A stretch of 64,000 nt of DNA from an uncultured Gemmatimonadales bacterium (lineage in GTDB: Bacteria; Gemmatimonadota; Gemmatimonadetes; JACCXV01; JAHWKZ01): the NCBI GenBank assembly GCA_947259315.1, contig CAMYLR010000003.1, positions 1 through 64,000 on the forward strand, given 5' to 3'. A program made the position numbers and the translations under genes. Position 1 is the first letter of the stretch. The number at the start of each line of letters is the position of its first letter. This document shows, piece by piece, positions 1 to 64,000 of the stretch. Under the pieces are notes generated by a model that saw only the letters and a list, made by a program, of their open reading frames with translations, had not been told where the DNA came from and did not search any database.

Positions 1-687
1 CCGGAGAAGGAGCTACAACAGGCGAAGAATCTCGCCAAAGCAGCAAAACAGGCCGGTGTCAAGCACGTCGTCTGGTCGACGCTCGAGGACACTCGCAACT
101 GGATGTCTCTCGACGATGATCGGATGCCGACCCTGATGGAGAAGTACAAGGTTCCCCACTTCGATGCCAAGGGCGAAGCCGACCAGGAGTTCAAGGAGGC
201 TGGAGTCCCGACGACAAACCTGTTGACGTCATTCTATTGGGACAATTTCATCCATTTCGGGATGGGACCAACCCCGGGCCCTGATGGAGAGCTCGCGATA
301 GTGTTCCCGATGAATGGCGCCAAGCTGCCCGGGATCGCTGCCGAGGACATCGGCAAGTGCGCTCTTGGAATCTTCAAACGCGGTGACGAAATGATCGGCG
401 AGACGATCGGTATCGCGGGTGAGCACCTGACTGGTGATGAGATAGCGACCAAGATGAGTGATGTCCTGGGTAAGAAGATCGTCTACAACTCGGTGTCACC
501 TGAAGTCTATCGCGGGTTCGATTTCGACGGCGCTGACGACCTCGGCAACATGTTCCAGTTCAAGCGCGACTTCAATGCCGACTTTGTCGGTGCACGCGAT
601 CTGTCGCTGGCACGTGAGCTGAACCCAGAGCTAATGGACTTTGACACTTGGCTCGCCGCTAACGCGGATCGAATCCCGGTCGGTTGA
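1..687 (+). CDS. NmrA-like NAD(P)-binding protein (5' end outside window)
   Basis: The frame is open from base 1, so the N-terminus with the usual GxxGxxG nucleotide-binding loop is cut off; an internal ATG at 103 is not the start. The visible part begins with a helix rich in KNLAKAAKQAG followed by VKHVVWSTLED, the typical NmrA/HSCARG pattern in which a strand ends in S/T after 'a-g-v-k-h'. It then has the PTTNLLTSFYWDNF stretch seen in this atypical SDR group. Members bind NADP without clear catalytic activity and often act as redox sensors or regulators. The stop TGA overlaps the ATG of the following OsmC-like gene, so the two are probably co-translated. Family assignment is fairly secure; the role is inferred. 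Confidence 0.75.
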   Translation, partial: PEKELQQAKNLAKAAKQAGVKHVVWSTLEDTRNWMSLDDDRMPTLMEKYKVPHFDAKGEADQEFKEAGVPTTNLLTSFYWDNFIHFGMGPTPGPDGELAIVFPMNGAKLPGIAAEDIGKCALGIFKRGDEMIGETIGIAGEHLTGDEIATKMSDVLGKKIVYNSVSPEVYRGFDFDGADDLGNMFQFKRDFNADFVGARDLSLARELNPELMDFDTWLAANADRIPVG

Positions 688-1151
688 TGGCCGACCCGTT
701 CTATGTTTCGAACGTTGTAGTCAGCAAGGTGGAAGGGGTCCATCGTCGTGCCGAGCTCCCCGCTGAGGGCCGGTTCGACATGGGCGTCCACGGAGCGATC
801 AAGGCACACTACAAGCTCGACACGCCGGATCTGCCGTTGCCGGTCGACTACGTGGTCGCGTCCGCTGTTGGTTGAATGCTGGGAACGTTGAATGGCGCAC
901 TGGAGGTGCGCGGGATTCAGCTCGATGCCGACTCGATCGAGGCCACCGGCCGGGGGACAAACGAGATCGTCGACAAGCTGCCGGTGCTGACGTCGATACA
1001 CATCACGTATCGGCTCCGGATCCCCTCTGGGAGCCGGGAGACGGTCGATCGAGCGCTCGAGCGGCACCAATCGAAGTGTCCGACGGCGGCCACGCTCGCC
1101 AACTCGGTAGCGATCACCTGGGAAGCAGACATCGAGGAGGTCGCGGACTAG
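687..1151 (+). CDS. OsmC/Ohr-family selenoprotein (Sec at in-frame TGA 873-875)
   Basis: Read through the TGA at 873-875, this is a 154-residue OsmC-fold protein. The block DYVVASAVG-U-MLGTLNG (U63) matches the OsmC helix that normally carries the peroxidatic cysteine (as in LLLSALGACMTI of the fusion at 16877). The second conserved cysteine is present as KCPTAATL (C131). OsmC/Ohr proteins reduce organic hydroperoxides through this thiol pair; a selenol would be the attacking group here. Neither half is a complete OsmC domain alone, and the frame continues directly after the TGA. The ATG at 687 overlaps the upstream stop (TGATG); a TTG at 684 is the alternative. A SECIS-like hairpin follows at 895-911. 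NhaA starts 10 bases after the TAG. A sequencing error is possible but unlikely given two other such genes nearby. Confidence 0.9.
895..911 (+). promoter_or_regulatory. SECIS-like hairpin of the OsmC selenoprotein
   Basis: A perfect 6-bp stem GCGCAC/GTGCGC encloses the loop TGGAG. The loop begins 26 nt after the TGA at 873-875 and has G as its second base. This fits the general bacterial SECIS description: short apical loop with an early G, stem of at least 4 bp, roughly 16-37 nt past the UGA. Folding was judged by eye. Confidence 0.65.
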
Positions 1152-1160
1152 GTTCGCCGG

Positions 1161-2534
1161 ATGGTCGCCGCCCCGCACGACACGAACCAGGCTCGGAAGT
1201 TGAGCAGGCTCCGAGCGCGCCAACCGGTAAGATCCACGTTTCGCGAGTTCGTCCACCTCGAAGCGTCCGGCGGCGTCGTCCTGCTGTTCTGCACGATCGC
1301 CGCGTTCGCATGGGCCAACTCCCCCTTCCGAGAGAGCTACTTCGCGCTCTGGCACACACCGATCACGATCGAGTTCGGGTCGTACGTCATCGAGGAGTCG
1401 CTGCTGCATTGGATCAACGACGCCCTGATGGCGATTTTTTTCTTTGTCGTTGGTCTCGAGATCAAGCGCGAGATCCTGGCCGGCGAACTAGCTGAACCTC
1501 GCAAGGCCGCGCTGCCGATCGCGGCGGCGATCGGGGGTATGGTCGTTCCGGCGGCGATCTACGCGGTGTTGAACGCCGGTGGCGAGGGGGCCCGGGGGTG
1601 GGGGATCCCGATGGCCACCGACATCGCGTTTGCGCTCGCGGTGCTGACGGTGCTCGGAAGCAGAGTGCCGACCTCGCTCAAGGTGTTCTTGACCGCGCTG
1701 GCGATCGTCGACGACCTCGGGGCGATCCTCGTCATCGCGATCTTCTACGCCCACGGAGTGAGCTGGAACTGGTTGGGGATCGCCGCTGTTTTCTTGCTCC
1801 TGTGCGTGTTCGCCAACAAGGTCCATGTCCGACACCCGGTGCCGTACGCGCTGCTCGGCTTGGTCGTGTGGTTCGCGTTCTTGCAGTCCGGCGTGCACGC
1901 GACGGTGGCCGGCGTGTTGGTGGCGATGACGATCCCGGTTCGTCGGGCGATCGACAGCCAGCAGTTTCTCGATCGCACAAGGGGGCTTCTGCGTGACTTC
2001 GAGGAGGCATCGGCGTTCAAGTCGGCGCTCTTGGTGAACAGCGGACAGCAGGAAGCACTGCGTGCGCTTGAAGAGGCGTGCGAAAACGTGGAAACGCCGC
2101 TCCAGCGGCTGGAGAACACCCACCATGGGTGGGTCGTCTTCGGCGTTCTTCCGCTGTTTGCACTGGCGAACGCAGGGGTGACGATCGAGGAGAGCCTGCC
2201 GAGCTTGCTCGGCAGTCCCGTGGCGCTGGGCGTTGTTTTGGGTCTGGTCGTCGGAAAGCAGGTCGGCGTCACACTTTTCGCTTGGCTTAGTGTCCGGTTT
2301 GGGTTAGCGGCGATGCCGGAGGAGCTGAGCTGGGGCCAGGTCTACGGGGTGGCGTGGCTGGCGGGTATCGGTTTCACGATGTCGCTGTTTGTTGGAACGC
2401 TCGCTTTTGGCGAAGGCGAGCTTCTGAAGACCGCCAAACTGGCGATCCTGGTCGCGTCGGTCGCGTCGGGTTTGGTGGGTTACCTCATTTTGCGCCGGTT
2501 GTTCGCGGCCAAACCTGAGTTGGCACAAAAGTGA
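1161..2534 (+). CDS. nhaA: Na+/H+ antiporter NhaA
   Basis: The 457-residue protein matches NhaA throughout. Diagnostic blocks are [18 protein letters not shown] (about residues 93-110), [14 protein letters not shown] (149-162), the ion-binding aspartate pair in [11 protein letters not shown] (D184, D185), and late helices with [11 protein letters not shown]. It is predicted to be an inner-membrane protein with about 12 helices that exchanges cytoplasmic Na+ or Li+ for external protons, giving sodium and alkaline-pH tolerance. It is slightly longer than the usual 380-430 residues because of a hydrophilic loop around 265-310 (rich in E and L). The ATG at 1161 lies just after the OsmC stop, and the SDR gene begins inside its stop codon as GTGA, suggesting one transcript. 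Confidence 0.95.
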
Positions 2535-3304
2535 CGAACTCACGTTGGTCGCTGGAGGGTCGCCGTGCCTTGATCACCGGCGGCACGATGGGGATCGGGT
2601 TGGCGATCGCCCGCGAGTTTGTCGACCTGGGGGCGCACGTCGCTCTGGTCGCCAGAGACGAGGAGCGGCTGAAGCAGCGAGTCGATGAGCTCGCAGAACG
2701 AGCACAAGTCGAGGTGCACGGAGTGGCTCTCGACTTGAGCCAAGCGGAGGCTCCAGAGCGATCAAGAGCATGGCTCAGCGATCGATGGGACGGCCTCGAC
2801 GTCCTGGTCAACAACGTCGGAACCAACATCCGAAAACCCGCGCTGAGTTACAATCTCGACGAGTATCGATTACTGCTGGACGCGAATCTCACCAGTTGCT
2901 TCGAGCTCAGCCGGCAGTGCCATCCGCTGTTGCGTGCGGGGACCAAACCGGCGGTTGTCAACATCGCGTCGGTCGCGGGAATGACGCACATGCGGACGGG
3001 CGCACCCTATGCGATGAGCAAAGCCGCGATAATCCAGCTGACGCGGAATCTCGCCTGCGAGTGGGCGGCCGACGGGATCCGCGTCAACTGCATCGCACCC
3101 TGGTACATCGACACGCCGCTTGCCAAGACCGTCCTGCAAGACCCCGATTACCTCGACGAGGTGCTGCAGCGCACACCGCTTGGCCGCATCGGTCAACCGG
3201 AGGAAGTGGCCGCCGCGGCCGCGTTCCTGGCTATGGGGGCGGCTTCGTACATCACCGGGCAATGCGTGGCCGTCGACGGCGGCTTCATGCAGTACGGGTT
3301 CTAG
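2531..3304 (+). CDS. Short-chain dehydrogenase/reductase
   Basis: A classical SDR of 257 residues. The cofactor loop is TGGTMGIG (16-23), followed by NNVG (94-97) and the catalytic set S147, Y160 and K164 in SVAG...YAMSK. The C-terminus has the usual PEEVA and GQCVAVDGG blocks. Overall wording ([27 protein letters not shown]) resembles tropinone-reductase-like SDRs, but bacterial members of that branch have varied or unknown substrates. The GTG start overlaps the nhaA stop, so it is translationally coupled. It should be a soluble NAD(P)H oxidoreductase; the substrate cannot be told from sequence. Confidence 0.9.
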
Positions 3305-3451
3305 AACCCGCTCCACAGCGCTCTACCCCAGTAGGCGATTCTCCCACAACGGTGTCCGCCAGGCACTGACATCGTTCCACGCGTATCCCTGACTGACCTG
3401 CCCAGGGGAGGTCGTCTATCATCATTATGGACGCAAGGCCGAGGAGGCGGC

Positions 3452-4129
3452 GTGCAACAGACGGCTACGTTGACGAGCCCCTCGATACGGGGCCAAACGC
3501 TCGGTCACATATACCGACAGTACTTCGGTTGGTTTGTGGCCGTGGCGGCGGTCGTCCACGTGTTGGTGATCCTGTTCGCGGTCGTTCCGTCGATGGACCG
3601 CGGATTCGCCGCCAGCGGTGACGAGATCGCGGTCATCGACATCCCGCCGGAAACAAAGATCCCGCCGCCGCCCGAAGAGCTGGCTCGACCGGCCACGCCG
3701 GTGATCGCCACCGAGCTCATCGAGGAAGAGATCACGATCGCCGAGACCGAGATCGTCGAGGACGCACCGGTCATACAAACGGCTCCGATGCCGGTCGCGC
3801 CAGAGGTCTCGGAGACGTCGTTTGTCTTTACGCCTTATACGGTAAAGCCAAAGTGCCTGACCGGGTGCACGCCCAAAGAGCTGCTGAGCTTCTACCCGCC
3901 GTTGTCGAAGAAGGCAGGTATCTCATGCGACGTGAAAGTCGGGCTTCGCATCGATCTGTCAGGGAGGGTGACAAACACGATGATTCTCGATTCCAGCGGC
4001 CACCCACCGTGTGATCAGGCCGTGCAAAGGTGGGCCATGAGCACGTCTTGGTCGGTGGCTTACAATCGAGACCAACCGGTCGTTGTCTGGATCGCTCAAC
4101 CGATCAACATCACCGCCAAGCAACCTTGA
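3452..4129 (+). CDS. TonB-family energy-transducer-like protein
   Basis: The 225-residue protein has a short cytoplasmic N-terminus, one membrane helix (about 27-45, FVAVAAVVHVLVILFAVV) and a proline- and acid-rich periplasmic linker (IPPPPEELARPATP). Its C-terminal domain of about 90 residues has the TonB pattern: YPPLSKKAG..., VKVGLRIDLSGRVTNTMILDSSGHPPCDQAVQRW. It contains extra cysteines (KCLTGC, ISCDV, PPCDQ) that may form disulfides. TonB couples the proton gradient to outer-membrane receptors, but no exbB/exbD or receptor gene is adjacent. The start is a GTG at 3452; an ATG in a different frame precedes it. It converges on the LVIVD gene with a single base between stops and no terminator. 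Confidence 0.8.
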   Translation: MQQTATLTSPSIRGQTLGHIYRQYFGWFVAVAAVVHVLVILFAVVPSMDRGFAASGDEIAVIDIPPETKIPPPPEELARPATPVIATELIEEEITIAETEIVEDAPVIQTAPMPVAPEVSETSFVFTPYTVKPKCLTGCTPKELLSFYPPLSKKAGISCDVKVGLRIDLSGRVTNTMILDSSGHPPCDQAVQRWAMSTSWSVAYNRDQPVVVWIAQPINITAKQP

Positions 4130-4130
4130 T

Positions 4131-6107
4131 CTACTCGGCCGGGTACTGAGACCTCGGCTCGCCGGTCAACTCCAGCACCCACAACCCACTCGACATGTCG
4201 GAAACGAAGATCTTCCCTTTGTGGAGCTGGGCCCCGAACGCAAACGCTCGGTTCTCCTTGTAGGCGTCGCTGCTAGCGTCGGTCACGTACAGTGCGACCT
4301 CGCGACCTTGATCGTAGAGGTTGCCACGCGTGTCACCAGTCACGTCGACGACCCGAACACCACCCTGGTAATACGCGCTGTAGAGCTGGCCATCCTCAAC
4401 CCAATGGTTGTGAGCACCTGATTCGGGCACCTCGTAGCGCGAAATCTCGCGCGGGTTCTCGAGGTCGGAAATGTCGACGATGTGGATGTAGCCGCGGGGC
4501 TCGATCGGCTGGGTTATGTCAAACACCGCCGGGAACACTTCGTCACCGACGTAAGCGCGATTCCCGTCCACGTATACGCTATGTGTCCCGCGTGGTCCGC
4601 CGCCGCCCGGTCCGTAGATCGCCGGGGCATCGTACTTGAGTTGCCCGACGAACACCGGGTTGTCGGGGCTGCCGCCCTTGCCTGCGCCGCCGACGTCGAG
4701 AATGATCAAGCCGTCCTGCCAGTAGGCGAGATACGCTATGCCGTCCTCGACGTAGAGATCGTGCAGATAGCGGCCCGGCGTGTCGGTGTGCCACTCGGCG
4801 ACTTCACGCGGGTTCTCAGGATCGCTGACGTTGATGATGTGGAGCGCGCCATCGCCATCGTGCGTGGCGAAAATGTGATCGCCGTCGAAGAACGTGTTGT
4901 GAACGCCGCCCGGTACCGTCTCGGTGTACTCTGATACGATGGTTGGGTGGGCCGGGTCGGAGAGATCGAGAATCGCGATGCCGTTGGCGCGATTGGCCGC
5001 ACCCTCGCGGCTAAAGACACCGAGCGTCGCATCTTCGTTGACCTTGACGTCGAGCACGTAGCGGGCGTCGGTCGTGATGCTGTCGGTCATTACGGGTCGT
5101 GCTGGATCGGTGACATCGAAGACCAGGACCGCGTTCGACTCGGCCGTTCCGAGGTACGCGTAATCGCGTCCGTCGAGGCCAGTGAAAACCCGCAGATCTC
5201 CTGTAAGGCGATCGGCGACTGCACCGCGGCCCACGACCTTGAGATCGCGGCGAACCGAGCGCGGTTCGACGGTGACTACGTGTTCAGCCGTCTTGGTCCC
5301 AAGCACCGCTTCGATGAGATAGGTGCCCGGTTCATCGGCCACGAGCACGCCCTGGCCGTCGATCCACGCCCCGCCGGGTGATACGAACCAGCGTGGGTAG
5401 GTTGCCTCGCCACCGATCGAGAAGCGCCCGACCTGACCGGTCCGAAGCTGCTCTGGCCCGCTGATGGCGATCGCACCCGAAGGTGCTGGTGTCACTTGGA
5501 TCGTGAGGCTCGCCTGGGCGCCCGCGCCCGCTGCCGCCTCGGTCTCGAGCGCAGCCGAAGCCGAGCGATGGCTGGCGCTCACCGTGACCTGGCCCGGTGA
5601 GTGGGTAACCAGGTTGCCGAGCGGATCGATCGTTGCCACCGACGGATCGCTGGTCGACCAGACGAAGTCGCTGACGTCGGCGGCCAAATCGTCGCCGGAA
5701 CGTGTGCGCGCGGTTGCGGTCAGCGGGACCACGCCCCCGGCAGCGACCGTTGCCGGCAGCGGACCGATGTCGACCGACGTCGCCGCAGCCGGCGTCACGA
5801 CGACATTGACGCGAGCGATCGCCCGCGACCCAGCTCGGAAGACGAGCTGGCCCTCGCTCGGTGGACCGCTGGCGAACCGTGTGTTGTCGATCATCTGTCC
5901 CAAGCCCATGCTGGTCACGAAGCCCTGTACTTGTGCGTCCGGGATGACGTTGCCGGACCCGTCGTAGGCGGTAATCGAGAATGAGACGGTATCGCCCGAG
6001 GCAACGGAAACGGTGGTCGGTTGGACCTCGATCCGGGCGACTTCCTGGGCGATTGACGGTGAAACGAGCGCCAAGATTGGCAAAGTGGCGATCAACGAGC
6101 GCATCAT
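4131..6107 (-). CDS. Secreted Ig-like/LVIVD-repeat propeller protein, paralogue 1
   Basis: The 658-residue protein has a signal peptide (about 1-20, cleaved after PSIA), then Ig-like BIG2-type domains (ARIEVQPTTVSVASGDTV..., and a second with SVDIGPLPATVAAGG; WSTSDPSVATIDPLGN is the classic BIG2 signature). The C-terminal 370 residues hold LVIVD repeats such as IAILDLSDPAHPTIVSEY, LHIINVSDPENPREVAEW and IHIVDISDLENPREISRY, which form a beta-propeller. The ATG has a strong GGAGG upstream. Related genes lie at 6897-8792 and 14805-16748. The role is unknown: the architecture is that of an exported binding or scaffold protein, with no catalytic motif seen. Confidence 0.88.
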   Translation of the reverse strand: MMRSLIATLPILALVSPSIAQEVARIEVQPTTVSVASGDTVSFSITAYDGSGNVIPDAQVQGFVTSMGLGQMIDNTRFASGPPSEGQLVFRAGSRAIARVNVVVTPAAATSVDIGPLPATVAAGGVVPLTATARTRSGDDLAADVSDFVWSTSDPSVATIDPLGNLVTHSPGQVTVSASHRSASAALETEAAAGAGAQASLTIQVTPAPSGAIAISGPEQLRTGQVGRFSIGGEATYPRWFVSPGGAWIDGQGVLVADEPGTYLIEAVLGTKTAEHVVTVEPRSVRRDLKVVGRGAVADRLTGDLRVFTGLDGRDYAYLGTAESNAVLVFDVTDPARPVMTDSITTDARYVLDVKVNEDATLGVFSREGAANRANGIAILDLSDPAHPTIVSEYTETVPGGVHNTFFDGDHIFATHDGDGALHIINVSDPENPREVAEWHTDTPGRYLHDLYVEDGIAYLAYWQDGLIILDVGGAGKGGSPDNPVFVGQLKYDAPAIYGPGGGGPRGTHSVYVDGNRAYVGDEVFPAVFDITQPIEPRGYIHIVDISDLENPREISRYEVPESGAHNHWVEDGQLYSAYYQGGVRVVDVTGDTRGNLYDQGREVALYVTDASSDAYKENRAFAFGAQLHKGKIFVSDMSSGLWVLELTGEPRSQYPAE

Positions 6108-6219
6108 TCAGGGCCTCCGCGAGTCATGTTCTGCGCAGCAGGGATTGTGAAAGCGGGCATAACCTATGCGTCTGTTACGGTAACGACGAGCACCACCACG
6201 CTCGTGCTCAACCGATCGC

Positions 6220-6295
6220 TGGGGAGTAGCTCAACTGGCAGAGCGCCGCGCTGTTAACGCGGTGGTTGCAGGTTCGAATCCTGCCTCCCCAGCCA
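6220..6295 (+). tRNA. tRNA-Asn (GTT anticodon), CCA encoded
   Basis: A complete cloverleaf: acceptor stem TGGGGAG (6220-6226) pairs with CTCCCCA (6285-6291), discriminator G6292, then encoded CCA (6293-6295). The D-arm is AGCTC...GAGC. The anticodon stem CCGCG/CGCGG (6246-6250, 6258-6262) encloses the loop CTGTTAA, giving anticodon GTT at 6253-6255. The T-arm contains GGTTCGAATC. The CCA ends one base before the stop codon of the convergent LOG gene. No integrase or repeated tRNA end is nearby, so there is no sign of use as an attachment site. Confidence 0.97.
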
Positions 6296-6296
6296 G

Positions 6297-6872
6297 CTAG
6301 CGGCGATCGACCCACTTCACCGCGGTGGGTGCCTCATAGTGCTCGATTCTCTCGAGTAAAACCCCAGGGTCGGTCTCAACGATCAGCATCGTGCGGTGTT
6401 CAGCGCCTATGAAGCGGTGGTCGACGGCGTGATCGAGGAAAGCGACCAGCGGATCGTAGTAGCCATCGACGTTGAGTATCGCGCACGGCTTGGCGTGGTA
6501 ACCGAGTTGGGCCAACGTCCACACCTCGGCGAGTTCCTCGAGCGTCCCGAGGCCGCCCGGCAGGGCCACAAAGGCGTCCGAGATGTCGATGATGTGCGCC
6601 TTGCGCGTATGCATCGTATCGACGACGCGAAGATCGGTCACTCCGGCGTGGCCCAATTCCAGGTCCGCCAACGCCTCGGGGATGACGCCCACGACCTCGC
6701 CGCCACCGTCGAGTGCGGCGTCGGCTAACGCCCCCATGAGCCCGACGTCGCCACCACCATACACCAACCCCATGCCGCGGTCGGCGATGAGCCGACCCAT
6801 CGCCTCGGCCGCCGCTCTATAAGAGTCGCGACGGCCGCAGCTCGAGCCACAAAAGACGCTAATCCACTTCAT
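6297..6872 (-). CDS. LOG-family (TIGR00730) nucleotide phosphoribohydrolase
   Basis: The 191-residue protein has the family pattern from end to end: ISVFCGSS at the N-terminus, GLVYGGGDVGLMGALADAAL (36-54), GVIPEAL, and the signature PGGLGTLEE (105-113) after HTRKAHIIDISDAFVAL. LOG proteins cleave nucleoside 5'-monophosphates (for example cytokinin riboside monophosphates) into base and ribose 5-phosphate; in bacteria the usual substrate is often AMP-like and the role is debated. It is a soluble Rossmann-fold protein. The gene sits alone between tRNA-Asn and an LVIVD gene. Older 'lysine decarboxylase' annotations of this family are misleading. Confidence 0.93.
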   Translation of the reverse strand: MKWISVFCGSSCGRRDSYRAAAEAMGRLIADRGMGLVYGGGDVGLMGALADAALDGGGEVVGVIPEALADLELGHAGVTDLRVVDTMHTRKAHIIDISDAFVALPGGLGTLEELAEVWTLAQLGYHAKPCAILNVDGYYDPLVAFLDHAVDHRFIGAEHRTMLIVETDPGVLLERIEHYEAPTAVKWVDRR

Positions 6873-6896
6873 CGAGCGGCGATGGACGATTCGACG

Positions 6897-8792
6897 CTAT
6901 GAGATCGGCCGGTCTCCGGTCGGGACCCATTTGTGGATCCACAGGCCAGAGTTGAAATCGGCGGAGAAGATCTTGTCGTCGTAGTACATCGCACCCCAAT
7001 TCATCGGTGCGTTCGGGACGCGCACGTTCTCTCTCGCGCCGGTTAAGAAAAAGTCGATCTCGCGACCTTGCTCGTAGAGATCGCCACGTAGCTCGCCCGA
7101 AACATCGAGCGCACGGAGCCCCGCGTTGTAGTAGCCGATGTAAAGCGTCTCCTGATCATCCTCGATCCACAAGTTGTGCGCACCGGCTTCGGGCACTTCG
7201 TACTTGGCGACCTCGACCGGGTTCTCGAGATCGGTGACGTCGAAGACGTGAACGTACCCACTCGGCTGGAACACCGACTCCGGGTCCCAATCAGGTGGGA
7301 AGATCTCGTCGCCGGTGAAGACGTAGTTCTTCCATCGCCAAGCGACGTGAGTGTTGCCCTGCGGGTAGTAGACCCGCGATACGAACACCGGTTCGGTGGG
7401 CGTGCCGCCCTTGCCGGCGCCGCCCAGATCGAGGATCACGAGTCCGTCATCCCAGTACGATAGATACGCGATCCCGTCCTTGATGAAGATGTCGTGCAAC
7501 ACACGGTTCGGGTTTTCGAGTCCCCAGCGACCGACCTCGCGTGGGTTGTTGCGATCCGAAACATCGATGATGTGCATGTCCCGCGTACCGCCGTGAGTGG
7601 CGTAGACGAGGTCACCGACGATGAAGACGTTGTGAACACCACCGGATACGGTTTCCGTGTACTCGCTGATGATCGTCGGGTGCAGGGGATCGGCGAGATC
7701 GAGGATTACGATCCCGTTGCGGCGGCTGGCCGCTCCCTCGCGGGTTATGACCGCAAAGCCCGCATCGGCGTTCACCTTGACGTCGTTAACACGCCTCGCG
7801 TCGACGACGATCGAGTCAGACAAAACCGGGTTCGATGGATCGGTGACGTCGTACACGCGCATCTTGGTATCGTGGAAGCTGCCCACGTAGGCGGCGTTCT
7901 TGTACAACCACAGGTCCCCGGTGTGGGCCGCGGCCAGCGCACCATGACCGACCAACTCGAGCTTGCGATCGAACTCGCGCTTGTCCACGAGAAGCGTGAT
8001 GAGCGCGGTCGAACCGGCGAACTCAGCGGCAACGGTGTACTCGCCCGGTTCCTCGGCGACAAACGCGGCCCCCTCAGTCACCTGACCGCCTTTGCCCCCA
8101 ATAACCGTGTAGCGCGGGTACGAGCCGCTAGGCAGGGGCTGACCGTCGAGCGTCGGTAACAATCGGTACACATCACCCGTGCGAAGCGCACCTAATCGGG
8201 CGGCGAGCCCCAGATCGCCCGCAGGTGCTTCCGAGACGGCGATTCGCTGGGAAGCCGAGACACCACCGGTCTGCGCAGTGATCACCGCAGTGCCAGGCTC
8301 CAGGGCCACGAGATATCCGCTCATCACATCGGCAACGGTCTGGTCGCTCGAACTCCAGCTGATATCGGAGCTCCATACTCGATGTCCCAATCGATCGTGC
8401 ACTTTCGCGTGTAGTGGCATCCACGAGGTCTCCACGATCGCCGTCGTCGGCATCGTCAGCTCGATCGAAGCCGGTGGCAAGGGCCGGACGGCGACCGGGA
8501 TGGTGGTGTGTTTGTCGCCGACCATTACGCCGATCTCTCGTTCGCCGACCGCGTAGGCGATAAACGTCCCGGTGGCGTCGATCGTCCCCACCTCGTACGA
8601 CGTAAACCACTGCATCGGTGCCTCGAGGACGTTACCGTCGTTATCGTAGGCGGTCGCGATCATACGCACGGTATCGCCAACCGATGCCTCGACCGAGCTC
8701 GGCTGGATCTCGACCCGAGCCACGTCCTGAGCTTTCAGTGGCCCAGACCATGCAGAGAGAATCAATAGAAACGCGAGGTTTTTTCTGAACAC
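6897..8792 (-). CDS. Secreted Ig-like/LVIVD-repeat propeller protein, paralogue 2
   Basis: The 631-residue paralogue of 4131-6107 starts at a GTG with GGAGG seven bases upstream. It has a signal peptide (about 1-21, ending PLKA), a first Ig-like domain (VARVEIQPSSVEASVGDTV, with GTIDATGTF), a second with WSSSDQTVADVMSGYLV, then LVIVD repeats (IVILDLADPLHPTIISEY, MHIIDVSDRNNPREVGRW, VHVFDVTDLENPVEVAKY). The block around DGLVILDLGGAGKGGTPTEP is nearly the same as in paralogue 1. It differs in having WRWKNYVFTGDEIFPP, shared with paralogue 3. Exported, function unknown. Confidence 0.88.
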   Translation of the reverse strand: MFRKNLAFLLILSAWSGPLKAQDVARVEIQPSSVEASVGDTVRMIATAYDNDGNVLEAPMQWFTSYEVGTIDATGTFIAYAVGEREIGVMVGDKHTTIPVAVRPLPPASIELTMPTTAIVETSWMPLHAKVHDRLGHRVWSSDISWSSSDQTVADVMSGYLVALEPGTAVITAQTGGVSASQRIAVSEAPAGDLGLAARLGALRTGDVYRLLPTLDGQPLPSGSYPRYTVIGGKGGQVTEGAAFVAEEPGEYTVAAEFAGSTALITLLVDKREFDRKLELVGHGALAAAHTGDLWLYKNAAYVGSFHDTKMRVYDVTDPSNPVLSDSIVVDARRVNDVKVNADAGFAVITREGAASRRNGIVILDLADPLHPTIISEYTETVSGGVHNVFIVGDLVYATHGGTRDMHIIDVSDRNNPREVGRWGLENPNRVLHDIFIKDGIAYLSYWDDGLVILDLGGAGKGGTPTEPVFVSRVYYPQGNTHVAWRWKNYVFTGDEIFPPDWDPESVFQPSGYVHVFDVTDLENPVEVAKYEVPEAGAHNLWIEDDQETLYIGYYNAGLRALDVSGELRGDLYEQGREIDFFLTGARENVRVPNAPMNWGAMYYDDKIFSADFNSGLWIHKWVPTGDRPIS

Positions 8793-8833
8793 GACGACCT
8801 CCGGTCAATCGATAGGAATGGAAACAAGCGCTG

Positions 8834-9543
8834 ATGCGGAACCAAGATTCTAGAGCGGTAGTCCCCGGAACGCCAAGAACGATCAGCTATCGGACATGGC
8901 TGCTCGCCTATGCGGCGGTCTCGGCGGCGCTGCTGGCACCGCTGTACATCTATCGAGCCAGCATGCTCATCCGCGGCGCCTTCATCGAGTCGGTACCGGC
9001 GTTAATTCTCATCGTTGCCCTCCTGTTGTCGCTCGGCGTCGCGATAACCCTGCGGCGCACGGGGCAACGCTGCATGCCGTGGTTGTTGCTGGCGTTGCTT
9101 TGTCTGGTACTGGCTGGTGAAGAGGCGAGTTGGGGACGTGAGGCGGTGATGGGAAGAGTGCTGATCCCGGCCGACGACAAGTGGGACCTTCACAACTGGT
9201 TGGTACACCATGTCGGAGCCCGGTTGACGGTCGTCGATTGGACCTCACGGGTGGGGATCGTGGTCGCGTCGATCGTCGGACTGGTGGCCACAGCCGCCGT
9301 CTTGCTAGCTGTGCTCAGGGCGATTCAGGAAGGTAAGGTCGGGCTACCCGTGGGGTTTTTGCTGATCGCGGCGGGGTGGGCGCTGCTCGCGATGACGGTT
9401 GACTTTCTCGATCTCGCCCTGGCTCACTTTCTCAATATCGTCGGGATCTACAAGTGGGCGATCGAGGAGTCCGCGGAGATTATGACGGTGACCGCGATCG
9501 CGTTTGTGCCGCTGGTACGGGGTTGGCAACTCTGGCGCGACCG

Positions 9544-9547
<4 letters not shown>
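8834..9547 (+). CDS. Polytopic membrane protein of unknown function
   Basis: The 237-residue protein has about six membrane helices (roughly 22-42, 50-72, 82-98, 140-162, 172-195 and 213-230). Polar residues are concentrated in conserved-looking motifs at membrane edges: GEEASWGRE just after helix 3, DKWDLHNW before helix 4, and EESAEI before helix 6. Such an arrangement of E, H and W residues suggests a ligand or metal site, but I recognise no characterised family. The ATG at 8834 is divergent from the LVIVD gene. Its stop TAG overlaps that of acnA on the other strand (CTAG at 9544-9547). Confidence 0.7.
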
Positions 9548-12207
<2,660 letters not shown>

Positions 12208-12248
12208 AGGGCGGAAGATAGCATCTCTCGAAAGCGCTGCGAGCGGTG

Positions 12249-13889
12249 TTAGCTCGGCCGTCGTGCGGCTCGGTAACGGCGGATCAAAGCATTGGTCGAG
12301 CTGTCGTGGCCGAGCGTCGGATCGTTCGGGTCGTCGATCTCGGCGGCGATGCTCTTGGCCAACACCTTGCCCAGCTCGACACCCCACTGGTCGAACGAGT
12401 TGATGCGCCAAACCGAGCCTTGCACAAAGACCTTGTGCTCGTAGAGCGCGATCAACGCGCCCAGCGTAGCGGGGGAGAGCCGCGTGCCGAGGATCACGTT
12501 GGTGGGCCGGTTGCCGGGGAAGGTGCGATGCGGGACCAGGGATTGTGGTACGCCCTCGGCGGCGACTTCGTCAGCTGTTTTGCCGAACGCCAGCGCTTCA
12601 GCCTGGGCCAATAGGTTGGCGATCAAGAGGTCGTGGTGTCGACCGCTCGGGTGCAACGGCTTGAGAAAGCCGATCAGATCACAGGGCACGAGCTTTGTGC
12701 CCTGGTGGATCAGCTGGTAGAACGCGTGTTGTCCGTCGGTTCCGGGCTCGCCCCAGACGATCGGCCCGGTCTGATAGTCGACCCGCGCGCTGTCGCGGTC
12801 GACGCGCTTGCCGTTGCTTTCCATGTCGAGCTGTTGCAGGTAAGCCGGCAGCCGGGCCAAGTACGTGTCGTAGGGCAGCACGGCGTATGATTCAGCGCCG
12901 AAGAAGTTGTTGTACCAGATGCCCAGCAATCCAAGTAGAACAGGCAGGTTACAGTCGAGCGGGGCGCTCCGGAAGTGGTCGTCCATGGCCCGGAAGCCAG
13001 CCAGGAACTGGGCAAATCCGTCTGGCCCGATGGCGATCATGAGCGACAATCCGATCGCCGAGTCGATCGAGTAGCGTCCACCGACCCAATCCCAGAACCC
13101 AAACATATTGTTGGTGTCGATTCCAAACCGGCGCACCTCGTCAGCGTTGGTCGAAAGAGCCACGAAGTGACGCGCCACGGCGTCTCGATCGCCGAGCGCG
13201 TCGAGGATCCACGCTCGCGCTGTCTTAGCGTTGGTGAGCGTCTCGAGCGTGGTGAAGCTCTTCGATGCGACGATGAACAGCGTCTCGGCTGGGTGGAGGT
13301 CGCGCACGCTCTCGGCGAAGTCGGTGGCGTCGACGTTGGAGACGAATCGATGCGTGAGATCACGGTCGCTATAGTGCCGTAACGCGTCGTAGGCCATGAC
13401 TGGGCCCAGGCTCGAGCCGCCGATCCCGATGTTGACGATGTTTCGGATCGGTTTTCCGGTGTGACCGAGCCATGCTCGATCCCGGATCTGTTTGGCGAAC
13501 GCAGCCATATGATCGAGTGCGGCGTGGACTTTTGGGACCACGTTCTCGCCGTCGACGACGATAGACGCGTCGCGAGGCGCGCGGAGCGCGACGTGAAGGA
13601 CGGCTCGGTCCTCGGTCGTGTTGATCCGCTCGCCACGGAACATCGCGCTGATTCGTTCCGTCAGTGCTGCCGAATCGGCGAGCTCGAGGAGCAGCTGCAG
13701 GGTTTCCCGGGTGACGCGGTTCTTGGAGTAGTCGAGGTACAGGCCCGCGGCTTCGCAGGCCAGCTCATCACCGCGGGCCGGATCTTCGGCAAACAACGCT
13801 CGCAAGTGGAGCTGCTCGATCTGGCTCAGGTGGGTTTCGAGGGCGCGCCACTCCGGGAGTCGCGTCAGAGACGTTGTGTTCTTGTTCAT
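12249..13889 (-). CDS. pgi: Glucose-6-phosphate isomerase
   Basis: The 546-residue protein matches Pgi throughout and should interconvert glucose 6-phosphate and fructose 6-phosphate in the cytosol. Seen blocks include [18 protein letters not shown] (phosphate-binding), the signature [12 protein letters not shown] with [33 protein letters not shown] with the sugar-binding arginine, the family-type GKRV near the middle, and the C-terminal lysine region [16 protein letters not shown]. Start is ATG 13889. It lies 41 bases upstream of acnA in the same direction, so a two-gene unit is possible. Confidence 0.97.
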
Positions 13890-13952
13890 AGCAGCCTCAA
13901 CGATATCGACCCCGTCGTTGCGGTGTCCACGAGGGTTTCTAGTTTGCGATCC

Positions 13953-14801
13953 GTGCGCTCACGCTATTCCACACTCTTGGTGATGATGCTCCTGCTGGTC
14001 GGTGACCGAACCGCGGAGGCCCAGCATAGACCGCTCCTGACCGAAGACCCGCAGGTGATTCGTCCCGGTCAGGTGCTGGTTGAGACGGGCTTCACCTACG
14101 AGCATGAGGCCAAGTTCCCAATTTCGGGCCTGGAAGGCGACCTCTTCGCGATCCCGTATTTCGGTTTCAGTGTGGGTCTCGGGTCGATCGCCGAGTTCCA
14201 AACCGACGCAGGGTTTAACCTCATGTTTGTCGACTCGGCGACGGAGGCGCCGTTGTCAGATGATGTCGACTTCACCGGTGACACGACGACCGATATCCGA
14301 GATCCGGTGATCGCGACCAAGATCCTGCTGCAGCATGAAACTCGCCGCGCGCCGGCGATCGGTTTTCGCGTCGCCACGCGACTGCCTTCGGCTAGCAACG
14401 AAAGTGGGCTCGGGAACGACACGATCGATTGGTTCCTCACCCTGCTGGCGGGGAAGACCCTCGGGCGCACGCGGATCGTGGCGAACTTCGGTGCGGCGGT
14501 GCTCTCGATCCCGACTCAGCCGGCCCGCCAAAACGACGTCATTACGGTCGCCCTCTCCATCACTCAGCGGGCTACCCCCACCATCGATATCGTGGCCGAG
14601 GCGGGTGGGCGCCTCGACGTCAAAGGCCAGACACCGCTCGGCACGGAGGAACGAGGGGAGCTCCGGATCGGGGCCCGTTATCGAGCCGATCCGATGCGCT
14701 TTGACGCGGGCACGATAATCGGACTCGGTGCCGACGACCCGGAGTTCGGTCTGACGTTTGGCGTGACCTACACGTTTGACGCGTTCGACCCCAAGAAATA
14801 G
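13953..14801 (+). CDS. Putative outer-membrane beta-barrel protein
   Basis: With a GTG start at 13953 the protein is 282 residues and has a signal peptide ([23 protein letters not shown], then Q). The mature part alternates hydrophobic and polar residues as expected for a barrel, with many strands ending in aromatic or charged residues ([36 protein letters not shown]), and it ends [18 protein letters not shown]. It resembles putative channel proteins often tied to the 'MetA-pathway of phenol degradation' type. GTG 13923 is an alternative start; the frame is open upstream to 13461, but that lies antisense to pgi and is rejected. Substrate unknown. Confidence 0.65.
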
Positions 14802-14804
14802 GGC

Positions 14805-16748
14805 TCAGCGCAGCGCGATCTCCTCCTCTTCGGGCAGGTCTAGCTTCATGATCCACAGCCCGGAGTTGGTGTCGATCGCGTACACATGCCCTTTGTGCCA
14901 CATCGCGCCCCACACATTGGTCCTGTTGACCTGGTTTGGATCGTACGCTTTCTCCGGATCGCTGGTCTCGGTCATGAAGTAGTCGATCTCGCGACCTTGC
15001 CGGTAGAGATCGCCGCGCAACGGTCCGCCGGAGAGATCGATCGCTCGCAGGCCGCGCTGGTAGTAGCCCACGTACAGGATGTCTTCGTGTACCCAGAAGT
15101 TGTGGACGCCGCCCTCGGGTACCTCGTACTTACCGACCTCGCGTGGGTTGAACGGGTCCGTGACGTCGATCACGTGCATGAATCCGCGCGGGTCGCGCGG
15201 CGCGTCCGGGCTGTAGCGGCTGGGGAAAATCTCGTCGCCCAGGAAGACGTAGTTCTTCCATGGCCACGCTACGTGGGTGTTCCCGCTCGGGTAGTTGATG
15301 CGGCTCACGAACTGCGGTTTCGTTGGCGTGCCGCCGGCAATCCCCTTACCGATGTCGATGATAACCAGCCCGTCGTCCCAATACGATAGGTACCCCAACC
15401 CATCCTTGATCCAGATGTCGTGCAGCGCTTTGCGCTTTGTATCGAGCCCCCAGCGTCCAACTTGCTTGGGATTCACGGGGTCGGAGATGTCGAGGATGTG
15501 TACGTCACGCGTTCCGTCGTTGATCGCGTAGACCAGATCGCCGACCAAGTAGGTGTTGTGGATGCCGCCCGTCAGCCCGTCGAAGAAATGAGTCAGGATT
15601 TCGGGATGCGCGGGGTCGGTGATGTCGAGCGTTACGATGCCGTTCCTGCGGGTCGGATCGTTCTCGAGCGTGATGACCGCGACTGAAGCATCGGCGTTGA
15701 CTTTGACATCGTTCACGCGGCGTCCAGAAACGACCACCGAGTCGGTGAAGACGGGGTTCGCCGGATCGGTGACGTCGTAAGCGCGCATCTGCGCGCCAAA
15801 CGACCCGAAGTACGCGTAGTCGCGTCCGTCCTGACCCTCGAACACCCACAGGTCGGCGGTGCGAGTCGGCGAGGCGACGTGGCCGACCTTGAGCCAGCCG
15901 CCTTTGAGAGCGCGAGGTTCGACCTCGATCGTCGTGACGGCATTCCGGTCGCCCAACGTTGCGGCGACTTGGTATGTCCCGGGCTGATCGGCGACGAAGT
16001 AGTTGTCGGCCTCGACGGCAGCGCCGTTCGGGCTTACCCACCAGCGGGGGTGTGTGATTTCGCTGTTGCCGGCGGTCAGCGTCACTTTGACCGCTTCGCC
16101 GGTGCGGACGTGCGAGCGTTCAGCCTCGAGCGCCAGTGGCCCGTCGACCGGTTTGGTCACGGCGACCTCGAGGGCGCGGGTCGTGTTTCCGGCCTTGGCG
16201 ATCAGCGTAGCGGTGCCGGGCTGTACAAGGGTCAACGTGTGTCCGGTGGTTTGGACCACGCTGGGATCGCTCGACTCGAGCGCGACCGGGTGGGTCCACA
16301 GCTCGTTGCCGGTCGCGTCGACGGCGACCGCGTCTACGCTGACGACCGAGCCGGCTGGCAGCGGAAACTCGGGGGCGGTCATGCGGATCTCCGCCGGGTC
16401 GCCAGGATCGACGATAACGACGATCCGATCGATCAGCCGCTGGCCTTCGGCGTCGGTGGCATCTTCTGCCGCCGCGCCAGCGACCGTCTCACCCACGTTG
16501 ACGGCCTCGATGTTTCCGCGTTGGTCGATGCGGGTGTTCTCCCAACCGGCAAACCAGCCCACTATTGGTGGCGCAACCGGGTTTCCGTCACTATCGAACG
16601 CCGCTAGCTCTAATACCGCCCGCTCGCCGACCCTCAAGCGCAGCGTATCCGGGGAGATCTCGATCCGGGCGAGGGTGGCCTCCTGGGCGGCGATCGACGG
16701 GACTAGCCCGAGTGAGAACAGGGCGGTGAGGACGAAACGGCGGCCCAT
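14805..16748 (-). CDS. Secreted Ig-like/LVIVD-repeat propeller protein, paralogue 3
   Basis: The 647-residue third paralogue has a signal peptide ending PSIAA, Ig-like domains (LARIEISPDTLRLRVGERAV; ESSDPSVVQTTGHTLTLVQPG) and LVIVD repeats (IVTLDITDPAHPEILTHF, VHILDISDPVNPKQVGRW, MHVIDVTDPFNPREVGKY). The block WPWKNYVFLGDEIFPS is shared with paralogue 2. AAGGAGT lies just upstream of ATG 16748. The gene converges on the barrel protein with three bases between stops and is divergent from the hydrolase-OsmC fusion. Shared order of domains implies duplication; role unknown. Confidence 0.88.
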   Translation of the reverse strand: MGRRFVLTALFSLGLVPSIAAQEATLARIEISPDTLRLRVGERAVLELAAFDSDGNPVAPPIVGWFAGWENTRIDQRGNIEAVNVGETVAGAAAEDATDAEGQRLIDRIVVIVDPGDPAEIRMTAPEFPLPAGSVVSVDAVAVDATGNELWTHPVALESSDPSVVQTTGHTLTLVQPGTATLIAKAGNTTRALEVAVTKPVDGPLALEAERSHVRTGEAVKVTLTAGNSEITHPRWWVSPNGAAVEADNYFVADQPGTYQVAATLGDRNAVTTIEVEPRALKGGWLKVGHVASPTRTADLWVFEGQDGRDYAYFGSFGAQMRAYDVTDPANPVFTDSVVVSGRRVNDVKVNADASVAVITLENDPTRRNGIVTLDITDPAHPEILTHFFDGLTGGIHNTYLVGDLVYAINDGTRDVHILDISDPVNPKQVGRWGLDTKRKALHDIWIKDGLGYLSYWDDGLVIIDIGKGIAGGTPTKPQFVSRINYPSGNTHVAWPWKNYVFLGDEIFPSRYSPDAPRDPRGFMHVIDVTDPFNPREVGKYEVPEGGVHNFWVHEDILYVGYYQRGLRAIDLSGGPLRGDLYRQGREIDYFMTETSDPEKAYDPNQVNRTNVWGAMWHKGHVYAIDTNSGLWIMKLDLPEEEEIALR

Positions 16749-16876
16749 GCGGCACTCCTTGCTTGAATTGAACGACGTCGAAGATCAGTTGATTGGGGCC
16801 ATCAATATCGTCGGATGGCGATCAGACGTCATGCGCTCTGCGGGACGGTGTTGCGCGACCGAGTAGCTTCTTGGCC

Positions 16877-18082
16877 ATGCCCACCGAGAAGCTGACGTTT
16901 CCAGGCGCACTTTCGGCGCAGCTCGCCGCGCGACTCGAACACCCGACCGGCGAACCGACCGCATACGCCTTGTTCGCGCACTGCTTTACGTGCTCCAAGG
17001 ATCTCCGTGCGGTGCGAGAGATCAGCCGCGCGTTGTGCGATGAAGGGCTGGCGGTGTTGCGATTCGATTTTACCGGTTTGGGCGAGAGCGAGGGAGAGTT
17101 TGCCGACTCCGACTTTTCATCCAACGTCGACGATCTCGTGGCTGCCGCGAACTACTTGCGGCGTGAGCACCAAGCGCCAGGGCTCCTGATCGGCCACAGT
17201 CTCGGCGGCGCCGCGGTGCTTCTGGCGGCGGCCAAGATTCCGGAAGCCAAGGCGGTCGCGACGATCGGCGCACCAAGCGACACCAAGCACCTGCGGGCGT
17301 CCTTGATTCGAGGAGCGCCCGAGTTGGCGTCGACAGACGAGGCCGAGATCGAGCTCGAGGGCCGGAAGTTCACCATCAAGCGGCGGTTCCTCGACGACCT
17401 CGATGCTCAGGACGTGGAACAGCTATTGAATGGACTCAGGGTCCCGTTGTTGGTGCTCCATTCACCGACCGATGAGACGGTCCCGATCGAGCACGCCCGG
17501 AGAATCTACGACGCGGCCCAACACCCCAAGAGCTTCGTTTCACTGGACAGCGCCGATCACCTGCTGAGTGAAGCTCGTGACGCTCGGTTTGTGGCCGGGC
17601 TGCTCGCGGCATGGTCAGCGCGTTACCTGGTCGCCAAGGTCGCAGATCAACGTACCGGTGGTGTTCCCATGGGAACGGTTGAGGTGCGGGGTGGGCGTTC
17701 GGGGTACGCGGTCGAGATCGAGACCACATCGCATCGGCTCGCGGCCGACGAGCCGCTAGACCTGGGTGGCTCGGATACGGGTCCCAACCCGTACGAGCTC
17801 CTGCTATCGGCGCTTGGCGCTTGCATGACTATTACCGCCCGTCTGTACGCGGATCGCAAAGGTTGGCCGCTGACGGCAACGATCGCCCGTCTTGCACACG
17901 ATCGGATGCATGCGGAGGATTGCGCAGATTGCGAGACCAAAGAGGGTCTGGTCGACAGAATCGCAGTCGACATCGAGTTTCAGGGGCCGCTGTCGGATGG
18001 CCAGCGTCAGCGGTTGCGGGAGATCGCCGGTCGGTGCCCGGTTCATCGCACGCTGACATCTGAAATTGTGATCGCAGAATGA
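16877..18082 (+). CDS. Alpha/beta hydrolase-OsmC fusion protein
   Basis: The 401-residue fusion has an alpha/beta-hydrolase domain (about 1-250; nucleophile elbow GHSLGG, acid in LHSPTDETVP, histidine in SADHLLS) and a C-terminal OsmC domain (about 265-400). The OsmC half has both redox cysteines: GPNPYELLLSALGACMTI and GRCPVHRTL. This domain pair is a known bacterial architecture of uncertain function, possibly acting on esterified or peroxidised lipids. It gives a useful internal contrast: the stand-alone OsmC protein at 687 carries TGA at the first of these cysteines. Start ATG 16877 is chosen because the domain begins immediately; the open frame upstream is short. The next gene overlaps its stop as ATGA. 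Confidence 0.9.
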   Translation: MPTEKLTFPGALSAQLAARLEHPTGEPTAYALFAHCFTCSKDLRAVREISRALCDEGLAVLRFDFTGLGESEGEFADSDFSSNVDDLVAAANYLRREHQAPGLLIGHSLGGAAVLLAAAKIPEAKAVATIGAPSDTKHLRASLIRGAPELASTDEAEIELEGRKFTIKRRFLDDLDAQDVEQLLNGLRVPLLVLHSPTDETVPIEHARRIYDAAQHPKSFVSLDSADHLLSEARDARFVAGLLAAWSARYLVAKVADQRTGGVPMGTVEVRGGRSGYAVEIETTSHRLAADEPLDLGGSDTGPNPYELLLSALGACMTITARLYADRKGWPLTATIARLAHDRMHAEDCADCETKEGLVDRIAVDIEFQGPLSDGQRQRLREIAGRCPVHRTLTSEIVIAE

Positions 18083-18872
18083 ACCAAGGGGGGCTCGAAT
18101 CTCTGAACAGCAACTAGCCGATTCACTGATCGTCGTTTTCGACTGCGACGCAACGCTGTCGGCGGTCGAAGGCATCGATTGGTTGGCCGAACGCAATGGT
18201 GTGGGCGCCGAGGTGGTAGGTCTCACGGCTGGCGCGGTCGCCGGTAACGTCGCCCTCGAAGAGGTGTACGCCGAACGACTGCGCCGAGTTGATCCGACCC
18301 CGGCCGACCTGACGGCGTTGGCCGAAGCGTACGCCGAGAATGTGATCGAGGACGCCGCGGAAGTGATCGCGGCGCTGCAGGCGTGTGGGTATCCGGTTTG
18401 GGTCGTGAGCGGAGGACTGGCGGATGCGGTGGTGCCGTTCGCCGTCTGGCTCGGTGTGGACGCAGACCGAGTGGTCGCGGTGCCGGTGCGGTGGGACGCG
18501 GACGATCGGTGGGCGGAGACCGCCGCCAACCCGTTAGCGCATGCGGGAGGAAAATCCAGGGTTATAGCCCGGATCAGGGCCGGAGAACCGGCGGTTCTCG
18601 TTGGCGACGGAGCAACCGACGCCGAGGCTCGTTCCGAGGTTCGGTGTCTGATCGGCTATGGTGGCGTCAAATCTCAGCCCGCGGTCCGGATCGTAGCCGA
18701 TGGGTGGATCAACTGTCGCAGCTTGGCGCCAGTCGTGCCGATGATCGTCGGACGGGCGGGTCACCCCAAGTTGGAGAGCAGCGGTCATGCTGAAGTATGG
18801 GCGCGCGGTCTGACGTGGATCGAGGCCGGCGACGCCACCGGTGGTTGCCCGCGCCCTTCGGTCGGTCGATAA
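18079..18872 (+). CDS. SerB-like HAD phosphatase; apparent -1 frameshift at G6 run
   Basis: The main frame (from 18072, no stop) carries the HAD motifs VFDCDATLS (motif I), VVSGG (motif II), a lysine region AHAGGKSRVIARI (motif III) and VGDGATDAEA (motif IV), typical of phosphoserine-phosphatase-like enzymes. It has no ATG, GTG or TTG upstream of motif I. An ATG at 18079, overlapping the previous stop as ATGA, reads MNQGG in another frame and would join the HAD frame if one base is re-read or one G is missing in the GGGGGG run at 18088-18093. Alternatives are a rare ATC start at 18099, which has an AAGGGGGG ahead of it, or CTG 18126. Its position before an aminotransferase and serA suggests serine synthesis. 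Confidence 0.75.
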
Positions 18873-18880
18873 TCGGCCCT

Positions 18881-19960
18881 ATGGCAACCCGGCCCGCTCG
18901 CCTCTTTCTGCCCGGACCTACCGAAGTGCACGCCGATATCTTGGCCGCACAGGCGGAGCGTCTGATCGGTCATCGCGGTCCCGAGATATCCGCATTGCTG
19001 GAATCGATCCAACCGCGATTACAGAAGGTCTTTCAAACGAGCAATAACGTGTACATCTCGACCTCGTCGGCGACCGGTTTGTTTGAAGCCGCGGCCCGCA
19101 GTTCGATCGACCGCCGCGCGCTGTGTTGTGTGAACGGGGCGTTCAGCGCTCGCTGGGCGGAGGTGGTTGAGGCCAATGGAAAGCCGTACGACGTAGTCGA
19201 GGTCGAGTGGGGCGAGGCGATCACCCCGGACCTCGTTGCCGATGCTCTCGATCGGGCCGCCTACGATGCCGTCACAGTCGTTCATAACGAGACTTCGACC
19301 GGGGTCACCAACCCGGTTGGCGACATCGCCGAGACGGTGCGCGATAAGGCACCGGACGCGCTCGTTCTTGTCGACACAGTGTCTTCGATGGGCGGTATCG
19401 ACGTGCCAGTCGATGGTTGGAACCTCGATGTGTGCCTGACCGGTGGTCAGAAGTGTTTGGCGCTCCCCCCGGGCCTATCGTTTGCGGCCGTTTCGGATCG
19501 CGCCCACACGCGCGCTACCACGATTCCCGGTCGGGGTTGGTACTTCGACTGGCTCGTCTTCCAGCGGTATCTCGAGAAATGGCAGACCCCCACGACGCCC
19601 GCGATCACATTGCTCTACGCGCTCGACCGCCAGCTCGATCGGATTCTGGATGAAGGTCTCGCGGCCCGGTTCGATCGGCACGCCGTGATGGCCGATCATG
19701 TGCGCCAATGGTCGCTCGAGCGGTTCGACATTCTGGCACCTGAACCTTACCGATCCGACACCGTCACCGCGGTCGTCAACAAGCGTTCGATTGACGTGGA
19801 AGCGATGAACCGATACTTGACCGAGCACGTGGACATGATCGTGTCAAACGGATACGCGAAACTTCGGGACCGGACGTTTCGGATCGGCCACATGGGCGAC
19901 CACACCGTGCCGGAGGTCGAGACCTTGACCGCTGCGATCGATGCCTTTCTCGAGACTTGA
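18881..19960 (+). CDS. Class V aminotransferase (phosphoserine or serine-pyruvate type)
   Basis: The 359-residue PLP enzyme is of the alanine-glyoxylate/serine-pyruvate branch of class V. It shows LFLPGPTEVH and GHRGPEISALLESI at the N-terminus, the cofactor aspartate in VLVDTVSSMGG and the Schiff-base lysine in TGGQKCLALPPG. Late blocks include the C-terminal arginine region DRTFRIGHMGD. Placed between a SerB-like phosphatase and serA, it most likely acts as the phosphoserine aminotransferase of serine biosynthesis, but sequence alone does not exclude serine-pyruvate or serine-glyoxylate transamination. serA begins in its stop codon. Confidence 0.88.
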   Translation: MATRPARLFLPGPTEVHADILAAQAERLIGHRGPEISALLESIQPRLQKVFQTSNNVYISTSSATGLFEAAARSSIDRRALCCVNGAFSARWAEVVEANGKPYDVVEVEWGEAITPDLVADALDRAAYDAVTVVHNETSTGVTNPVGDIAETVRDKAPDALVLVDTVSSMGGIDVPVDGWNLDVCLTGGQKCLALPPGLSFAAVSDRAHTRATTIPGRGWYFDWLVFQRYLEKWQTPTTPAITLLYALDRQLDRILDEGLAARFDRHAVMADHVRQWSLERFDILAPEPYRSDTVTAVVNKRSIDVEAMNRYLTEHVDMIVSNGYAKLRDRTFRIGHMGDHTVPEVETLTAAIDAFLET

Positions 19961-21555
19961 GCCAACACAAATTCCGCATTCTCGTAGCTGACCCGCTCTC
20001 GGAAGCGGGTCTTGAACAGCTGGAGTCGGCGGTTGACGCCGAGGTGGCTGCCAAAGCCCCGATAGACCGTAATGCGATGCTCGAGGTCCTCCCCGAGTGT
20101 CAAGCGATGATCGTTCGCAGCTCGACCCAGGTCGATGCCGAGGTGATCGATCGAGGACAGGAGCTTCGCGTCGTCGGTCGCGCCGGCGTCGGTCTCGATA
20201 ACGTCGATATCGACCATGCCAGTCGCCGCGGCGTGCTCGTCATGAACACGCCAGGCGCTAACGCGACTGCTACCGCCGAGCACACGTTTGCGCTCCTGCT
20301 GGCGTTGTGCCGCAAAGTCCCGATAGCCAACGCGAACGTGCAAAGCGGGGGATGGGATCGCGGCCGGTATACCGGCACCCAGCTTGCCGGCAAGACGATT
20401 GGAGTCGTTGGGTTGGGTCGGGTTGGTCGACTGGTCGCACAACGCGCGCATGCTTTCGGGATGCACGTGCTGGGATACGATCCGTATCTGGCGATCGATG
20501 CGGCGCAGGAGCTAAACGTCGAGCTGCTCGAGTTGGATGAGCTGCTGCCCAAGTCGGACTTCGTCTCGCTGCACGCGCCACTCACGCCCGAAACGCAAGG
20601 CTTGCTTGGCGCACCCGAGTTGGCGCGGGTGAAGCATGGCGCGCGGTTGATCAATTGCGCACGGGGTGAGCTGATCGATGAAAATGCTCTCGCCGCCGCG
20701 CTCGACAGTGGCCGGCTAGCCGGCGCTGCGATCGACGTCTTTGTCAGCGAGCCACCGGTGGGAAGCCCGCTGCTCGGTCGCGACGACGTCGTCTTGACAC
20801 CGCATCTCGGCGCGGCGACCGAGGAAGCCCAGCGCGACGTTTCGGTTCAGATCGTCGACCAGGTTTTGGCCGCGCTCCGCGACGAAGAGTACCCCAACGC
20901 GGTCAACCTGCCGTTCGTCGACACTGGTGGATGGAGCGAGCTCCGGCCGTGGCTCGATCTAGCCGAGCGTTTGGGACGACTCGTCGGCAAGCTGGCCGAT
21001 GGTCGCCTGCAGCGGGTCGAGGTCGAAGCCCGGGGGAGCGAGGTCGCGCCCCACGCCCAGCCGCTCTCGACAGCCCTCCTCAAGGGGCTGCTGACGCCCA
21101 TATCTGCGGGGCCGGTCAACTACATCAACGCCACCCATCTGGCTGCCGATAGGGGGATCGAGGTCACTCGCAGTCGTCGCACCTCGGCCGCCGAGTACAG
21201 CAACCTTCTCGGGTGCCGGGTGGAGACGGATGTCGGCGAACGATCGGTAGCCGGAACGTTGTTTCACTCTCACCCGCGCGCGGTCGAAATCGACGGGTAC
21301 CATTTGGATGCGCCGCCGGTGGGGATGGTCTTGTTGGTTTGGAATCGTGACGTCCCGGGCGTCGTTGGGGAGGTCGGCACACTCCTCGGGCAAGCGAAGG
21401 TCAACATCGCCGAGTGGCGTCTGGGTCGCACCGCTCCGGGCGAGACCGCGCTGGCGTTTATCAACCTCGACAGCCCGGCATCAATTAGTACACTGGAAGC
21501 GCTTTCGGCGATCGAAGGGGTTCAAGCGGTCACTCAGCTCGACTTCCCCGCCTGA
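19957..21555 (+). CDS. serA: D-3-phosphoglycerate dehydrogenase
   Basis: The 532-residue enzyme is of the long SerA type: substrate and NAD domains (GVVGLGRVGRLVAQRAHAFG; catalytic RGELIDENAL and LTPHLGAATEEAQ), then an intervening ASB-type domain (about 320-450) and a C-terminal ACT domain (VLLVWNRDVPGVVGEVGTLLGQ) expected to bind serine as feedback inhibitor. It oxidises 3-phosphoglycerate to 3-phosphohydroxypyruvate, the first step of serine synthesis. The TTG start at 19957 overlaps the TGA of the aminotransferase gene, so the two are coupled. Confidence 0.95.
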   Translation: MSQHKFRILVADPLSEAGLEQLESAVDAEVAAKAPIDRNAMLEVLPECQAMIVRSSTQVDAEVIDRGQELRVVGRAGVGLDNVDIDHASRRGVLVMNTPGANATATAEHTFALLLALCRKVPIANANVQSGGWDRGRYTGTQLAGKTIGVVGLGRVGRLVAQRAHAFGMHVLGYDPYLAIDAAQELNVELLELDELLPKSDFVSLHAPLTPETQGLLGAPELARVKHGARLINCARGELIDENALAAALDSGRLAGAAIDVFVSEPPVGSPLLGRDDVVLTPHLGAATEEAQRDVSVQIVDQVLAALRDEEYPNAVNLPFVDTGGWSELRPWLDLAERLGRLVGKLADGRLQRVEVEARGSEVAPHAQPLSTALLKGLLTPISAGPVNYINATHLAADRGIEVTRSRRTSAAEYSNLLGCRVETDVGERSVAGTLFHSHPRAVEIDGYHLDAPPVGMVLLVWNRDVPGVVGEVGTLLGQAKVNIAEWRLGRTAPGETALAFINLDSPASISTLEALSAIEGVQAVTQLDFPA

Positions 21556-21573
21556 CTCAAAAGGAGCACCGCC

Positions 21574-22083
21574 ATGTCCGAATCCGAGTTTTATCTCGCG
21601 CAAGCCAACATCGGTCGTATGCGCGGACCGATCGATAGCCCGGTAATGGCAGGGTTCGTGGCGCAACTCGATTACATCAACTCGGTGGCCGATCACAGTC
21701 CGGGGTTCGTTTGGCGGCTGCAGACCGACGAGGGTGATGCCACGGCGGTACAGGTCTTCGATGACGACACACTGCTGTTCAACATGTCGGTCTGGGAGAC
21801 GATCGAAGATCTGCACAGCTACGTCTACCGCAGCGACCACCGGGTTCCGTTGCGGGACCGAAAGAAATGGTTCGAACGGTTCGAGAAGCCCTTCATCGTG
21901 TTGTGGTGGGTGCCGCGGGGACACACCCCGAGTGTTCGCGAAGCGGAGCAAAAGTTCGAGTCGCTGTGGTCGCGGGGTCCATCTCCGGAGGCGTTTACTT
22001 TCAAGTCGAGTTTCCCGCCTCCAGGGTCGGTCGAAGACGACTCGAGCGCTGTGAGTAGGGAAGAATGTGGGTCATCGGCATGA
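21574..22083 (+). CDS. DUF3291-like protein
   Basis: The 169-residue protein has the DUF3291 pattern: FYLAQANIGRMRGPIDSPVM, FVAQLDYINSVADHSPGFVWRLQ, FNMSVWETIEDLHSYVYRSDHR, and WFERFEKPFIVLWWVPRGHTPSVREA. This resembles a dimeric alpha/beta-barrel (antibiotic-monooxygenase-like) fold; no member has a settled function that I know. AAGGAGCACCGCC precedes the ATG at 21574. It follows serA by 18 bases and overlaps the start of the next gene as ATGA, so it probably belongs to the same transcript. Confidence 0.8.
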   Translation: MSESEFYLAQANIGRMRGPIDSPVMAGFVAQLDYINSVADHSPGFVWRLQTDEGDATAVQVFDDDTLLFNMSVWETIEDLHSYVYRSDHRVPLRDRKKWFERFEKPFIVLWWVPRGHTPSVREAEQKFESLWSRGPSPEAFTFKSSFPPPGSVEDDSSAVSREECGSSA

Positions 22084-22625
22084 GCGCGCGCTGGTTGTTC
22101 GTCGCGCTGCTGATCGGGACCCCGGTTTTGGCCCAGGAGCCGGAAGGTGTCTCCCCGTATGTGGGGTTGGAAGCGCGCGAGATCAAGGCGCTCGGGCCGG
22201 ACGAGATCGCGGCCTACGAGAATGGTGATGGAATGCGGTTCGCGCTAGCCGCGGAGCTCAATCACTACCCAGGTCCCAAGCACGTCATCGAGCTGTCTGG
22301 CGATCTCGAGCTCTCGGTAGAGCAGAAGACGCGGGTGGAACAGATTTTTGAAGCGATGCGCAAGAACGCGCGTGATCTGGGTGCCGAGATCATCACCGCT
22401 GAACGAGAGTTGGATGCGGCATTTGCGAGCGGGACGATCGATGAAGCCGAGCTACAGCGCCAAACCGTAATGATCGCCGAACTCCAGGGCCGGCTCCGCG
22501 CTACCCACTTGGCTGCTCATCTGACCACCCGCGCCGTTCTGACGCCGCAGCAGATCGAGCGTTACGATGAGTTACGGGGCTACGCGGGAGAGCACGATCC
22601 TGCGCACCATCATTCCTCGCACTAG
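22080..22625 (+). CDS. Periplasmic Spy/CpxP-like protein
   Basis: With ATG 22080 the protein is 181 residues with a signal peptide ending PVLA-Q. The mature part is mostly helical and contains LSVEQKTRVEQIFEAMRKNARDLGAEIITAERELD and LTPQQIERYDELRGY, the two-helix pattern of LTxxQ-type Spy/CpxP and heavy-metal-resistance proteins. It ends in a histidine-rich tail (EHDPAHHHSSH) that could bind metal. The alternative ATG 22065 gives a less compact signal peptide; 22080 overlaps the previous stop. The role is likely periplasmic chaperone or metal binding, by inference. Confidence 0.7.
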   Translation: MSARWLFVALLIGTPVLAQEPEGVSPYVGLEAREIKALGPDEIAAYENGDGMRFALAAELNHYPGPKHVIELSGDLELSVEQKTRVEQIFEAMRKNARDLGAEIITAERELDAAFASGTIDEAELQRQTVMIAELQGRLRATHLAAHLTTRAVLTPQQIERYDELRGYAGEHDPAHHHSSH

Positions 22626-22633
22626 GAGCTTCG

Positions 22634-23551
22634 CTACTCGGGTCCCTGCTCGGTGAACGCGGCGATCAGCTCCGCCGAGAGAAACAAGACCTCGGGTTTG
22701 TCCTTGCGCAGGACGACGCTCCCGTCGCCAAACACCTCGGAGTCATCCTCAACGCGCACCGGCTCACCGTACGCCGCGACCAGGGCGTCCCGGACACGCG
22801 GCTCCTCGGGCTTGCCAGTCAAGATCCAGACCAGTGCCAACTCGCCGTCTGCAAAAACCGCTTCGACTTTGCGCGGGAACCCGGCATAAGGGAACCCGAG
22901 GCAGTCGATCTGGACCTGTTTTTCGGGCTGATTCGGGAGGCCGGGAGGCGAGATCTCTCGTTCGACCGACCGCGCGCACTGGGGTACGAAGGTTTCGCGG
23001 ATTTCGTCGAGCGAAGCGCCAAAGACGAGATCAGGTGGCTTGTGCGCGGTTGCCGCCGCCGCCGGTGAACCCTGTTCCGTGATGATCGGCGTAGATCCGA
23101 GGAACGGATGCGAGTGCATATCGTTTGTACGTACGACCCACGCCACTTCGCCATCGATTACGACCGCGTCGTCCGGTCCCATGTGCCCGATGTAACCGGC
23201 GTACTCCATCGTTTCTTCTTCGGCGCTGAGAAGCGCAGTTACGTTCTCACCCCGAGCCTCGACCATCGCCAACCTGCCGTCGGCGAAACGCAGCACGAGC
23301 GTGTCGAGTTTCAAGCCATCCGGACTCGTATAGCTCCAGCAGATGAGCTCCGATTCGCGTTCGGCGGCGAGCGGGAGACGCGGCGCGCTGAGATCGAACG
23401 CGCTGATCGATCGGCAGTCAGGCCCGAGCGTCGCACGCGCGATCTCGACGCCATCGCCAAACGCCAGTCCGGACAAGGAGCCATCGAGTATTTGTGCCTG
23501 CGCTGCTCCTGTGGAGAGCGCGACAAAGAGTATCGCGTGGAAAAAACGCAT
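22634..23551 (-). CDS. Secreted protein of unknown function with internal duplication
   Basis: The 305-residue protein has a signal peptide (about 1-19, ending AAQA-Q). I do not recognise a family. It is built of two related halves: GLAFGDGVEIARATLGPDCRSI...ICWSY...RFADGRLAMVEA (about 28-98) and LVFGASLDEIRETFVPQCARSV...IDCLGFPYAGF...VFADGELALVWI (about 176-250). Each half holds a C...C pair about 30 residues apart that may form a disulfide in the periplasm. It converges on the Spy-like gene with a short gap. Confidence 0.65.
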   Translation of the reverse strand: MRFFHAILFVALSTGAAQAQILDGSLSGLAFGDGVEIARATLGPDCRSISAFDLSAPRLPLAAERESELICWSYTSPDGLKLDTLVLRFADGRLAMVEARGENVTALLSAEEETMEYAGYIGHMGPDDAVVIDGEVAWVVRTNDMHSHPFLGSTPIITEQGSPAAAATAHKPPDLVFGASLDEIRETFVPQCARSVEREISPPGLPNQPEKQVQIDCLGFPYAGFPRKVEAVFADGELALVWILTGKPEEPRVRDALVAAYGEPVRVEDDSEVFGDGSVVLRKDKPEVLFLSAELIAAFTEQGPE

Positions 23552-23610
23552 GGTCGGTAGGCAGTACGGTAATCCCGCGACGAGGGTTTCAGCCAGCCGA
23601 GCGGATTGTG

Positions 23611-24933
23611 CTATGGTGTCGCACCGCTCGCGTCTCGGGCGGCCCGAACCCAGACCCGCACCCTCGGCGGGTAGACGGGCTGCGCGGAAACACCGCGCAG
23701 TTGTGCAACGAGCTGGGACGGATCAGCGGCTGCCAGCTCGGTGATCGTAGAAACCCCGGCGGCTTCCAGTCGCTTCGCGTTCTCGCTTCCGATCCCTTGC
23801 AGAACGGTCAGCTGAGCGCGATCGACCCAGACGCGAGCGGTTTCGAACGAGAGACCGGTTTGGGCCGCCACCGATGCTGCATCCGACTCGGCCAGGGTGA
23901 ACATGTCGTACCCGGCGTGTTCGAGTGCGGACGACGAAACATTTTGGGAATCGACCAACCGCGGCGTCATCGACGAGATCGTGTAGTGCTCCATGCCGAG
24001 CAAAACGAGCGCCGAGAACACGATCGCTAGAACAGCCGCTAGCCCGACGATGGTATAAGACGCTGGTTTGGTATCACCGCGATCGGGCGCCGCCAGCCCG
24101 CCCACCACCAGCCCCTGATAGACGGCGAATCCCTCAAGCGCGAACACCGGAAAGCCAAAGAACCCCAACAGTGGCATCTCGAAGAGCTTCAGCTCCTCGA
24201 GTCCCGGGACGGTGTATATCCATTTCCCGCGCGCGCCGACGTTGTAGAGCTCCCACAGGAGCCCGATCATCATTCCGCCGACAAGCAGGCGCAGCATACG
24301 GGCCGGCTGACGACGCTCCAGATCGGCCAGCAACGACCGCTCGGGATCACGCCGATAGACCCAGGGGTCGACCAGCAGCAGACCGCCTGCCCAGACGAGT
24401 GGGAAAAGGAAGGTGGGCCAGACGAGCGGCGCGAGCAGCGCCACCGCGCCGATCAACTGGATCGCGTAGAGCTGAGAGGCTTTGAGGACGCGACTGGGTG
24501 GTGGGTGGCCCGCGTTCTCGGATCCGCCGAGCGCCCGCTCAACCAGGAAGATCGCCGGGAGAACGGTTGCGAACGAAAGCCCGATGCCCGCCCACCGCGC
24601 CACCGGGTCATCGGGTACGAAGACGTAGTACCAGTTCTCGAGTCGAAAGTTGAGCAGCTCGAAGAAGAGCCAGAAGGGCACCGACCACGCCAACATCGAG
24701 AGGATGGCGTTTGGCCGGGCCATAAAAAAGAGGCGGCCGCCACCCCTGAGAGCGGCGACCGCATCCAGCATGAGCAGCGTGGGGAACCACGCTAGCGGGT
24801 AATACCACGTCGCGAACGGTTCGGTTCCGGCCCGCATCGCGACGCTGACAACAACGAGCGTGAGTCCACCCGTCGCGAGCGCTGCGAAAGAGGCAGCCCG
24901 GCCGTTGATGATCTTAGTCGGTGGTCGCTGCAA
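23611..24933 (-). CDS. Membrane protein with C-terminal helix-hairpin-helix domain
   Basis: From TTG 24933 the protein is 440 residues. The first 330 hold about 8-9 membrane helices with polar motifs inside (WLFFELLNFRLENWYY; LLWELYNVGARGKWIY), repeated in form in both halves. The last 100 residues are soluble and contain LTVLQGIGSENAKRLEAAGVSTITELAAADPSQLVAQL, a helix-hairpin-helix like those of DNA-binding or DUF4332 proteins, preceded by a weaker copy (LEHAGYDMFTLAESDAASVAAQTGL). This pairing is unusual. An ATG at 25014 gives a longer, non-membrane N-terminus; TTG 24933 is preferred because it starts just before the first helix and a TATAAT lies just upstream. Confidence 0.65.
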   Translation of the reverse strand: MQRPPTKIINGRAASFAALATGGLTLVVVSVAMRAGTEPFATWYYPLAWFPTLLMLDAVAALRGGGRLFFMARPNAILSMLAWSVPFWLFFELLNFRLENWYYVFVPDDPVARWAGIGLSFATVLPAIFLVERALGGSENAGHPPPSRVLKASQLYAIQLIGAVALLAPLVWPTFLFPLVWAGGLLLVDPWVYRRDPERSLLADLERRQPARMLRLLVGGMMIGLLWELYNVGARGKWIYTVPGLEELKLFEMPLLGFFGFPVFALEGFAVYQGLVVGGLAAPDRGDTKPASYTIVGLAAVLAIVFSALVLLGMEHYTISSMTPRLVDSQNVSSSALEHAGYDMFTLAESDAASVAAQTGLSFETARVWVDRAQLTVLQGIGSENAKRLEAAGVSTITELAAADPSQLVAQLRGVSAQPVYPPRVRVWVRAARDASGATP

Positions 24934-24946
24934 GCATGGGTTGGCA

Positions 24947-24952
24947 ATTATA
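24947..24952 (-). promoter_or_regulatory. Candidate -10 box TATAAT
   Basis: On the minus strand the perfect hexamer TATAAT lies 13 bases before the TTG at 24933. The -35 region 17 bases further up (TGCACA) is only a weak match. If used, the transcript would have a very short or absent leader. Confidence 0.4.
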
Positions 24953-25060
24953 CGCGAACGATTGGACGCTGTGCACGGAGGGGGGTTGCAAACGCAAGAC
25001 GGCGGCTTGGCCATCGATAACTGGCCAAACCGCCCGTCGCTGCCAGCGTGAGTTGTGGGC

Positions 25061-25249
25061 CTAGCTCATTTCCAGCTGGAGCCGGATCTCGTCGCTGTCG
25101 ACCACAGCTGGCTGTGACTCTACGCCAATTACCGTGATCGGGCCGAGCTCAGCACTCGCGTTCGACGGGGGCGAAAAAGTCATCGCCAGCAACGTCGAGA
25201 TCGAGAGCACGTAGAACGTCACTGCCAGTAACGTGATAGTCGCGCGCAT
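25061..25249 (-). CDS. Small exported or membrane peptide, copy A
   Basis: The 62-residue mini-protein starts at ATG 25249 with GGAGATCTACA directly upstream; a longer frame to 25312 lacks a good ribosome site. It has a hydrophobic N-terminal segment (LLAVTFYVLSISTLLAMTF) that may be a signal or anchor, then an acidic tail containing LGPITVIGVE and DSD. It is a clear paralogue of the gene at 25326-25523, sharing [AV]TFY, S-I, LLAMT, GP-TVI-VE and DSD. I do not recognise the family; no leader-peptide GG motif or immunity gene is visible. Confidence 0.65.
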   Translation of the reverse strand: MRATITLLAVTFYVLSISTLLAMTFSPPSNASAELGPITVIGVESQPAVVDSDEIRLQLEMS

Positions 25250-25325
25250 TGTAGATCTCCTCTCGAATCGGTTCATCGCTTTCCTGGCCCTTTGGATATC
25301 GCGGGTTCGCATTTGGTTGGAAGCC

Positions 25326-25523
25326 CTAGCTGATTTCTTTGGCCCGCTGAGTCCCGTCGCTGTCGGCCACCGTTGCCGGCGCTTCGACCGCGATGACCGT
25401 GACCGGTCCGAACTCGACCGTGGGCCCGGCCGCGGGGTTCGTCGGGGGCGCCGTCATCGCTAGCAGGGCGACAATCGAGGCGCTGTAGAACGTCGCGGCT
25501 AGAAAAGAACGGATCGCATGCAT
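25326..25523 (-). CDS. Small exported or membrane peptide, copy B
   Basis: The 65-residue mini-protein starts at ATG 25523 with GAGGAGATACCCA upstream. Layout matches copy A: hydrophobic N-terminus (FLAATFYSASIVALLAMT), a short proline/alanine stretch, FGPVTVIAVE, and DSDG near the end. The leader region TCGAGAGGAGAT is shared with copy A, so coding sequence and ribosome site were duplicated together. The two copies are in the same direction, 76 bases apart. Function unknown. Confidence 0.65.
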   Translation of the reverse strand: MHAIRSFLAATFYSASIVALLAMTAPPTNPAAGPTVEFGPVTVIAVEAPATVADSDGTQRAKEIS

Positions 25524-25634
25524 TGGGTATCTCCTCTCGATGGTTATCACTGGTTCCTGTCAACCCCTACGCATGACGACATCGGTTGGTTTCAGACGGT
25601 TTTCAGTTTCTCTTGGACCGCGGAATCGCCGCCG

Positions 25635-26714
25635 TCATTCCCCCAGGTGGGCGCGGATCGGAGGGCCGAACATTTCGGGGTGCAGAAGGAACGAGTCGTG
25701 ACCGGTGTCGACATCGATCATCTGCACGTCGGCGGGTCGCTCGGCATCAACAAACGCCTCGGCGAGCTCTTCGATCTCGAAAGGTGGGATCAGAACATCC
25801 GTTTCGACGCCGATAATCAGCGCGGCAGCGGTGATTCGTGACACCGCCTCCGTGAGGCTCCCGCGCCTGCGACTCAGATCGTGGAGGTCCATAGCCCGGG
25901 ACAGGTAAAGGTACGAGTTGGCGTCGTAGCTCTGGGGGTACTTCTGGCCCTGGTGTTGGAGGTACGACTCGATATCGAACCGACCGTCAAAGGAGAACAG
26001 CTTGCCATCCCGCCAACTGCGTCCGAAGCGGCGCGTCCATTCGAGATCCGAGCGGTACGAGATGGTGCCGATCTCCCGGGCCAGCGACAGGCCGGCCTCC
26101 GGCTGACCATGGTCGTAGTAATCACCCCCGCGCCAGGCGGGATCGAGCATCACCGCTCGGCGCTGGACTCGTCGCAGTGCGATCGCGTACGGATGAGTCA
26201 TGCCGGAGGCGCTGATGGCGATCAAGCGCTCGACGGTGTCCGGGAACATCGTCGCGTACTCGAGCGCCACCATGCCGCCCATCGACGATCCGACGACCGC
26301 TCGCAGACGATCAACGCCGAGATGCTCGAGGAGCGAATGCTGGAGGCTAGCGATGTCGCGCAGCGTGATGATCGGGAAATCGAGCCGATAGCGTTCGCCG
26401 GTGTTGGGGTTGATCGACGCCGGGCCAGTCGACCCGTAGCAACCACCGAGAACATTTGCACAAACGACAAACCAGCGCTCCGTGTCGATCGCCTTCCCCG
26501 GCCCGACCATCGCTTCCCACCAGCCGGGCTCGTCCTCGGGGCCGTGGCTGGTGGCGTGCGCGCTTGGCGAGAGCCCGGTCGTAAGCAGCAAGGCGTTCCC
26601 GTTCTCGTGCCGGCCCCACGTTTCGTAGGCGGTGACCGGGGATTCAATCGTCGCACGCGACTCGGTCTCAAACGGACCGGGGTGGGTCCAGTGCTGTCTA
26701 TACGGCTCGGACAT
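25635..26714 (-). CDS. metX: Homoserine O-acetyltransferase-like MetX
   Basis: The 359-residue alpha/beta hydrolase-fold acyltransferase shows the MetX blocks: LLTTGLSPSAHA, WFVVCANVLGGCYGSTGP, the nucleophile elbow GSSMGGM (S144), IAISASGMTHPYAIALRRVQR, and the acid and base D306 (GVETDVLIP) and H339 (DTGHDSFLLHPE). It would transfer acetyl from acetyl-CoA to homoserine, making the substrate of a transsulfuration enzyme such as that at 44654. Some relatives act on serine or use succinyl-CoA, and I cannot settle that by eye. It is divergent from nadE over a short promoter region. Confidence 0.88.
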   Translation of the reverse strand: MSEPYRQHWTHPGPFETESRATIESPVTAYETWGRHENGNALLLTTGLSPSAHATSHGPEDEPGWWEAMVGPGKAIDTERWFVVCANVLGGCYGSTGPASINPNTGERYRLDFPIITLRDIASLQHSLLEHLGVDRLRAVVGSSMGGMVALEYATMFPDTVERLIAISASGMTHPYAIALRRVQRRAVMLDPAWRGGDYYDHGQPEAGLSLAREIGTISYRSDLEWTRRFGRSWRDGKLFSFDGRFDIESYLQHQGQKYPQSYDANSYLYLSRAMDLHDLSRRRGSLTEAVSRITAAALIIGVETDVLIPPFEIEELAEAFVDAERPADVQMIDVDTGHDSFLLHPEMFGPPIRAHLGE

Positions 26715-26785
26715 GACGCCATTCTAGCGCCGGTCCGGGGGTCGTCAAACGGTCCAGGCCCGGTCCGTGCATTAGATTTGTGATT

Positions 26786-28519
26786 ATGATGCCATTTCGT
26801 ATCGCGCTGGCGCAGATCAACACCGCCGTGGGGGACTTAGAGGGCAACCTGACTCTTCTGCGGCGCTGGCTTGATCGGGCCCGGGCTCATTGCCCGGATG
26901 TGGTGGTTTTTCCCGAACTCGCGATCAGCGGCTATCCGCCGGAGGACTTGCTGCTCAAGCCGTCCTTCTTGACGGCCGTGCGCGAGACGCTCGAAGAACT
27001 TGCCGGGGACGTCGATGATACCGTCGTATTGGTCGGGTTCCCCGATCGAGAGGCGGATGTCTACAACGCGGCCGCCGTCATTCGGGACGGAGCCGTGCGC
27101 CACATCTATCGCAAACGGTATCTCCCCAATTACGGGGTGTTTGACGAAAACCGCTACTTCCGGCGCGGTGACACGATTCCGGTCTATCAGCTTGGTGACG
27201 TCAGGTTCGGGGTAAACATCTGCGAGGACATCTGGTACCCCGGCGAGCCACTGACATCACAGGCACAGGTCGGGCACGCCCAACTGGCGATCAACCTTTC
27301 GGCCTCGCCATACCACGCCGGTAAAGGTCACGATCGGGAACGAATGTTGACCACCCGAGCCGAGGACAACGCGATCGTGGTGGCTTACTGCAATCTGGTC
27401 GGCGGCCAGGACGAGTTGATCTTCGACGGCCAGTCATTGGTCGCCGATGAGGACGGGGATCTCATGGCACGCGGTAGTGCCTTCGATGAGGATCTGATCG
27501 TCGTTGACCTCCAGCTCGAGCGCGTGTTTCACGAGCGGCTTCACGATCCACGGCGGCGGAAGTTCCGCGACGAGGGGCGGGGGCACGCGCCGGTCGTCGA
27601 GTGCATCGATCTGGGCCCAAGGCGCTCCGAGAAGCGCGACTCAGTCAGCCCGACGGTAACCGGGCTCCTCTCTCGGCCGCAGGAGATCTTAGCCGCGGTG
27701 ACACTCGGGGTGGCCGACTATTTCACCAAGAACGGGTTTCGAGACGCGGTGATCGGCGTATCGGGTGGCATTGACTCGGCGGTAACCGCCGCGATCGCCG
27801 CGCGAGCTTTGGGTCCCGAGAGGGTCCACGGCTACTACATGCCATCCTCGTACTCGAGCCAGGAAAGCCAAGCCGGGGCGGAAGCGTTGTGCCGGAACCT
27901 GGGCATCGCTTATGACGAGATCGAGATCGGTTCCGTGTTCGAGTCGTTCTTGACAGCACTCGCCCCCAGCTTTGACGGAACCCCGGCCGATGCTACCGAG
28001 GAGAACCTGCAGGCGCGGATTCGCGGCAACTTATTGATGGCGCTCTCCAACAAGCGTGGGTGGCTCGTCCTCGCACCCGGCAACAAGAGCGAGCTGTCGG
28101 TCGGTTACTGCACGCTGTATGGTGACATGGTGGGCGGATTCGCGGTTCTCAAGGATCTCTACAAGAGCGATGTCTACGCCGTGGCGCGCGAGATCAACGA
28201 CCAATCCGGTCGAGAGCTGATACCGCAAGCGGTTATCGACCGGCTACCGACCGCTGAGCTGAAGCCCGATCAGTTGGACCAAGACACGCTGCCACCGTAC
28301 GACGAGCTGGACCAGATTCTCGAGGCGTACATCGAGCGTGATTTGGGTACCCAGGAGATCGTCGCGCTGGGGCACACCGAGGAAACCGTACGCTGGGTCG
28401 TGGACGCGGTCGACCGCAACGAGTACAAACGGCGGCAAGCGCCGCCGGGGATCAAGATCACCACCCGCGCGTTTGGCAAGGACCGCCGCATGCCGATCAC
28501 CAACCGCTACCGCAGCTAG
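26786..28519 (+). CDS. nadE: Glutamine-dependent NAD+ synthetase
   Basis: The two-domain enzyme is about 577 residues. The N-terminal nitrilase-type amidase has the catalytic triad context ELAISGYPPEDLL (Glu), RKRYLPNYGVFDE (Lys) and GVNICEDIWYPG (Cys). The C-terminal ATP-dependent synthetase begins with the PP-loop GVSGGIDSAVTAAIAA and has GNLLMALSNKRGWLVLAPGNKSELSVGYCTLYGDMVGG. It amidates deamido-NAD+ using ammonia channelled from glutamine. The ATG at 26786 follows no clear Shine-Dalgarno; ATG 26789 is equally possible. Its stop overlaps that of the convergent exchanger (CTAG at 28516-28519). Confidence 0.96.
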   Translation: MMPFRIALAQINTAVGDLEGNLTLLRRWLDRARAHCPDVVVFPELAISGYPPEDLLLKPSFLTAVRETLEELAGDVDDTVVLVGFPDREADVYNAAAVIRDGAVRHIYRKRYLPNYGVFDENRYFRRGDTIPVYQLGDVRFGVNICEDIWYPGEPLTSQAQVGHAQLAINLSASPYHAGKGHDRERMLTTRAEDNAIVVAYCNLVGGQDELIFDGQSLVADEDGDLMARGSAFDEDLIVVDLQLERVFHERLHDPRRRKFRDEGRGHAPVVECIDLGPRRSEKRDSVSPTVTGLLSRPQEILAAVTLGVADYFTKNGFRDAVIGVSGGIDSAVTAAIAARALGPERVHGYYMPSSYSSQESQAGAEALCRNLGIAYDEIEIGSVFESFLTALAPSFDGTPADATEENLQARIRGNLLMALSNKRGWLVLAPGNKSELSVGYCTLYGDMVGGFAVLKDLYKSDVYAVAREINDQSGRELIPQAVIDRLPTAELKPDQLDQDTLPPYDELDQILEAYIERDLGTQEIVALGHTEETVRWVVDAVDRNEYKRRQAPPGIKITTRAFGKDRRMPITNRYRS

Positions 28520-29718
28520 GTCCTGTTACCCAACCCCTTTGGACCGCTCCGCAGGATCGCCACCACGTGATGGCGGTAATGGAACCCCCAGATCACAGTG
28601 AATAGCAGGTAGACGACCGCGACCTGCATCCGCAGCGCGGGGATGATCAGCTGCGTCGCGAACGGGACGAACAACAGCAGCGCCTGCCACCAGGTGAGGC
28701 GGCGGTCGGAGAGCATCACGGCGGCGAACAGCGACTGGGCCGCGGTCAGGAAGATCTCGTGCTGCTGCTGGAGGTCGAGTGACAGCGCCTGGATGCGCCC
28801 GGCCGAGATCGAATAGACGATCGAGATCGTGCCGATCAGCAGTGTCCACTGATTGACCTTGGACGATATCAACGCCGAGAGCGCCATCGTCGCATGGCCA
28901 CGGACGGTCCAGATCGCGGCGATGATGAACTCAGGCGCCTCGGACGCGAGCGGTGCTACCCACTGGACGAGCAGAAACTCGTCGATCCCGAATTCGTGCC
29001 CGGTGTCGATCAATGCCTCGGCGAACGGCTCAGCAGCCAGAAAGATGATCGACCCGGAGAACGCGAACAGACCCGCGTTGCAGCACAATCTCCAGATACG
29101 TGGCAGCCGGCTCAGCATCAAGGCCGGTCCAACCAAGTCCGGCTCCTCCGCGCCGAGCGCGCCAGTTCGGTACAAGTACCAGGCGAAGAGACCGATCAAC
29201 ACGACCGTGTCGAGCCACCAGAACGAACCCACGGCTGCAATCACGAAGGCGTACAGCGTGGCCATGGCGAGAAACCAAACCGCGATCTGGTCGCTCGGAG
29301 CCAGCTCGATTCCTCGCTTCCGCCAACGGGCCCAGAAAAGCCACACCACGAGCGGCCAGCCGAGGCCGACGAGGAGCCGGTTGGCGCCGGTCATATTGGC
29401 CGCGGCGTAGTGGCCGTAGACGGGATCTTCGGCCGCTCGCCAGGCGAAGTAGAGGTCTACCGCGTACTCCGGAAGAATGGCGATCAGCGCGAGAATGGCG
29501 AGCGCCAGGGCCTGGCTGATCTCCATTTGCACGACTTCCGCGGCCCACGAGAGCAGGAACGCCGCACCGAGGATCCCAGCCCCAAAGACGAGCGCCTCGA
29601 TCGGCGCAGAGGCGTGCACGTCGGTTAGCCGGAAGATGAGCGATGGGATGGTGAGCGCGATCGCGCCATCGAGCCAGGCGATGCTGAGCCACGGCCTCGG
29701 TCCCTGGTAGTCGCTCAC
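28516..29718 (-). CDS. Sodium/calcium exchanger family protein
   Basis: The 400-residue membrane protein has about 10-11 helices with the two inverted alpha-repeats of CaCA exchangers: one in EISQALALAILALIAILPEYAVDLYFAW, the other in PLASEAPEFIIAAIWTVRGHATMALSALISSKVNQW. Acidic residues in P-E motifs (LPEY, APEF) are the expected cation ligands. It would move Ca2+ or a similar cation against Na+ or H+. The GTG start overlaps the stop of the upstream hydrolase (GTGA). Direction and ion specificity are not decidable from sequence. Confidence 0.85.
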   Translation of the reverse strand: MSDYQGPRPWLSIAWLDGAIALTIPSLIFRLTDVHASAPIEALVFGAGILGAAFLLSWAAEVVQMEISQALALAILALIAILPEYAVDLYFAWRAAEDPVYGHYAAANMTGANRLLVGLGWPLVVWLFWARWRKRGIELAPSDQIAVWFLAMATLYAFVIAAVGSFWWLDTVVLIGLFAWYLYRTGALGAEEPDLVGPALMLSRLPRIWRLCCNAGLFAFSGSIIFLAAEPFAEALIDTGHEFGIDEFLLVQWVAPLASEAPEFIIAAIWTVRGHATMALSALISSKVNQWTLLIGTISIVYSISAGRIQALSLDLQQQHEIFLTAAQSLFAAVMLSDRRLTWWQALLLFVPFATQLIIPALRMQVAVVYLLFTVIWGFHYRHHVVAILRSGPKGLGNRT

Positions 29719-30671
29719 GGCGTATCGCCAGGGCCCTCGGCAGCCCACCACCGCTGAATCTCAGCAGCCACCGTATCCGGTGCGTCGACGTGCGGCCACC
29801 GAGCGGTGCCTGGGACGACCTGCTGGGTGATATCTGGGCGTACGGAGTGATAATGCTCGGGCGCCAGTGGGTTGGCGCGCGCTTCGGAGCCCCAGAGAAT
29901 GAGCGTGGGGGCGCCGAGGCGAGCCAGCGCCGGCCGCGCATCCCACGCGAGATCGCCGCTCCACAGCGACCAGAGCGCCCAGCGGCCCCCGGGCTGCCGG
30001 GCCGATCGCGAGAGCTGCTCCGCCCGGGCCTCCAGATCGGACGGCTCGACCGTCAGCGCCCCGCGGAGTGACGCCTTTCGCCATGCCGGGCTGGCATGCC
30101 ACCAGTGATAGGCTGCCCCGAGCGGCGAACGAAGACCTTGGTACACCAAGGGGCGCCATGTTGGCGCCTCGATCAGTTCGGGGCCCTCCGCTTCGGGTGG
30201 CGCCAGCATGACAATGCCCGAGACGAGGTTTCCAAGCCGCACCGCCGCTTCGGTCGCGTAGGCAGCTGACAGGCCACAGCCGATCACAAGCGTGGGTCGG
30301 TCGATGACGTGACGCACGAACTCGACGATGGCATCGAAGAAGAAATCCGGACCGTAGCGCATCGACGGTCGGCCCGAGCGGCCAAATCCCGGCAAGTCGA
30401 CGGTGTAGATGGTGAACTCCTCTTCGAGTCGATCGCCGAGTGGAGCCATCTCCAGTCCAGACGCGCCAGTGTACAGGTCGTGGAGCAACAGTGCCGGCGC
30501 TCCATCGCCCCGTGTGGTGTGAAAAATCTCGGCGTGCCGCCAGCCATAACGATCGGGCCGACCGGGTGGCGGTGGTGGAGGCTCTGGTGGTCGGGCGATT
30601 GCGGCTCGGGCGGTGACGGCTGCCGCTGTGGCGGCGAGGATCCCGCCGATCGTCTTTCGCCCCCGGCCCAC
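29715..30671 (-). CDS. Alpha/beta-fold hydrolase with N-terminal signal anchor
   Basis: The 318-residue protein has an N-terminal Gly/Ala-rich hydrophobic segment followed by PPEPPPPPPG, so it may be anchored or exported. The fold is clear: LLLHDLYTGAS (oxyanion region), VDLPGFGRSGRP, the elbow-like GCGLSAAYA, an acid region ILWGSEARANPL and a histidine in RWPHVDAPDTVA. The nucleophile position in GCGLSA is unusual, because the canonical GxSxG is not exact. GTG start. It lies between the DUF6941-like gene and the exchanger, on one strand. Substrate unknown. Confidence 0.75.
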   Translation of the reverse strand: MGRGRKTIGGILAATAAAVTARAAIARPPEPPPPPPGRPDRYGWRHAEIFHTTRGDGAPALLLHDLYTGASGLEMAPLGDRLEEEFTIYTVDLPGFGRSGRPSMRYGPDFFFDAIVEFVRHVIDRPTLVIGCGLSAAYATEAAVRLGNLVSGIVMLAPPEAEGPELIEAPTWRPLVYQGLRSPLGAAYHWWHASPAWRKASLRGALTVEPSDLEARAEQLSRSARQPGGRWALWSLWSGDLAWDARPALARLGAPTLILWGSEARANPLAPEHYHSVRPDITQQVVPGTARWPHVDAPDTVAAEIQRWWAAEGPGDTP

Positions 30672-30676
30672 TAGCG

Positions 30677-31075
30677 CTACTCGGCGTCGTTGGTCAGCGC
30701 GTGCACTGGAACCGAGCGCAAGTGCCGATTATCGACAAACACCTCGAACGAGTACGTGCCCGCGTGCGGAAGCTGGAAGTTGTTGATGTCCATGATCGTC
30801 TGGGCGGTCATGGGACGGCCCGGTTTCGCCCCGCGAAGCGAGAGTTGACCGTTCACCTTGAAGACTTCCTGACCGTCCTCATCGGCGAGCTTGATCTCGA
30901 GCGGGTACACGCCTTCCTCACCTATATGGGCTTCGACCCGGAGCACCAGGGCCAGGTGGGGGTGGGTGCACGGGAACTCCGACGCGTGGATCGAGTTGAA
31001 GATCCCGAGCAGGTTGAGTTTTCCCTCGCGGCTCACGTTGGCCGCGTCGCAGCATACGGCGAGCGTCACGTCCAT
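30677..31075 (-). CDS. DUF6941-like small protein
   Basis: From ATG 31075 this is 132 residues; a GTG at 31084 is possible. It has the pattern of a small beta-rich family: CCDAANVSREGKLNLLGIFNSIHASEFPCTHPHLALVLRVEA, then GEEGVYPLEIKLADEDG and a final strand set GTYSFEVFVDNRH. These resemble DUF6941 proteins of unknown role that often occur as lone genes. It is cytosolic by appearance, with no signal or membrane segment. It precedes the hydrolase and exchanger genes. Confidence 0.6.
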   Translation of the reverse strand: MDVTLAVCCDAANVSREGKLNLLGIFNSIHASEFPCTHPHLALVLRVEAHIGEEGVYPLEIKLADEDGQEVFKVNGQLSLRGAKPGRPMTAQTIMDINNFQLPHAGTYSFEVFVDNRHLRSVPVHALTNDAE

Positions 31076-31137
31076 TGATGGCACAGTAAGCCCTCGCGGG
31101 GTCTGCGGCCAGCGATGGATGCTCTCAATGCGGCCGG

Positions 31138-31467
31138 TTAACCGGCCAGGATGTCCATGTAACGGGACGGTTCGGAGAGGTTCAGCGGAGGGTCATAACG
31201 ACGGATGAATTGCCGTTCCGCCAGGCGCGCCTGCTCCATCGACAATCCGCCGACCCAGTGCACAAACTTGGCGCTGACACCGCGCAGCTCCTCCATCTCG
31301 AAGAGTTGAAGCAGCTTCCGGCGCAAGTTCCTGGCACTGCCGACGAGAAGCACCGGCTCGGGGGTGTTGCTGTCACCGGCTGCGAGCATGAAGACGCCCA
31401 TCGAGCTGGGCACCTGCATGCGGATTGAGAATCGACTCCAGCGTGTCTTGTGCAAATCACCCTTCAT
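31138..31467 (-). CDS. GIY-YIG-like domain protein
   Basis: From ATG 31467 the protein is 109 residues; the frame is open to 31626 but the extension looks non-coding. It matches the GIY-YIG pattern: GVFMLAAGD... (for GIY), LLVGSARNLRRKLLQLF (for YIG with the catalytic arginine region) and the C-terminal ARLAERQFIRRYDPPLN, where the glutamate and final N are typical of UvrC/excinuclease-type endings. It is too short for UvrC. A role in DNA cleavage or repair is inferred; catalytic residues are only partly conserved. Confidence 0.6.
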   Translation of the reverse strand: MKGDLHKTRWSRFSIRMQVPSSMGVFMLAAGDSNTPEPVLLVGSARNLRRKLLQLFEMEELRGVSAKFVHWVGGLSMEQARLAERQFIRRYDPPLNLSEPSRYMDILAG

Positions 31468-31577
31468 ACTGTCAAAAGAACAGCAACTTCCGTGCCGTTG
31501 AAACGGCAGCCACGCGAAAGGAAACCAAGGAGCGGGGCCGAGCCGGTCGACTTCCTCTGCCACTCGACCCCGCTCAA

Positions 31578-31604
31578 GGGGGCGACCCCATCCTAATCGC
31601 CCCC
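31578..31604. other. Inverted repeat between nrdJ and the GIY-YIG-like gene
   Basis: Arms GGGGGCGA (31578-31585) and TCGCCCCC (31597-31604) enclose an 11-base loop. A second, smaller one (GCCGCC/GGCGGC, 31619-31636) lies just past the nrdJ stop. Neither is followed on the minus strand by a clear T-run, so they are weak terminator candidates for nrdJ. The rest of 31468-31644 shows nothing I can name. Confidence 0.35.
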
Positions 31605-31644
31605 AAAACAACCGTTCTGCCGCCACGGTCGGCGGCCTAGCGGG

Positions 31645-33966
31645 TTAGCACTTGCTCCACCCGCAGTGCTTGCAGACCAGGCAGGCGTTCTCGTGAGTCA
31701 CGGGACCACCGCAATCCGGGCACGTCGACATCGGCCTGGCTGCCATAGCTCCTGGTCCACGGAATTCGTCGTTCTCGGCCGCCGCGCGAGCGACCGATGT
31801 TGCAGTCGCATGGCCGTTCCCGTTGCCATTCGTGCCGCGCCCGCTGCGCTCCAGATAGCGTTCCAGCGCGCGCCCGATCGCGTCGGGCGCTGAAAGGATC
31901 AACTCGCCGTTGTCCCATACCGGGTTGGGTCCCGAGATCCCTTTGAGCTGCTTGACGATCGCCGACGGATCGAGACCCGACCGCAGGCAAAGCGAGATCA
32001 GCCTGCACATCGCTTCCGACTGCACCGCCGCCGTGCCCCCGGCCTTACCCAACGAGGCGAAGACCTCCGCCAGGCCGGATTCGTCCTCGTTGATCGTGAT
32101 ATAGAGGTTTCCGTCACCAGTGCGGATGCGCTCGGTCACACCGTGAGTGATTGCCGGTCGTGGCCGCGGCTTGGCGGGCTTGAGGTCCGCCACCTTGGGC
32201 TCCGCCGTGGTCTCGGTGACGAGGATCCCCTCACGGCTGCCCTCGCGGTACACGGTGATCCCCTTGAGCCCCGCCCGATACGCGGCGATGTAGATGTCTG
32301 CCACCGTCTCCACCGAAACGTCGGTTGGGAGGTTGACCGTTGACGAGATTGACGAGTCGACCCAGCGTTGAATCACGCCCTGCATCTGCACGCGGAAGTA
32401 GGGGTCGATGTCGTGTGCGGTCACGATGTAGTCGGGCAAAGCGTCATCGCCGCCCCACAGTTCCTGCACCAGCGGATGGTAGACGGTGTACTCGGAGAAC
32501 GTCTCCCCGTCGTCCTGTTTGACGCGGCGCTTGTAGGAAGTGCAGAAGATCGGCTCCACCCCGCTCGAGCATTGAGCGACGATCGAGCCGGTTCCGACCG
32601 GTGGGACGGTGAGGACGGTCGAGTTTCGCATTCCGAACTCGCCGATCTGATCCCGCAGATCATCGGGCAAGGCCTGGATGAACTTCGAGTCTGATACCTC
32701 GGGCCACGAGAAAAGTGGGTAGGCGCCCTTCTCACGCGCTAGATCGATCGACGTTTGATACGCTGAGCGAGCGATCGTCTCCATGATCTGGTCGACTGTC
32801 TCAAGCGCCTCTTCGCTGTCGTAACGGATCTGCATGCGGGCGAGCGCGTCCGCCAGCCCGGTGATCCCGAGGCCGACTCGGCGATCGGACGCCACCGCTC
32901 GACGGATCTTCTTCAACGCGTGGTTGTCCATGTTGTAATCGATCACGTTGTCGAGAAAACGAGTCGCCGTGCGGGCAACCTCGGCAAGCTCCTCGAGATC
33001 CAGCGTTCCACCTTCGTCTACGAACCTCGACAGGTTGATCGACCCCAGGTTGCACGCGGTATAGGCGGCGAGAGGCTGCTCGCCGCAGGGATTCGTGGAC
33101 GCGATCGGGTTGGCGTACTCGACGTTGTGGTACTCCCGCATCGTGTCCCAGAAAATGATCCCCGGCTCGGCGCTGGCGTGAGCGTTCTCGATGATCTTCT
33201 GCCACAGGTCGCGCGCCCGCACCGTCTTGAAGACCTCGCCGCCCCAACGCAAGTCGAAATCGGTGTCGTCGAGCACGGCGGTCATGAACTCGTGGGTGAT
33301 CAGACACGAGATGTTGGCGTACTGCACCTTTCGCCGACGGTGGTCGTTTTTGATGGTGATAAAACTCTCGATGTCGGGGTGATCGACCCGCATCGTCAAC
33401 ATGAGCGCTCCCCGCCGTCCGGCCTGGCTCACCGTATTGGTCGACTCCGAGAGCAGGTTCATGAACGAGGTCGAACCGGGTGAACCCGCAACCGTGGCGT
33501 TTACAGGGGCTCCCTTGGGCCGCAGGATCGACAGATCGGTGCCCACCCCGCCCCCGGTGCGATAGACCATCGCGCTATCGGCAAGGCACTTGTAGATGCC
33601 TTCGAGGCTGTCCTCAGTGATGGGGATGACGTAGCAATTGGAGAGCGTTGGCTTGCGACGAGCGTCATCGCGACCGGCGCCATGCATGACGCGTCCGCCG
33701 GGTACGAATTTGAAATCGAACAGGATCGCAAAGAACTCTTCGAACCAGTAATCAGAGTCTTCTTCGACCGAGGCGAGCGCCCGGGCCACCCGCTCCCATA
33801 AATCGAGCGGACCTTCCTCGCCCGGCGCGAGGTACTTGTTGCGCAGGACGTCAGCGGCGAGGGAGTCGTCGTAGTAGGTCTCGGTTTTTTTCGACCGCTT
33901 GAGTATGGTTGCTGCGTCGGGCTCGGTGAGGAAGGTGAGGTACTGGTCCAACGAGGCTTTGGCCAT
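31645..33966 (-). CDS. nrdJ: Adenosylcobalamin-dependent ribonucleotide reductase (class II)
   Basis: The 773-residue protein is a class II reductase that makes deoxyribonucleotides with B12, independent of oxygen. Blocks seen: SNCYVIPITEDSLEGIYKCL, the loop GGGVGTDLSILRPKGAPV, catalytic-site NPCGEQPLAAYTACNLGSINLSRFV and, later, DVSVETVADIYIAAYRAGLKGITVYREGSR. The C-terminus has a zinc-ribbon-like tail CPDCGGPVTHENACLVCKHCGWSKC typical of NrdJ, thought to deliver electrons. Length is normal and no intein is present. AGAAAGG lies ahead of ATG 33966. A promoter, an NrdR-box-like site and a DnaA box lie upstream. Confidence 0.96.
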   Translation of the reverse strand: MAKASLDQYLTFLTEPDAATILKRSKKTETYYDDSLAADVLRNKYLAPGEEGPLDLWERVARALASVEEDSDYWFEEFFAILFDFKFVPGGRVMHGAGRDDARRKPTLSNCYVIPITEDSLEGIYKCLADSAMVYRTGGGVGTDLSILRPKGAPVNATVAGSPGSTSFMNLLSESTNTVSQAGRRGALMLTMRVDHPDIESFITIKNDHRRRKVQYANISCLITHEFMTAVLDDTDFDLRWGGEVFKTVRARDLWQKIIENAHASAEPGIIFWDTMREYHNVEYANPIASTNPCGEQPLAAYTACNLGSINLSRFVDEGGTLDLEELAEVARTATRFLDNVIDYNMDNHALKKIRRAVASDRRVGLGITGLADALARMQIRYDSEEALETVDQIMETIARSAYQTSIDLAREKGAYPLFSWPEVSDSKFIQALPDDLRDQIGEFGMRNSTVLTVPPVGTGSIVAQCSSGVEPIFCTSYKRRVKQDDGETFSEYTVYHPLVQELWGGDDALPDYIVTAHDIDPYFRVQMQGVIQRWVDSSISSTVNLPTDVSVETVADIYIAAYRAGLKGITVYREGSREGILVTETTAEPKVADLKPAKPRPRPAITHGVTERIRTGDGNLYITINEDESGLAEVFASLGKAGGTAAVQSEAMCRLISLCLRSGLDPSAIVKQLKGISGPNPVWDNGELILSAPDAIGRALERYLERSGRGTNGNGNGHATATSVARAAAENDEFRGPGAMAARPMSTCPDCGGPVTHENACLVCKHCGWSKC

Positions 33967-33984
33967 GAGCGAGCCTTTCTGTCA

Positions 33985-34010
33985 CGACGACCGGAACTCA
34001 TATGTCGTCG
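33985..34010 (-). other. Leader hairpin upstream of nrdJ
   Basis: Inverted repeat CGACGAC (33985-33991) and GTCGTCG (34004-34010), 7 bp with a 12-base loop, lies just ahead of the nrdJ ribosome site in a leader of about 145 bases. No B12-box-like sequence was seen, so I do not call a cobalamin riboswitch. Confidence 0.35.
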
Positions 34011-34117
34011 CCCTAGGGACGAAAGGGAGTCGCTTGAGATCGAACGCCGTCCGAGCGGAAGGGCAATCAGGCGACCCGTCGATTGCGCTTGTTTTCTGTC
34101 AGGATGAGGCGACGACC

Positions 34118-34146
34118 ATACTATCAAGAGCGATCGAGCTTGTCAA
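34118..34146 (-). promoter_or_regulatory. nrdJ: Candidate sigma-70-type promoter of nrdJ
   Basis: On the minus strand a perfect -35 TTGACA (34146-34141) is followed by a 17-base spacer and -10 TAGTAT (34123-34118). The start would lie near 34111. Confidence 0.65.
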
Positions 34147-34153
34147 GATTGAG

Positions 34154-34169
34154 GTACAATATACAGTGG
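34154..34169. promoter_or_regulatory. NrdR-box-like site
   Basis: GTACAATATACAGTGG matches 12 of 16 positions of the usual NrdR box (ACACWATATATWGTGT-like). It lies 7 bases upstream of the nrdJ -35. NrdR boxes normally come in pairs about three turns apart; I could not find a convincing partner. Confidence 0.5.
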
Positions 34170-34181
34170 TCAGCCCGACAT

Positions 34182-34190
34182 TTATCCACA
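34182..34190 (+). promoter_or_regulatory. DnaA box TTATCCACA
   Basis: An exact match to the high-affinity DnaA box, beside the nrdJ control region. DnaA regulates nrd genes in some bacteria. A single box with no cluster argues against a replication origin. The remaining intergenic bases up to 34339 hold a CCCAGG/CCTGGG hairpin (34206-34222) and only weak promoter-like matches for erpA. Confidence 0.5.
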
Positions 34191-34339
34191 ACATCTGGTG
34201 GAAATCCCAGGGAAAACCTGGGGATCGAGTGGGGATGGCCTGGGGAATGCGGTGGATAGTCGGGAGCGTTGACGAGCGGCGTCCACTCCGTTACCGTTTT
34301 GTGTCTAGAGACATACCATACTGAATGGAGGAGCATAGC

Positions 34340-34696
34340 ATGACCGAGATCGCCGAAGTGCAAAACGATGACCAGGTGATGACCGTTACCACAGCGGCCA
34401 CTGCCAAGATCAAGGAGTTGCGCGATCGGGAAAACCTGGAGGACAAGGGCCTTCGCGTACGCGTGGTGGGTGGCGGTTGTCATGGTTTTTCATACGCGCT
34501 CGGCTTCGATGATCGCAAGGAGACCGATTCGGTGCTCGTGATCGATGGCGTCGACTTTCTGGTCGACAAGTACAGCGCGCCCTACCTGGTGGGGGCGAAC
34601 ATCGACTTTGTGGACGGTTTGAACGGAGCCGGCTTCAAGATCGGCAACCCGAACGCCAAGTCGACCTGCGGCTGTGGAGAGTCGTTCGGCGTATAG
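34340..34696 (+). CDS. erpA: Iron-sulfur cluster insertion protein (ErpA/IscA family)
   Basis: The 118-residue A-type carrier has the three conserved cysteines: C47 in GGGCHGFSY and C110, C112 in STCGCGES. These hold a [Fe-S] cluster for transfer to apo-proteins such as aconitase. ATG 34340 is chosen because GGAGGAG lies at the right distance; the ATG at 34325 overlaps that ribosome site. The protein has an extra 12-13 residues at the N-terminus compared with the shortest members. It is divergent from nrdJ and followed by a strong terminator. Confidence 0.93.
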   Translation: MTEIAEVQNDDQVMTVTTAATAKIKELRDRENLEDKGLRVRVVGGGCHGFSYALGFDDRKETDSVLVIDGVDFLVDKYSAPYLVGANIDFVDGLNGAGFKIGNPNAKSTCGCGESFGV

Positions 34697-34726
34697 TGAA
34701 CGACACCTACTAGCTGGTAGCTAGAT

Positions 34727-34760
34727 GGGCTCCTTCCCGCCCCGGGAGGGAGCCCGTTTT
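34727..34760 (+). terminator. Rho-independent terminator after erpA
   Basis: A 13-bp stem (GGGCTCCTTCCCG with CGGGAGGGAGCCC, one G-T pair) and CCC loop, followed by GTTTT. The minus-strand side has no T-run, so it serves erpA; its 3' end touches the stop codon of the convergent peroxiredoxin. Confidence 0.85.
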
Positions 34761-35226
34761 ACATCTCTGCCAGCGCCGCCAGGACTTCCACAGCGTGACC
34801 TTTGACTTTCACTTTGGGAAAGACGCGCGCGATCCGACCCGTCTGGTCGATCACGAACGTGGTGCGCTCGATCCCCTGGCTCTCGCGCCCAAACAGCTTC
34901 CTCGTCTTCCACACACCGTACCGTTCACACACATCGCTCTCGGCGTCGGAAAGTAGCGGGAACGGTAGGCCGAATCTCTTCTGGAAGCGGCGGTGGCTGG
35001 CGAGCGAGTCTTTAGAAACGCCGAGCACGATCGCATCCAGGTTGGTGAAGTCGGGCATCCTGCCCTTGAAGGCGAGCGCCTCCGCCGTTCAACCGGGTGT
35101 CATGTCGCGGGGATAGAAGTACAGCACGACCGGCTTCCCCTCGAGATCCGCGAGCCGAATGTTCTCGTCTTCGGTCGAGGGAAGATCGAAATCTGGTGCC
35201 GGGTCGCCGACCTCGAGCATAGGCAT
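34759..35226 (-). CDS. bcp: Bcp/PrxQ-type peroxiredoxin selenoprotein (Sec at in-frame TGA 35091-35089)
   Basis: Read through one TGA this is a complete 155-residue peroxiredoxin. [23 protein letters not shown] places selenocysteine (U46) at the peroxidatic position of the P-x3-T-x2-C motif; P39 and T43 are in place. The usual PrxQ resolving cysteine five residues later is L51, so it would act without that partner. The rest is typical: [35 protein letters not shown]121 in ERTTFVID and a [15 protein letters not shown] end. A start at internal ATG 35058 would lack the active site. ATG 35226 has AAGGG six bases upstream. A SECIS-like hairpin lies at 35053-35065. It would reduce hydroperoxides in the cytosol. 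Confidence 0.92.
35053..35065 (-). promoter_or_regulatory. SECIS-like hairpin of the peroxiredoxin selenoprotein
   Basis: GGGCA-GGA-TGCCC on the minus strand: a 5-bp perfect stem with GGA loop, the loop starting 29 nt after the TGA and beginning with G. A second possible stem (GGAGGC/GCCTTC, loop GCTC) lies closer, 12 nt from the TGA, at less usual spacing. Confidence 0.6.
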
Positions 35227-35285
35227 TGTGGACCCTTCGGTTTTTGTGATGCCGGGCGTTTGGTGACCAGCTTAATATTCGTCGT

Positions 35286-35945
35286 ATGGTCCGAGTGCGC
35301 CGCCGCCCCGCGTTTCGATCGCTGCTGCTGGCGTTTCTGATAACCGGCGGTTGCGGCCCGGCGGATTCGGTCCGGGAGAACGTCAGCCACGAACTTACCG
35401 CTGAGCTGCGCGGGACACGGCTCGCAAACCCGATCCAAAGGCCCCATTTCTCCCTGATCGACACCGAGGGGGTCGACTTCGACTTCCACGTCCGCACCGA
35501 GGGATACGCGACGCTGCTGTTCTTCGGGTACACCCACTGTCCCGATGTCTGCCCTATTCATATGGCCAACATCGCCGCGGCCCTCGATCGGGTGGGTTGG
35601 CAAACGCGGCGCCGCGTGAAGGTCGTGTTCGTGACTACCGATCCGGATCGCGACACGCCAGAGCGTATTCGGCAGTGGCTCGACCGTTTTGATCCCGCGT
35701 TTGTCGGTCTGCGTGGAAGCATCGAGGAAGTGGCCGCGGTCCAGGAGGAGCTGAACCTGCCGCCGAGCATCATTCCATCTGAACCAGCCACCGGGTATGA
35801 AGTCGGTCATGCCGCGCAGGTGCTCGCTTTCTCGCCATCGGGCACGGCTACCGTGGCGTATCCCTTTGGTACCCGACAGGCTGATTGGGTCCACGATCTG
35901 CCGCTTCTGGTCGCGACCCACGATGAGGAGGCGTTGGCGCACTAA
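35286..35945 (+). CDS. SCO1/SenC-family copper chaperone lipoprotein
   Basis: The 219-residue protein has a lipobox ending ITGGC (C23) and the SCO copper site: C85 and C89 in THCPDVC plus H175 in EVGHAAQV. It is predicted to be anchored to a membrane facing the periplasm and to load copper into the CuA site of cytochrome c oxidase, in keeping with the ctaG gene that follows three bases later. Other blocks: HFSLIDTEG, LLFFGYTHCP, VVFVTTDPDRDTPE. It is divergent from the seleno-peroxiredoxin. Confidence 0.92.
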   Translation: MVRVRRRPAFRSLLLAFLITGGCGPADSVRENVSHELTAELRGTRLANPIQRPHFSLIDTEGVDFDFHVRTEGYATLLFFGYTHCPDVCPIHMANIAAALDRVGWQTRRRVKVVFVTTDPDRDTPERIRQWLDRFDPAFVGLRGSIEEVAAVQEELNLPPSIIPSEPATGYEVGHAAQVLAFSPSGTATVAYPFGTRQADWVHDLPLLVATHDEEALAH

Positions 35946-35947
35946 TC

Positions 35948-36739
35948 GTGCAATGGTGGTGCTCAGCTCAGGGCGTGGCCTGGGACTGGACCTGGCGGCC
36001 TTATGTCGGGGTGTGGGTCGTGGTGCTGCTCATGATGGCGGGCTACGCGAAGCTCGCACGCGACGCCGGCGGCTGGCGCGAAGTTGGTTGGCGCGCGGTC
36101 GCGTTTGTGACCGGTCTGGGTGTCATCTGGGTGGCCCTCGATTGGCCGATCGGCGCTCTGGCGGCGGGCTATCTGGCCAGCGTTCACATGGTGCAGTTCT
36201 TGTTGGTGGGCTTGATCGCCCCGGTGCTGCTTCTGCTCGGTGTTCCCGAGCGCGCCTTTGCGTCGCTCCAGCGCTGGTCCACTCTCCACAGCGTGCTCTC
36301 CCGCGTGACCCAACCGTTGGTGGCGATCGTCGGCTTCAATGCGATCCTGGTGTTCACCCATTGGCCAACGGTGGTCGATGCGCTCATGGGTTCGCAGGCG
36401 GGCTCGTTCACGATCGACATGTTGTGGTTGTTTGGCGGTACGCTCTTCTGGTGGCCGCTGGTGGCCCCGGTGCCGACGCGGCCTGGATTCACCTATCCGC
36501 TCAAGCTCGCCTATCTGATCGCCAACACGATCCTCTCGACGGCGCCGTTTCTCTATCTGACGTTTAGCCAACTGCCGGTCTACGCGACGTACGAGCTAGC
36601 GCCACCGGTGGGGTGGATGACCAAGCAGCAAGACCAACAGTTGGCGGGAATCCTGATGAAAATCGGCGGTGGGCTGATCCTGTGGACGGCGATCACGGTT
36701 CTGTTCTTTCGGTGGTACCGGGCCGAGGGCGAGCCCTAG
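35948..36739 (+). CDS. ctaG: Cytochrome c oxidase assembly protein (caa3-type CtaG)
   Basis: The 263-residue membrane protein has about seven helices. It matches the CtaG_caa3 family: WDWTWRPYVGVWVVVL, SVHMVQFLLVGLIAPVLLLLGVP, NAILVFTHWPTVVD, LWLFGGTLFWWPLVAPVPTRP, and TFSQLPVYATYELAPPVGWM. Several histidines and methionines in the helices suit copper handling. The GTG start lies directly after the SCO1 stop, supporting joint function in oxidase assembly. The oxidase subunits themselves are not in the window. Confidence 0.88.
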   Translation: MQWWCSAQGVAWDWTWRPYVGVWVVVLLMMAGYAKLARDAGGWREVGWRAVAFVTGLGVIWVALDWPIGALAAGYLASVHMVQFLLVGLIAPVLLLLGVPERAFASLQRWSTLHSVLSRVTQPLVAIVGFNAILVFTHWPTVVDALMGSQAGSFTIDMLWLFGGTLFWWPLVAPVPTRPGFTYPLKLAYLIANTILSTAPFLYLTFSQLPVYATYELAPPVGWMTKQQDQQLAGILMKIGGGLILWTAITVLFFRWYRAEGEP

Positions 36740-36782
36740 GAAATCCCACATCGTCGGCTTGTTGCCCCCGATCCGCAGGGCT

Positions 36783-37517
36783 ATGTTCGGTTCCGTGCCG
36801 GCTTGCGAGCGCCTTTTCCTGTTTGATATCGACGGAACGCTGCTCTCAGCCGGCGGCGCCCCGCGGCGCGCGTTTCGGCAGGCGCTCCTGGATCATTTCG
36901 GGACCGAGGGAGACGCCGCCAACAACGATTTTTCGGGCAAGACCGATCCCCAGATCGTGTATGAGCTGATGCGCGCCGCCGGTTTTACCGACGGTCACAT
37001 CGGTGATCGGCTCCAGGGGCTGTTTGATGACTATCTGGCGGGGCTGGCGATCGAGCTCGAAACCGAAACCCGCCACTACTTGTTTCCCGGTGTTGCCGAG
37101 CTCATCCCCGCGCTGGCTAACGATCCGCGGGTCGTGCTCGGGCTGGTCACCGGGAATGTCGAGCAGGGGGCCCGACTCAAGCTCGACCATTTTGGGCTTT
37201 GGGACGCGTTCGAGATCGGGGCCTTCGGCTCCGATGATCACGGCCGTGACCAGCTGCCGGCGATCGCGATCGAGCGGGCGGAAGCCAAGACAGGCCGTCG
37301 CTTCCGCGGCGCCGCCGTGGTAGTCGTGGGTGATACGCCGGCCGATATCCAATGTGCCCGCGCGGTTGGAGCTGTAGCTGTGGCGGTCGCGACCGGAAAC
37401 CCGTCGCGGCAGACACTGGCTGATTGTGAGCCTGACATGTTGCTCGATTCGATGGCCGATTGGCCGCAATGGCTGGCGGATTTGGGATTGGAGATGAACC
37501 TCTCGGAGAGAAGGTAG
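36783..37517 (+). CDS. HAD-superfamily phosphatase (phosphoglycolate-phosphatase-like)
   Basis: The 244-residue protein shows HAD motif I LFLFDIDGTLL, the helical cap (KTDPQIVYELMRAAGF), motif II LGLVTGN, a motif III lysine region and motif IV VVVVGDTPADIQCARAVGA. The layout is that of Gph-like enzymes acting on small phosphorylated metabolites. ATG 36783 is taken as start; TTG 36759 is possible. Three bases separate it from the slipin gene, in the same direction. Exact substrate not determinable. Confidence 0.85.
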   Translation: MFGSVPACERLFLFDIDGTLLSAGGAPRRAFRQALLDHFGTEGDAANNDFSGKTDPQIVYELMRAAGFTDGHIGDRLQGLFDDYLAGLAIELETETRHYLFPGVAELIPALANDPRVVLGLVTGNVEQGARLKLDHFGLWDAFEIGAFGSDDHGRDQLPAIAIERAEAKTGRRFRGAAVVVVGDTPADIQCARAVGAVAVAVATGNPSRQTLADCEPDMLLDSMADWPQWLADLGLEMNLSERR

Positions 37518-37520
37518 AAA

Positions 37521-38300
37521 ATGCCAGGGATCAACGCGCTGACAGTGGTATTCGTGTTCCTTGTGTTCATTGCGATGAGCGCGATCAAGATTCTGAAGGA
37601 GTACGAACGCGGTGTCATCTTCCGATTGGGCCGTCTGAGCGGCGCCAAGGGACCGGGGATTTTCTGGCTCTGGCCGATCATCGAAAAGATGGTCAAGGTG
37701 GACCTGCGGGTGATCACACAGGACGTGCCAGCGCAGGACGTCATCACAAAAGACAACGTGTCGGTCAAGGTGAACGCGGTCGTCTATTTCCGGGTATTTG
37801 ACCCCGACAAAGCGATCGTCGAGGTCGAGGACTTCCTGTACGCGACCAGCAAGCTGGCGCAGACCACATTGCGGTCCGTCGTCGGCGAGGCTGAGCTCGA
37901 TGAGCTGCTGGCCGAGCGGGAGCGAATAAACGACCGCATCGCTGGTATCCTCGACGAGGGCACCGACCCCTGGGGGATCAAAGTCGCCAAGGTCGAGGTC
38001 AAGGACGTCGATTTGCCACAGCAGATGCAGCGCGCGATGGCGCGGCAGGCGGAAGCCGAGCGTGAGCGACGGGCCAAGGTGATCACCGCGGAGGGCGAAT
38101 ACCAGGCCGCCGAACGGATCTCCGAAGCGGCTGCGATCATTGGCCGGCATCCTGAGGCGCTGCAGCTCAGGTATCTACAGACTCTGGTCGAGATCGCGGC
38201 GGAGAACAACTCTACGACCCTGTTTCCGATCCCGATCGATTTCCTCAAGGCGTTCGAGGCAGGACGCGGCAGCGCGTCGCCCACGGGCGGCCAGCATTAG
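37521..38300 (+). CDS. Slipin (stomatin/prohibitin, SPFH domain)
   Basis: The 259-residue protein has one N-terminal membrane segment (about 5-22) and an SPFH domain: [87 protein letters not shown]. It continues with the coiled-coil [25 protein letters not shown] of the slipin group. Slipins oligomerise on membranes and often pair with an NfeD protease; the NfeD-like gene here starts at 63752, not adjacent. AGAAGG precedes the ATG. Confidence 0.93.
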
Positions 38301-38309
38301 GACGTGGCG

Positions 38310-39824
38310 ATGAACCTCAAGGCGATCAAGTCGGACGTGACCGAGGTCGAGACCGGGGCCGTGGTCGTCAACTTGTTTGAGGGTGTCACCAAGCCAAGCG
38401 GGGCGACCGGGGCGATCGACCGCGCACTCGGCGGTCAGCTCACGCAGATGATCGCCGATGGCGAGCTCACGGGGAGCCTAGGTGAGACCCGAGTCGTTCA
38501 TACTGCCGGGCGCCTGCCCGCGCGACGAGTTGCGGTGATCGGTCTCGGCAAGCGCGAGGGGCTCGACCTCGAGGCGGTGCGCAGGGCGGTTGGTACAGCT
38601 ACACGCCAACTCCTGGCCACCGGGATCACCGAGTGGCACACGGTTCTGCACGGCGGCGGAAGCCTCAAGAAGACGACACCGCGCGACTTGGCCGAGACGA
38701 TTGCCGAAGCCACGATGATGGGTGCCTATCGTTGGGATCGGTTCAAGACAACGACCGGGCCGACGGGAGACGGTCGACCCGTCCCGAAGCTCGAAGAGGT
38801 GACCGTCGTGGAGGCCGATGGCCGAAAACTGCCACAGATCCGCCGCGGGCTCGATCGAGGGTCAAAGATCGCGGAAGCGGTCAATTACACACGGGACTTG
38901 GGGAACTCGCCACCCAACGAGATGACCCCGGCAGCGCTTGCCGATCATGCCCGCAAGCTCGGTGACCAGCATGCCATGGAGGTCGAAGTGCTGACGGTCG
39001 AGGACCTCAAGCAGCAAGGAATGGGCGGCATCCTCGGCGTTGGGCAAGGATCGCACAACCTGCCGCGCTTGATCATCGTGCGCTACGATCGCGGTCGACC
39101 ATCGGCCAAACCGACGGTTATCGTCGGCAAGGCGGTCACGTTCGATGCGGGCGGGATCTCGATAAAGCCCTCGCGCCACCTTGAAGAGATGAAGTTCGAC
39201 AAGATGGGTGGTTGCGCAGTGCTCGGAATTCTCAAGGCGGCTGCTCTGCTAGGGCTCAAGCAGAGTCTGATCGGCGTGATCCCGGCAGTTGAAAACCTGC
39301 CCAGCGCCGCAGCCTACCGTCCGGGGGATATTCTCGAATCATACTCAGGCAAGACGATCGAGGTTATCAACACGGACGCCGAGGGGCGGTTGATTCTGGC
39401 CGACGGTTTGGCCTGGGCCAGCGAGCAGAATCCGCGCGAGATAATCGACATCGCAACGCTGACCGGTGCCTGCATGGTGGCACTCGGGGAAACGGCGGCC
39501 GGTGTGTTTGGCGACGAACGGGCAGTGTCGAAATTCGTAGAAGCGGGCGCTAGGACTGGCGATCGGGCGTGGGCGCTACCGCTGTACGACGAGTTTTCTG
39601 AGAACATGCGCTCCGAGGTGGCCGACATAAAGAACGCCGGTGGCCACTGGGGCGGCGCCTCGAACGCGGCGGCGTTCCTGAAGTTCTTCGTCGATGACGC
39701 CGTCCAGTGGACGCACATCGACATCGCCGGCAACGCGTACGTGACCAAACCGCGGCACTATGAGCCGTTGGGTGCGACCGGCGCTGGGGTGCGGTTGGTG
39801 ATCGAGTACCTTACGAGTCGGTGA
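38310..39824 (+). CDS. pepA: Leucyl aminopeptidase (M17)
   Basis: About 504 residues, with a variable N-terminal domain and the M17 catalytic domain. Metal and catalytic blocks are clear: VGKAVTFDAGGISIKPS (Lys and Asp), MKFDKMGGCAVLG, and the signature NTDAEGRLILADGL, with ATLTGACMVALG after it. It removes N-terminal residues from peptides and uses two metal ions, usually as a hexamer. ATG 38310 is chosen over GTG 38304, with AGGA upstream. The next gene starts in its stop codon (TGATG). Confidence 0.95.
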   Translation: MNLKAIKSDVTEVETGAVVVNLFEGVTKPSGATGAIDRALGGQLTQMIADGELTGSLGETRVVHTAGRLPARRVAVIGLGKREGLDLEAVRRAVGTATRQLLATGITEWHTVLHGGGSLKKTTPRDLAETIAEATMMGAYRWDRFKTTTGPTGDGRPVPKLEEVTVVEADGRKLPQIRRGLDRGSKIAEAVNYTRDLGNSPPNEMTPAALADHARKLGDQHAMEVEVLTVEDLKQQGMGGILGVGQGSHNLPRLIIVRYDRGRPSAKPTVIVGKAVTFDAGGISIKPSRHLEEMKFDKMGGCAVLGILKAAALLGLKQSLIGVIPAVENLPSAAAYRPGDILESYSGKTIEVINTDAEGRLILADGLAWASEQNPREIIDIATLTGACMVALGETAAGVFGDERAVSKFVEAGARTGDRAWALPLYDEFSENMRSEVADIKNAGGHWGGASNAAAFLKFFVDDAVQWTHIDIAGNAYVTKPRHYEPLGATGAGVRLVIEYLTSR

Positions 39825-40117
39825 TGGATTTCAACGAGGCCCTGAAAGAGGAAAACCAACGCCTACGGCGTCTTAAGCTGGTGGTCGACTTTACATTAGC
39901 ACGTTTGTACCAGGATCCGGATCTCTCCATGCTCGAGGCGCTGGAACACGTCGAGCGTTGCCGCGAGACAGCGTTGAACCTGTTTCCCGGCAAGGAGCCC
40001 ACGTTCGAGCTCATCATTCGGCCCCGGCTCGAGCGCGCCCTTCGCGGTCGGTGGCCGCATGAAATGCCCGAGGAACTAGGTGAAGAACTCACCGTAAGGG
40101 AACCCGAGAGCTCGTAA
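39824..40117 (+). CDS. Small protein of unknown function
   Basis: The 97-residue acidic and charged protein has no membrane or signal segment. It is mostly helical by look: FNEALKEENQRLRRLKLVVDFTLARLYQDPDLSMLEALEHVERCRETALNLFPG, then FELIIRPRLERALRGRW and an acidic tail. I recognise no family. Start overlaps the pepA stop, and rhomboid follows after 13 bases, so it sits in a packed operon. Confidence 0.65.
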   Translation: MDFNEALKEENQRLRRLKLVVDFTLARLYQDPDLSMLEALEHVERCRETALNLFPGKEPTFELIIRPRLERALRGRWPHEMPEELGEELTVREPESS

Positions 40118-40130
40118 CGACCCTCTCCAG

Positions 40131-40952
40131 ATGATGAGAAGCACGTGGACCCAGGACCCGACCGGGAAAACGCTCCCGGAGGCGATCAAGTGGCTGTTGA
40201 TCGTCAATGGAGCCGTGTTCTTGCTTCAGAACGTGCTTGCTGTGCCGGTGTTCCAAACCTTCGGGTTACGCCTGGAGGAGATCCTGGGGCTTCGACCGGC
40301 GTGGGTCGTGGAGCGCCTTTGGGTCTGGCAGTTCTTGACCTACATGTTCCTACACGGCGGTTTTTTTCACTTGCTCTTCAACATGTTCGTCCTGTGGATG
40401 TTCGGAGCACAGATCGAGCGCTTGTGGGGACCTACTAGGTTCCTGCACTACTACCTGGTTTGCGGTCTCGGCGCGGCCGCCCTGTCGTTCGTATTCAATT
40501 ACAATTCGATCATCATCGGCGCTTCTGGCGCGGTGCTGGGCGTGCTGCTGGCGTTTGGCATGTTGTTTCCGAACCAGTACATCTACCTCTGGTTCTTGCT
40601 GCCGATCCGAGCCAAGTATTTGGTCGCCGGTCTGGCTGGGCTCGAGCTACTGTACTTGTTCTCGGCGCCGGAGAGCGGCATCGCGCGGGCGGCTCACGTG
40701 GGTGGGATGCTGGCCGGTTACGTGTACCTGAAGTGGGGGGACCGCTCGCCGGTCGAGCGTCTCGCCAAACGCTGGCGGCGACGCAAACTCAAGCTGATCG
40801 ACGGCGATGCACCGAGGGTCCCCGGTTCACGGCGAGTCGAGACCGAGATCGATCGGATTCTAGACAAGATCTCGGAGCACGGGTTGGATAGTTTGACAAA
40901 CGAAGAAGCGCGGATCCTGGATGAAGCCAGCCGCGGCAACAAGCGGGAGTAG
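40131..40952 (+). CDS. Rhomboid-family intramembrane serine protease
   Basis: The 273-residue protein has about six helices and the rhomboid dyad: S132 in IIGASGAVLG and H189 in RAAHVGGMLAGY. HGGFFHLLFNMFVLWMFG gives the family's L1/H-N region (the HxxxN asparagine). After the membrane domain there is a cytoplasmic tail of about 75 residues with basic runs and SEHGLDSLTNEEARILDEAS, seen in many bacterial rhomboids. It would cut membrane proteins within the bilayer. The SAM hydrolase-like gene follows immediately. Confidence 0.93.
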   Translation: MMRSTWTQDPTGKTLPEAIKWLLIVNGAVFLLQNVLAVPVFQTFGLRLEEILGLRPAWVVERLWVWQFLTYMFLHGGFFHLLFNMFVLWMFGAQIERLWGPTRFLHYYLVCGLGAAALSFVFNYNSIIIGASGAVLGVLLAFGMLFPNQYIYLWFLLPIRAKYLVAGLAGLELLYLFSAPESGIARAAHVGGMLAGYVYLKWGDRSPVERLAKRWRRRKLKLIDGDAPRVPGSRRVETEIDRILDKISEHGLDSLTNEEARILDEASRGNKRE

Positions 40953-40953
40953 C

Positions 40954-41766
40954 GTGACGGTCGTTACACTGACGACGGACTTTGGGACCGCCGACGGTTA
41001 CGTCGGCGCCATGAAGGGTGTGATCGCGGACATCGCGCCTCACGCCATGATCGTGGATCTAACCCACGCGATCGCGCCACAAGATGTCCGCGGTGCGGCT
41101 TTCGCTCTGTATCGCGCGGTGCCGTTCTACCCACCGGCATCGGTTCACTGTGTCGTTGTCGATCCCGGCGTTGGAACGCCGCGCCGCGCGTTAGCGATCA
41201 AGACATCGGAACACCAGTACATGGTCGGGCCGGACTCTGGCGTGTTTACGCTCTTTGCGCCGCCCTTTACCGATACCGAGCCCCAGGCGGTCGAGCTGAC
41301 GGAGGCCCGTTGGTGGCGCGCTGGGCGTGACCCAAGCGCGACGTTCCACGGGCGCGACGTCTTCGCCCCGGTGGCGGCTCATCTGGCTCGACTGATCGAA
41401 GCCGGGCCTGTCGAGCTGGAGGCGTTTGGACCACCAGCGTCGAACCTCCGTCGCCTGGCGGTGCCGTCGCCGATCGAGGAGCGCGACACGTATCGCGGCG
41501 AAGTGGTGCACGTGGATCACTTCGGCAATGCGGTCACCAATCTGCCCGAACGCTGGGTCGCTCACGCCGAGGGCGCTGTAATCGTCGAAGCCGGCGGCCA
41601 AACGATGCCCGTCGTTCGGACGTACAGCGATGTGGAGGTCGGTTCGCTTTGCGGCCTGGTGGGCTCTTCGGGCTGGCTGGAGGTGGCATGCAGAGAGGGA
41701 TCTGCGGCGGAGCGGTTGGGGCTGGCACCCGGCATCCCGGTCGTCCTCAGGAGAACGAGCGGCTAG
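40954..41766 (+). CDS. SAM hydroxide adenosyltransferase (DUF62 family)
   Basis: From GTG 40954 the protein is 270 residues; the longer frame from 40921 overlaps the rhomboid gene. Family blocks: VTLTTDFGTADGYVGAMKGVI with the conserved aspartate, DLTHAIAPQDVRGAAFAL, VVDPGVGTPRRALAI, MVGPDSGVFTLF, GRDVFAPVAAHLA and VDHFGNAVTNLP. The family converts S-adenosylmethionine and water to adenosine and methionine; relatives are fluorinases and chlorinases, but the halide-site loop is not evident here. Cytosolic. Confidence 0.9.
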   Translation: MTVVTLTTDFGTADGYVGAMKGVIADIAPHAMIVDLTHAIAPQDVRGAAFALYRAVPFYPPASVHCVVVDPGVGTPRRALAIKTSEHQYMVGPDSGVFTLFAPPFTDTEPQAVELTEARWWRAGRDPSATFHGRDVFAPVAAHLARLIEAGPVELEAFGPPASNLRRLAVPSPIEERDTYRGEVVHVDHFGNAVTNLPERWVAHAEGAVIVEAGGQTMPVVRTYSDVEVGSLCGLVGSSGWLEVACREGSAAERLGLAPGIPVVLRRTSG

Positions 41767-41785
41767 AGATGTCGGTGTTTTTCGC

Positions 41786-42355
41786 GTGAAGTGGGAACGC
41801 ATCGACCGGCATCGAGTCTATTCCGGCCGAGTCGTCGACGTGGCGAGAGACACGATCCGCATCACCACCGGAGACGAAACTAGAAAGACACTATTCGACG
41901 TCGTTCGCCACCCAGGAGCAGCGGCGATCGTACCTCTGTTCGACGATGACACCGTAGCGTTGATCAATCAGTTCCGGTATGCGGTCGGTGAGCGTATCTG
42001 GGAGATCCCGGCTGGCAGTCTCGGGGACGGTGAGTCGTTTGAAGCTTGCGCCGAGCGCGAGTTGGAGGAAGAGGTTGGTTATCGCGCACAACGTTGGACG
42101 CCGCTGGCCGCGTTCTACACGACCCCTGGTTTTTGTGACGAAGAGCTTAGGGTGTTCTTGGCGGAACGACTGATCCCCGGTGCAACCAATCACGAGGACG
42201 ATGAGGACATCGACGTCACGCGCATCCCGTTGCGCCAAGCGCTCGAGTGGGTAACCAGCGGCCAGATCCGGGACGCCAAGTCGATGCTCGGATTGTGGGC
42301 AGCGCGGGACTATCTCCGCACGGTGGACCGCTGGCCGCCGAGTCTCGGAGCTTGA
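41786..42355 (+). CDS. Nudix hydrolase (ADP-ribose pyrophosphatase type)
   Basis: From GTG 41786 it is 189 residues. The Nudix box is GSLGDGESFEACAERELEEEVGY, with the REL-EEEVG metal-binding core in order. The flanking VYSGRVVDVARDTIRI, RHPGAAAIVPLFDDDTVALINQFRYAVGERIWEIPAG and FYTTPGFCDEELRVFLAERL fit the ADP-ribose pyrophosphatase branch. It would hydrolyse ADP-ribose and similar dinucleotides. cutA begins one base after the stop. Confidence 0.92.
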   Translation: MKWERIDRHRVYSGRVVDVARDTIRITTGDETRKTLFDVVRHPGAAAIVPLFDDDTVALINQFRYAVGERIWEIPAGSLGDGESFEACAERELEEEVGYRAQRWTPLAAFYTTPGFCDEELRVFLAERLIPGATNHEDDEDIDVTRIPLRQALEWVTSGQIRDAKSMLGLWAARDYLRTVDRWPPSLGA

Positions 42356-42703
42356 ATGACGGACGTGACGAAATCCGGCGATGATGTTCGATTGGTCATC
42401 ACGACGTGTCCCGACGAGGGGACCGGAGAGGCGATCGTGCGAGCGCTGGTCGAGGAGCGACTCGCCGCCTGCGGCAACATCGTCGCGGGCGTGCGTTCGA
42501 TCTTCCGGTGGCAGGGACGGGTCGACACCGAGGTCGAATGCTTGGTGCTGCTCAAGACTCGTGACTCCCGGCTCGATCAGCTCGCCCGCCGGCTCGATGA
42601 GTTGCACCCTTACGATGTTCCCGAGTTGCTTGCCATGAAGGTCGATCGGGGGGCGATCGCCTATCTCGATTGGGTGGTTGAGGAAACCACGAGCGGCTCT
42701 TAG
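42356..42703 (+). CDS. cutA: Divalent-cation tolerance protein CutA
   Basis: The 115-residue protein is CutA1 by its blocks: VITTCPDEGTGEAIVRALVEERLAACGNIV, SIFRWQGRVDTEVECLVLLKTR, and HPYDVPELLAMKVDRG..YLDWV. CutA is a small trimeric cytosolic protein with ferredoxin-like fold linked to copper tolerance, though its true role remains unclear. It is directly downstream of the Nudix gene and 19 bases ahead of the ParA gene, all in one direction. Confidence 0.95.
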   Translation: MTDVTKSGDDVRLVITTCPDEGTGEAIVRALVEERLAACGNIVAGVRSIFRWQGRVDTEVECLVLLKTRDSRLDQLARRLDELHPYDVPELLAMKVDRGAIAYLDWVVEETTSGS

Positions 42704-42722
42704 GTTCTTTTACCTCAGCCCC

Positions 42723-43508
42723 ATGTCTGGTCAAATCACGCTATTTCGGAATCCGTCAATGCGCCGGATCGCGGTCGTCAACCACAAAGGTGGAACGGGC
42801 AAAACGACCACCGCGGTTCATCTGGCGGCAGGGTTGGCCGATCTAGGTCACCAGGTGTTGCTTCTGGAACTCGATCCGCAGGGCAATGTCGGCACCTGGT
42901 TCGGCATCGACGAACGAGACGCGTGCATGGCGGAGTTTCTGGCTGGTGAGCTGGATGCGTACGATTCGCTGGTCGAGGTGCGCGACAACCTCGACGTGAT
43001 CGCTAGCGATTGGCGGTTGGCCGAAACCGAGGAGCGATTGATTTGGGGGCAAGAGCGGGAGCGCGGCTTGGCCAACCGGCTGGCGAGCATCGAGGATTGC
43101 GAGGAGTACGAGTTTACGATCATTGATTGCGCGCCGTCGATGAGCATGTTGACGACCAGCGCGCTCGCTTACGCGGATGAGGTGATTATACCGATCTCGA
43201 TGGAATACTTAGCTTTGGTTGGAGTGCGACAGATCGTCGAGAATATTTTGCGGATGTCATCGTGGAACGGCAAGGACGTACGGATCGCCGCCGTCGTGCC
43301 CACGTTTTATCGACACAACCTGAGAAAGAGCAAAGAGATTCTGGGCGTGCTACGCAAACACTTCGACAACGCAGTGACCGATCCGATACGCGACAACGTT
43401 CGGCTTTCGGAAGCGCCCAGCCACCAAGAGACAGTGTTCGAGTACGCTCCCCGCTCTCACGGCGCGGTCGATTACCGCAAACTGGTTGATCGGTTCGCCG
43501 GTGCCTAA
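42723..43508 (+). CDS. ParA-family ATPase
   Basis: About 261 residues. Deviant Walker A is HKGGTGKTT (with the signature lysine), Walker A' and B regions are LLLELDPQGNVGTWFG and FTIIDCAPSMSMLTTSALAYADEVIIPI. Other features are VVPTFYRHNLRKSKEILGVL and the end SEAPSHQETVFEYAPRSHGA. Such ATPases position chromosomes, plasmids or protein clusters on the nucleoid. No ParB gene is adjacent; instead it overlaps a TPR protein, so an orphan, cargo-positioning role is conceivable. Start ATG 42723 or 42759. Confidence 0.9.
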   Translation: MSGQITLFRNPSMRRIAVVNHKGGTGKTTTAVHLAAGLADLGHQVLLLELDPQGNVGTWFGIDERDACMAEFLAGELDAYDSLVEVRDNLDVIASDWRLAETEERLIWGQERERGLANRLASIEDCEEYEFTIIDCAPSMSMLTTSALAYADEVIIPISMEYLALVGVRQIVENILRMSSWNGKDVRIAAVVPTFYRHNLRKSKEILGVLRKHFDNAVTDPIRDNVRLSEAPSHQETVFEYAPRSHGAVDYRKLVDRFAGA

Positions 43509-44661
43509 GCGTGACGACCAGATCAAAGGCTCGAGGGTCGGCAGCGATCCTCTCGCAGCGCTCGATCCCGATCGGATCGCTTCCCTGCTCGGTCAGGAGC
43601 CACGGCGGAAAGCGCGACGCAAGAAGGGTGGAGTGTCCGAGCCCGGCAAGCCGTCCAAGCCGGCCCGAAAGCGGTCACGCGCGGTCGTCGAGCCAGAACC
43701 GCCAGAGCTAACGCTGGTTCCAGAGCCGGAACCGGCGCCGCTGGAAAGCGCGTCCGAACCGGAGCCGATCGAGGTTGCACAGCCTGAGCCCGAGCCGATC
43801 GAGGTTACACAGCCTGAGCCCGAGCCGATCGAGGTTGCACAGCCTGAGCCCGAGCCGATCGAGGTTACACAGCCTGAGCCCGAGCCGATCGACGTCGCAC
43901 CCGCTGAACCCGCTGTGGTCGAAGCGCCGTTAGTCGAAGCTCCGCTGGTCGAACCCCCGATCGTCGAGACGCCTACAGCTGACACGTCATTGGTCGAGCC
44001 GCCGATCGTCGAAACCGGGTCCGTTGAAACACCACCAGCCGCGGCGAATGAGGCGACCTTCGCGGTGGTACCCGAAGCCGACCGAGGGACCGATCACGGG
44101 CTCGATGAGCTCTACGCTGCCTTGCGGAGCGATCCCCGTGACGTTGATGCGGCGATCCAGGTCGCCGATCAGCATCTCGAGCGAGGGTTGCACGATCAGG
44201 CGATCGCACAGCTGCTAGAGACGAAGGAGTTCGTTCCGGATTCAGTGGACGCAGCGATCGCGTTGGGCTCGGCCTACTGTCGGGCCGGCATGTACAGCGA
44301 GGCCGAGGCCGAGCTGGCACGGGCTCTCCGGCTCGACCCTGACAGCGCGAGCGGTCATTGTGAGTTGGGGATCGTGCACGGCAAGAAGGGGCTCTACGAA
44401 GCAGCGATCGAACAGCTCGGGCGAGCGCTCGAGTTGAACCCGGAACAGGCTCGTGCGCACTACTACGTGGGAGTTTACCTCAACCATATCGATCGGTTGG
44501 ACGAAGCCGCACAGTCGTTCGAGCGCGCGGTCGAATGCGATCCGGCGCTTGGGCGAGCTTATTACCATCTCGGAATCATCTGGGATCGCAAGGGTCGAAC
44601 CGAACGCGCGAAAGAGATGTACCGGCAAGCGCGCGAAGTCGAGAGCAACGATCGTGGATAG
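43501..44661 (+). CDS. TPR protein with Pro/Glu-rich repeat linker
   Basis: From GTG 43501, overlapping the ParA-gene end, the protein is 386 residues. A basic N-terminus (PRRKARRKKGG) is followed by a proline/glutamate-rich linker with a decapeptide repeat EPIEVxQPEP (88-137) and more P/V/E stretches to about 180. The C-terminal half carries TPR motifs: AAIQVADQHLERGLHDQAIAQLLE, AAIALGSAYCRAGMYSEAEAELARAL, GHCELGIVHGKKGLYEAAIEQLGRAL and two more. No signal or membrane segment. Coupling to ParA suggests the TPR domain could be its partner or cargo adaptor. Confidence 0.85.
   Translation: MPKRDDQIKGSRVGSDPLAALDPDRIASLLGQEPRRKARRKKGGVSEPGKPSKPARKRSRAVVEPEPPELTLVPEPEPAPLESASEPEPIEVAQPEPEPIEVTQPEPEPIEVAQPEPEPIEVTQPEPEPIDVAPAEPAVVEAPLVEAPLVEPPIVETPTADTSLVEPPIVETGSVETPPAAANEATFAVVPEADRGTDHGLDELYAALRSDPRDVDAAIQVADQHLERGLHDQAIAQLLETKEFVPDSVDAAIALGSAYCRAGMYSEAEAELARALRLDPDSASGHCELGIVHGKKGLYEAAIEQLGRALELNPEQARAHYYVGVYLNHIDRLDEAAQSFERAVECDPALGRAYYHLGIIWDRKGRTERAKEMYRQAREVESNDRG
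43762..43911 (+). repeat. 30-bp tandem repeat in the TPR gene
   Basis: Four near-exact 30-base units start at 43762, 43792, 43822 and 43852, with a degenerate fifth at 43882. They alternate GTTGCA and GTTACA, giving a 60-base higher-order period. The unit is a multiple of three, so copy-number change would lengthen the linker without breaking the frame. Confidence 0.9.
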
Positions 44662-45817
44662 CCACCACGGCGACGGTCGCGGGTTTGCGACCAAAGCGAT
44701 CCATGCTGGACAACATCCCGACCCGGTGACCGGGGCGGTTATGACGCCGATCTACCAGACGTCGACGTACGTCCAAGACGGTGTCGGTCGCCACCGCGGG
44801 TACGAGTACGCTCGCACGCACCATCTGACGCGAGCCGCATTGGAGGGTTGTGTGGCGGCGCTTGAGAACGGCAGCCACGGCATCGCCTTCGCCTCCGGCA
44901 CGGCCGCCATCCACGCGGTAATGACCCTGCTCTCGGGGGGTGACCATCTGGTTGCCGGAGAGAACCTCTATGGCGGCACCCACCGGTTGTTCCAGAACGT
45001 GCTCGAACGGTTCGGCCTTTCCTTCGAATACGTCGACACGCGAGATGCATCTGCGGCGGAAGCGGCGATGACCGGCAATACGAAGATGCTGTTTGTCGAG
45101 ACGCCCTCTAACCCGCTGATGCGGATCACGGACCTTGCGGCGATGCGCGAGATCGCTGAGCGTGCGCACTGCATGCTGGTCGTCGACAACACCTTTATGT
45201 CGCCCTTCTTCCAGCGCCCGCTCGAGCTCGGGGCCGACATCGTTGTTCACTCGACGACGAAGTTCCTGAACGGTCACAGCGACATGGTGGGTGGCATCGC
45301 GGTAACCAATGACGACGAGATCGCCGAACAATTGCGATTTCTCCAAAACGCGGTTGGCGCGGTGCCGGGGCCGCTGGACTGTTTTCTGGCTCTCCGCGGA
45401 CTCAAGACGCTGCCTTTGCGGATGGAACGCTCGGAGGCGACGGCGGTCGAGCTGGCCGGTTGGCTAACCGAGCAAGATGCGGTAACAGCGGTTCACTTTC
45501 CCGGCCTGCCCGATCACCCCGAGCACGAGCTCGCCAGGCGACAGATGAGCGGTTTTGGCGGGGTTATCTCGCTCGAGTTTGGCGATGGCGCGGCCGCGCG
45601 GCGATTCCTGGAGGGCCTCGAGATCTTTCAGCTGGCTGAGAGTCTGGGTGGGGTGGAGAGCTTGTGCAGCCATCCCGGCGAGATGACGCACGCCGCTGTC
45701 CCGGTTGAACAGCGAGAGCGGATGGGCCTCGTTGATCATCTGGTTCGACTATCGGTCGGAATCGAGGACCCCGATGATCTGCGATCGGACCTCGAGCAAG
45801 CGCTAACCAAGGTCTGA
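44654..45817 (+). CDS. Transsulfuration-family PLP enzyme (MetB-like)
   Basis: The 387-residue Cys/Met-metabolism PLP enzyme shows FATKAIHAGQHPDPVTGAVMTPIYQTSTY, the tyrosine/arginine pair in GYEYARTHHLTRAALE, SGTAAIHAVMTLL, VVDNTF, and the PLP lysine in HSTTKFLNGHSD. The C-terminal SLGGVESLCSHPGEMTHA is typical. It may be cystathionine gamma-synthase, gamma-lyase or a related sulfhydrylase; MetX at 25635 would supply acetylhomoserine. GTG 44654 overlaps the end of the TPR gene by 8 bases. Confidence 0.9.
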   Translation: MDSHHGDGRGFATKAIHAGQHPDPVTGAVMTPIYQTSTYVQDGVGRHRGYEYARTHHLTRAALEGCVAALENGSHGIAFASGTAAIHAVMTLLSGGDHLVAGENLYGGTHRLFQNVLERFGLSFEYVDTRDASAAEAAMTGNTKMLFVETPSNPLMRITDLAAMREIAERAHCMLVVDNTFMSPFFQRPLELGADIVVHSTTKFLNGHSDMVGGIAVTNDDEIAEQLRFLQNAVGAVPGPLDCFLALRGLKTLPLRMERSEATAVELAGWLTEQDAVTAVHFPGLPDHPEHELARRQMSGFGGVISLEFGDGAAARRFLEGLEIFQLAESLGGVESLCSHPGEMTHAAVPVEQRERMGLVDHLVRLSVGIEDPDDLRSDLEQALTKV

Positions 45818-45824
45818 GCTCAGC

Positions 45825-47126
45825 GTGAAGATCCTCGTCGTCGGAAGTGGCGGGCGCGAGCACGCGCTCATCTGGAAACTCCGACGCGATCACCCCGACT
45901 ACGAATTCCTGGTTACCGGTCGCAGCGGCGGTCTCGACGACGTCGCACGATGCGTGGAGTCGAGTCCTACTGACATCGATGGCTTGGTCGAGACGGCGCA
46001 GCGCGAACGAGTCGGCTTCACCGTCGTCGGCCCCGAGCTACCGCTGGCGGCGGGTCTGGTGGACGCGTTTCGGGAAGCGGGGTTGGCGGTTTTTGGGCCG
46101 ACCCGGGCTGGCGCCCGACTCGAGTCATCGAAGGCGTATGCCAAGCGCCTCATGCAAACCCATGGGATCCCGACAGCGCGCTTCGAGGTCTTTACCGCGA
46201 AGGGACCAGCGACCGCGTTTGCCGACGAGCTGGGAGTGCCGTGCGTGGTCAAAGCGAGCGGGCTCGCCGCTGGCAAGGGTGCGTTGGTGTGCACGACGAC
46301 AGCCGAAGTTGCAGACGCGCTGGCAGCATGTTTCGATCGCCGAGATTTCGGCGCCGCCGGGGACGAAGTCGTCGTCGAGGAGTTTGTGGCCGGCGAGGAA
46401 GCGTCGATGATCGCGCTGACCGATGGACGGGATCTGCTGCCCTTATTGCCGTCCCAGGATCACAAGCGAGCCGCAGACGGCGATCAAGGGCCAAACACGG
46501 GCGGTATGGGCGCGTACGCTCCGGCGACGATGCTCGATGCGTCGCAGCAGGCAGAAATCGTGGAGACCGTTTTTCGGCCGATCCTGGCGGCGCTCGAAGC
46601 TGACGGGGTGGCATTCTCCGGGTGTCTTTACGCCGGGCTCATGCTGACGGCGACGGGTCCGCAGGTGCTCGAGTGGAACGTCCGCTTTGGCGACCCCGAG
46701 GCCCAGGCCCTGTTACCGCTCATCGACACAGATCTGCTCGCGTTGCTGATGGCGGCGACGCCGGGAGGTCGGCTGGGTGAACAAGAGATCGGTTGGCGCG
46801 AGGGCGCCTGCGTGACGGTCGTCGCGGCATCGGTCGGCTACCCGTCCGACCACGAGACCGGCGTGCCGATCGATATCCCACCCGAGCTGGAAGCCGACAA
46901 CGCCTTTGATCGCGACGGTGTGGTGGTGTTCCACGCTGGCACAAGACGTGATGCCGGCGGTTTGATCACCGCCGGTGGTCGGGTGCTCAACGTTACCGCG
47001 GTTGGCGCTGATGTCGGTGCCGCGCGGGAGCGCGTGTACGGCGCGCTGGCGAGGATCGAGAGCCCGGCACTGCGGTGGCGCTCCGACATCGGGTGGCGGG
47101 AGCTCGCGCGAGCGCTCGCCGAGTAA
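45825..47126 (+). CDS. purD: Phosphoribosylamine-glycine ligase
   Basis: The 433-residue ATP-grasp enzyme matches PurD: ILVVGSGGREHALIWKL at the start, VVGPELPLAAGLVDAF, FGPTRAGARLESSKAYAKRLM, VVKASGLAAGKGALVC, and DHKRAADGDQGPNTGGMGAYAP. The metal-binding EWNVRFGDPEAQ follows. It joins glycine to phosphoribosylamine in purine synthesis. GTG start seven bases after the preceding stop, with mutM six bases after its own end, so it appears to be part of one transcript with them. Confidence 0.96.
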   Translation: MKILVVGSGGREHALIWKLRRDHPDYEFLVTGRSGGLDDVARCVESSPTDIDGLVETAQRERVGFTVVGPELPLAAGLVDAFREAGLAVFGPTRAGARLESSKAYAKRLMQTHGIPTARFEVFTAKGPATAFADELGVPCVVKASGLAAGKGALVCTTTAEVADALAACFDRRDFGAAGDEVVVEEFVAGEEASMIALTDGRDLLPLLPSQDHKRAADGDQGPNTGGMGAYAPATMLDASQQAEIVETVFRPILAALEADGVAFSGCLYAGLMLTATGPQVLEWNVRFGDPEAQALLPLIDTDLLALLMAATPGGRLGEQEIGWREGACVTVVAASVGYPSDHETGVPIDIPPELEADNAFDRDGVVVFHAGTRRDAGGLITAGGRVLNVTAVGADVGAARERVYGALARIESPALRWRSDIGWRELARALAE

Positions 47127-47132
47127 CCGTTC

Positions 47133-47969
47133 GTGCCGGAGCTGCCCGAGGTCGAGACGATCGTGCGCCAGCTGGCGAAGGTCCTTCCGGGAAGGCGCGT
47201 CGAACGGGTCCAGATCCTGAGAGACAACATCGTACAAGGTTCGCCGGCGAACCTCACGCGATCACTCGAGGGTGCTGCGATCCGATCGGTTACCCGCCGC
47301 GCGAAGTTCATCGTGGTCGAGCTCGAGAGCGATCGGGTGTGGCTGACGCACTTGAGGATGAGTGGCAGCTACCGGGTGGTGAAGAACGGCGGCGACAACG
47401 ATTCGCTTCCGGTATACACTCGGGCGACGTTCGACCTCGAAGATGGCTCGCGACTGCTTTATGTCGATCCGCGGACTCTTGGCCGACTGGAGATCATTCC
47501 GGCCGTTGATTGGGCCGCGCGTGCCGCCAGACTCGGTCCCGAGCCGCTGAGCCCAGCGTTTACGGCAGCCGTGCTCGAGGATCGGCTGGCCGCCAGCCGT
47601 CAACCGCTCAAGACGTTCCTGCTCGACCAAAGACGGATCGCGGGGCTCGGCAACATTTACGTCGCCGAGGCCTTGTGGCGCGCTCGGTTGAGCCCGCGTC
47701 GACGGGCGAAGAACGTGGGCCCGGTGCGGGCCAGGCGCCTCCACCGTGCGATTGTCGAAGTGCTGTCCGAGGCGGTTGGCGGGTCGGGGACATCGTTGGG
47801 CGGGACGTATCTGAATTTTGCCGACGCCGACGGTGACCGCGGTGATTTTTACGAAGCGCTAAACGTCTACGATCGCGAAGACGAACCCTGTCGTCGGTGC
47901 GGCGGGGCGATCAAACGGATCGTCCAGGCTCAGCGCTCGACGTACTACTGCCCGACCTGCCAGCGTTAG
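47133..47969 (+). CDS. mutM: Formamidopyrimidine-DNA glycosylase
   Basis: The 278-residue repair enzyme has the catalytic N-terminus PELPEVETI (P2 and E3), the lysine in LRMSGSYRVV, RRIAGLGNIYVAEALWRARLSP (helix-two-turn-helix) and a C-terminal zinc finger CRRCGGAIKRIVQAQRSTYYCPTCQR. It excises oxidised purines such as 8-oxoguanine and nicks the strand. GTG start. Its TAG overlaps the TAA of the convergent AhpD-like selenoprotein (TTAG at 47966-47969). Confidence 0.96.
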   Translation: MPELPEVETIVRQLAKVLPGRRVERVQILRDNIVQGSPANLTRSLEGAAIRSVTRRAKFIVVELESDRVWLTHLRMSGSYRVVKNGGDNDSLPVYTRATFDLEDGSRLLYVDPRTLGRLEIIPAVDWAARAARLGPEPLSPAFTAAVLEDRLAASRQPLKTFLLDQRRIAGLGNIYVAEALWRARLSPRRRAKNVGPVRARRLHRAIVEVLSEAVGGSGTSLGGTYLNFADADGDRGDFYEALNVYDREDEPCRRCGGAIKRIVQAQRSTYYCPTCQR

Positions 47970-48526
47970 GCCGTCGGGAGCGGGCAAGCCGCACTTTCCG
48001 AGAAGCCATCGGATTCAACCCCGAGCGCGTGATTGAACCGGGCTCGAAAGTTCTCCCACGCCAAGAAGGCGGTGAGCTCGATGACCTGCTCGTCACTGAA
48101 CTCTTTGGTCACGGCGGTGAATACTTCGTCGCTGACATCCGCCGGTGTGTTTGTCATCGCGTCGGCGAACCGCAGCAGCGCTTTCTCCTGAGCGGAAAAA
48201 GCGTTGGATCGCTCGTAGTCGTGAAGCGCTTCGAGCTGCTCACGGGTAATCCCGACGTCGCTGCTCCCGGCAGCGTTGATGTCGATTCAGAAGGGACACC
48301 CGACGCGCGTCGCGACTCTGAGTACCGCTAACTCCCGCAGATTGACGGGAACCCGACGCGCGCGACGGAGCGCCATTTCCATCTGCCCCACGCCGTATAG
48401 CACCGTTGGGTGGCGCGCGTAGAGCTTGAGCGGCCCGGTTACCTTTCCGTGCCGGCGACGCGAAACCCAAAACGCGAATCGCGCTAGCGGCGAACCGCCG
48501 CGATCAGAGCCGTCGATCCGTGCCAT
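47966..48526 (-). CDS. AhpD/CMD-like selenoprotein with CxxU motif (Sec at in-frame TGA 48289-48287)
   Basis: Read through the TGA this is a complete 186-residue protein of the carboxymuconolactone-decarboxylase/AhpD fold. LRELAVLRVATRVGCPF-U-IDINAAG has C77 and U80, where AhpD-like enzymes have the CxxC redox pair. The second half carries GITREQLEALHDYE, FSAQEKALLRFADAMT, and FSDEQVIELTAFLAWENFRARFNHALG, the usual C-terminal helices. Neither half is complete alone. ATG 48526 follows GGAGGAGAACACG. A well-formed SECIS-like hairpin follows the TGA. Expected role is disulfide or peroxide reduction. It is last in a minus-strand run after arginase and a phosphoesterase and converges on mutM. Confidence 0.92.
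48253..48284 (-). promoter_or_regulatory. SECIS-like hairpin of the AhpD-like selenoprotein
   Basis: Minus strand: upper stem CGCTGC/GCAGCG (6 bp) with loop CGGGA, loop starting 18 nt after the TGA with G as second base. A lower stem CGAC/GTCG is separated by an internal loop (ATCAA/AC). The best of the three candidate SECIS elements. Confidence 0.75.
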
Positions 48527-48562
48527 CGTGTTCTCCTCCAGCGTGAGTGTTCAATCGAAACC

Positions 48563-49030
48563 CTAGAGCTTGATATGCGCTAGATCGAAGGCGCCGTTAT
48601 CGAGCGTCAGAATACCCGCCGACGGCGGAGCGCCGAACCCGCCCGCAGTGCCCGGGTTGAAAAAGCGGATGCCATCGACGACCTCTGACACCGCGAGGTG
48701 ACTATGTCCAAACAGCACGATGTCGGGACCGACGCGCTCAAAGTGACGCGCCAAATGCTCGATGCTACCGCGGGGGAATCGGTGGCCGTGGATGACCGCG
48801 ATCGTTAGCCCGGCTCGATCGAGCACGAGCTCCTCAGGTAATCGCGTGACCAACCCCATGGTGTCACAGTTACCGTGCACTGCCGCCACCGGCGCGATCG
48901 TCTCGAGCTCGACCAACGTGTGCTCGCGGCAGATATCACCACAGTGCACGACCTCGTCTATGTCACGAAGCGCTTCGTGTAGCGAGGCTGGGACCCTGTC
49001 GTGCGTATCCGAGACGATCCCGATCTGCAC
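48563..49030 (-). CDS. YfcE/MJ0936-type metallophosphoesterase
   Basis: The 155-residue protein shows the small calcineurin-like phosphodiesterase motifs: GIVSDTHD, VVHCGDIC, VHGNCD, IVLFGHSH and VIHGHRFP. Two divalent metals would be bound by these D, N and H residues. Such enzymes hydrolyse phosphodiesters in vitro; natural substrates are unclear. GTG start, five bases after the arginase stop on the same strand. Length is normal for the family. Confidence 0.9.
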   Translation of the reverse strand: MQIGIVSDTHDRVPASLHEALRDIDEVVHCGDICREHTLVELETIAPVAAVHGNCDTMGLVTRLPEELVLDRAGLTIAVIHGHRFPRGSIEHLARHFERVGPDIVLFGHSHLAVSEVVDGIRFFNPGTAGGFGAPPSAGILTLDNGAFDLAHIKL

Positions 49031-49036
49031 GGCCTG

Positions 49037-49960
49037 CTACAGGATCGACTTGCCTAGCACCGACAGGATAAGCTCCACGCCGAGTGTCCCGGTGCGGTTG
49101 CGATCGTCCAAGATCGGGTTCGTTTCGACGCAATCCATGCTCACCATCCCGCCACCGTCACTCACCAGCTCGAGCGCCAGGTGCCCCTCTCGATAGTTGA
49201 CGCCGCCGATGACCGGCGTCCCGACCCCCGGTGCGTAGTTGGGATCGACGAAGTCCATGTCCCACGACACGTGGAAACCGAGAGTTCCCTGACGCACGAT
49301 CGCCAGCGCCTCTTCGAGCACGCGGACGATCCCCTTCTCGTCGATTTCACGCATCGTGAACACACGGATTCCCGATTCGTGAACCATCTCCCGCTCACCG
49401 GGATCGACATCGCGCGCGCCGATCAACGCGACCTTCTCGGGTTTCACCTTGGGGGTCGACCCGCCGAGCTCGGTCAAAACGGGGTCGCCGTATCCGAGCG
49501 ACGCTGCCAAACCCATGCCGTGGATGTTGCCGCTTATCGTGGTCTCAGGGGTGTTCATGTCGGCGTGGGCGTCGAACCACAACAGCCCCAGGTCATCGCC
49601 TTCCCGTGCGGCCCACGACGCGGCGCCGGCGATCGACCCGATCGAGAGCGAGTGGTCGCCGCCGAGCACGATCGGCAATGCGCCCGCTTCGAGTGAAGTC
49701 GCGACGCGGTCGGCGAGTGCCCGATTGGTGCCCGCGATCTCGTCCCGAAAGCGTGCTCGCTCGGACCCGGCATCGGCGGACTCGGGGATCCTCACCGCCA
49801 CGTCGCCGGTGTCGGTGACATCGTGCCCGAGGTGAATCAACCGATCGCACAACCCCGCGATCCGCAGGGCGGAAGGACCCATGTCAACACCGCGTCGCCC
49901 GGCGCCCAGGTCGATCGGCACTCCGATCAGGTGAACGGGTCTTGTGTCTGATGCGGCCAT
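49037..49960 (-). CDS. rocF: Arginase family enzyme
   Basis: The 307-residue ureohydrolase has all metal-binding blocks: GGDHSLSIGS, LLWFDAHADMNTPETTISGNIHGM, and HVSWDMDFVDPNYAPGVGTP. The SIGSIAG and SGNIHGM regions fit arginase rather than agmatinase. It should cleave arginine to ornithine and urea with two Mn2+ ions. AAGGAG lies just ahead of ATG 49960. It sits between UbiE/MenG and the phosphoesterase on one strand. Confidence 0.93.
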   Translation of the reverse strand: MAASDTRPVHLIGVPIDLGAGRRGVDMGPSALRIAGLCDRLIHLGHDVTDTGDVAVRIPESADAGSERARFRDEIAGTNRALADRVATSLEAGALPIVLGGDHSLSIGSIAGAASWAAREGDDLGLLWFDAHADMNTPETTISGNIHGMGLAASLGYGDPVLTELGGSTPKVKPEKVALIGARDVDPGEREMVHESGIRVFTMREIDEKGIVRVLEEALAIVRQGTLGFHVSWDMDFVDPNYAPGVGTPVIGGVNYREGHLALELVSDGGGMVSMDCVETNPILDDRNRTGTLGVELILSVLGKSIL

Positions 49961-49961
49961 G

Positions 49962-50711
49962 CTACTCCTTAACTCCAGTGTGAAGCGCAGCGATGCCGCG
50001 ACTCAGCAAACGAAAGCGGACGCGCGAGAAGCCGACGTTGGTTAGCATATCGGATAAGGCCTCGCAGTCGGGGAAGTCAGCCACCGAGTCAGGCAGGTAG
50101 CGGGCGGCGTTGGCATCCCCCGCGATCATCGCCCCGGCGCGCGGCAGGAGGTGGTGAAAGTAGCCGTGATAGAGGGTCCGAAAGAGCTTGCCGGGTGGCG
50201 TTGTGAACTCCAGCACCACCAGCCTCCCACCGGGCTCGAGAACGCGGTGCATCTCCGACAATCCGGCTTCGAAGTCGACCAGGTTGCGGAGCCCAAAACC
50301 GATCGTACAGCCGGCGAAAACGTCATCGGTCACGGGCAACGCCAACGCATCGGCGGCCACCGGCAGCACCAGTCGTTGATGATCCAGCTTGCCGGCACCC
50401 CGTCGCAGCATCGGCAACGAGAAGTCGAGCCCCACGGCTACCGCGCCTGGGGCGCGTGTGGCGACCGCCCGGGCCAGGTCGAGAGTACCGGCGCACAGGT
50501 CGAGGTATCGACGATCGGGGACCGGCGCCAGCGCGGCGATCGCGTCAGCCCGCCAGAGTCGGTGGACGCCGGCCGAAAGAACATCGTTGAACAAGTCGTA
50601 GCGCGGAGCGATCGTGTCGAACATCGATCGCACCCGGGTCGCCTTGTCACGATCAGCTTCCAACGGCGAAACCGATGAGTGAAACGCTCCGTACGGGGTG
50701 CACGTGGGCAT
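49962..50711 (-). CDS. ubiE: UbiE/MenG quinone-biosynthesis C-methyltransferase
   Basis: The core is VRSMFDTIAPRYDLFNDVLSAGVHRLWR, DLCAGTLDLA (SAM motif I), the GLDFSLPMLRRG loop, and TIGFGLRNLVDFEAGLSEMHRVLEPGGRLVVLEF. This is the C-methyltransferase for menaquinone or ubiquinone. The start is uncertain: ATG 50711 gives 249 residues and overlaps the divergent sigma-factor start; TTG 50663 gives 233 and fits usual N-termini. The open frame to 50951 overlaps the sigma gene and is rejected. Arginase follows immediately. Confidence 0.88.
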   Translation of the reverse strand: MPTCTPYGAFHSSVSPLEADRDKATRVRSMFDTIAPRYDLFNDVLSAGVHRLWRADAIAALAPVPDRRYLDLCAGTLDLARAVATRAPGAVAVGLDFSLPMLRRGAGKLDHQRLVLPVAADALALPVTDDVFAGCTIGFGLRNLVDFEAGLSEMHRVLEPGGRLVVLEFTTPPGKLFRTLYHGYFHHLLPRAGAMIAGDANAARYLPDSVADFPDCEALSDMLTNVGFSRVRFRLLSRGIAALHTGVKE

Positions 50712-51339
50712 AGCGGATGAGCAACTCGTGGTCGAGGCGCTCGCGGGGTCGCAGAGCGCGTTCAGGGAAATTGTGCATCGCTTCGAGCGCCCCGTGTTCA
50801 ACCTCGTTGCCCGCATGGTGCACGATCGGACGTTGGCCGAGGACCTCTCGCAGGACGCGTTCGTCAAAGCGTTCAGCCGTCTCGACACGTACCAGCCAGA
50901 ACAGGGGAAGTTCTCGAACTGGCTGTTCAAGATCGCCCACAACACAGCCATCGACCACTTGCGACGGCGAGCTATCGATACCGTTTCATTAGAAGCCGGT
51001 GGCGAGGATGAGCCCGACTACGCGTCGACGACACCGGACCCGGCGGCTGAGTCACCGCTCGACTCGATGGTCCAGACCGATCTGGCGACGGTGCTTTCGG
51101 TGGCGATCGATCGCCTCCGGCCCGAGTACCGCGAGGCGATGGTGTTGCGTCACCAGGAGGGTCTGGCGTACGAGGAGATCGCCGAGATCATGGAGCTGCC
51201 CCTGGGGACGGTCAAGACGTACCTCCACCGGGCGCGCAAGGAGCTGGCGGGCGACCTCTCGGCGGCCGGCTGGGGCCCTTCAGGACCCGATCCGACGCTT
51301 CCCGCGGCGGCTGAAACCCACCCCCCCGGCCCAGCGTAG
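50704..51339 (+). CDS. ECF RNA polymerase sigma factor
   Basis: From GTG 50704 it is 211 residues (GTG 50698 possible). Sigma region 2 is seen in FNLVARMVHDRTLAEDLSQDAFVKAFSRLDTYQ...FSNWLFKIAHNTAIDHLRRR, region 4 in RLRPEYREAMVLRHQEGLAYEEIAEIMELPLGTVKTYLHRARKEL. The two are joined by an acidic linker. The next gene encodes a membrane protein in anti-sigma position, so this is a typical regulated ECF unit, probably sensing envelope state. No autoregulatory promoter could be identified. Confidence 0.93.
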   Translation: MGIADEQLVVEALAGSQSAFREIVHRFERPVFNLVARMVHDRTLAEDLSQDAFVKAFSRLDTYQPEQGKFSNWLFKIAHNTAIDHLRRRAIDTVSLEAGGEDEPDYASTTPDPAAESPLDSMVQTDLATVLSVAIDRLRPEYREAMVLRHQEGLAYEEIAEIMELPLGTVKTYLHRARKELAGDLSAAGWGPSGPDPTLPAAAETHPPGPA

Positions 51340-51359
51340 GGTCAGATAGGAGAATGAAG

Positions 51360-51875
51360 ATGATGCGGAGACTCCAGACCGACCTGAAGCGCTGGCTCGC
51401 GGCTGAGGCAGCGGGCGACGAGCGCCAGGCCGAAGATGCGTTGGGCACACTGCTCGCCTCGGCGCCCCGGCTGACACCGTCGGCCGGCTTCGCCGAGCGG
51501 GTGCTGTGGGCGATCCAACCAGCGCCAGCGCCACAATGGGCGCTCGGTGCGTGGTGGTGGAAAGCCGCGGTCGTAGCCGCCGTTTCGTTGGTTGGCACGG
51601 CCACCGGGCTGCTGCCGCTCGTACAGTGGTTGCCGATCAGCGCGCCGAGCTTTGGCGAGGTCTTGAGGACCGGCGCTGACGGCTTGGTTTGGATCGGCGA
51701 GTGGCTCGCCGCCGGGCTCGCGCTCTGGGGGCTCTTGGCCCGGATCGGAACCGCGCTCCAGGTCGCGGTGGTGACCCCGCAGGTGGCTTCACTGCTGCTG
51801 GCGAGCACGCTGATCGGTGCTTCCGCACTTTATAGTCTGAATCGTCTATTGGCTTTCGAGAGGAGAACATGGTGA
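51360..51875 (+). CDS. Small membrane protein, putative anti-sigma factor
   Basis: About 171 residues. A cytoplasmic N-terminal part of some 50 residues (LQTDLKRWLAAEAAGDERQAEDALGTLLASAP, TPSAGFAERVLWAI) resembles the helical start of anti-sigma proteins but lacks the zinc-binding HxxxCxxC. Three or four membrane helices follow. ATG 51360 is chosen because AGGAG is seven bases upstream. Location directly after the ECF sigma gene is the main reason for the call; sequence support is modest. Confidence 0.6.
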   Translation: MMRRLQTDLKRWLAAEAAGDERQAEDALGTLLASAPRLTPSAGFAERVLWAIQPAPAPQWALGAWWWKAAVVAAVSLVGTATGLLPLVQWLPISAPSFGEVLRTGADGLVWIGEWLAAGLALWGLLARIGTALQVAVVTPQVASLLLASTLIGASALYSLNRLLAFERRTW

Positions 51876-53302
51876 TGATCGCGTCGACGAATCTCTGGCG
51901 CGCCCTGACGCTTGGAACGTTGCTCATGTTGAGCTTCGCTCCGACCAGCCTGGCGCAGGCGACCGCGGGATCCGCGGCGCAGGAAGTTGCACCCACGTTG
52001 GGTGAGTTACGGGACCGGATTGAACGCCGGTACCAGGTATTGCCTATTCAAAACGGCATCGTGCTGATGCCCAGATACCGCACGGACGTCCAGTCGATCG
52101 AGTTGGCAAACGGCTCCATCGGCATCGATGGAGAGCCGGTGACGGGCGCCGAGTTGACGGAGCGCATCGGTGACGACGCCGAGGATATCACACGACTTTC
52201 GTTTATGGATTCGATGACTCGTCGCGTCCTGTTCGGAATCGGTCCCCCGCCAACGACCGGTGTGGCTGCTGACACAGAAGCCGAAGCCGCGGCTATCGAG
52301 GATACGGCCGCCGAGCCGAGCGATGAAGCGGATGAGCCGGTGGATGACGAGGATCATGAGGGCGCCACGTTCATCAGCGAGGAAGGCGACCAGGTCCGGG
52401 TCGGCGGAAGCGTCACCGTTCCGGCCGGCCGGCACGTCGACGGAGACGTGGTGGCGGTCGGCGGCTCGGCCCGCGTCGATGGCCATGTGGATGGCTCGGT
52501 CGTCGCGGTCGGCGGCTCGGTCCGGTTGGGCCCCAACGCGGTGGTCGAAGGCGAGGTAACCTCGGTCGGTGGCACGATCCAGCGTTCGCCAGGCGCGGTC
52601 GTGCACGGCGCGGTCAACGAGGTCGCCTTCGGACCGAACATCGATTTTCATCCCCACTGGGTTGGCTTCGCCCCGGGAATGGGTGAGATCGGTGGGTTGA
52701 TCGGCACCGTGTTGTGGATCGCTTTTCTGGCGTTCATCGTCGCCCTGTTGTTCCTGCTCGGGCGCGGCCCGATCGAGCGGATGGAGTATCGGATGGCGAC
52801 CTCAGGGTGGAAGGCCGCCGCCATCGGGTTGGTCGCGTGGCTGTTGCTCATCCCGGTGCTCGTCCTGACGACGGTCATTCTCGCCATTTCGATTATCGGG
52901 ATCCCATTGCTACTCGTCATCCCATTCGCGCTGCTGGCGTTGAAGATCGGGATCCTGTTGGGCTTCGTTGCTGTCGCCAAGTACGTAGGTCATGAAGCCG
53001 AGCGGCGGTTCGGTTGGGAGCACACCAACCCGTACCTTTCGATTCTGGTTGGTGTCGGTTTTCTCAGCGTGTTGCTGCTCTTTGGCAGCGCGCTTGGGTT
53101 GATCGGCGGACCGTTTGGGGTCTTTGGCGCGATCCTGACCGTAATCGGGATCGTGATTCAGTTCGCCGCCTTGACGATCGGTTTCGGGCTGTTCCTGCTG
53201 ACCCGCTTTGGGACCCGTTACAACTGGGGCAACGGGGAGACCCCCGAGCGCCCGGCTTCAGAGCCGGTGCCCGCACCGAGCGGCTTCGCCCCGACCGAAT
53301 AG
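51869..53302 (+). CDS. Exported beta-helix (bactofilin-like) and membrane protein
   Basis: The 477-residue protein has a signal peptide (ending SLAQA), a periplasmic section with an acidic stretch (EAAAIEDTAAEPSDEADEPVDDEDHEG), and a short right-handed beta-helix: VRVGGSVTVPAGRHVDGDVVAVGGSARVDGHVDGSVVAVGGSVRLGPNAVVEGEV. After that come about six hydrophobic helices (IGTVLWIAFLAFIVALLFLL onwards). Similar proteins with polymer-forming repeats and a multi-helix end occur beside ECF sigma genes. The role may be envelope-stress sensing or scaffolding. GAGAGGAGAAC precedes ATG 51869, which overlaps the upstream gene. Confidence 0.75.
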   Translation: MVMIASTNLWRALTLGTLLMLSFAPTSLAQATAGSAAQEVAPTLGELRDRIERRYQVLPIQNGIVLMPRYRTDVQSIELANGSIGIDGEPVTGAELTERIGDDAEDITRLSFMDSMTRRVLFGIGPPPTTGVAADTEAEAAAIEDTAAEPSDEADEPVDDEDHEGATFISEEGDQVRVGGSVTVPAGRHVDGDVVAVGGSARVDGHVDGSVVAVGGSVRLGPNAVVEGEVTSVGGTIQRSPGAVVHGAVNEVAFGPNIDFHPHWVGFAPGMGEIGGLIGTVLWIAFLAFIVALLFLLGRGPIERMEYRMATSGWKAAAIGLVAWLLLIPVLVLTTVILAISIIGIPLLLVIPFALLALKIGILLGFVAVAKYVGHEAERRFGWEHTNPYLSILVGVGFLSVLLLFGSALGLIGGPFGVFGAILTVIGIVIQFAALTIGFGLFLLTRFGTRYNWGNGETPERPASEPVPAPSGFAPTE

Positions 53303-53317
53303 CTCCACGGAACCCTT

Positions 53318-53357
53318 CCCCTCCTCGGGTGGTACATTCGCTCGAGGAGGGGTTTTT
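53318..53357 (+). terminator. Terminator-like hairpin containing the next gene's ribosome site
   Basis: Perfect 10-bp arms CCCCTCCTCG (53318-53327) and CGAGGAGGGG (53343-53352), 15-base loop, then TTTTTC. It has the form of a rho-independent terminator. The 3' arm includes GAGGAGGGG, the ribosome site of ATG 53361, so the fold would also hide it. Confidence 0.75.
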
Positions 53358-53360
53358 CTC

Positions 53361-53867
53361 ATGCTGACATACGTATCGCGCTGGACTGTCTCGCTGTCGC
53401 TGGTATTGATGGCGACCGTGTCACTCGCTGGGATGGCGATGGCCCAGGCCCCGACCGACCGCGCGTCACGGTCGTACCGGGTGATCCTGTTCTTGGCTGA
53501 GGACGGTACGCCGAGAGACGTCGAGATCCGGCGCCTCAAGGAAGTGTGGCGAGAGGGCGAGGGTGCGACGCGCTTGCGGGAGCTACTTGCTACCGGCGAG
53601 GTCCGGCGGTTGGACGAAGTAACGATCCTCCCCGGCCGCGAGACCCCGGTCATCCAGTTGGGCGACGTGACCGTTCGGGTGAATGGGGTCCTCAAGGAGC
53701 CACGCGGTGAACGGATGTTTCTCCGCGTCGAAGTCGACGGCGGCGAAGAAGCGTTCGTCAAGGAGATGATCTCGCGCTTCGATGAGACGATCGTTGTCGC
53801 CTACCCGCTAGCTCGCGGCGATCGATCGATCGTCGCCCTCATCGTGCCCACCGGTGGTTCACCGTAG
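53361..53867 (+). CDS. Secreted protein of unknown function
   Basis: From ATG 53361 it is 168 residues with a signal peptide (about 1-28, ending GMAMA-Q). The mature part is charged and mostly alternating strand and helix: SYRVILFLAEDGTPRDVEIRRLKEVWREGEGATRLRELLATGEVRRLDEVTILPG, then VIQLGDVTVRVNGVLKEPRGERMFLRVEVDGG. I recognise no family. It follows the sigma operon behind a terminator-like hairpin that overlaps its ribosome site, so it may be expressed only in part of the transcripts. Confidence 0.65.
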   Translation: MLTYVSRWTVSLSLVLMATVSLAGMAMAQAPTDRASRSYRVILFLAEDGTPRDVEIRRLKEVWREGEGATRLRELLATGEVRRLDEVTILPGRETPVIQLGDVTVRVNGVLKEPRGERMFLRVEVDGGEEAFVKEMISRFDETIVVAYPLARGDRSIVALIVPTGGSP

Positions 53868-53942
53868 GACTTTTCGGCGAAATCGAGCTGGACTAGGTTT
53901 GTCGGCCTAGCGATCGACGTTGCCCAAAACCCCGTGAATCTC

Positions 53943-54701
53943 ATGGTAAGCAAAACTGCCGAGATCGGTGCCACAGAGCACCTCCGTAGCAAGCCTCGCC
54001 GCCCGGTGTTGGCTTTCGACGTGGTCCCCGCTTACCGGCAGTACGAGTTACGGTTGGCTCGTTATCAGGACATGGTGCCCGCTGTGCGCGACCTGTCACG
54101 ATCAGACGAGGTACTAGAGATCCTAGACGTCGGGTCGGGAACCGGACCCGCCAAGCGCTTTATCGATCATGCCGGTGTAGCGGCCCATTGGACCGGGATC
54201 GAGATCCACCCGGACCGGATCGAGCTCTGCAAGCAACTGGGCTACGACCGAATCATCGACGATCACGACCTCGAGAAGGGTCCGTTGCCGATAGGTGCCG
54301 GCTCCTTCGACGTTGTCATCGCGAGCCACGTCTTGGAGCACCTGGACGATGCGAGCGCAGCGCTGGAGGATTGGATGCGCGTGTTGCGCCCCGGCGGCTT
54401 GCTGATCCTCGGCGTGCCGATGCATTTGGGGTTGGTCGCCAGGTTGGCTCGCGCGCGGTTCCGCCATCGCGGTCGCAAGCGCCCTCGGGCTCACTGCCAC
54501 TTTTTTTCGATGCGCTCGTTGAAAGAGCTGTTGAGTCCTTATCCGGTCAGCGCGATCCGCGGCTTTCGGTTGATTTCAGCGCGTAAGTGGTTGCCGTTGG
54601 AGGATTATCGCTGGTTTTATCTCGTCAACCGGAGAATAGGACATCGGTTCCCCGCGTTGGCGGCCGAAGTCAACGTGGAGATCCGAAAGCCGGTTCAATG
54701 A
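53943..54701 (+). CDS. Class I SAM-dependent methyltransferase
   Basis: About 252 residues. SAM motif I is EILDVGSGTGPAKRF, followed by an acidic turn (GIEIHPDRIELC), FDVVIASHVLEHLDDASAAL and MRVLRPGGLLILGVP. The C-terminal region RKRPRAHCHFFSMRSLKELL is basic. The methyl acceptor cannot be told; similar proteins modify sugars, lipids or quinone precursors. GTG 53934 is an alternative start. Its TGA overlaps the ATG of the next lipoprotein gene. Confidence 0.85.
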   Translation: MVSKTAEIGATEHLRSKPRRPVLAFDVVPAYRQYELRLARYQDMVPAVRDLSRSDEVLEILDVGSGTGPAKRFIDHAGVAAHWTGIEIHPDRIELCKQLGYDRIIDDHDLEKGPLPIGAGSFDVVIASHVLEHLDDASAALEDWMRVLRPGGLLILGVPMHLGLVARLARARFRHRGRKRPRAHCHFFSMRSLKELLSPYPVSAIRGFRLISARKWLPLEDYRWFYLVNRRIGHRFPALAAEVNVEIRKPVQ

Positions 54702-55228
54702 AAGCGCGACTCTTCTCGGTCACGATCTCGTCTCTCGGTGTGGTTCTGCTGATCGCTTGCGGCTCCGGCCCTGAGAAGTTCCCATCGTCCAACTGGACCG
54801 GGAAGTACGCCACCCGGATTGTGCAATCGTCAACCGATTGCGTCGATGCCGACGGGCCACCGGTGATGACCGGGTTCATAATGGACGTGATCCAGCTGAC
54901 GACCAACAAGACGACGATCAAGATGAATCCGATCGTCGAGCTCGAGGGTGAGTTTGTGGGCGATCACGTCGAGGTCTCGATGCGAGTCGATGAGCCCGTC
55001 TCGCTACCCGATTCGATCGTCGCTCGCGCAATACCGGCGGACTCGTTGGACGTTATTACCTATTCGCTAGTGGCGGATTTCGAACGCGATGGCTTCGAGG
55101 GTGTGTATGTCGTGCGGTCACCAGACCTTCGCGCGTTGATCAATCACAACCGCGGCGGCCGGTGCGACTTTCGCTACCAGCTGGCGGGTACGAGGTTCGT
55201 TTCGATAATCCCGGAGTCGGACGACTAG
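54698..55228 (+). CDS. Lipoprotein of unknown function
   Basis: The 176-residue protein starts at ATG 54698 in an ATGA overlap. Its signal sequence ends in a lipobox (VVLLIACG, C20), so it should be lipid-anchored outside the cytoplasmic membrane. The mature part seems beta-rich with regular charged residues (WTGKYATRIVQSSTDC, TTIKMNPIVELEGEFVGDHVEVSMRV, CDFRYQLAGTRFV) and holds two cysteines. No family recognised. Its stop overlaps that of the convergent NlpC/P60 gene (CTAG). Confidence 0.7.
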   Translation: MKARLFSVTISSLGVVLLIACGSGPEKFPSSNWTGKYATRIVQSSTDCVDADGPPVMTGFIMDVIQLTTNKTTIKMNPIVELEGEFVGDHVEVSMRVDEPVSLPDSIVARAIPADSLDVITYSLVADFERDGFEGVYVVRSPDLRALINHNRGGRCDFRYQLAGTRFVSIIPESDD

Positions 55229-56316
55229 GACTCCAGCACGCGCCGCACGCCGACAAGCCAACTCGCCAGACGATTTCCAAACTCTGACTGCATCGGATCC
55301 GCCGGGTTGAGCGTATCCCACGCGACCCCGTTGCGGGTCGTCGACGCATGCACCATCTGCCCGCCGGTGGTCAGGATCCCGACGTGGGTCACGCGCCCGC
55401 CGGGTGGCTCGACAAAGAACGCCAAATCTCCATCGTGGATCGCACTCCAGCCGTCGCCAGGGTCGATTTCGGCTCCGATCACGGATTGCTGATCCGCGTC
55501 GCGCGGTAGGCGCACCCCGTGGAGGCCGTAGACGCGTTGAACGAGACCCGAGCAGTCAAACCCTTTCTCGGATGTGCCACCCCACAGGTAAGGCAAGCCC
55601 ATAAAGGTCGCGGCGTGAGTGACGATCGCCGGGCCATCGTGTGGAAAAACATCACTCAGGCGGTCGCACGGCACCGCGGTTTCGGCTTCGACCCAGCCTC
55701 GAGTGCCATCTGGAAGCGTCAGCTCGAGAGCGTCGTCGCTGGCGCGAGCATCGACGACCGCACCCTGCACGAGGTCGGCCACGATCGGCGCTTCGAGGTC
55801 CGGTGCCTGTCGTGCTACTGCTCCGCGAGCGACGACGATCCACGATCCGTCGCGCGGTTCGTTAACCGCCAGGCGATCCCGATACTCACCGGTATCGCCG
55901 GGGTCGGATGTGAGGCAGGCGCCGTGGTGAACCCACGCCACGTAGCCGTCGCCCGTCTGTATCTGTAGCCAATCACCGCTTCGGCGAAGTGCAAGCGCCT
56001 CCTCACCCATGATCATCTGTGACACCATCTCGCTGGCGTGACTTGGATCGCGTCGCAGGTACGCCAAGCTCCTGTGTGTCACGACACGGGTCGCGCCTTT
56101 TAGCGCCCGCTCGGGCAAGAGCTGTACGTCGATCTCAGCCTGACCAGCGGCTTTGGCCTGGAGCTCCTTTAGCCCTTCGGCGGACGTCGTCGCACCGCTC
56201 AACCGCACCTCGCCGCTGGAGGTGCGATCGACGGTGATGTCCCACACCCCCAATCGGGGATCGGGAACGTGTCGCGCGCCGAGCTCCGTCGCGTGTTGCT
56301 CCCAGTTGGCCCTCAC
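55225..56316 (-). CDS. NlpC/P60-family peptidase with SH3-like domains
   Basis: The 363-residue protein has two SH3b-like regions (MIMGEEALALRRSGDWLQIQTGDGYVAWVHHGAC; GAVARQAPDLEAPIVADLVQGAVV...GTRGWVEAE) and a C-terminal NlpC/P60 catalytic domain. Catalytic residues are the Cys in GFDCSGLVQRVY and the His in GGRVTHVGIL. These enzymes cut gamma-D-glutamyl-diamino acid bonds in cell-wall peptides. No signal peptide is obvious at the GTG 56316 start, so it may act on recycled wall peptides in the cytosol. Start overlaps the ABC gene stop as GTGA. Confidence 0.9.
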   Translation of the reverse strand: MRANWEQHATELGARHVPDPRLGVWDITVDRTSSGEVRLSGATTSAEGLKELQAKAAGQAEIDVQLLPERALKGATRVVTHRSLAYLRRDPSHASEMVSQMIMGEEALALRRSGDWLQIQTGDGYVAWVHHGACLTSDPGDTGEYRDRLAVNEPRDGSWIVVARGAVARQAPDLEAPIVADLVQGAVVDARASDDALELTLPDGTRGWVEAETAVPCDRLSDVFPHDGPAIVTHAATFMGLPYLWGGTSEKGFDCSGLVQRVYGLHGVRLPRDADQQSVIGAEIDPGDGWSAIHDGDLAFFVEPPGGRVTHVGILTTGGQMVHASTTRNGVAWDTLNPADPMQSEFGNRLASWLVGVRRVLES

Positions 56317-58112
56317 GTTGGTTCGGCGGCCAAGCGCCGCCGCCCTTCCTGGTCAGCGAACTGGAGCTCGTACAGCCGCGCGTAAACACCTTCGCGAGCC
56401 AGCAGCCCCTGGTGGGTGCCGTGTTCGCAAACAGCTCCCTTGTGCAGGACGACGATCTGGTCGACGCGCCGAATCGTCGACAGCCGGTGGGCGATGACGA
56501 TCGACGAGCGGGCCGCCATCAGCTGTCCGATCGCCTTCTCGATCAGCGCCTCGCTGGCGCTGTCAACGCTGGAGGTGGCTTCGTCCAGGACGAGCAACGG
56601 TGGATCGTGAGCCAGGACTCGGGCGAACGCGACGAGCTGCTTCTGACCCGTCGACAGAGATCGCCCGCGCTCGCCGACTTCGGTATCGGCGCCGTCGGGG
56701 AGCTCGGCCACGAAGCCGTTGGCTCCGATCGCCTCCAAGGCCGCCGCGACGTTGCGATCGTCTACGCCGGCGGTGTCCAAATGAACGTTGTCGGCGACCG
56801 ACCGCGAGAACAGGAAAACGTCTTGTAAGACCAGGCCGACGCGACGACTGAGCTCATCCCGTGGGTACTCCCGCACGTCAAGTCCGTCGAGCAGGATCCG
56901 CCCCTTGGTTGGTTCATAGAAGCCGCACAGAAGGCTAGCACAGGTTGTTTTTCCAGAGCCGGTCGGGCCGACCAGCGCGAGCTTCTCGCCCGGTTGGACC
57001 CCAAACGAAACGCCGCGCAGCACCCAGGAGTCCGCGGTGTATCGGAACCACACATCGTCAAATACGATGCCGCCGTGTGGCGGTGGCAACTGCCGCCCAT
57101 CACGAGCCGGTGCCGGCGCCAACGGTTCGTCGAGCAAGGTGATCAGTCGTTCGCCCGAAGCCATCGCCGCCTGTAGCAGGTTGTACTTCTCGGCAAGATC
57201 TCGAATCGGACGGAAGAACTTCTGGGCGTACTGAAGAAAGGCGACCAGCGCGCCGAACGTAAGCGCTCCTCTCAAGATCTCGCCGCCGCCGTACCAAACG
57301 ATGAGCGCAACCGCAAGCGCTCCCACTAGCTCAATCAAAGGGTAGAACAAGGCGTAGTAGTGCACTGACGCGAGCTGCGCGCTCTGGTGTTCACGGTTGA
57401 TGTCGGCGAATTCGTCTGCGCTGGCGCGTTCCTGCCGAAACAGTTGGACCACCACCAAGCCCGAAACGCGCTCCTGGAGGTAGGCGTTGAGCCGCGCCAG
57501 CTGGCGTCGGATCTCGCGCTGCGCGTCACGCATACGGCGTCTCAACGGAAACGAGATCGCGAGCACCAGCGGGACAACCAGCAAGGTGATGATGGCAAGC
57601 TCGGCGTTGACCGCAAACATCATGATGGCGATCGCAACCAGCATCAGAGCATCGCTGAGCACCGCCACGACGCCAGACGAGAAGAGCTCATTCAACACCT
57701 CGACGTCTGACGTCACCCGTGTCACTAACCGACCGATCGGCTGACGATCGAAGAAAGACACCGGCAATCGCTGAAGACGCCCGAACAATCGCTCGCGCAG
57801 ATCGTGCATGGCCTGTTGGCCGACCCAGGCGGTTAGATACGTCTCACCGTAGCCGACACCAAGCTCGAGCACGAGCAGCCCCAGATAGACGAGCGCGATT
57901 GTGAGCAGGCCGGTCAAGTCACCGGTGGCGATGTAGCGATCGATGGCGACCTTGACGAGGTACGGCTGAAGGGCCTCTATCGTTGCCAACACGAGCAGCA
58001 ACGCCAACGCTCCCGTCACGTGTTTCCGGTACGGGACGAGAAACGCCAATAACCGCCGTGCCACCTGGGAGTCATAGGGAGCGTGGAGCGGTTCGTCCAT
58101 GCTGCGGCTCAC
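56313..58112 (-). CDS. ABC exporter, fused membrane-ATPase type
   Basis: The 599-residue half-transporter has six membrane helices (about 25-310) and a nucleotide-binding domain with Walker A GPTGSGKTTC, signature LSTGQKQL, Walker B LLVLDEATSS and the H-loop AHRLSTIR. It is most like MsbA/LmrA/MdlB-type exporters of lipids or drugs, acting as a dimer. GTG 58112 has AGGAG closely upstream; ATG 58100 is possible. A second such gene at 59348-61090 lies nearby, and the two may form a heterodimer. Confidence 0.93.
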   Translation of the reverse strand: MSRSMDEPLHAPYDSQVARRLLAFLVPYRKHVTGALALLLVLATIEALQPYLVKVAIDRYIATGDLTGLLTIALVYLGLLVLELGVGYGETYLTAWVGQQAMHDLRERLFGRLQRLPVSFFDRQPIGRLVTRVTSDVEVLNELFSSGVVAVLSDALMLVAIAIMMFAVNAELAIITLLVVPLVLAISFPLRRRMRDAQREIRRQLARLNAYLQERVSGLVVVQLFRQERASADEFADINREHQSAQLASVHYYALFYPLIELVGALAVALIVWYGGGEILRGALTFGALVAFLQYAQKFFRPIRDLAEKYNLLQAAMASGERLITLLDEPLAPAPARDGRQLPPPHGGIVFDDVWFRYTADSWVLRGVSFGVQPGEKLALVGPTGSGKTTCASLLCGFYEPTKGRILLDGLDVREYPRDELSRRVGLVLQDVFLFSRSVADNVHLDTAGVDDRNVAAALEAIGANGFVAELPDGADTEVGERGRSLSTGQKQLVAFARVLAHDPPLLVLDEATSSVDSASEALIEKAIGQLMAARSSIVIAHRLSTIRRVDQIVVLHKGAVCEHGTHQGLLAREGVYARLYELQFADQEGRRRLAAEPT

Positions 58113-58304
58113 GATTCTCCTGGACCGGGAAGAAATTCAGGTCGTTTCATCGTTGCGCAAAGGTGCCGGCCCGTGAAGCGTGGGTCAAGCCACGCCACGG
58201 GGCTAAGTTCGTCCGTTCAGCGCGTGTCGATCCGGACCCGTACCGCTGGCTTGGGGTACATGTCTACGAATCGATCGTTGGTCTGCTGAACGGAAGGAGT
58301 CTCG

Positions 58305-58640
58305 ATGAGAGCGCGGGCGATGGCTATACCGTGGTTGCTCGTCGCCATCTTGGCGGCGGGGGGGTGTCGGCAGGGTGGCGAAACAGTGGTCGACGAGGCT
58401 CGGGTCGACGAGCGCTTGGGTTCGCTCAAGGTGATGAACAGTGCTGACGAGCCGGTAACGATCTACTTGGATGGCGAAGAAGTGTATTCGGTTCCGCCAG
58501 GAACGGCGTATACATTCCGTAATCTGCCGACGCGCGAAGTCTCGATCTATGGCGTGGGTCGGGTCAGTGAGCGCCACTATGGCTTGCCAAAGCTGACGAT
58601 CGAAGAGGGAGGAGAGTACGAGTGGACGATTCGCCAGTGA
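58305..58640 (+). CDS. Small lipoprotein of unknown function
   Basis: The 111-residue protein starts at ATG 58305 after GGAAGGAG. It has a lipobox AILAAGGC, then a short beta-rich domain SLKVMNSADEPVTIYLDGEEVYSVPPGTAYTFRNLPTREVSIYGVG, which resembles PEGA-like or carbohydrate-binding-like folds. It overlaps the DsbA-like gene by 19 bases. The 192 bases upstream, between it and the ABC gene, show no clear element beyond weak promoter-like stretches. Confidence 0.7.
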   Translation: MRARAMAIPWLLVAILAAGGCRQGGETVVDEARVDERLGSLKVMNSADEPVTIYLDGEEVYSVPPGTAYTFRNLPTREVSIYGVGRVSERHYGLPKLTIEEGGEYEWTIRQ

Positions 58641-59341
58641 CACCGGGAGCGCCGCAGGTACCATCTGCTGATAGACGCCAGCGAGGCCTGGGACCGGCTG
58701 CCAGCATGCTCGTCCTGGGCATACTGATCGGACTCGGGATTGGATGGCTGACATGGCGCGGAACCCCTGGATCGGGTCCCGCCGTGGCCGCCGGGACCTC
58801 GCCCGAGTCTTCGGTGTTGGTGCACGGCGTCGACGTCGGGTCAGACCCCGTCCTCGGACCCGAGACCGCGCCGATCACTATCGTCGAGTTCTCTGATTTT
58901 GAATGTCCGTTCTGTGAGAAGTTCGCGCGCGAGACTGCGCCCGCATTGAGGCGTCAGTACGGCGACAAGATCCGCTGGATCTTCGTCAACAACCCGCTGC
59001 AGTCGATCCACCCCAAGGCCTATGACCTGGCGCTAGCGGGCGAGTGCGCCCACGAGCAGGGTCTTTTCTGGGAGTGGTACGACGTCATGTTCAGCGGCCA
59101 GTTTGGAACCGACGACGAGGCCGTAGCGGCGGCAGGACGGGCGATCGAAGTCGATGAGGGGCGCTTCGAGGCGTGCTATCGGAACGCCGATCACGCGGCC
59201 GAGGTGGCTACCGATTTGAAGGAGGCGCAGAAGTTCTACATCCTCGGTACGCCGACCTTTTTTGTGAACGGCCAACGCCTCGAGGGCGCGCTGCCAGCCG
59301 AAGTGTTCGCTGAAATCATCGACGAGCTGCTGGGCGCCTAA
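58622..59341 (+). CDS. DsbA-family thiol-disulfide oxidoreductase
   Basis: The 239-residue protein has one N-terminal membrane helix (about 28-45) and a periplasmic DsbA-type domain. The active site is C95-P-F-C98 in VEFSDFECPFCEKFARE, with the cis-proline in LGTPTFFVNGQ. Relatives include BdbD/DsbG-like proteins and Na+/H+ antiporter-associated forms. It should make or isomerise disulfides in exported proteins, of which several here have paired cysteines. The GTG start lies inside the preceding lipoprotein gene. Confidence 0.92.
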   Translation: MDDSPVTPGAPQVPSADRRQRGLGPAASMLVLGILIGLGIGWLTWRGTPGSGPAVAAGTSPESSVLVHGVDVGSDPVLGPETAPITIVEFSDFECPFCEKFARETAPALRRQYGDKIRWIFVNNPLQSIHPKAYDLALAGECAHEQGLFWEWYDVMFSGQFGTDDEAVAAAGRAIEVDEGRFEACYRNADHAAEVATDLKEAQKFYILGTPTFFVNGQRLEGALPAEVFAEIIDELLGA

Positions 59342-59347
59342 GCCCCT

Positions 59348-61090
59348 TCAAGCTTCTTCCAATGCGGCTTCCAGCTGTTGCCGGTGATACAGCTCTGCGT
59401 ACTGTCCGCCAGCCGCCAGAAGCTCATCGTGGGTGCCGCTCTCGGCGATGCGACCCTGCTCCAGGACGACGATCCGGTCCGCCGATCTCAGCGTCGATAC
59501 GCGGTGGCTGACGAGCAGAGTCGTCCGGTTGTTCATGAACGTTTCGAGGCGATCCAAGATCCGCTCCTCTGTCTCGGTGTCGACCGAAGAGAAAGCGTCG
59601 TCCAGTAGCAGAATCGTGGGTTCGGTCAGCACCGCTCGAGCCAGCGCCGCGCGCTGTTTTTGTCCTCCCGACAGCGTGATACCACGTTCTCCGACCACGG
59701 TCTCATATCGGTCTGGAAACGTCTCGACCTCTTTGGCCAAACCGCTGATCGACGTTGCCTCTTCGACCGACAGCTTGGCGTCGATCGCGCTGCCAAACTC
59801 TAGGTTCGCCTTCAACGTATCGCCAAACAGGAGCGGTTCCTGTTGAGCCACCGCTACCGCGCGACGCAACACGTCGAGCGGGTAATCTCGAATCGGGCGG
59901 CCGTCGATCTCGATCGTCCCCGCCTGTGGTTCGTACAACCGAGTGATCAGCCTCAGAAGCGTAGTCTTGCCGCTCCCCGTAGGGCCGGTGATCCCGACCG
60001 TCGCTCCGGCGGGTATCGATAGGTTGAAGTCATCCAAGACGGGAGGTCGATCCGGATGATAACGGAAGACGACGTTATCGAGAGCGATGCTCCCAGCGGT
60101 GATGGTCGCCGATGGGTCAGCGTCAGCGTCGTCGATCGTTGGAACGGCGAGCAGAACCGCGTTGAGCCGTCGCATCGCTGCGGTGGCGCGCTGAAGGAGG
60201 TTGGCGATCCAACCAAACGCGATCAGCGGCCAGCTGATCATCCCCAGGTACATCAAGAACGCCACCAAATCACCGAGCGTCATATGCCCGGCCACGACAC
60301 GGCGGCCCCCTAGCCAGAGCAGGATCAGCAGGCTCAGGCCGAGCAGGAAACCGAGGGCTGGGCCCAACACGGCCCGAACTCGAGCCAGCCTCAGGTTCGC
60401 CATGGCGTACTCTTCGCTTCGGGTTTCGAAGCGATCCTCCTCACCGCCGCGCAGACCGTAGGCGCGGACCACTCTGAGACCAGCCAGGTTCTCCTGGACG
60501 GTGGTCGTCAGCGTTGCTAGCGCCGTCTGACTGACGAGGCTCAGGCGATGGATTCGCTGTCCCATTAGCTTGACTGTCACCGAAACGAATGGCAGCGGCA
60601 GCAGCGCGAAGAGGGTTAACCACGGGTCGAGCCAGAGCATGAACGCGATCGCCAGCGCGATTGTCGCCACGGTATTGACGCCAAACAGAATCCCCGGTCC
60701 AAAGCTCATGCGGACGGCGCCGAGATCGTTGGAGAGACGACTCAAAACGTCGCCGGTTGGCAACCGATCAAAGAACGCCGGCGATTGTCGCAACAGGTTG
60801 GCGTAAAGATCGTCGCGGAGATCGGTTTCGATCTTTCGCGAAGCGCCGTAGATCAAGTGTCGTTGAGCGTACCGGAAGACACCTTGAATCACCGCGATCG
60901 CTACGATCGCTCCGGCGTAAACGGAAATCGTGGTCCAGTTCGCCTCGGTCTGGAGCGCGTCGACTGCGAACTTGACCACGATGGGGCTCAGGGAACCAAA
61001 CCCGGCGCTGAGGGCTATACAGATCGCCCCCCACACCAGGGATTTCTGATACGGTCGGACGTAGGGAATGAGCGAACGAAGAGGATGCAT
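59348..61090 (-). CDS. ABC exporter, fused membrane-ATPase type
   Basis: From ATG 61090 it is 580 residues: six membrane helices (about 15-310) and an ATPase domain with Walker A GPTGSGKTTLL, signature LSGGQKQRA, Walker B ILLLDDAFSS and H-loop SHRVSTLR. Walker B ends in D-D where an E usually follows the D, a degenerate catalytic site as found in one half of heterodimeric exporters. The partner at 56313 has the normal LDEA. CAGGAG lies upstream. The frame is open to 61147 but that overlaps the divergent gene. Confidence 0.93.
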   Translation of the reverse strand: MHPLRSLIPYVRPYQKSLVWGAICIALSAGFGSLSPIVVKFAVDALQTEANWTTISVYAGAIVAIAVIQGVFRYAQRHLIYGASRKIETDLRDDLYANLLRQSPAFFDRLPTGDVLSRLSNDLGAVRMSFGPGILFGVNTVATIALAIAFMLWLDPWLTLFALLPLPFVSVTVKLMGQRIHRLSLVSQTALATLTTTVQENLAGLRVVRAYGLRGGEEDRFETRSEEYAMANLRLARVRAVLGPALGFLLGLSLLILLWLGGRRVVAGHMTLGDLVAFLMYLGMISWPLIAFGWIANLLQRATAAMRRLNAVLLAVPTIDDADADPSATITAGSIALDNVVFRYHPDRPPVLDDFNLSIPAGATVGITGPTGSGKTTLLRLITRLYEPQAGTIEIDGRPIRDYPLDVLRRAVAVAQQEPLLFGDTLKANLEFGSAIDAKLSVEEATSISGLAKEVETFPDRYETVVGERGITLSGGQKQRAALARAVLTEPTILLLDDAFSSVDTETEERILDRLETFMNNRTTLLVSHRVSTLRSADRIVVLEQGRIAESGTHDELLAAGGQYAELYHRQQLEAALEEA

Positions 61091-62012
61091 GCGCCGTAAG
61101 CTCCTGAAGCGGGCGGCCCGTGGCCAGCCCGGCGTCGCAGCGGTCATGATCGCGGTCGCGCTCGGATGTCAGCACGAACCCGGCCGCACCATCGTTGTCG
61201 AGGCCGACTCGACCGCCGCGACCCCGGCGTCATTTGACACCATTCCGGCGGTCGCCCCACCAACTCCCAAAGCGATCGAAGAGGTCGTCATTGTAGAGCG
61301 GTCGGCGTCTCCCGCCGACCTGGAAGACCCGGTTCCGGAACCCGTCGATATCTCCGAGGTGCCACACGGGACCCAGGCCGGGGAGCCCGACACGGTCGCC
61401 ATCATGATCGAAGAAGCGGCTGAATCAACGACTCTCGATCCGGCTCTGCCGGAGGGAACGCAACTCGAACTCGAGCTCAGAACGCCACTCCATTCGGCAA
61501 CCACGCTCGTCGGAGACCGCTTTGCGGCTCGGCTCACCGATGACGTACGGGTCGGTGAAACGGTCGTGCTGCCGGCCCATACGTTGGTCGAGGGCCGGGT
61601 CAGCCGGGTTGTGAGAGCCGACGAGGGCGACGACGAGGAGCCGGCGCAGGTCGAGCTCGAGTTTTGGTCGCTGATCCTGCCGTCGGGCGAACGGCGCCCT
61701 TTCAGGGCCGAGCTGGTGGATTCCCCAGCCGATGAGCTCGAAGCAGAGGTCGATGATGGCGCCGGTGGTGACAGGGTGGCGGGTGCGGCCAAGGGCGCCT
61801 TGACTGGAGCGCTGCTGGGTCAGGTATTGGGCGGCGGATCCAGGTCGGTCCTCGTCGGAACGATCCTCGGTGGTGTGGCCGGCGCCACGCTCGTCGCGTC
61901 GACACCCGATCGCGAGGTCATCGTACCCAGCGGCACACTCCTGACCGTCGTGCTGAGCGTCCCAATCAGCCTATCGCTTCCCGAGATCAGCGAGCCCTCC
62001 ACCGAGCCTTAG
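61089..62012 (+). CDS. Lipoprotein with glycine-zipper segment
   Basis: From ATG 61089 it is 307 residues (ATG 61068 gives 314). A signal with lipobox AVALGC is followed by an acidic, proline-rich linker (about 30-120), a beta-rich domain with GTQLELELRTPLHSATTLVGDRFAARLTDDVRVGETVVLPAHTLVEGRV, and a glycine-zipper GAAKGALTGALLGQVLGGG...GTILGGVAGATLVA that may insert in a membrane. Its start codon shares bases with that of the divergent ABC gene. Family not recognised beyond these features. Confidence 0.7.
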   Translation: MRRKLLKRAARGQPGVAAVMIAVALGCQHEPGRTIVVEADSTAATPASFDTIPAVAPPTPKAIEEVVIVERSASPADLEDPVPEPVDISEVPHGTQAGEPDTVAIMIEEAAESTTLDPALPEGTQLELELRTPLHSATTLVGDRFAARLTDDVRVGETVVLPAHTLVEGRVSRVVRADEGDDEEPAQVELEFWSLILPSGERRPFRAELVDSPADELEAEVDDGAGGDRVAGAAKGALTGALLGQVLGGGSRSVLVGTILGGVAGATLVASTPDREVIVPSGTLLTVVLSVPISLSLPEISEPSTEP

Positions 62013-63721
62013 AACCCGGCCGCCTCGCCCCCGCCGCGGAGGTCGCTCCGCCCATACAGGAGGCCGGTCTCGACCCCCAGCTCGATCCCCTGGGCACGCC
62101 CGGAGTAGCCGCGTCTCGTCTCGACGCGATGTCCCATCGACTCGAGTTGGTACACCGTATCCTCGGAAAGCGTCCATGGCTCGGCTCGAATCGTGTCCGG
62201 CAGGTGCTGATGATGAAACCGGCCACCGTCGAGCGCTTCGGCGAGCGTCATGTCGTAATCGATCGCGCCGATCAGGATCTGTGCGACCGTCGTGATGATC
62301 GTCGAGCCACCGGGGGAGCCGACGACGAACCTCGGATCCTCGTTCTGTACGACGATCGTCGGTGTCATCGCGGATAGCGGTCGTTTGCCGGGCTGGATGG
62401 CGTTCGATCGCCCCTGTACGAGCCCGTACGCGTTTGGCACGCCGGGCTTCACAGTCAGATCGTCCATCTCGTTGTTGAGAAAGAAGCCGGCGGCGGTCTC
62501 TAGCGATCCGAACGAGCCGTTTATAGTGGTTGTGGATGCGACCGCGTTCCCCATCGGGTCGACGATCGAGAAGTGTGTCGTCTCGGTGCTCTCCGCCGTA
62601 ACTCGTGCCGATGATGCGCTGAGCTCGGGACGGATATCGATGGACGATGTGGCGCGCAGCGTGTCGATCGAAGCTGCGAGATCATGGGCATACGATTCGG
62701 TCAAAATCGATTGTGGGATGTCGACAAAGTCAGGATCGCCAAGCAACGCGTTGCGCTCGGCAAATGCGCGTCGCATCGCCTCGACGATGCGGTGAACCGC
62801 GCGCGCGCCATGATAGGGGTACTCGCCTAGCTCGACCGTCTCGAGCTGCTCGAGGATGAGCTTGAGCGTGATCCCGCCCGAAGATGGGGGACCCATGCTG
62901 TGAACGGTGTAACCACGGTAATCGAACGTGATCGGAGGTCGCTCGACGGCGCGGTACCGGCGCAGGTCTTCGTGAGTGATCAAGCCTCCGCGGCGCTCCA
63001 TCGCCCCGACGATCGAGTCGGCGATCTCGCCGCGGTAGAAGACGTCCGGCCCACGGGCCGCGATCAACCGGAGGGTGCGCGCGAGCGCGGGCTGGCGCAG
63101 GGTATCTCCAACCGCCGGCAGTTGACCGGTTGGGAGTAGCATCGCCGCGGCGCCAGGGAAACGCCGAATGTCGTCGATCTTGCCGGCGATCAACCGACGC
63201 GAGTACGGGTCGACCGGAAAGCCTCGCTCGGCCAGTTCGATCGCTGGCTCGATGAGGTCTGCCCAGGGCAGCGTCGCGTGGCGTTCGTGAACGAGCTTCA
63301 TCCCGGCGACCGATCCGGGCGTGGCTACGGCAAGCGCGCCAAACCACGAAGGACGGTCAGGCCTCACTTCGCCGAACTCGTCCAGGTACATGTCCTCGCT
63401 GGCAGCCAAGGGCGCGGTTTCCCGGTAATCGTATGTGTGGACCACACCATCCGACGTGCGAACTACGAGAAATCCGCCGCCGCCGAGATTGCCAGCCGAG
63501 GGCAGAGCGACAGCAAGCGCGAAGTGAACCGCGATCGCTGCGTCAACGGCGTTTCCACCGCGGCGTAGGACTTCTACGCCGACGCGTGTCGCCTCGCTCT
63601 TCGCGCTCACCACCATCGCGCTGTCAGCGACGACCGGTGACCACCAGCGTGGTTGCTGGGCCAGGACCTTCGAACCGGTCAGCAGAGCGATCAGCAACCC
63701 GAGTGCTATCAGATTACGCAT
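62009..63721 (-). CDS. ggt: Gamma-glutamyltransferase
   Basis: The 570-residue precursor has a signal peptide (ending KVLA-Q) and the Ggt pattern: GGNAVDAAIAVHFAL, GNLGGGGFLVV, the arginine in YDYRETAP, PPSSGGITL and the autoprocessing site ESTETTHFSIVD. T381 would become the N-terminal nucleophile of the small subunit. Later, NNEMDDL and GKRPLSAMTPTIV, SPGGSTIITTV are in place. It hydrolyses or transfers gamma-glutamyl groups of glutathione and similar compounds in the periplasm. It overlaps the stop of the convergent lipoprotein gene (TTAG). Confidence 0.95.
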   Translation of the reverse strand: MRNLIALGLLIALLTGSKVLAQQPRWWSPVVADSAMVVSAKSEATRVGVEVLRRGGNAVDAAIAVHFALAVALPSAGNLGGGGFLVVRTSDGVVHTYDYRETAPLAASEDMYLDEFGEVRPDRPSWFGALAVATPGSVAGMKLVHERHATLPWADLIEPAIELAERGFPVDPYSRRLIAGKIDDIRRFPGAAAMLLPTGQLPAVGDTLRQPALARTLRLIAARGPDVFYRGEIADSIVGAMERRGGLITHEDLRRYRAVERPPITFDYRGYTVHSMGPPSSGGITLKLILEQLETVELGEYPYHGARAVHRIVEAMRRAFAERNALLGDPDFVDIPQSILTESYAHDLAASIDTLRATSSIDIRPELSASSARVTAESTETTHFSIVDPMGNAVASTTTINGSFGSLETAAGFFLNNEMDDLTVKPGVPNAYGLVQGRSNAIQPGKRPLSAMTPTIVVQNEDPRFVVGSPGGSTIITTVAQILIGAIDYDMTLAEALDGGRFHHQHLPDTIRAEPWTLSEDTVYQLESMGHRVETRRGYSGRAQGIELGVETGLLYGRSDLRGGGEAAGF

Positions 63722-63751
63722 GGCACGAATATATCATTACCTTCTGTACAC

Positions 63752-64000
63752 ATGAGGTCAGTCTGGAAACTGCTCGGTGTGGCGCTTACCGCGCTCACCC
63801 TGTTGTCGGTTGTGCACCCTGCGGCGGCTCAGGATACGGCGGTCGCAGAATCGGATACGACGGACGCAGAGCCGGATACGACAGCCGCTGAACCCGATCG
63901 CGTGTTCGTATACCGGGTCGAGATCGATGGCGCCATTCAGCCCGCGTCGGCCGAGTTTCTCGTCAACGCCATCGCCAAGGCGGGGGACGAGCGCGCCGAC
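63752..64000 (+). CDS. NfeD/ClpP-class membrane protease, N-terminal part
   Basis: The frame from ATG 63752 runs off the window end (83 codons seen). It has a signal peptide (about 1-26, ending AAA-Q), a short repeat-rich linker (AESDTTDAEPDTTAAEPD) and then VFVYRVEIDGAIQPASAEFLVNAIAKAGDERAD. The last block fits the start of the ClpP-like serine-protease domain of NfeD1 proteins. Such proteases usually work with a slipin; one is at 37521. The assignment rests on a short segment. Confidence 0.6.
   Translation, partial: MRSVWKLLGVALTALTLLSVVHPAAAQDTAVAESDTTDAEPDTTAAEPDRVFVYRVEIDGAIQPASAEFLVNAIAKAGDERAD

What the first reader, a model, noticed from the sequence alone, without database searches (positions are those of the whole stretch)
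687..48526. Three selenoproteins in 64 kb: an organism with selenium-based peroxide defence
Direct: three unrelated families each have TGA at the catalytic Cys and nowhere else, and each is followed by a hairpin with an early loop G. TGA is used as a normal stop by many other genes here (NhaA, the aminotransferase), so a general code change is excluded. All three act on peroxides or disulfides. Inference: the lineage has a full Sec pathway and a sizeable selenoproteome, which would be notable if this is Gemmatimonadota-like. A serine-synthesis set is also present, serine being the precursor on tRNA-Sec.
Basis: partly seen in the sequence, partly recalled or inferred. Interest (0 to 1): 0.85.

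Follow-up and report, generated by a model that had tools for sequence, protein, structure and literature searches.

The report
Selenium-based redox genes, Gemmatimonadota bacterium
This bacterium of the phylum Gemmatimonadota very probably reads the stop codon UGA as the selenium amino acid selenocysteine in three peroxide- or disulfide-handling enzymes in this window; the enzyme types are already known, but the trait turns out to be carried by about seven in ten genomes of this little-studied phylum.

Summary
Confirmed. Three genes carry one in-frame TGA exactly at the catalytic cysteine: an OsmC-like protein (TGA 873, +), a PrxQ/BCP peroxiredoxin (TGA 35091, -) and a CMD/AhpD-like protein (TGA 48289, -). 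TGA is an ordinary stop for many neighbouring genes. Four more selenoprotein genes (SelD, a UxxC Prx-like protein, two CxxU AhpD-like proteins) give a minimum of seven. The class is that of Gemmatirosa (Gemmatimonadota). selB occurs in 281/394 and selA in 113/150 genomes of the phylum. The OsmC subfamily has a TGA in every listed copy (about 140), with a hairpin kept by compensatory changes. PrxQ became a selenoprotein more than once (one origin rejected, p 0.015); the window's copy is sister to a cysteine form and lacks the resolving cysteine. All three enzyme kinds, and selenocysteine in aerobes, are already described, so this is a new member of a known kind. I found no report of the phylum-wide spread in the open literature searched.

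The parts
687..1151 (+). OsmC-like selenoprotein, Sec at residue 63 counting from the ATG at 687 (TGA 873-875), second catalytic Cys at residue 131
   Evidence: Pfam OsmC 52.4 bits; TGA in every listed homologue in 89 of 298 phylum genomes, on the catalytic column in all 37 read; second Cys kept in 37 of 37
873..875 (+). TGA read as selenocysteine (OsmC)
895..911 (+). SECIS-like hairpin GCGCACU GGA GGUGCGC of OsmC
   Evidence: pairs kept in 33-34 of 34 distinct sequences with compensatory changes at two pairs, 5 changes on the tree for one pair
34759..35223 (-). PrxQ/BCP peroxiredoxin, Sec at the peroxidatic position (TPGUT), resolving Cys at +5 replaced by Leu
   Evidence: Pfam AhpC-TSA 136.7 bits; NCBIfam PRK09437 145.5 bits, over the cut-off of 140
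35089..35091 (-). TGA read as selenocysteine (PrxQ)
35053..35065 (-). SECIS-like hairpin GGGCA GGA UGCCC of PrxQ
   Evidence: on its own p 0.15
47966..48526 (-). CMD/AhpD-like selenoprotein, motif CPFU (TGA 48289-48287)
   Evidence: Pfam CMD 36.5 bits; best NCBIfam match is a YciW-related (seleno)protein family, 131.7 bits, below its cut-off; a second TGA homologue in another family (L050)
48287..48289 (-). TGA read as selenocysteine (CMD)
48259..48275 (-). SECIS-like hairpin CGCUGC CGGGA GCAGCG of CMD
   Evidence: p 0.013

Best explanation
The three genes are genuine bacterial selenoprotein genes of a Gemmatimonadota bacterium, probably aerobic, with a complete selenocysteine pathway. SelD makes selenophosphate, SelA converts Ser-tRNA-Sec (UCA) to Sec-tRNA-Sec, and SelB, bound to the hairpin just after the UGA in the mRNA, delivers it at that UGA, while other UGA codons end translation. 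The selenol then acts as the peroxide- or disulfide-attacking group: in OsmC with its partner cysteine, in the CMD/AhpD-like protein with the cysteine three residues before it, and in PrxQ probably with an outside thiol, since its usual resolving cysteine is gone. Shown here: TGA positions, homology, machinery genes, hairpin covariation for OsmC, Sec/Cys exchange for PrxQ and CMD. Inferred: decoding in the cell, peroxide substrates, the reductants.
For: selB, selA, selD, tRNA-Sec UCA in the same 96% complete genome. TGA on the catalytic column in all three. OsmC subfamily: TGA in all listed copies in 89 of 298 genomes. OsmC hairpin: pair 26-34 is A-T in 20 and G-C in 13 of 34 distinct sequences, the 5' side being a third codon position; pair 25-35 is C-G or T-A; at least 5 changes of the first on the tree. 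PrxQ: 11 of 13 further TGA copies that were fetched, plus L099, have the TGA on the same Cys codon, 13 Sec forms with the window. selA and selB through most of the phylum. Four further selenoproteins in the genome.
Against: No proteomic or expression data. For PrxQ and CMD the window is the only genome of its own family seen with the TGA; the PrxQ hairpin alone is not significant against synonymous recoding.
Confidence: 0.96

Rival explanations
1. Nonsense mutations or sequencing errors: the three genes are pseudogenes or mis-assembled.
For: The PrxQ and CMD TGA forms were not seen in the nearest relative: G177, same family, has a Cys PrxQ and no CMD relative at the threshold.
Against: Three unrelated genes hit at the one catalytic codon and nowhere else; reading frame and codon use intact on both sides; OsmC TGA in all listed copies across the phylum; Sec machinery present.
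Confidence: 0.02
2. A general code change (TGA read as Cys or Trp everywhere).
For: None found.
Against: 14 of 44 principal genes of the window, NhaA included, end in TGA; tRNA-Sec and SelB explain site-specific reading.
Confidence: 0.01
3. The proteins are selenoproteins but not all serve peroxide defence; the CMD and OsmC members may act on other substrates or as disulfide carriers.
For: CMD-family members are biochemically mixed and no substrate can be read from sequence (general knowledge); NCBIfam names the closest CMD relative only 'YciW-related (seleno)protein'.
Against: PrxQ is over the cut-off of a thiol-peroxidase family; OsmC keeps both catalytic positions.
Confidence: 0.3

Closest known systems
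Bacterial selenoprotein families Prx (COG1225), OsmC-like and CMD/AhpD-like of the Sargasso Sea selenoproteome (PMC1088965; listed again in the review PMC13188914)
   Same: Same families, TGA at the catalytic Cys, CxxU in CMD/AhpD, TxxU in Prx, hairpin with loop G just downstream
   Different: OsmC motif here is UxxG (U[ML]LGTLNGALE), not the UxxT listed
NCBIfam NF041052 OsmC-related (seleno)protein and NF053654 YciW-related (seleno)protein
   Same: Nearest curated (seleno)protein models
   Different: Both matches fall well below the curated cut-offs (26.6 against 95; 131.7 against 310), so these look like separate subfamilies
E. coli BCP/PrxQ-type thiol peroxidase (NCBIfam PRK09437)
   Same: Over the family cut-off, TPG(C/U)T signature
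   Different: Sec for the peroxidatic Cys and no resolving Cys at +5

Membership tests
Bacterial Sec-encoding organism | selA, selB, selD and tRNA-Sec (UCA) in the genome | tested here: met
Bacterial selenoprotein gene | in-frame TGA aligned with a conserved catalytic Cys | tested here: met
   all three genes
Bacterial selenoprotein gene | SECIS hairpin with small apical loop holding G, shortly after the TGA | tested here: met
   covariation shown for OsmC only; PrxQ hairpin alone p 0.15
Bacterial selenoprotein gene | TGA actually decoded as Sec | not testable with these tools
   needs proteomics or a reporter
PrxQ/BCP peroxiredoxin (PRK09437) | score over the curated cut-off | tested here: met
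   145.5 against 140
PrxQ/BCP, two-thiol type | resolving Cys five residues after the peroxidatic residue | tested here: not met
   Leu in the window; Cys in all 30 Cys-form relatives and in 10 of 13 Sec forms
NCBIfam OsmC_like_Se (NF041052) | score over the curated cut-off | tested here: not met
   26.6 against 95; it is an OsmC-family selenoprotein, not of that model
NCBIfam GroundWater_YciW (NF053654) | score over the curated cut-off | tested here: not met
   131.7 against 310

The most novel reading that the evidence does not exclude
Gemmatimonadota are an overlooked selenocysteine-using phylum (about 70-75% of genomes) with an OsmC subfamily that exists there only in the selenocysteine form, and with PrxQ genes that repeatedly swapped Cys for Sec and then sometimes lost the resolving cysteine, giving natural replicates of a change from a two-thiol to a one-selenol peroxidase.
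Probability: 0.5. Interest if true: 0.6.

Novelty: new member of a known kind. Interest (0 to 1): 0.45.

Why it matters
Annotation that treats every TGA as a stop cuts these genes short, so the phylum's redox enzymes would be under-described. A 2026 review (PMC13188914) says that aerobic bacteria rarely retain selenoproteins, while a survey of 5,207 genomes (PMC5029168) found aerobes and anaerobes about equally among Sec users. A phylum with a wide Sec trait, at least one member of which has cytochrome oxidase assembly genes, is a test case. The repeated Cys-to-Sec exchanges in PrxQ, with the resolving cysteine absent in 3 of 13 Sec forms and 0 of 30 Cys forms, let one ask what selenium buys an enzyme.

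Tried and rejected
Rfam at gathering thresholds found only a tRNA in the window, so no curated SECIS family helps. A first motif filter (C..U, U..C, U..T/S at high GC3) missed all three genes and was replaced by a coding score on both sides. The only scan of named genomes, made with SelB, found only distant relatives (best full-length 39%), so the phylum was named through Gemmatirosa instead. P0001 has no relative in plasmid records; P0002 only distant ones. Two of the PrxQ copies flagged with TGA have Cys at the catalytic codon and the TGA elsewhere (L114, L116), so stop counts alone overstate Sec forms. Serine biosynthesis as support was rejected: serine is made or taken up by every cell.

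Full report
Observation. The window holds three genes with a single in-frame TGA at the catalytic cysteine. The OsmC-like gene (687-1151, +) has it at 873; the frame before and after is coding-like. The CMD/AhpD-like gene (48526-47966, -) has it at 48289 in CPFU. The third, not placed in the finding, is a PrxQ peroxiredoxin (35223-34759, -), TGA at 35091 in TPGUT. Pfam gives OsmC 52 bits, CMD 36.5 bits and AhpC-TSA 137 bits. TGA is a normal stop in 14 of 44 principal genes here, NhaA and the aminotransferase included.

Machinery. The window is bases 1-64000 of contig 3 of a 2.40 Mb, 33-contig, 96% complete genome. It has full-length selB (372 bits), selA (472 bits), selD (366 bits) and tRNA-Sec with anticodon UCA (75 bits). 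They lie on other contigs (C4, C6, C24). selD carries its own in-frame TGA (CAGUASK). selU is not found.

More selenoproteins. Family searches of the genome found a Prx-like protein with UPYC (C31:1405) and two AhpD-like proteins with CHYU (C31:85461 and C19:123137), each with a hairpin of six or seven pairs after the TGA; the two AhpD-like ones are over the TIGR01926 cut-off. With SelD that makes at least seven. A scan of 440 kb by coding score and hairpin brought up the three window genes among its seven best and no other that I found credible, so three in 64 kb looks like a local concentration and not the genome's average.

Who it is. One genome of the same class, G080, has a 1.106 Mb contig whose tested 5 kb is 100% identical to NZ_CP007129.1, a plasmid of Gemmatirosa kalamazoonensis. 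The window thus comes from the class of Gemmatirosa, in Gemmatimonadota (that Gemmatirosa belongs there is general knowledge). selB at E<=1e-60 is in 281 of 394 genomes of the phylum and selA in 113 of 150. The listed members of genus code g15 (4-5 Mb genomes, some single contigs, perhaps Gemmatimonas itself; inference) lack both, which may be why early surveys missed the trait.

OsmC. In 298 genomes, 89 have relatives of the window OsmC; every listed place (about 140, two groups of paralogues) has a TGA. In 37 loci read in detail it is always on the catalytic column, in U[ML]LGTLNG or U..GTFGG-like motifs, and the second cysteine is kept in all. The hairpin GCGCAC-U-GGA-G-GUGCGC is kept in 33 of 34 distinct sequences. 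Where the second half has GTG (Val) the paired third base of an upstream codon is A; where it has GCG or GCA (Ala) that base is G (20 A-T, 13 G-C, 1 unpaired). At least five such changes are needed on the protein tree. A silent base that follows its partner in this way is the strongest evidence of a functional SECIS here.

PrxQ. Relatives occur in 170 of 298 genomes, mostly with Cys; thirteen of the copies read, window included, have TGA on the peroxidatic codon. The window copy is sister to the Cys form of G177, the same family (99/83), within a clade otherwise all Cys; the other Sec forms are in family f4 and most share another hairpin (CCCUC-GGUUC-GAGGG type). Holding all Sec forms as one clade is rejected (AU p 0.015). 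The window copy lacks the resolving cysteine at +5 (Leu), as do two other Sec forms (Ser, Val), whereas all 30 Cys forms keep it. I infer that selenium came first and then freed the enzyme from its internal thiol partner; the sample is small and not corrected for kinship.

CMD. Only 4 of 298 genomes have a relative at E<=1e-20; two distant ones have CxxC, and one (L050, family f6) has a TGA at the matching place followed by a hairpin, though its upstream part is out of frame. Horizontal arrival is possible but untested.

Strength of the hairpins alone. Against synonymous recoding, p is 0.026 (OsmC), 0.15 (PrxQ), 0.013 (CMD). The early loop G is thus a supporting detail, not proof.

What is known. 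Prx, OsmC-like and CMD/AhpD-like selenoproteins were described from the Sargasso Sea in 2005 (PMC1088965) and are listed in the 2026 review (PMC13188914). A survey of 5,207 genomes found Sec users among aerobes and anaerobes alike; its main text does not mention Gemmatimonadetes (PMC5029168). Searches for Gemmatimonad* with selenocysteine or selenoprotein gave no paper whose title or abstract start treats the trait in this phylum; most of those papers were not read and most subscription journals are not held. The window's OsmC and CMD fall below the cut-offs of the nearest curated (seleno)protein models, so they are new subfamily members of known kinds.

Verdict. Real, well supported, mechanistically ordinary; interesting chiefly for its phylum-wide reach and the PrxQ replicates.

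Noticed in passing
G000 C6:214406-215329 (L016): selD is itself a selenoprotein gene (CAGUASK); upstream in the same direction are a RidA-like gene and what looks by eye like formate-tetrahydrofolate ligase.
   Followed up: partly
G000 C31:1405-1842, C31:85461-85601, C19:123137-123289 (L156, L160, L166): Three further TGA-containing redox genes: a UxxC Prx-like protein and two CxxU AhpD-like proteins.
   Followed up: partly
G080 C4:455802-457133: In the Gemmatirosa kalamazoonensis genome selA lies on a 1.04 Mb contig, probably one of its megaplasmids (not checked), so part of the Sec pathway may be plasmid-borne there.
   Followed up: no
genus code g15, family f4: Listed members (for example G019, G039, G074) lack both selA and selB although many relatives in their family have them: looks like a loss of the whole trait.
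   Followed up: no
L050 (G117 C115:4904-5218): CMD homologue with TGA and hairpin whose upstream part is not in the same frame: frameshift, decay or assembly error.
   Followed up: no
window 35286-36739: SCO1/SenC and Caa3_CtaG genes next to the PrxQ gene on the opposite strand: cytochrome oxidase assembly genes, pointing to aerobic respiration.
   Followed up: partly
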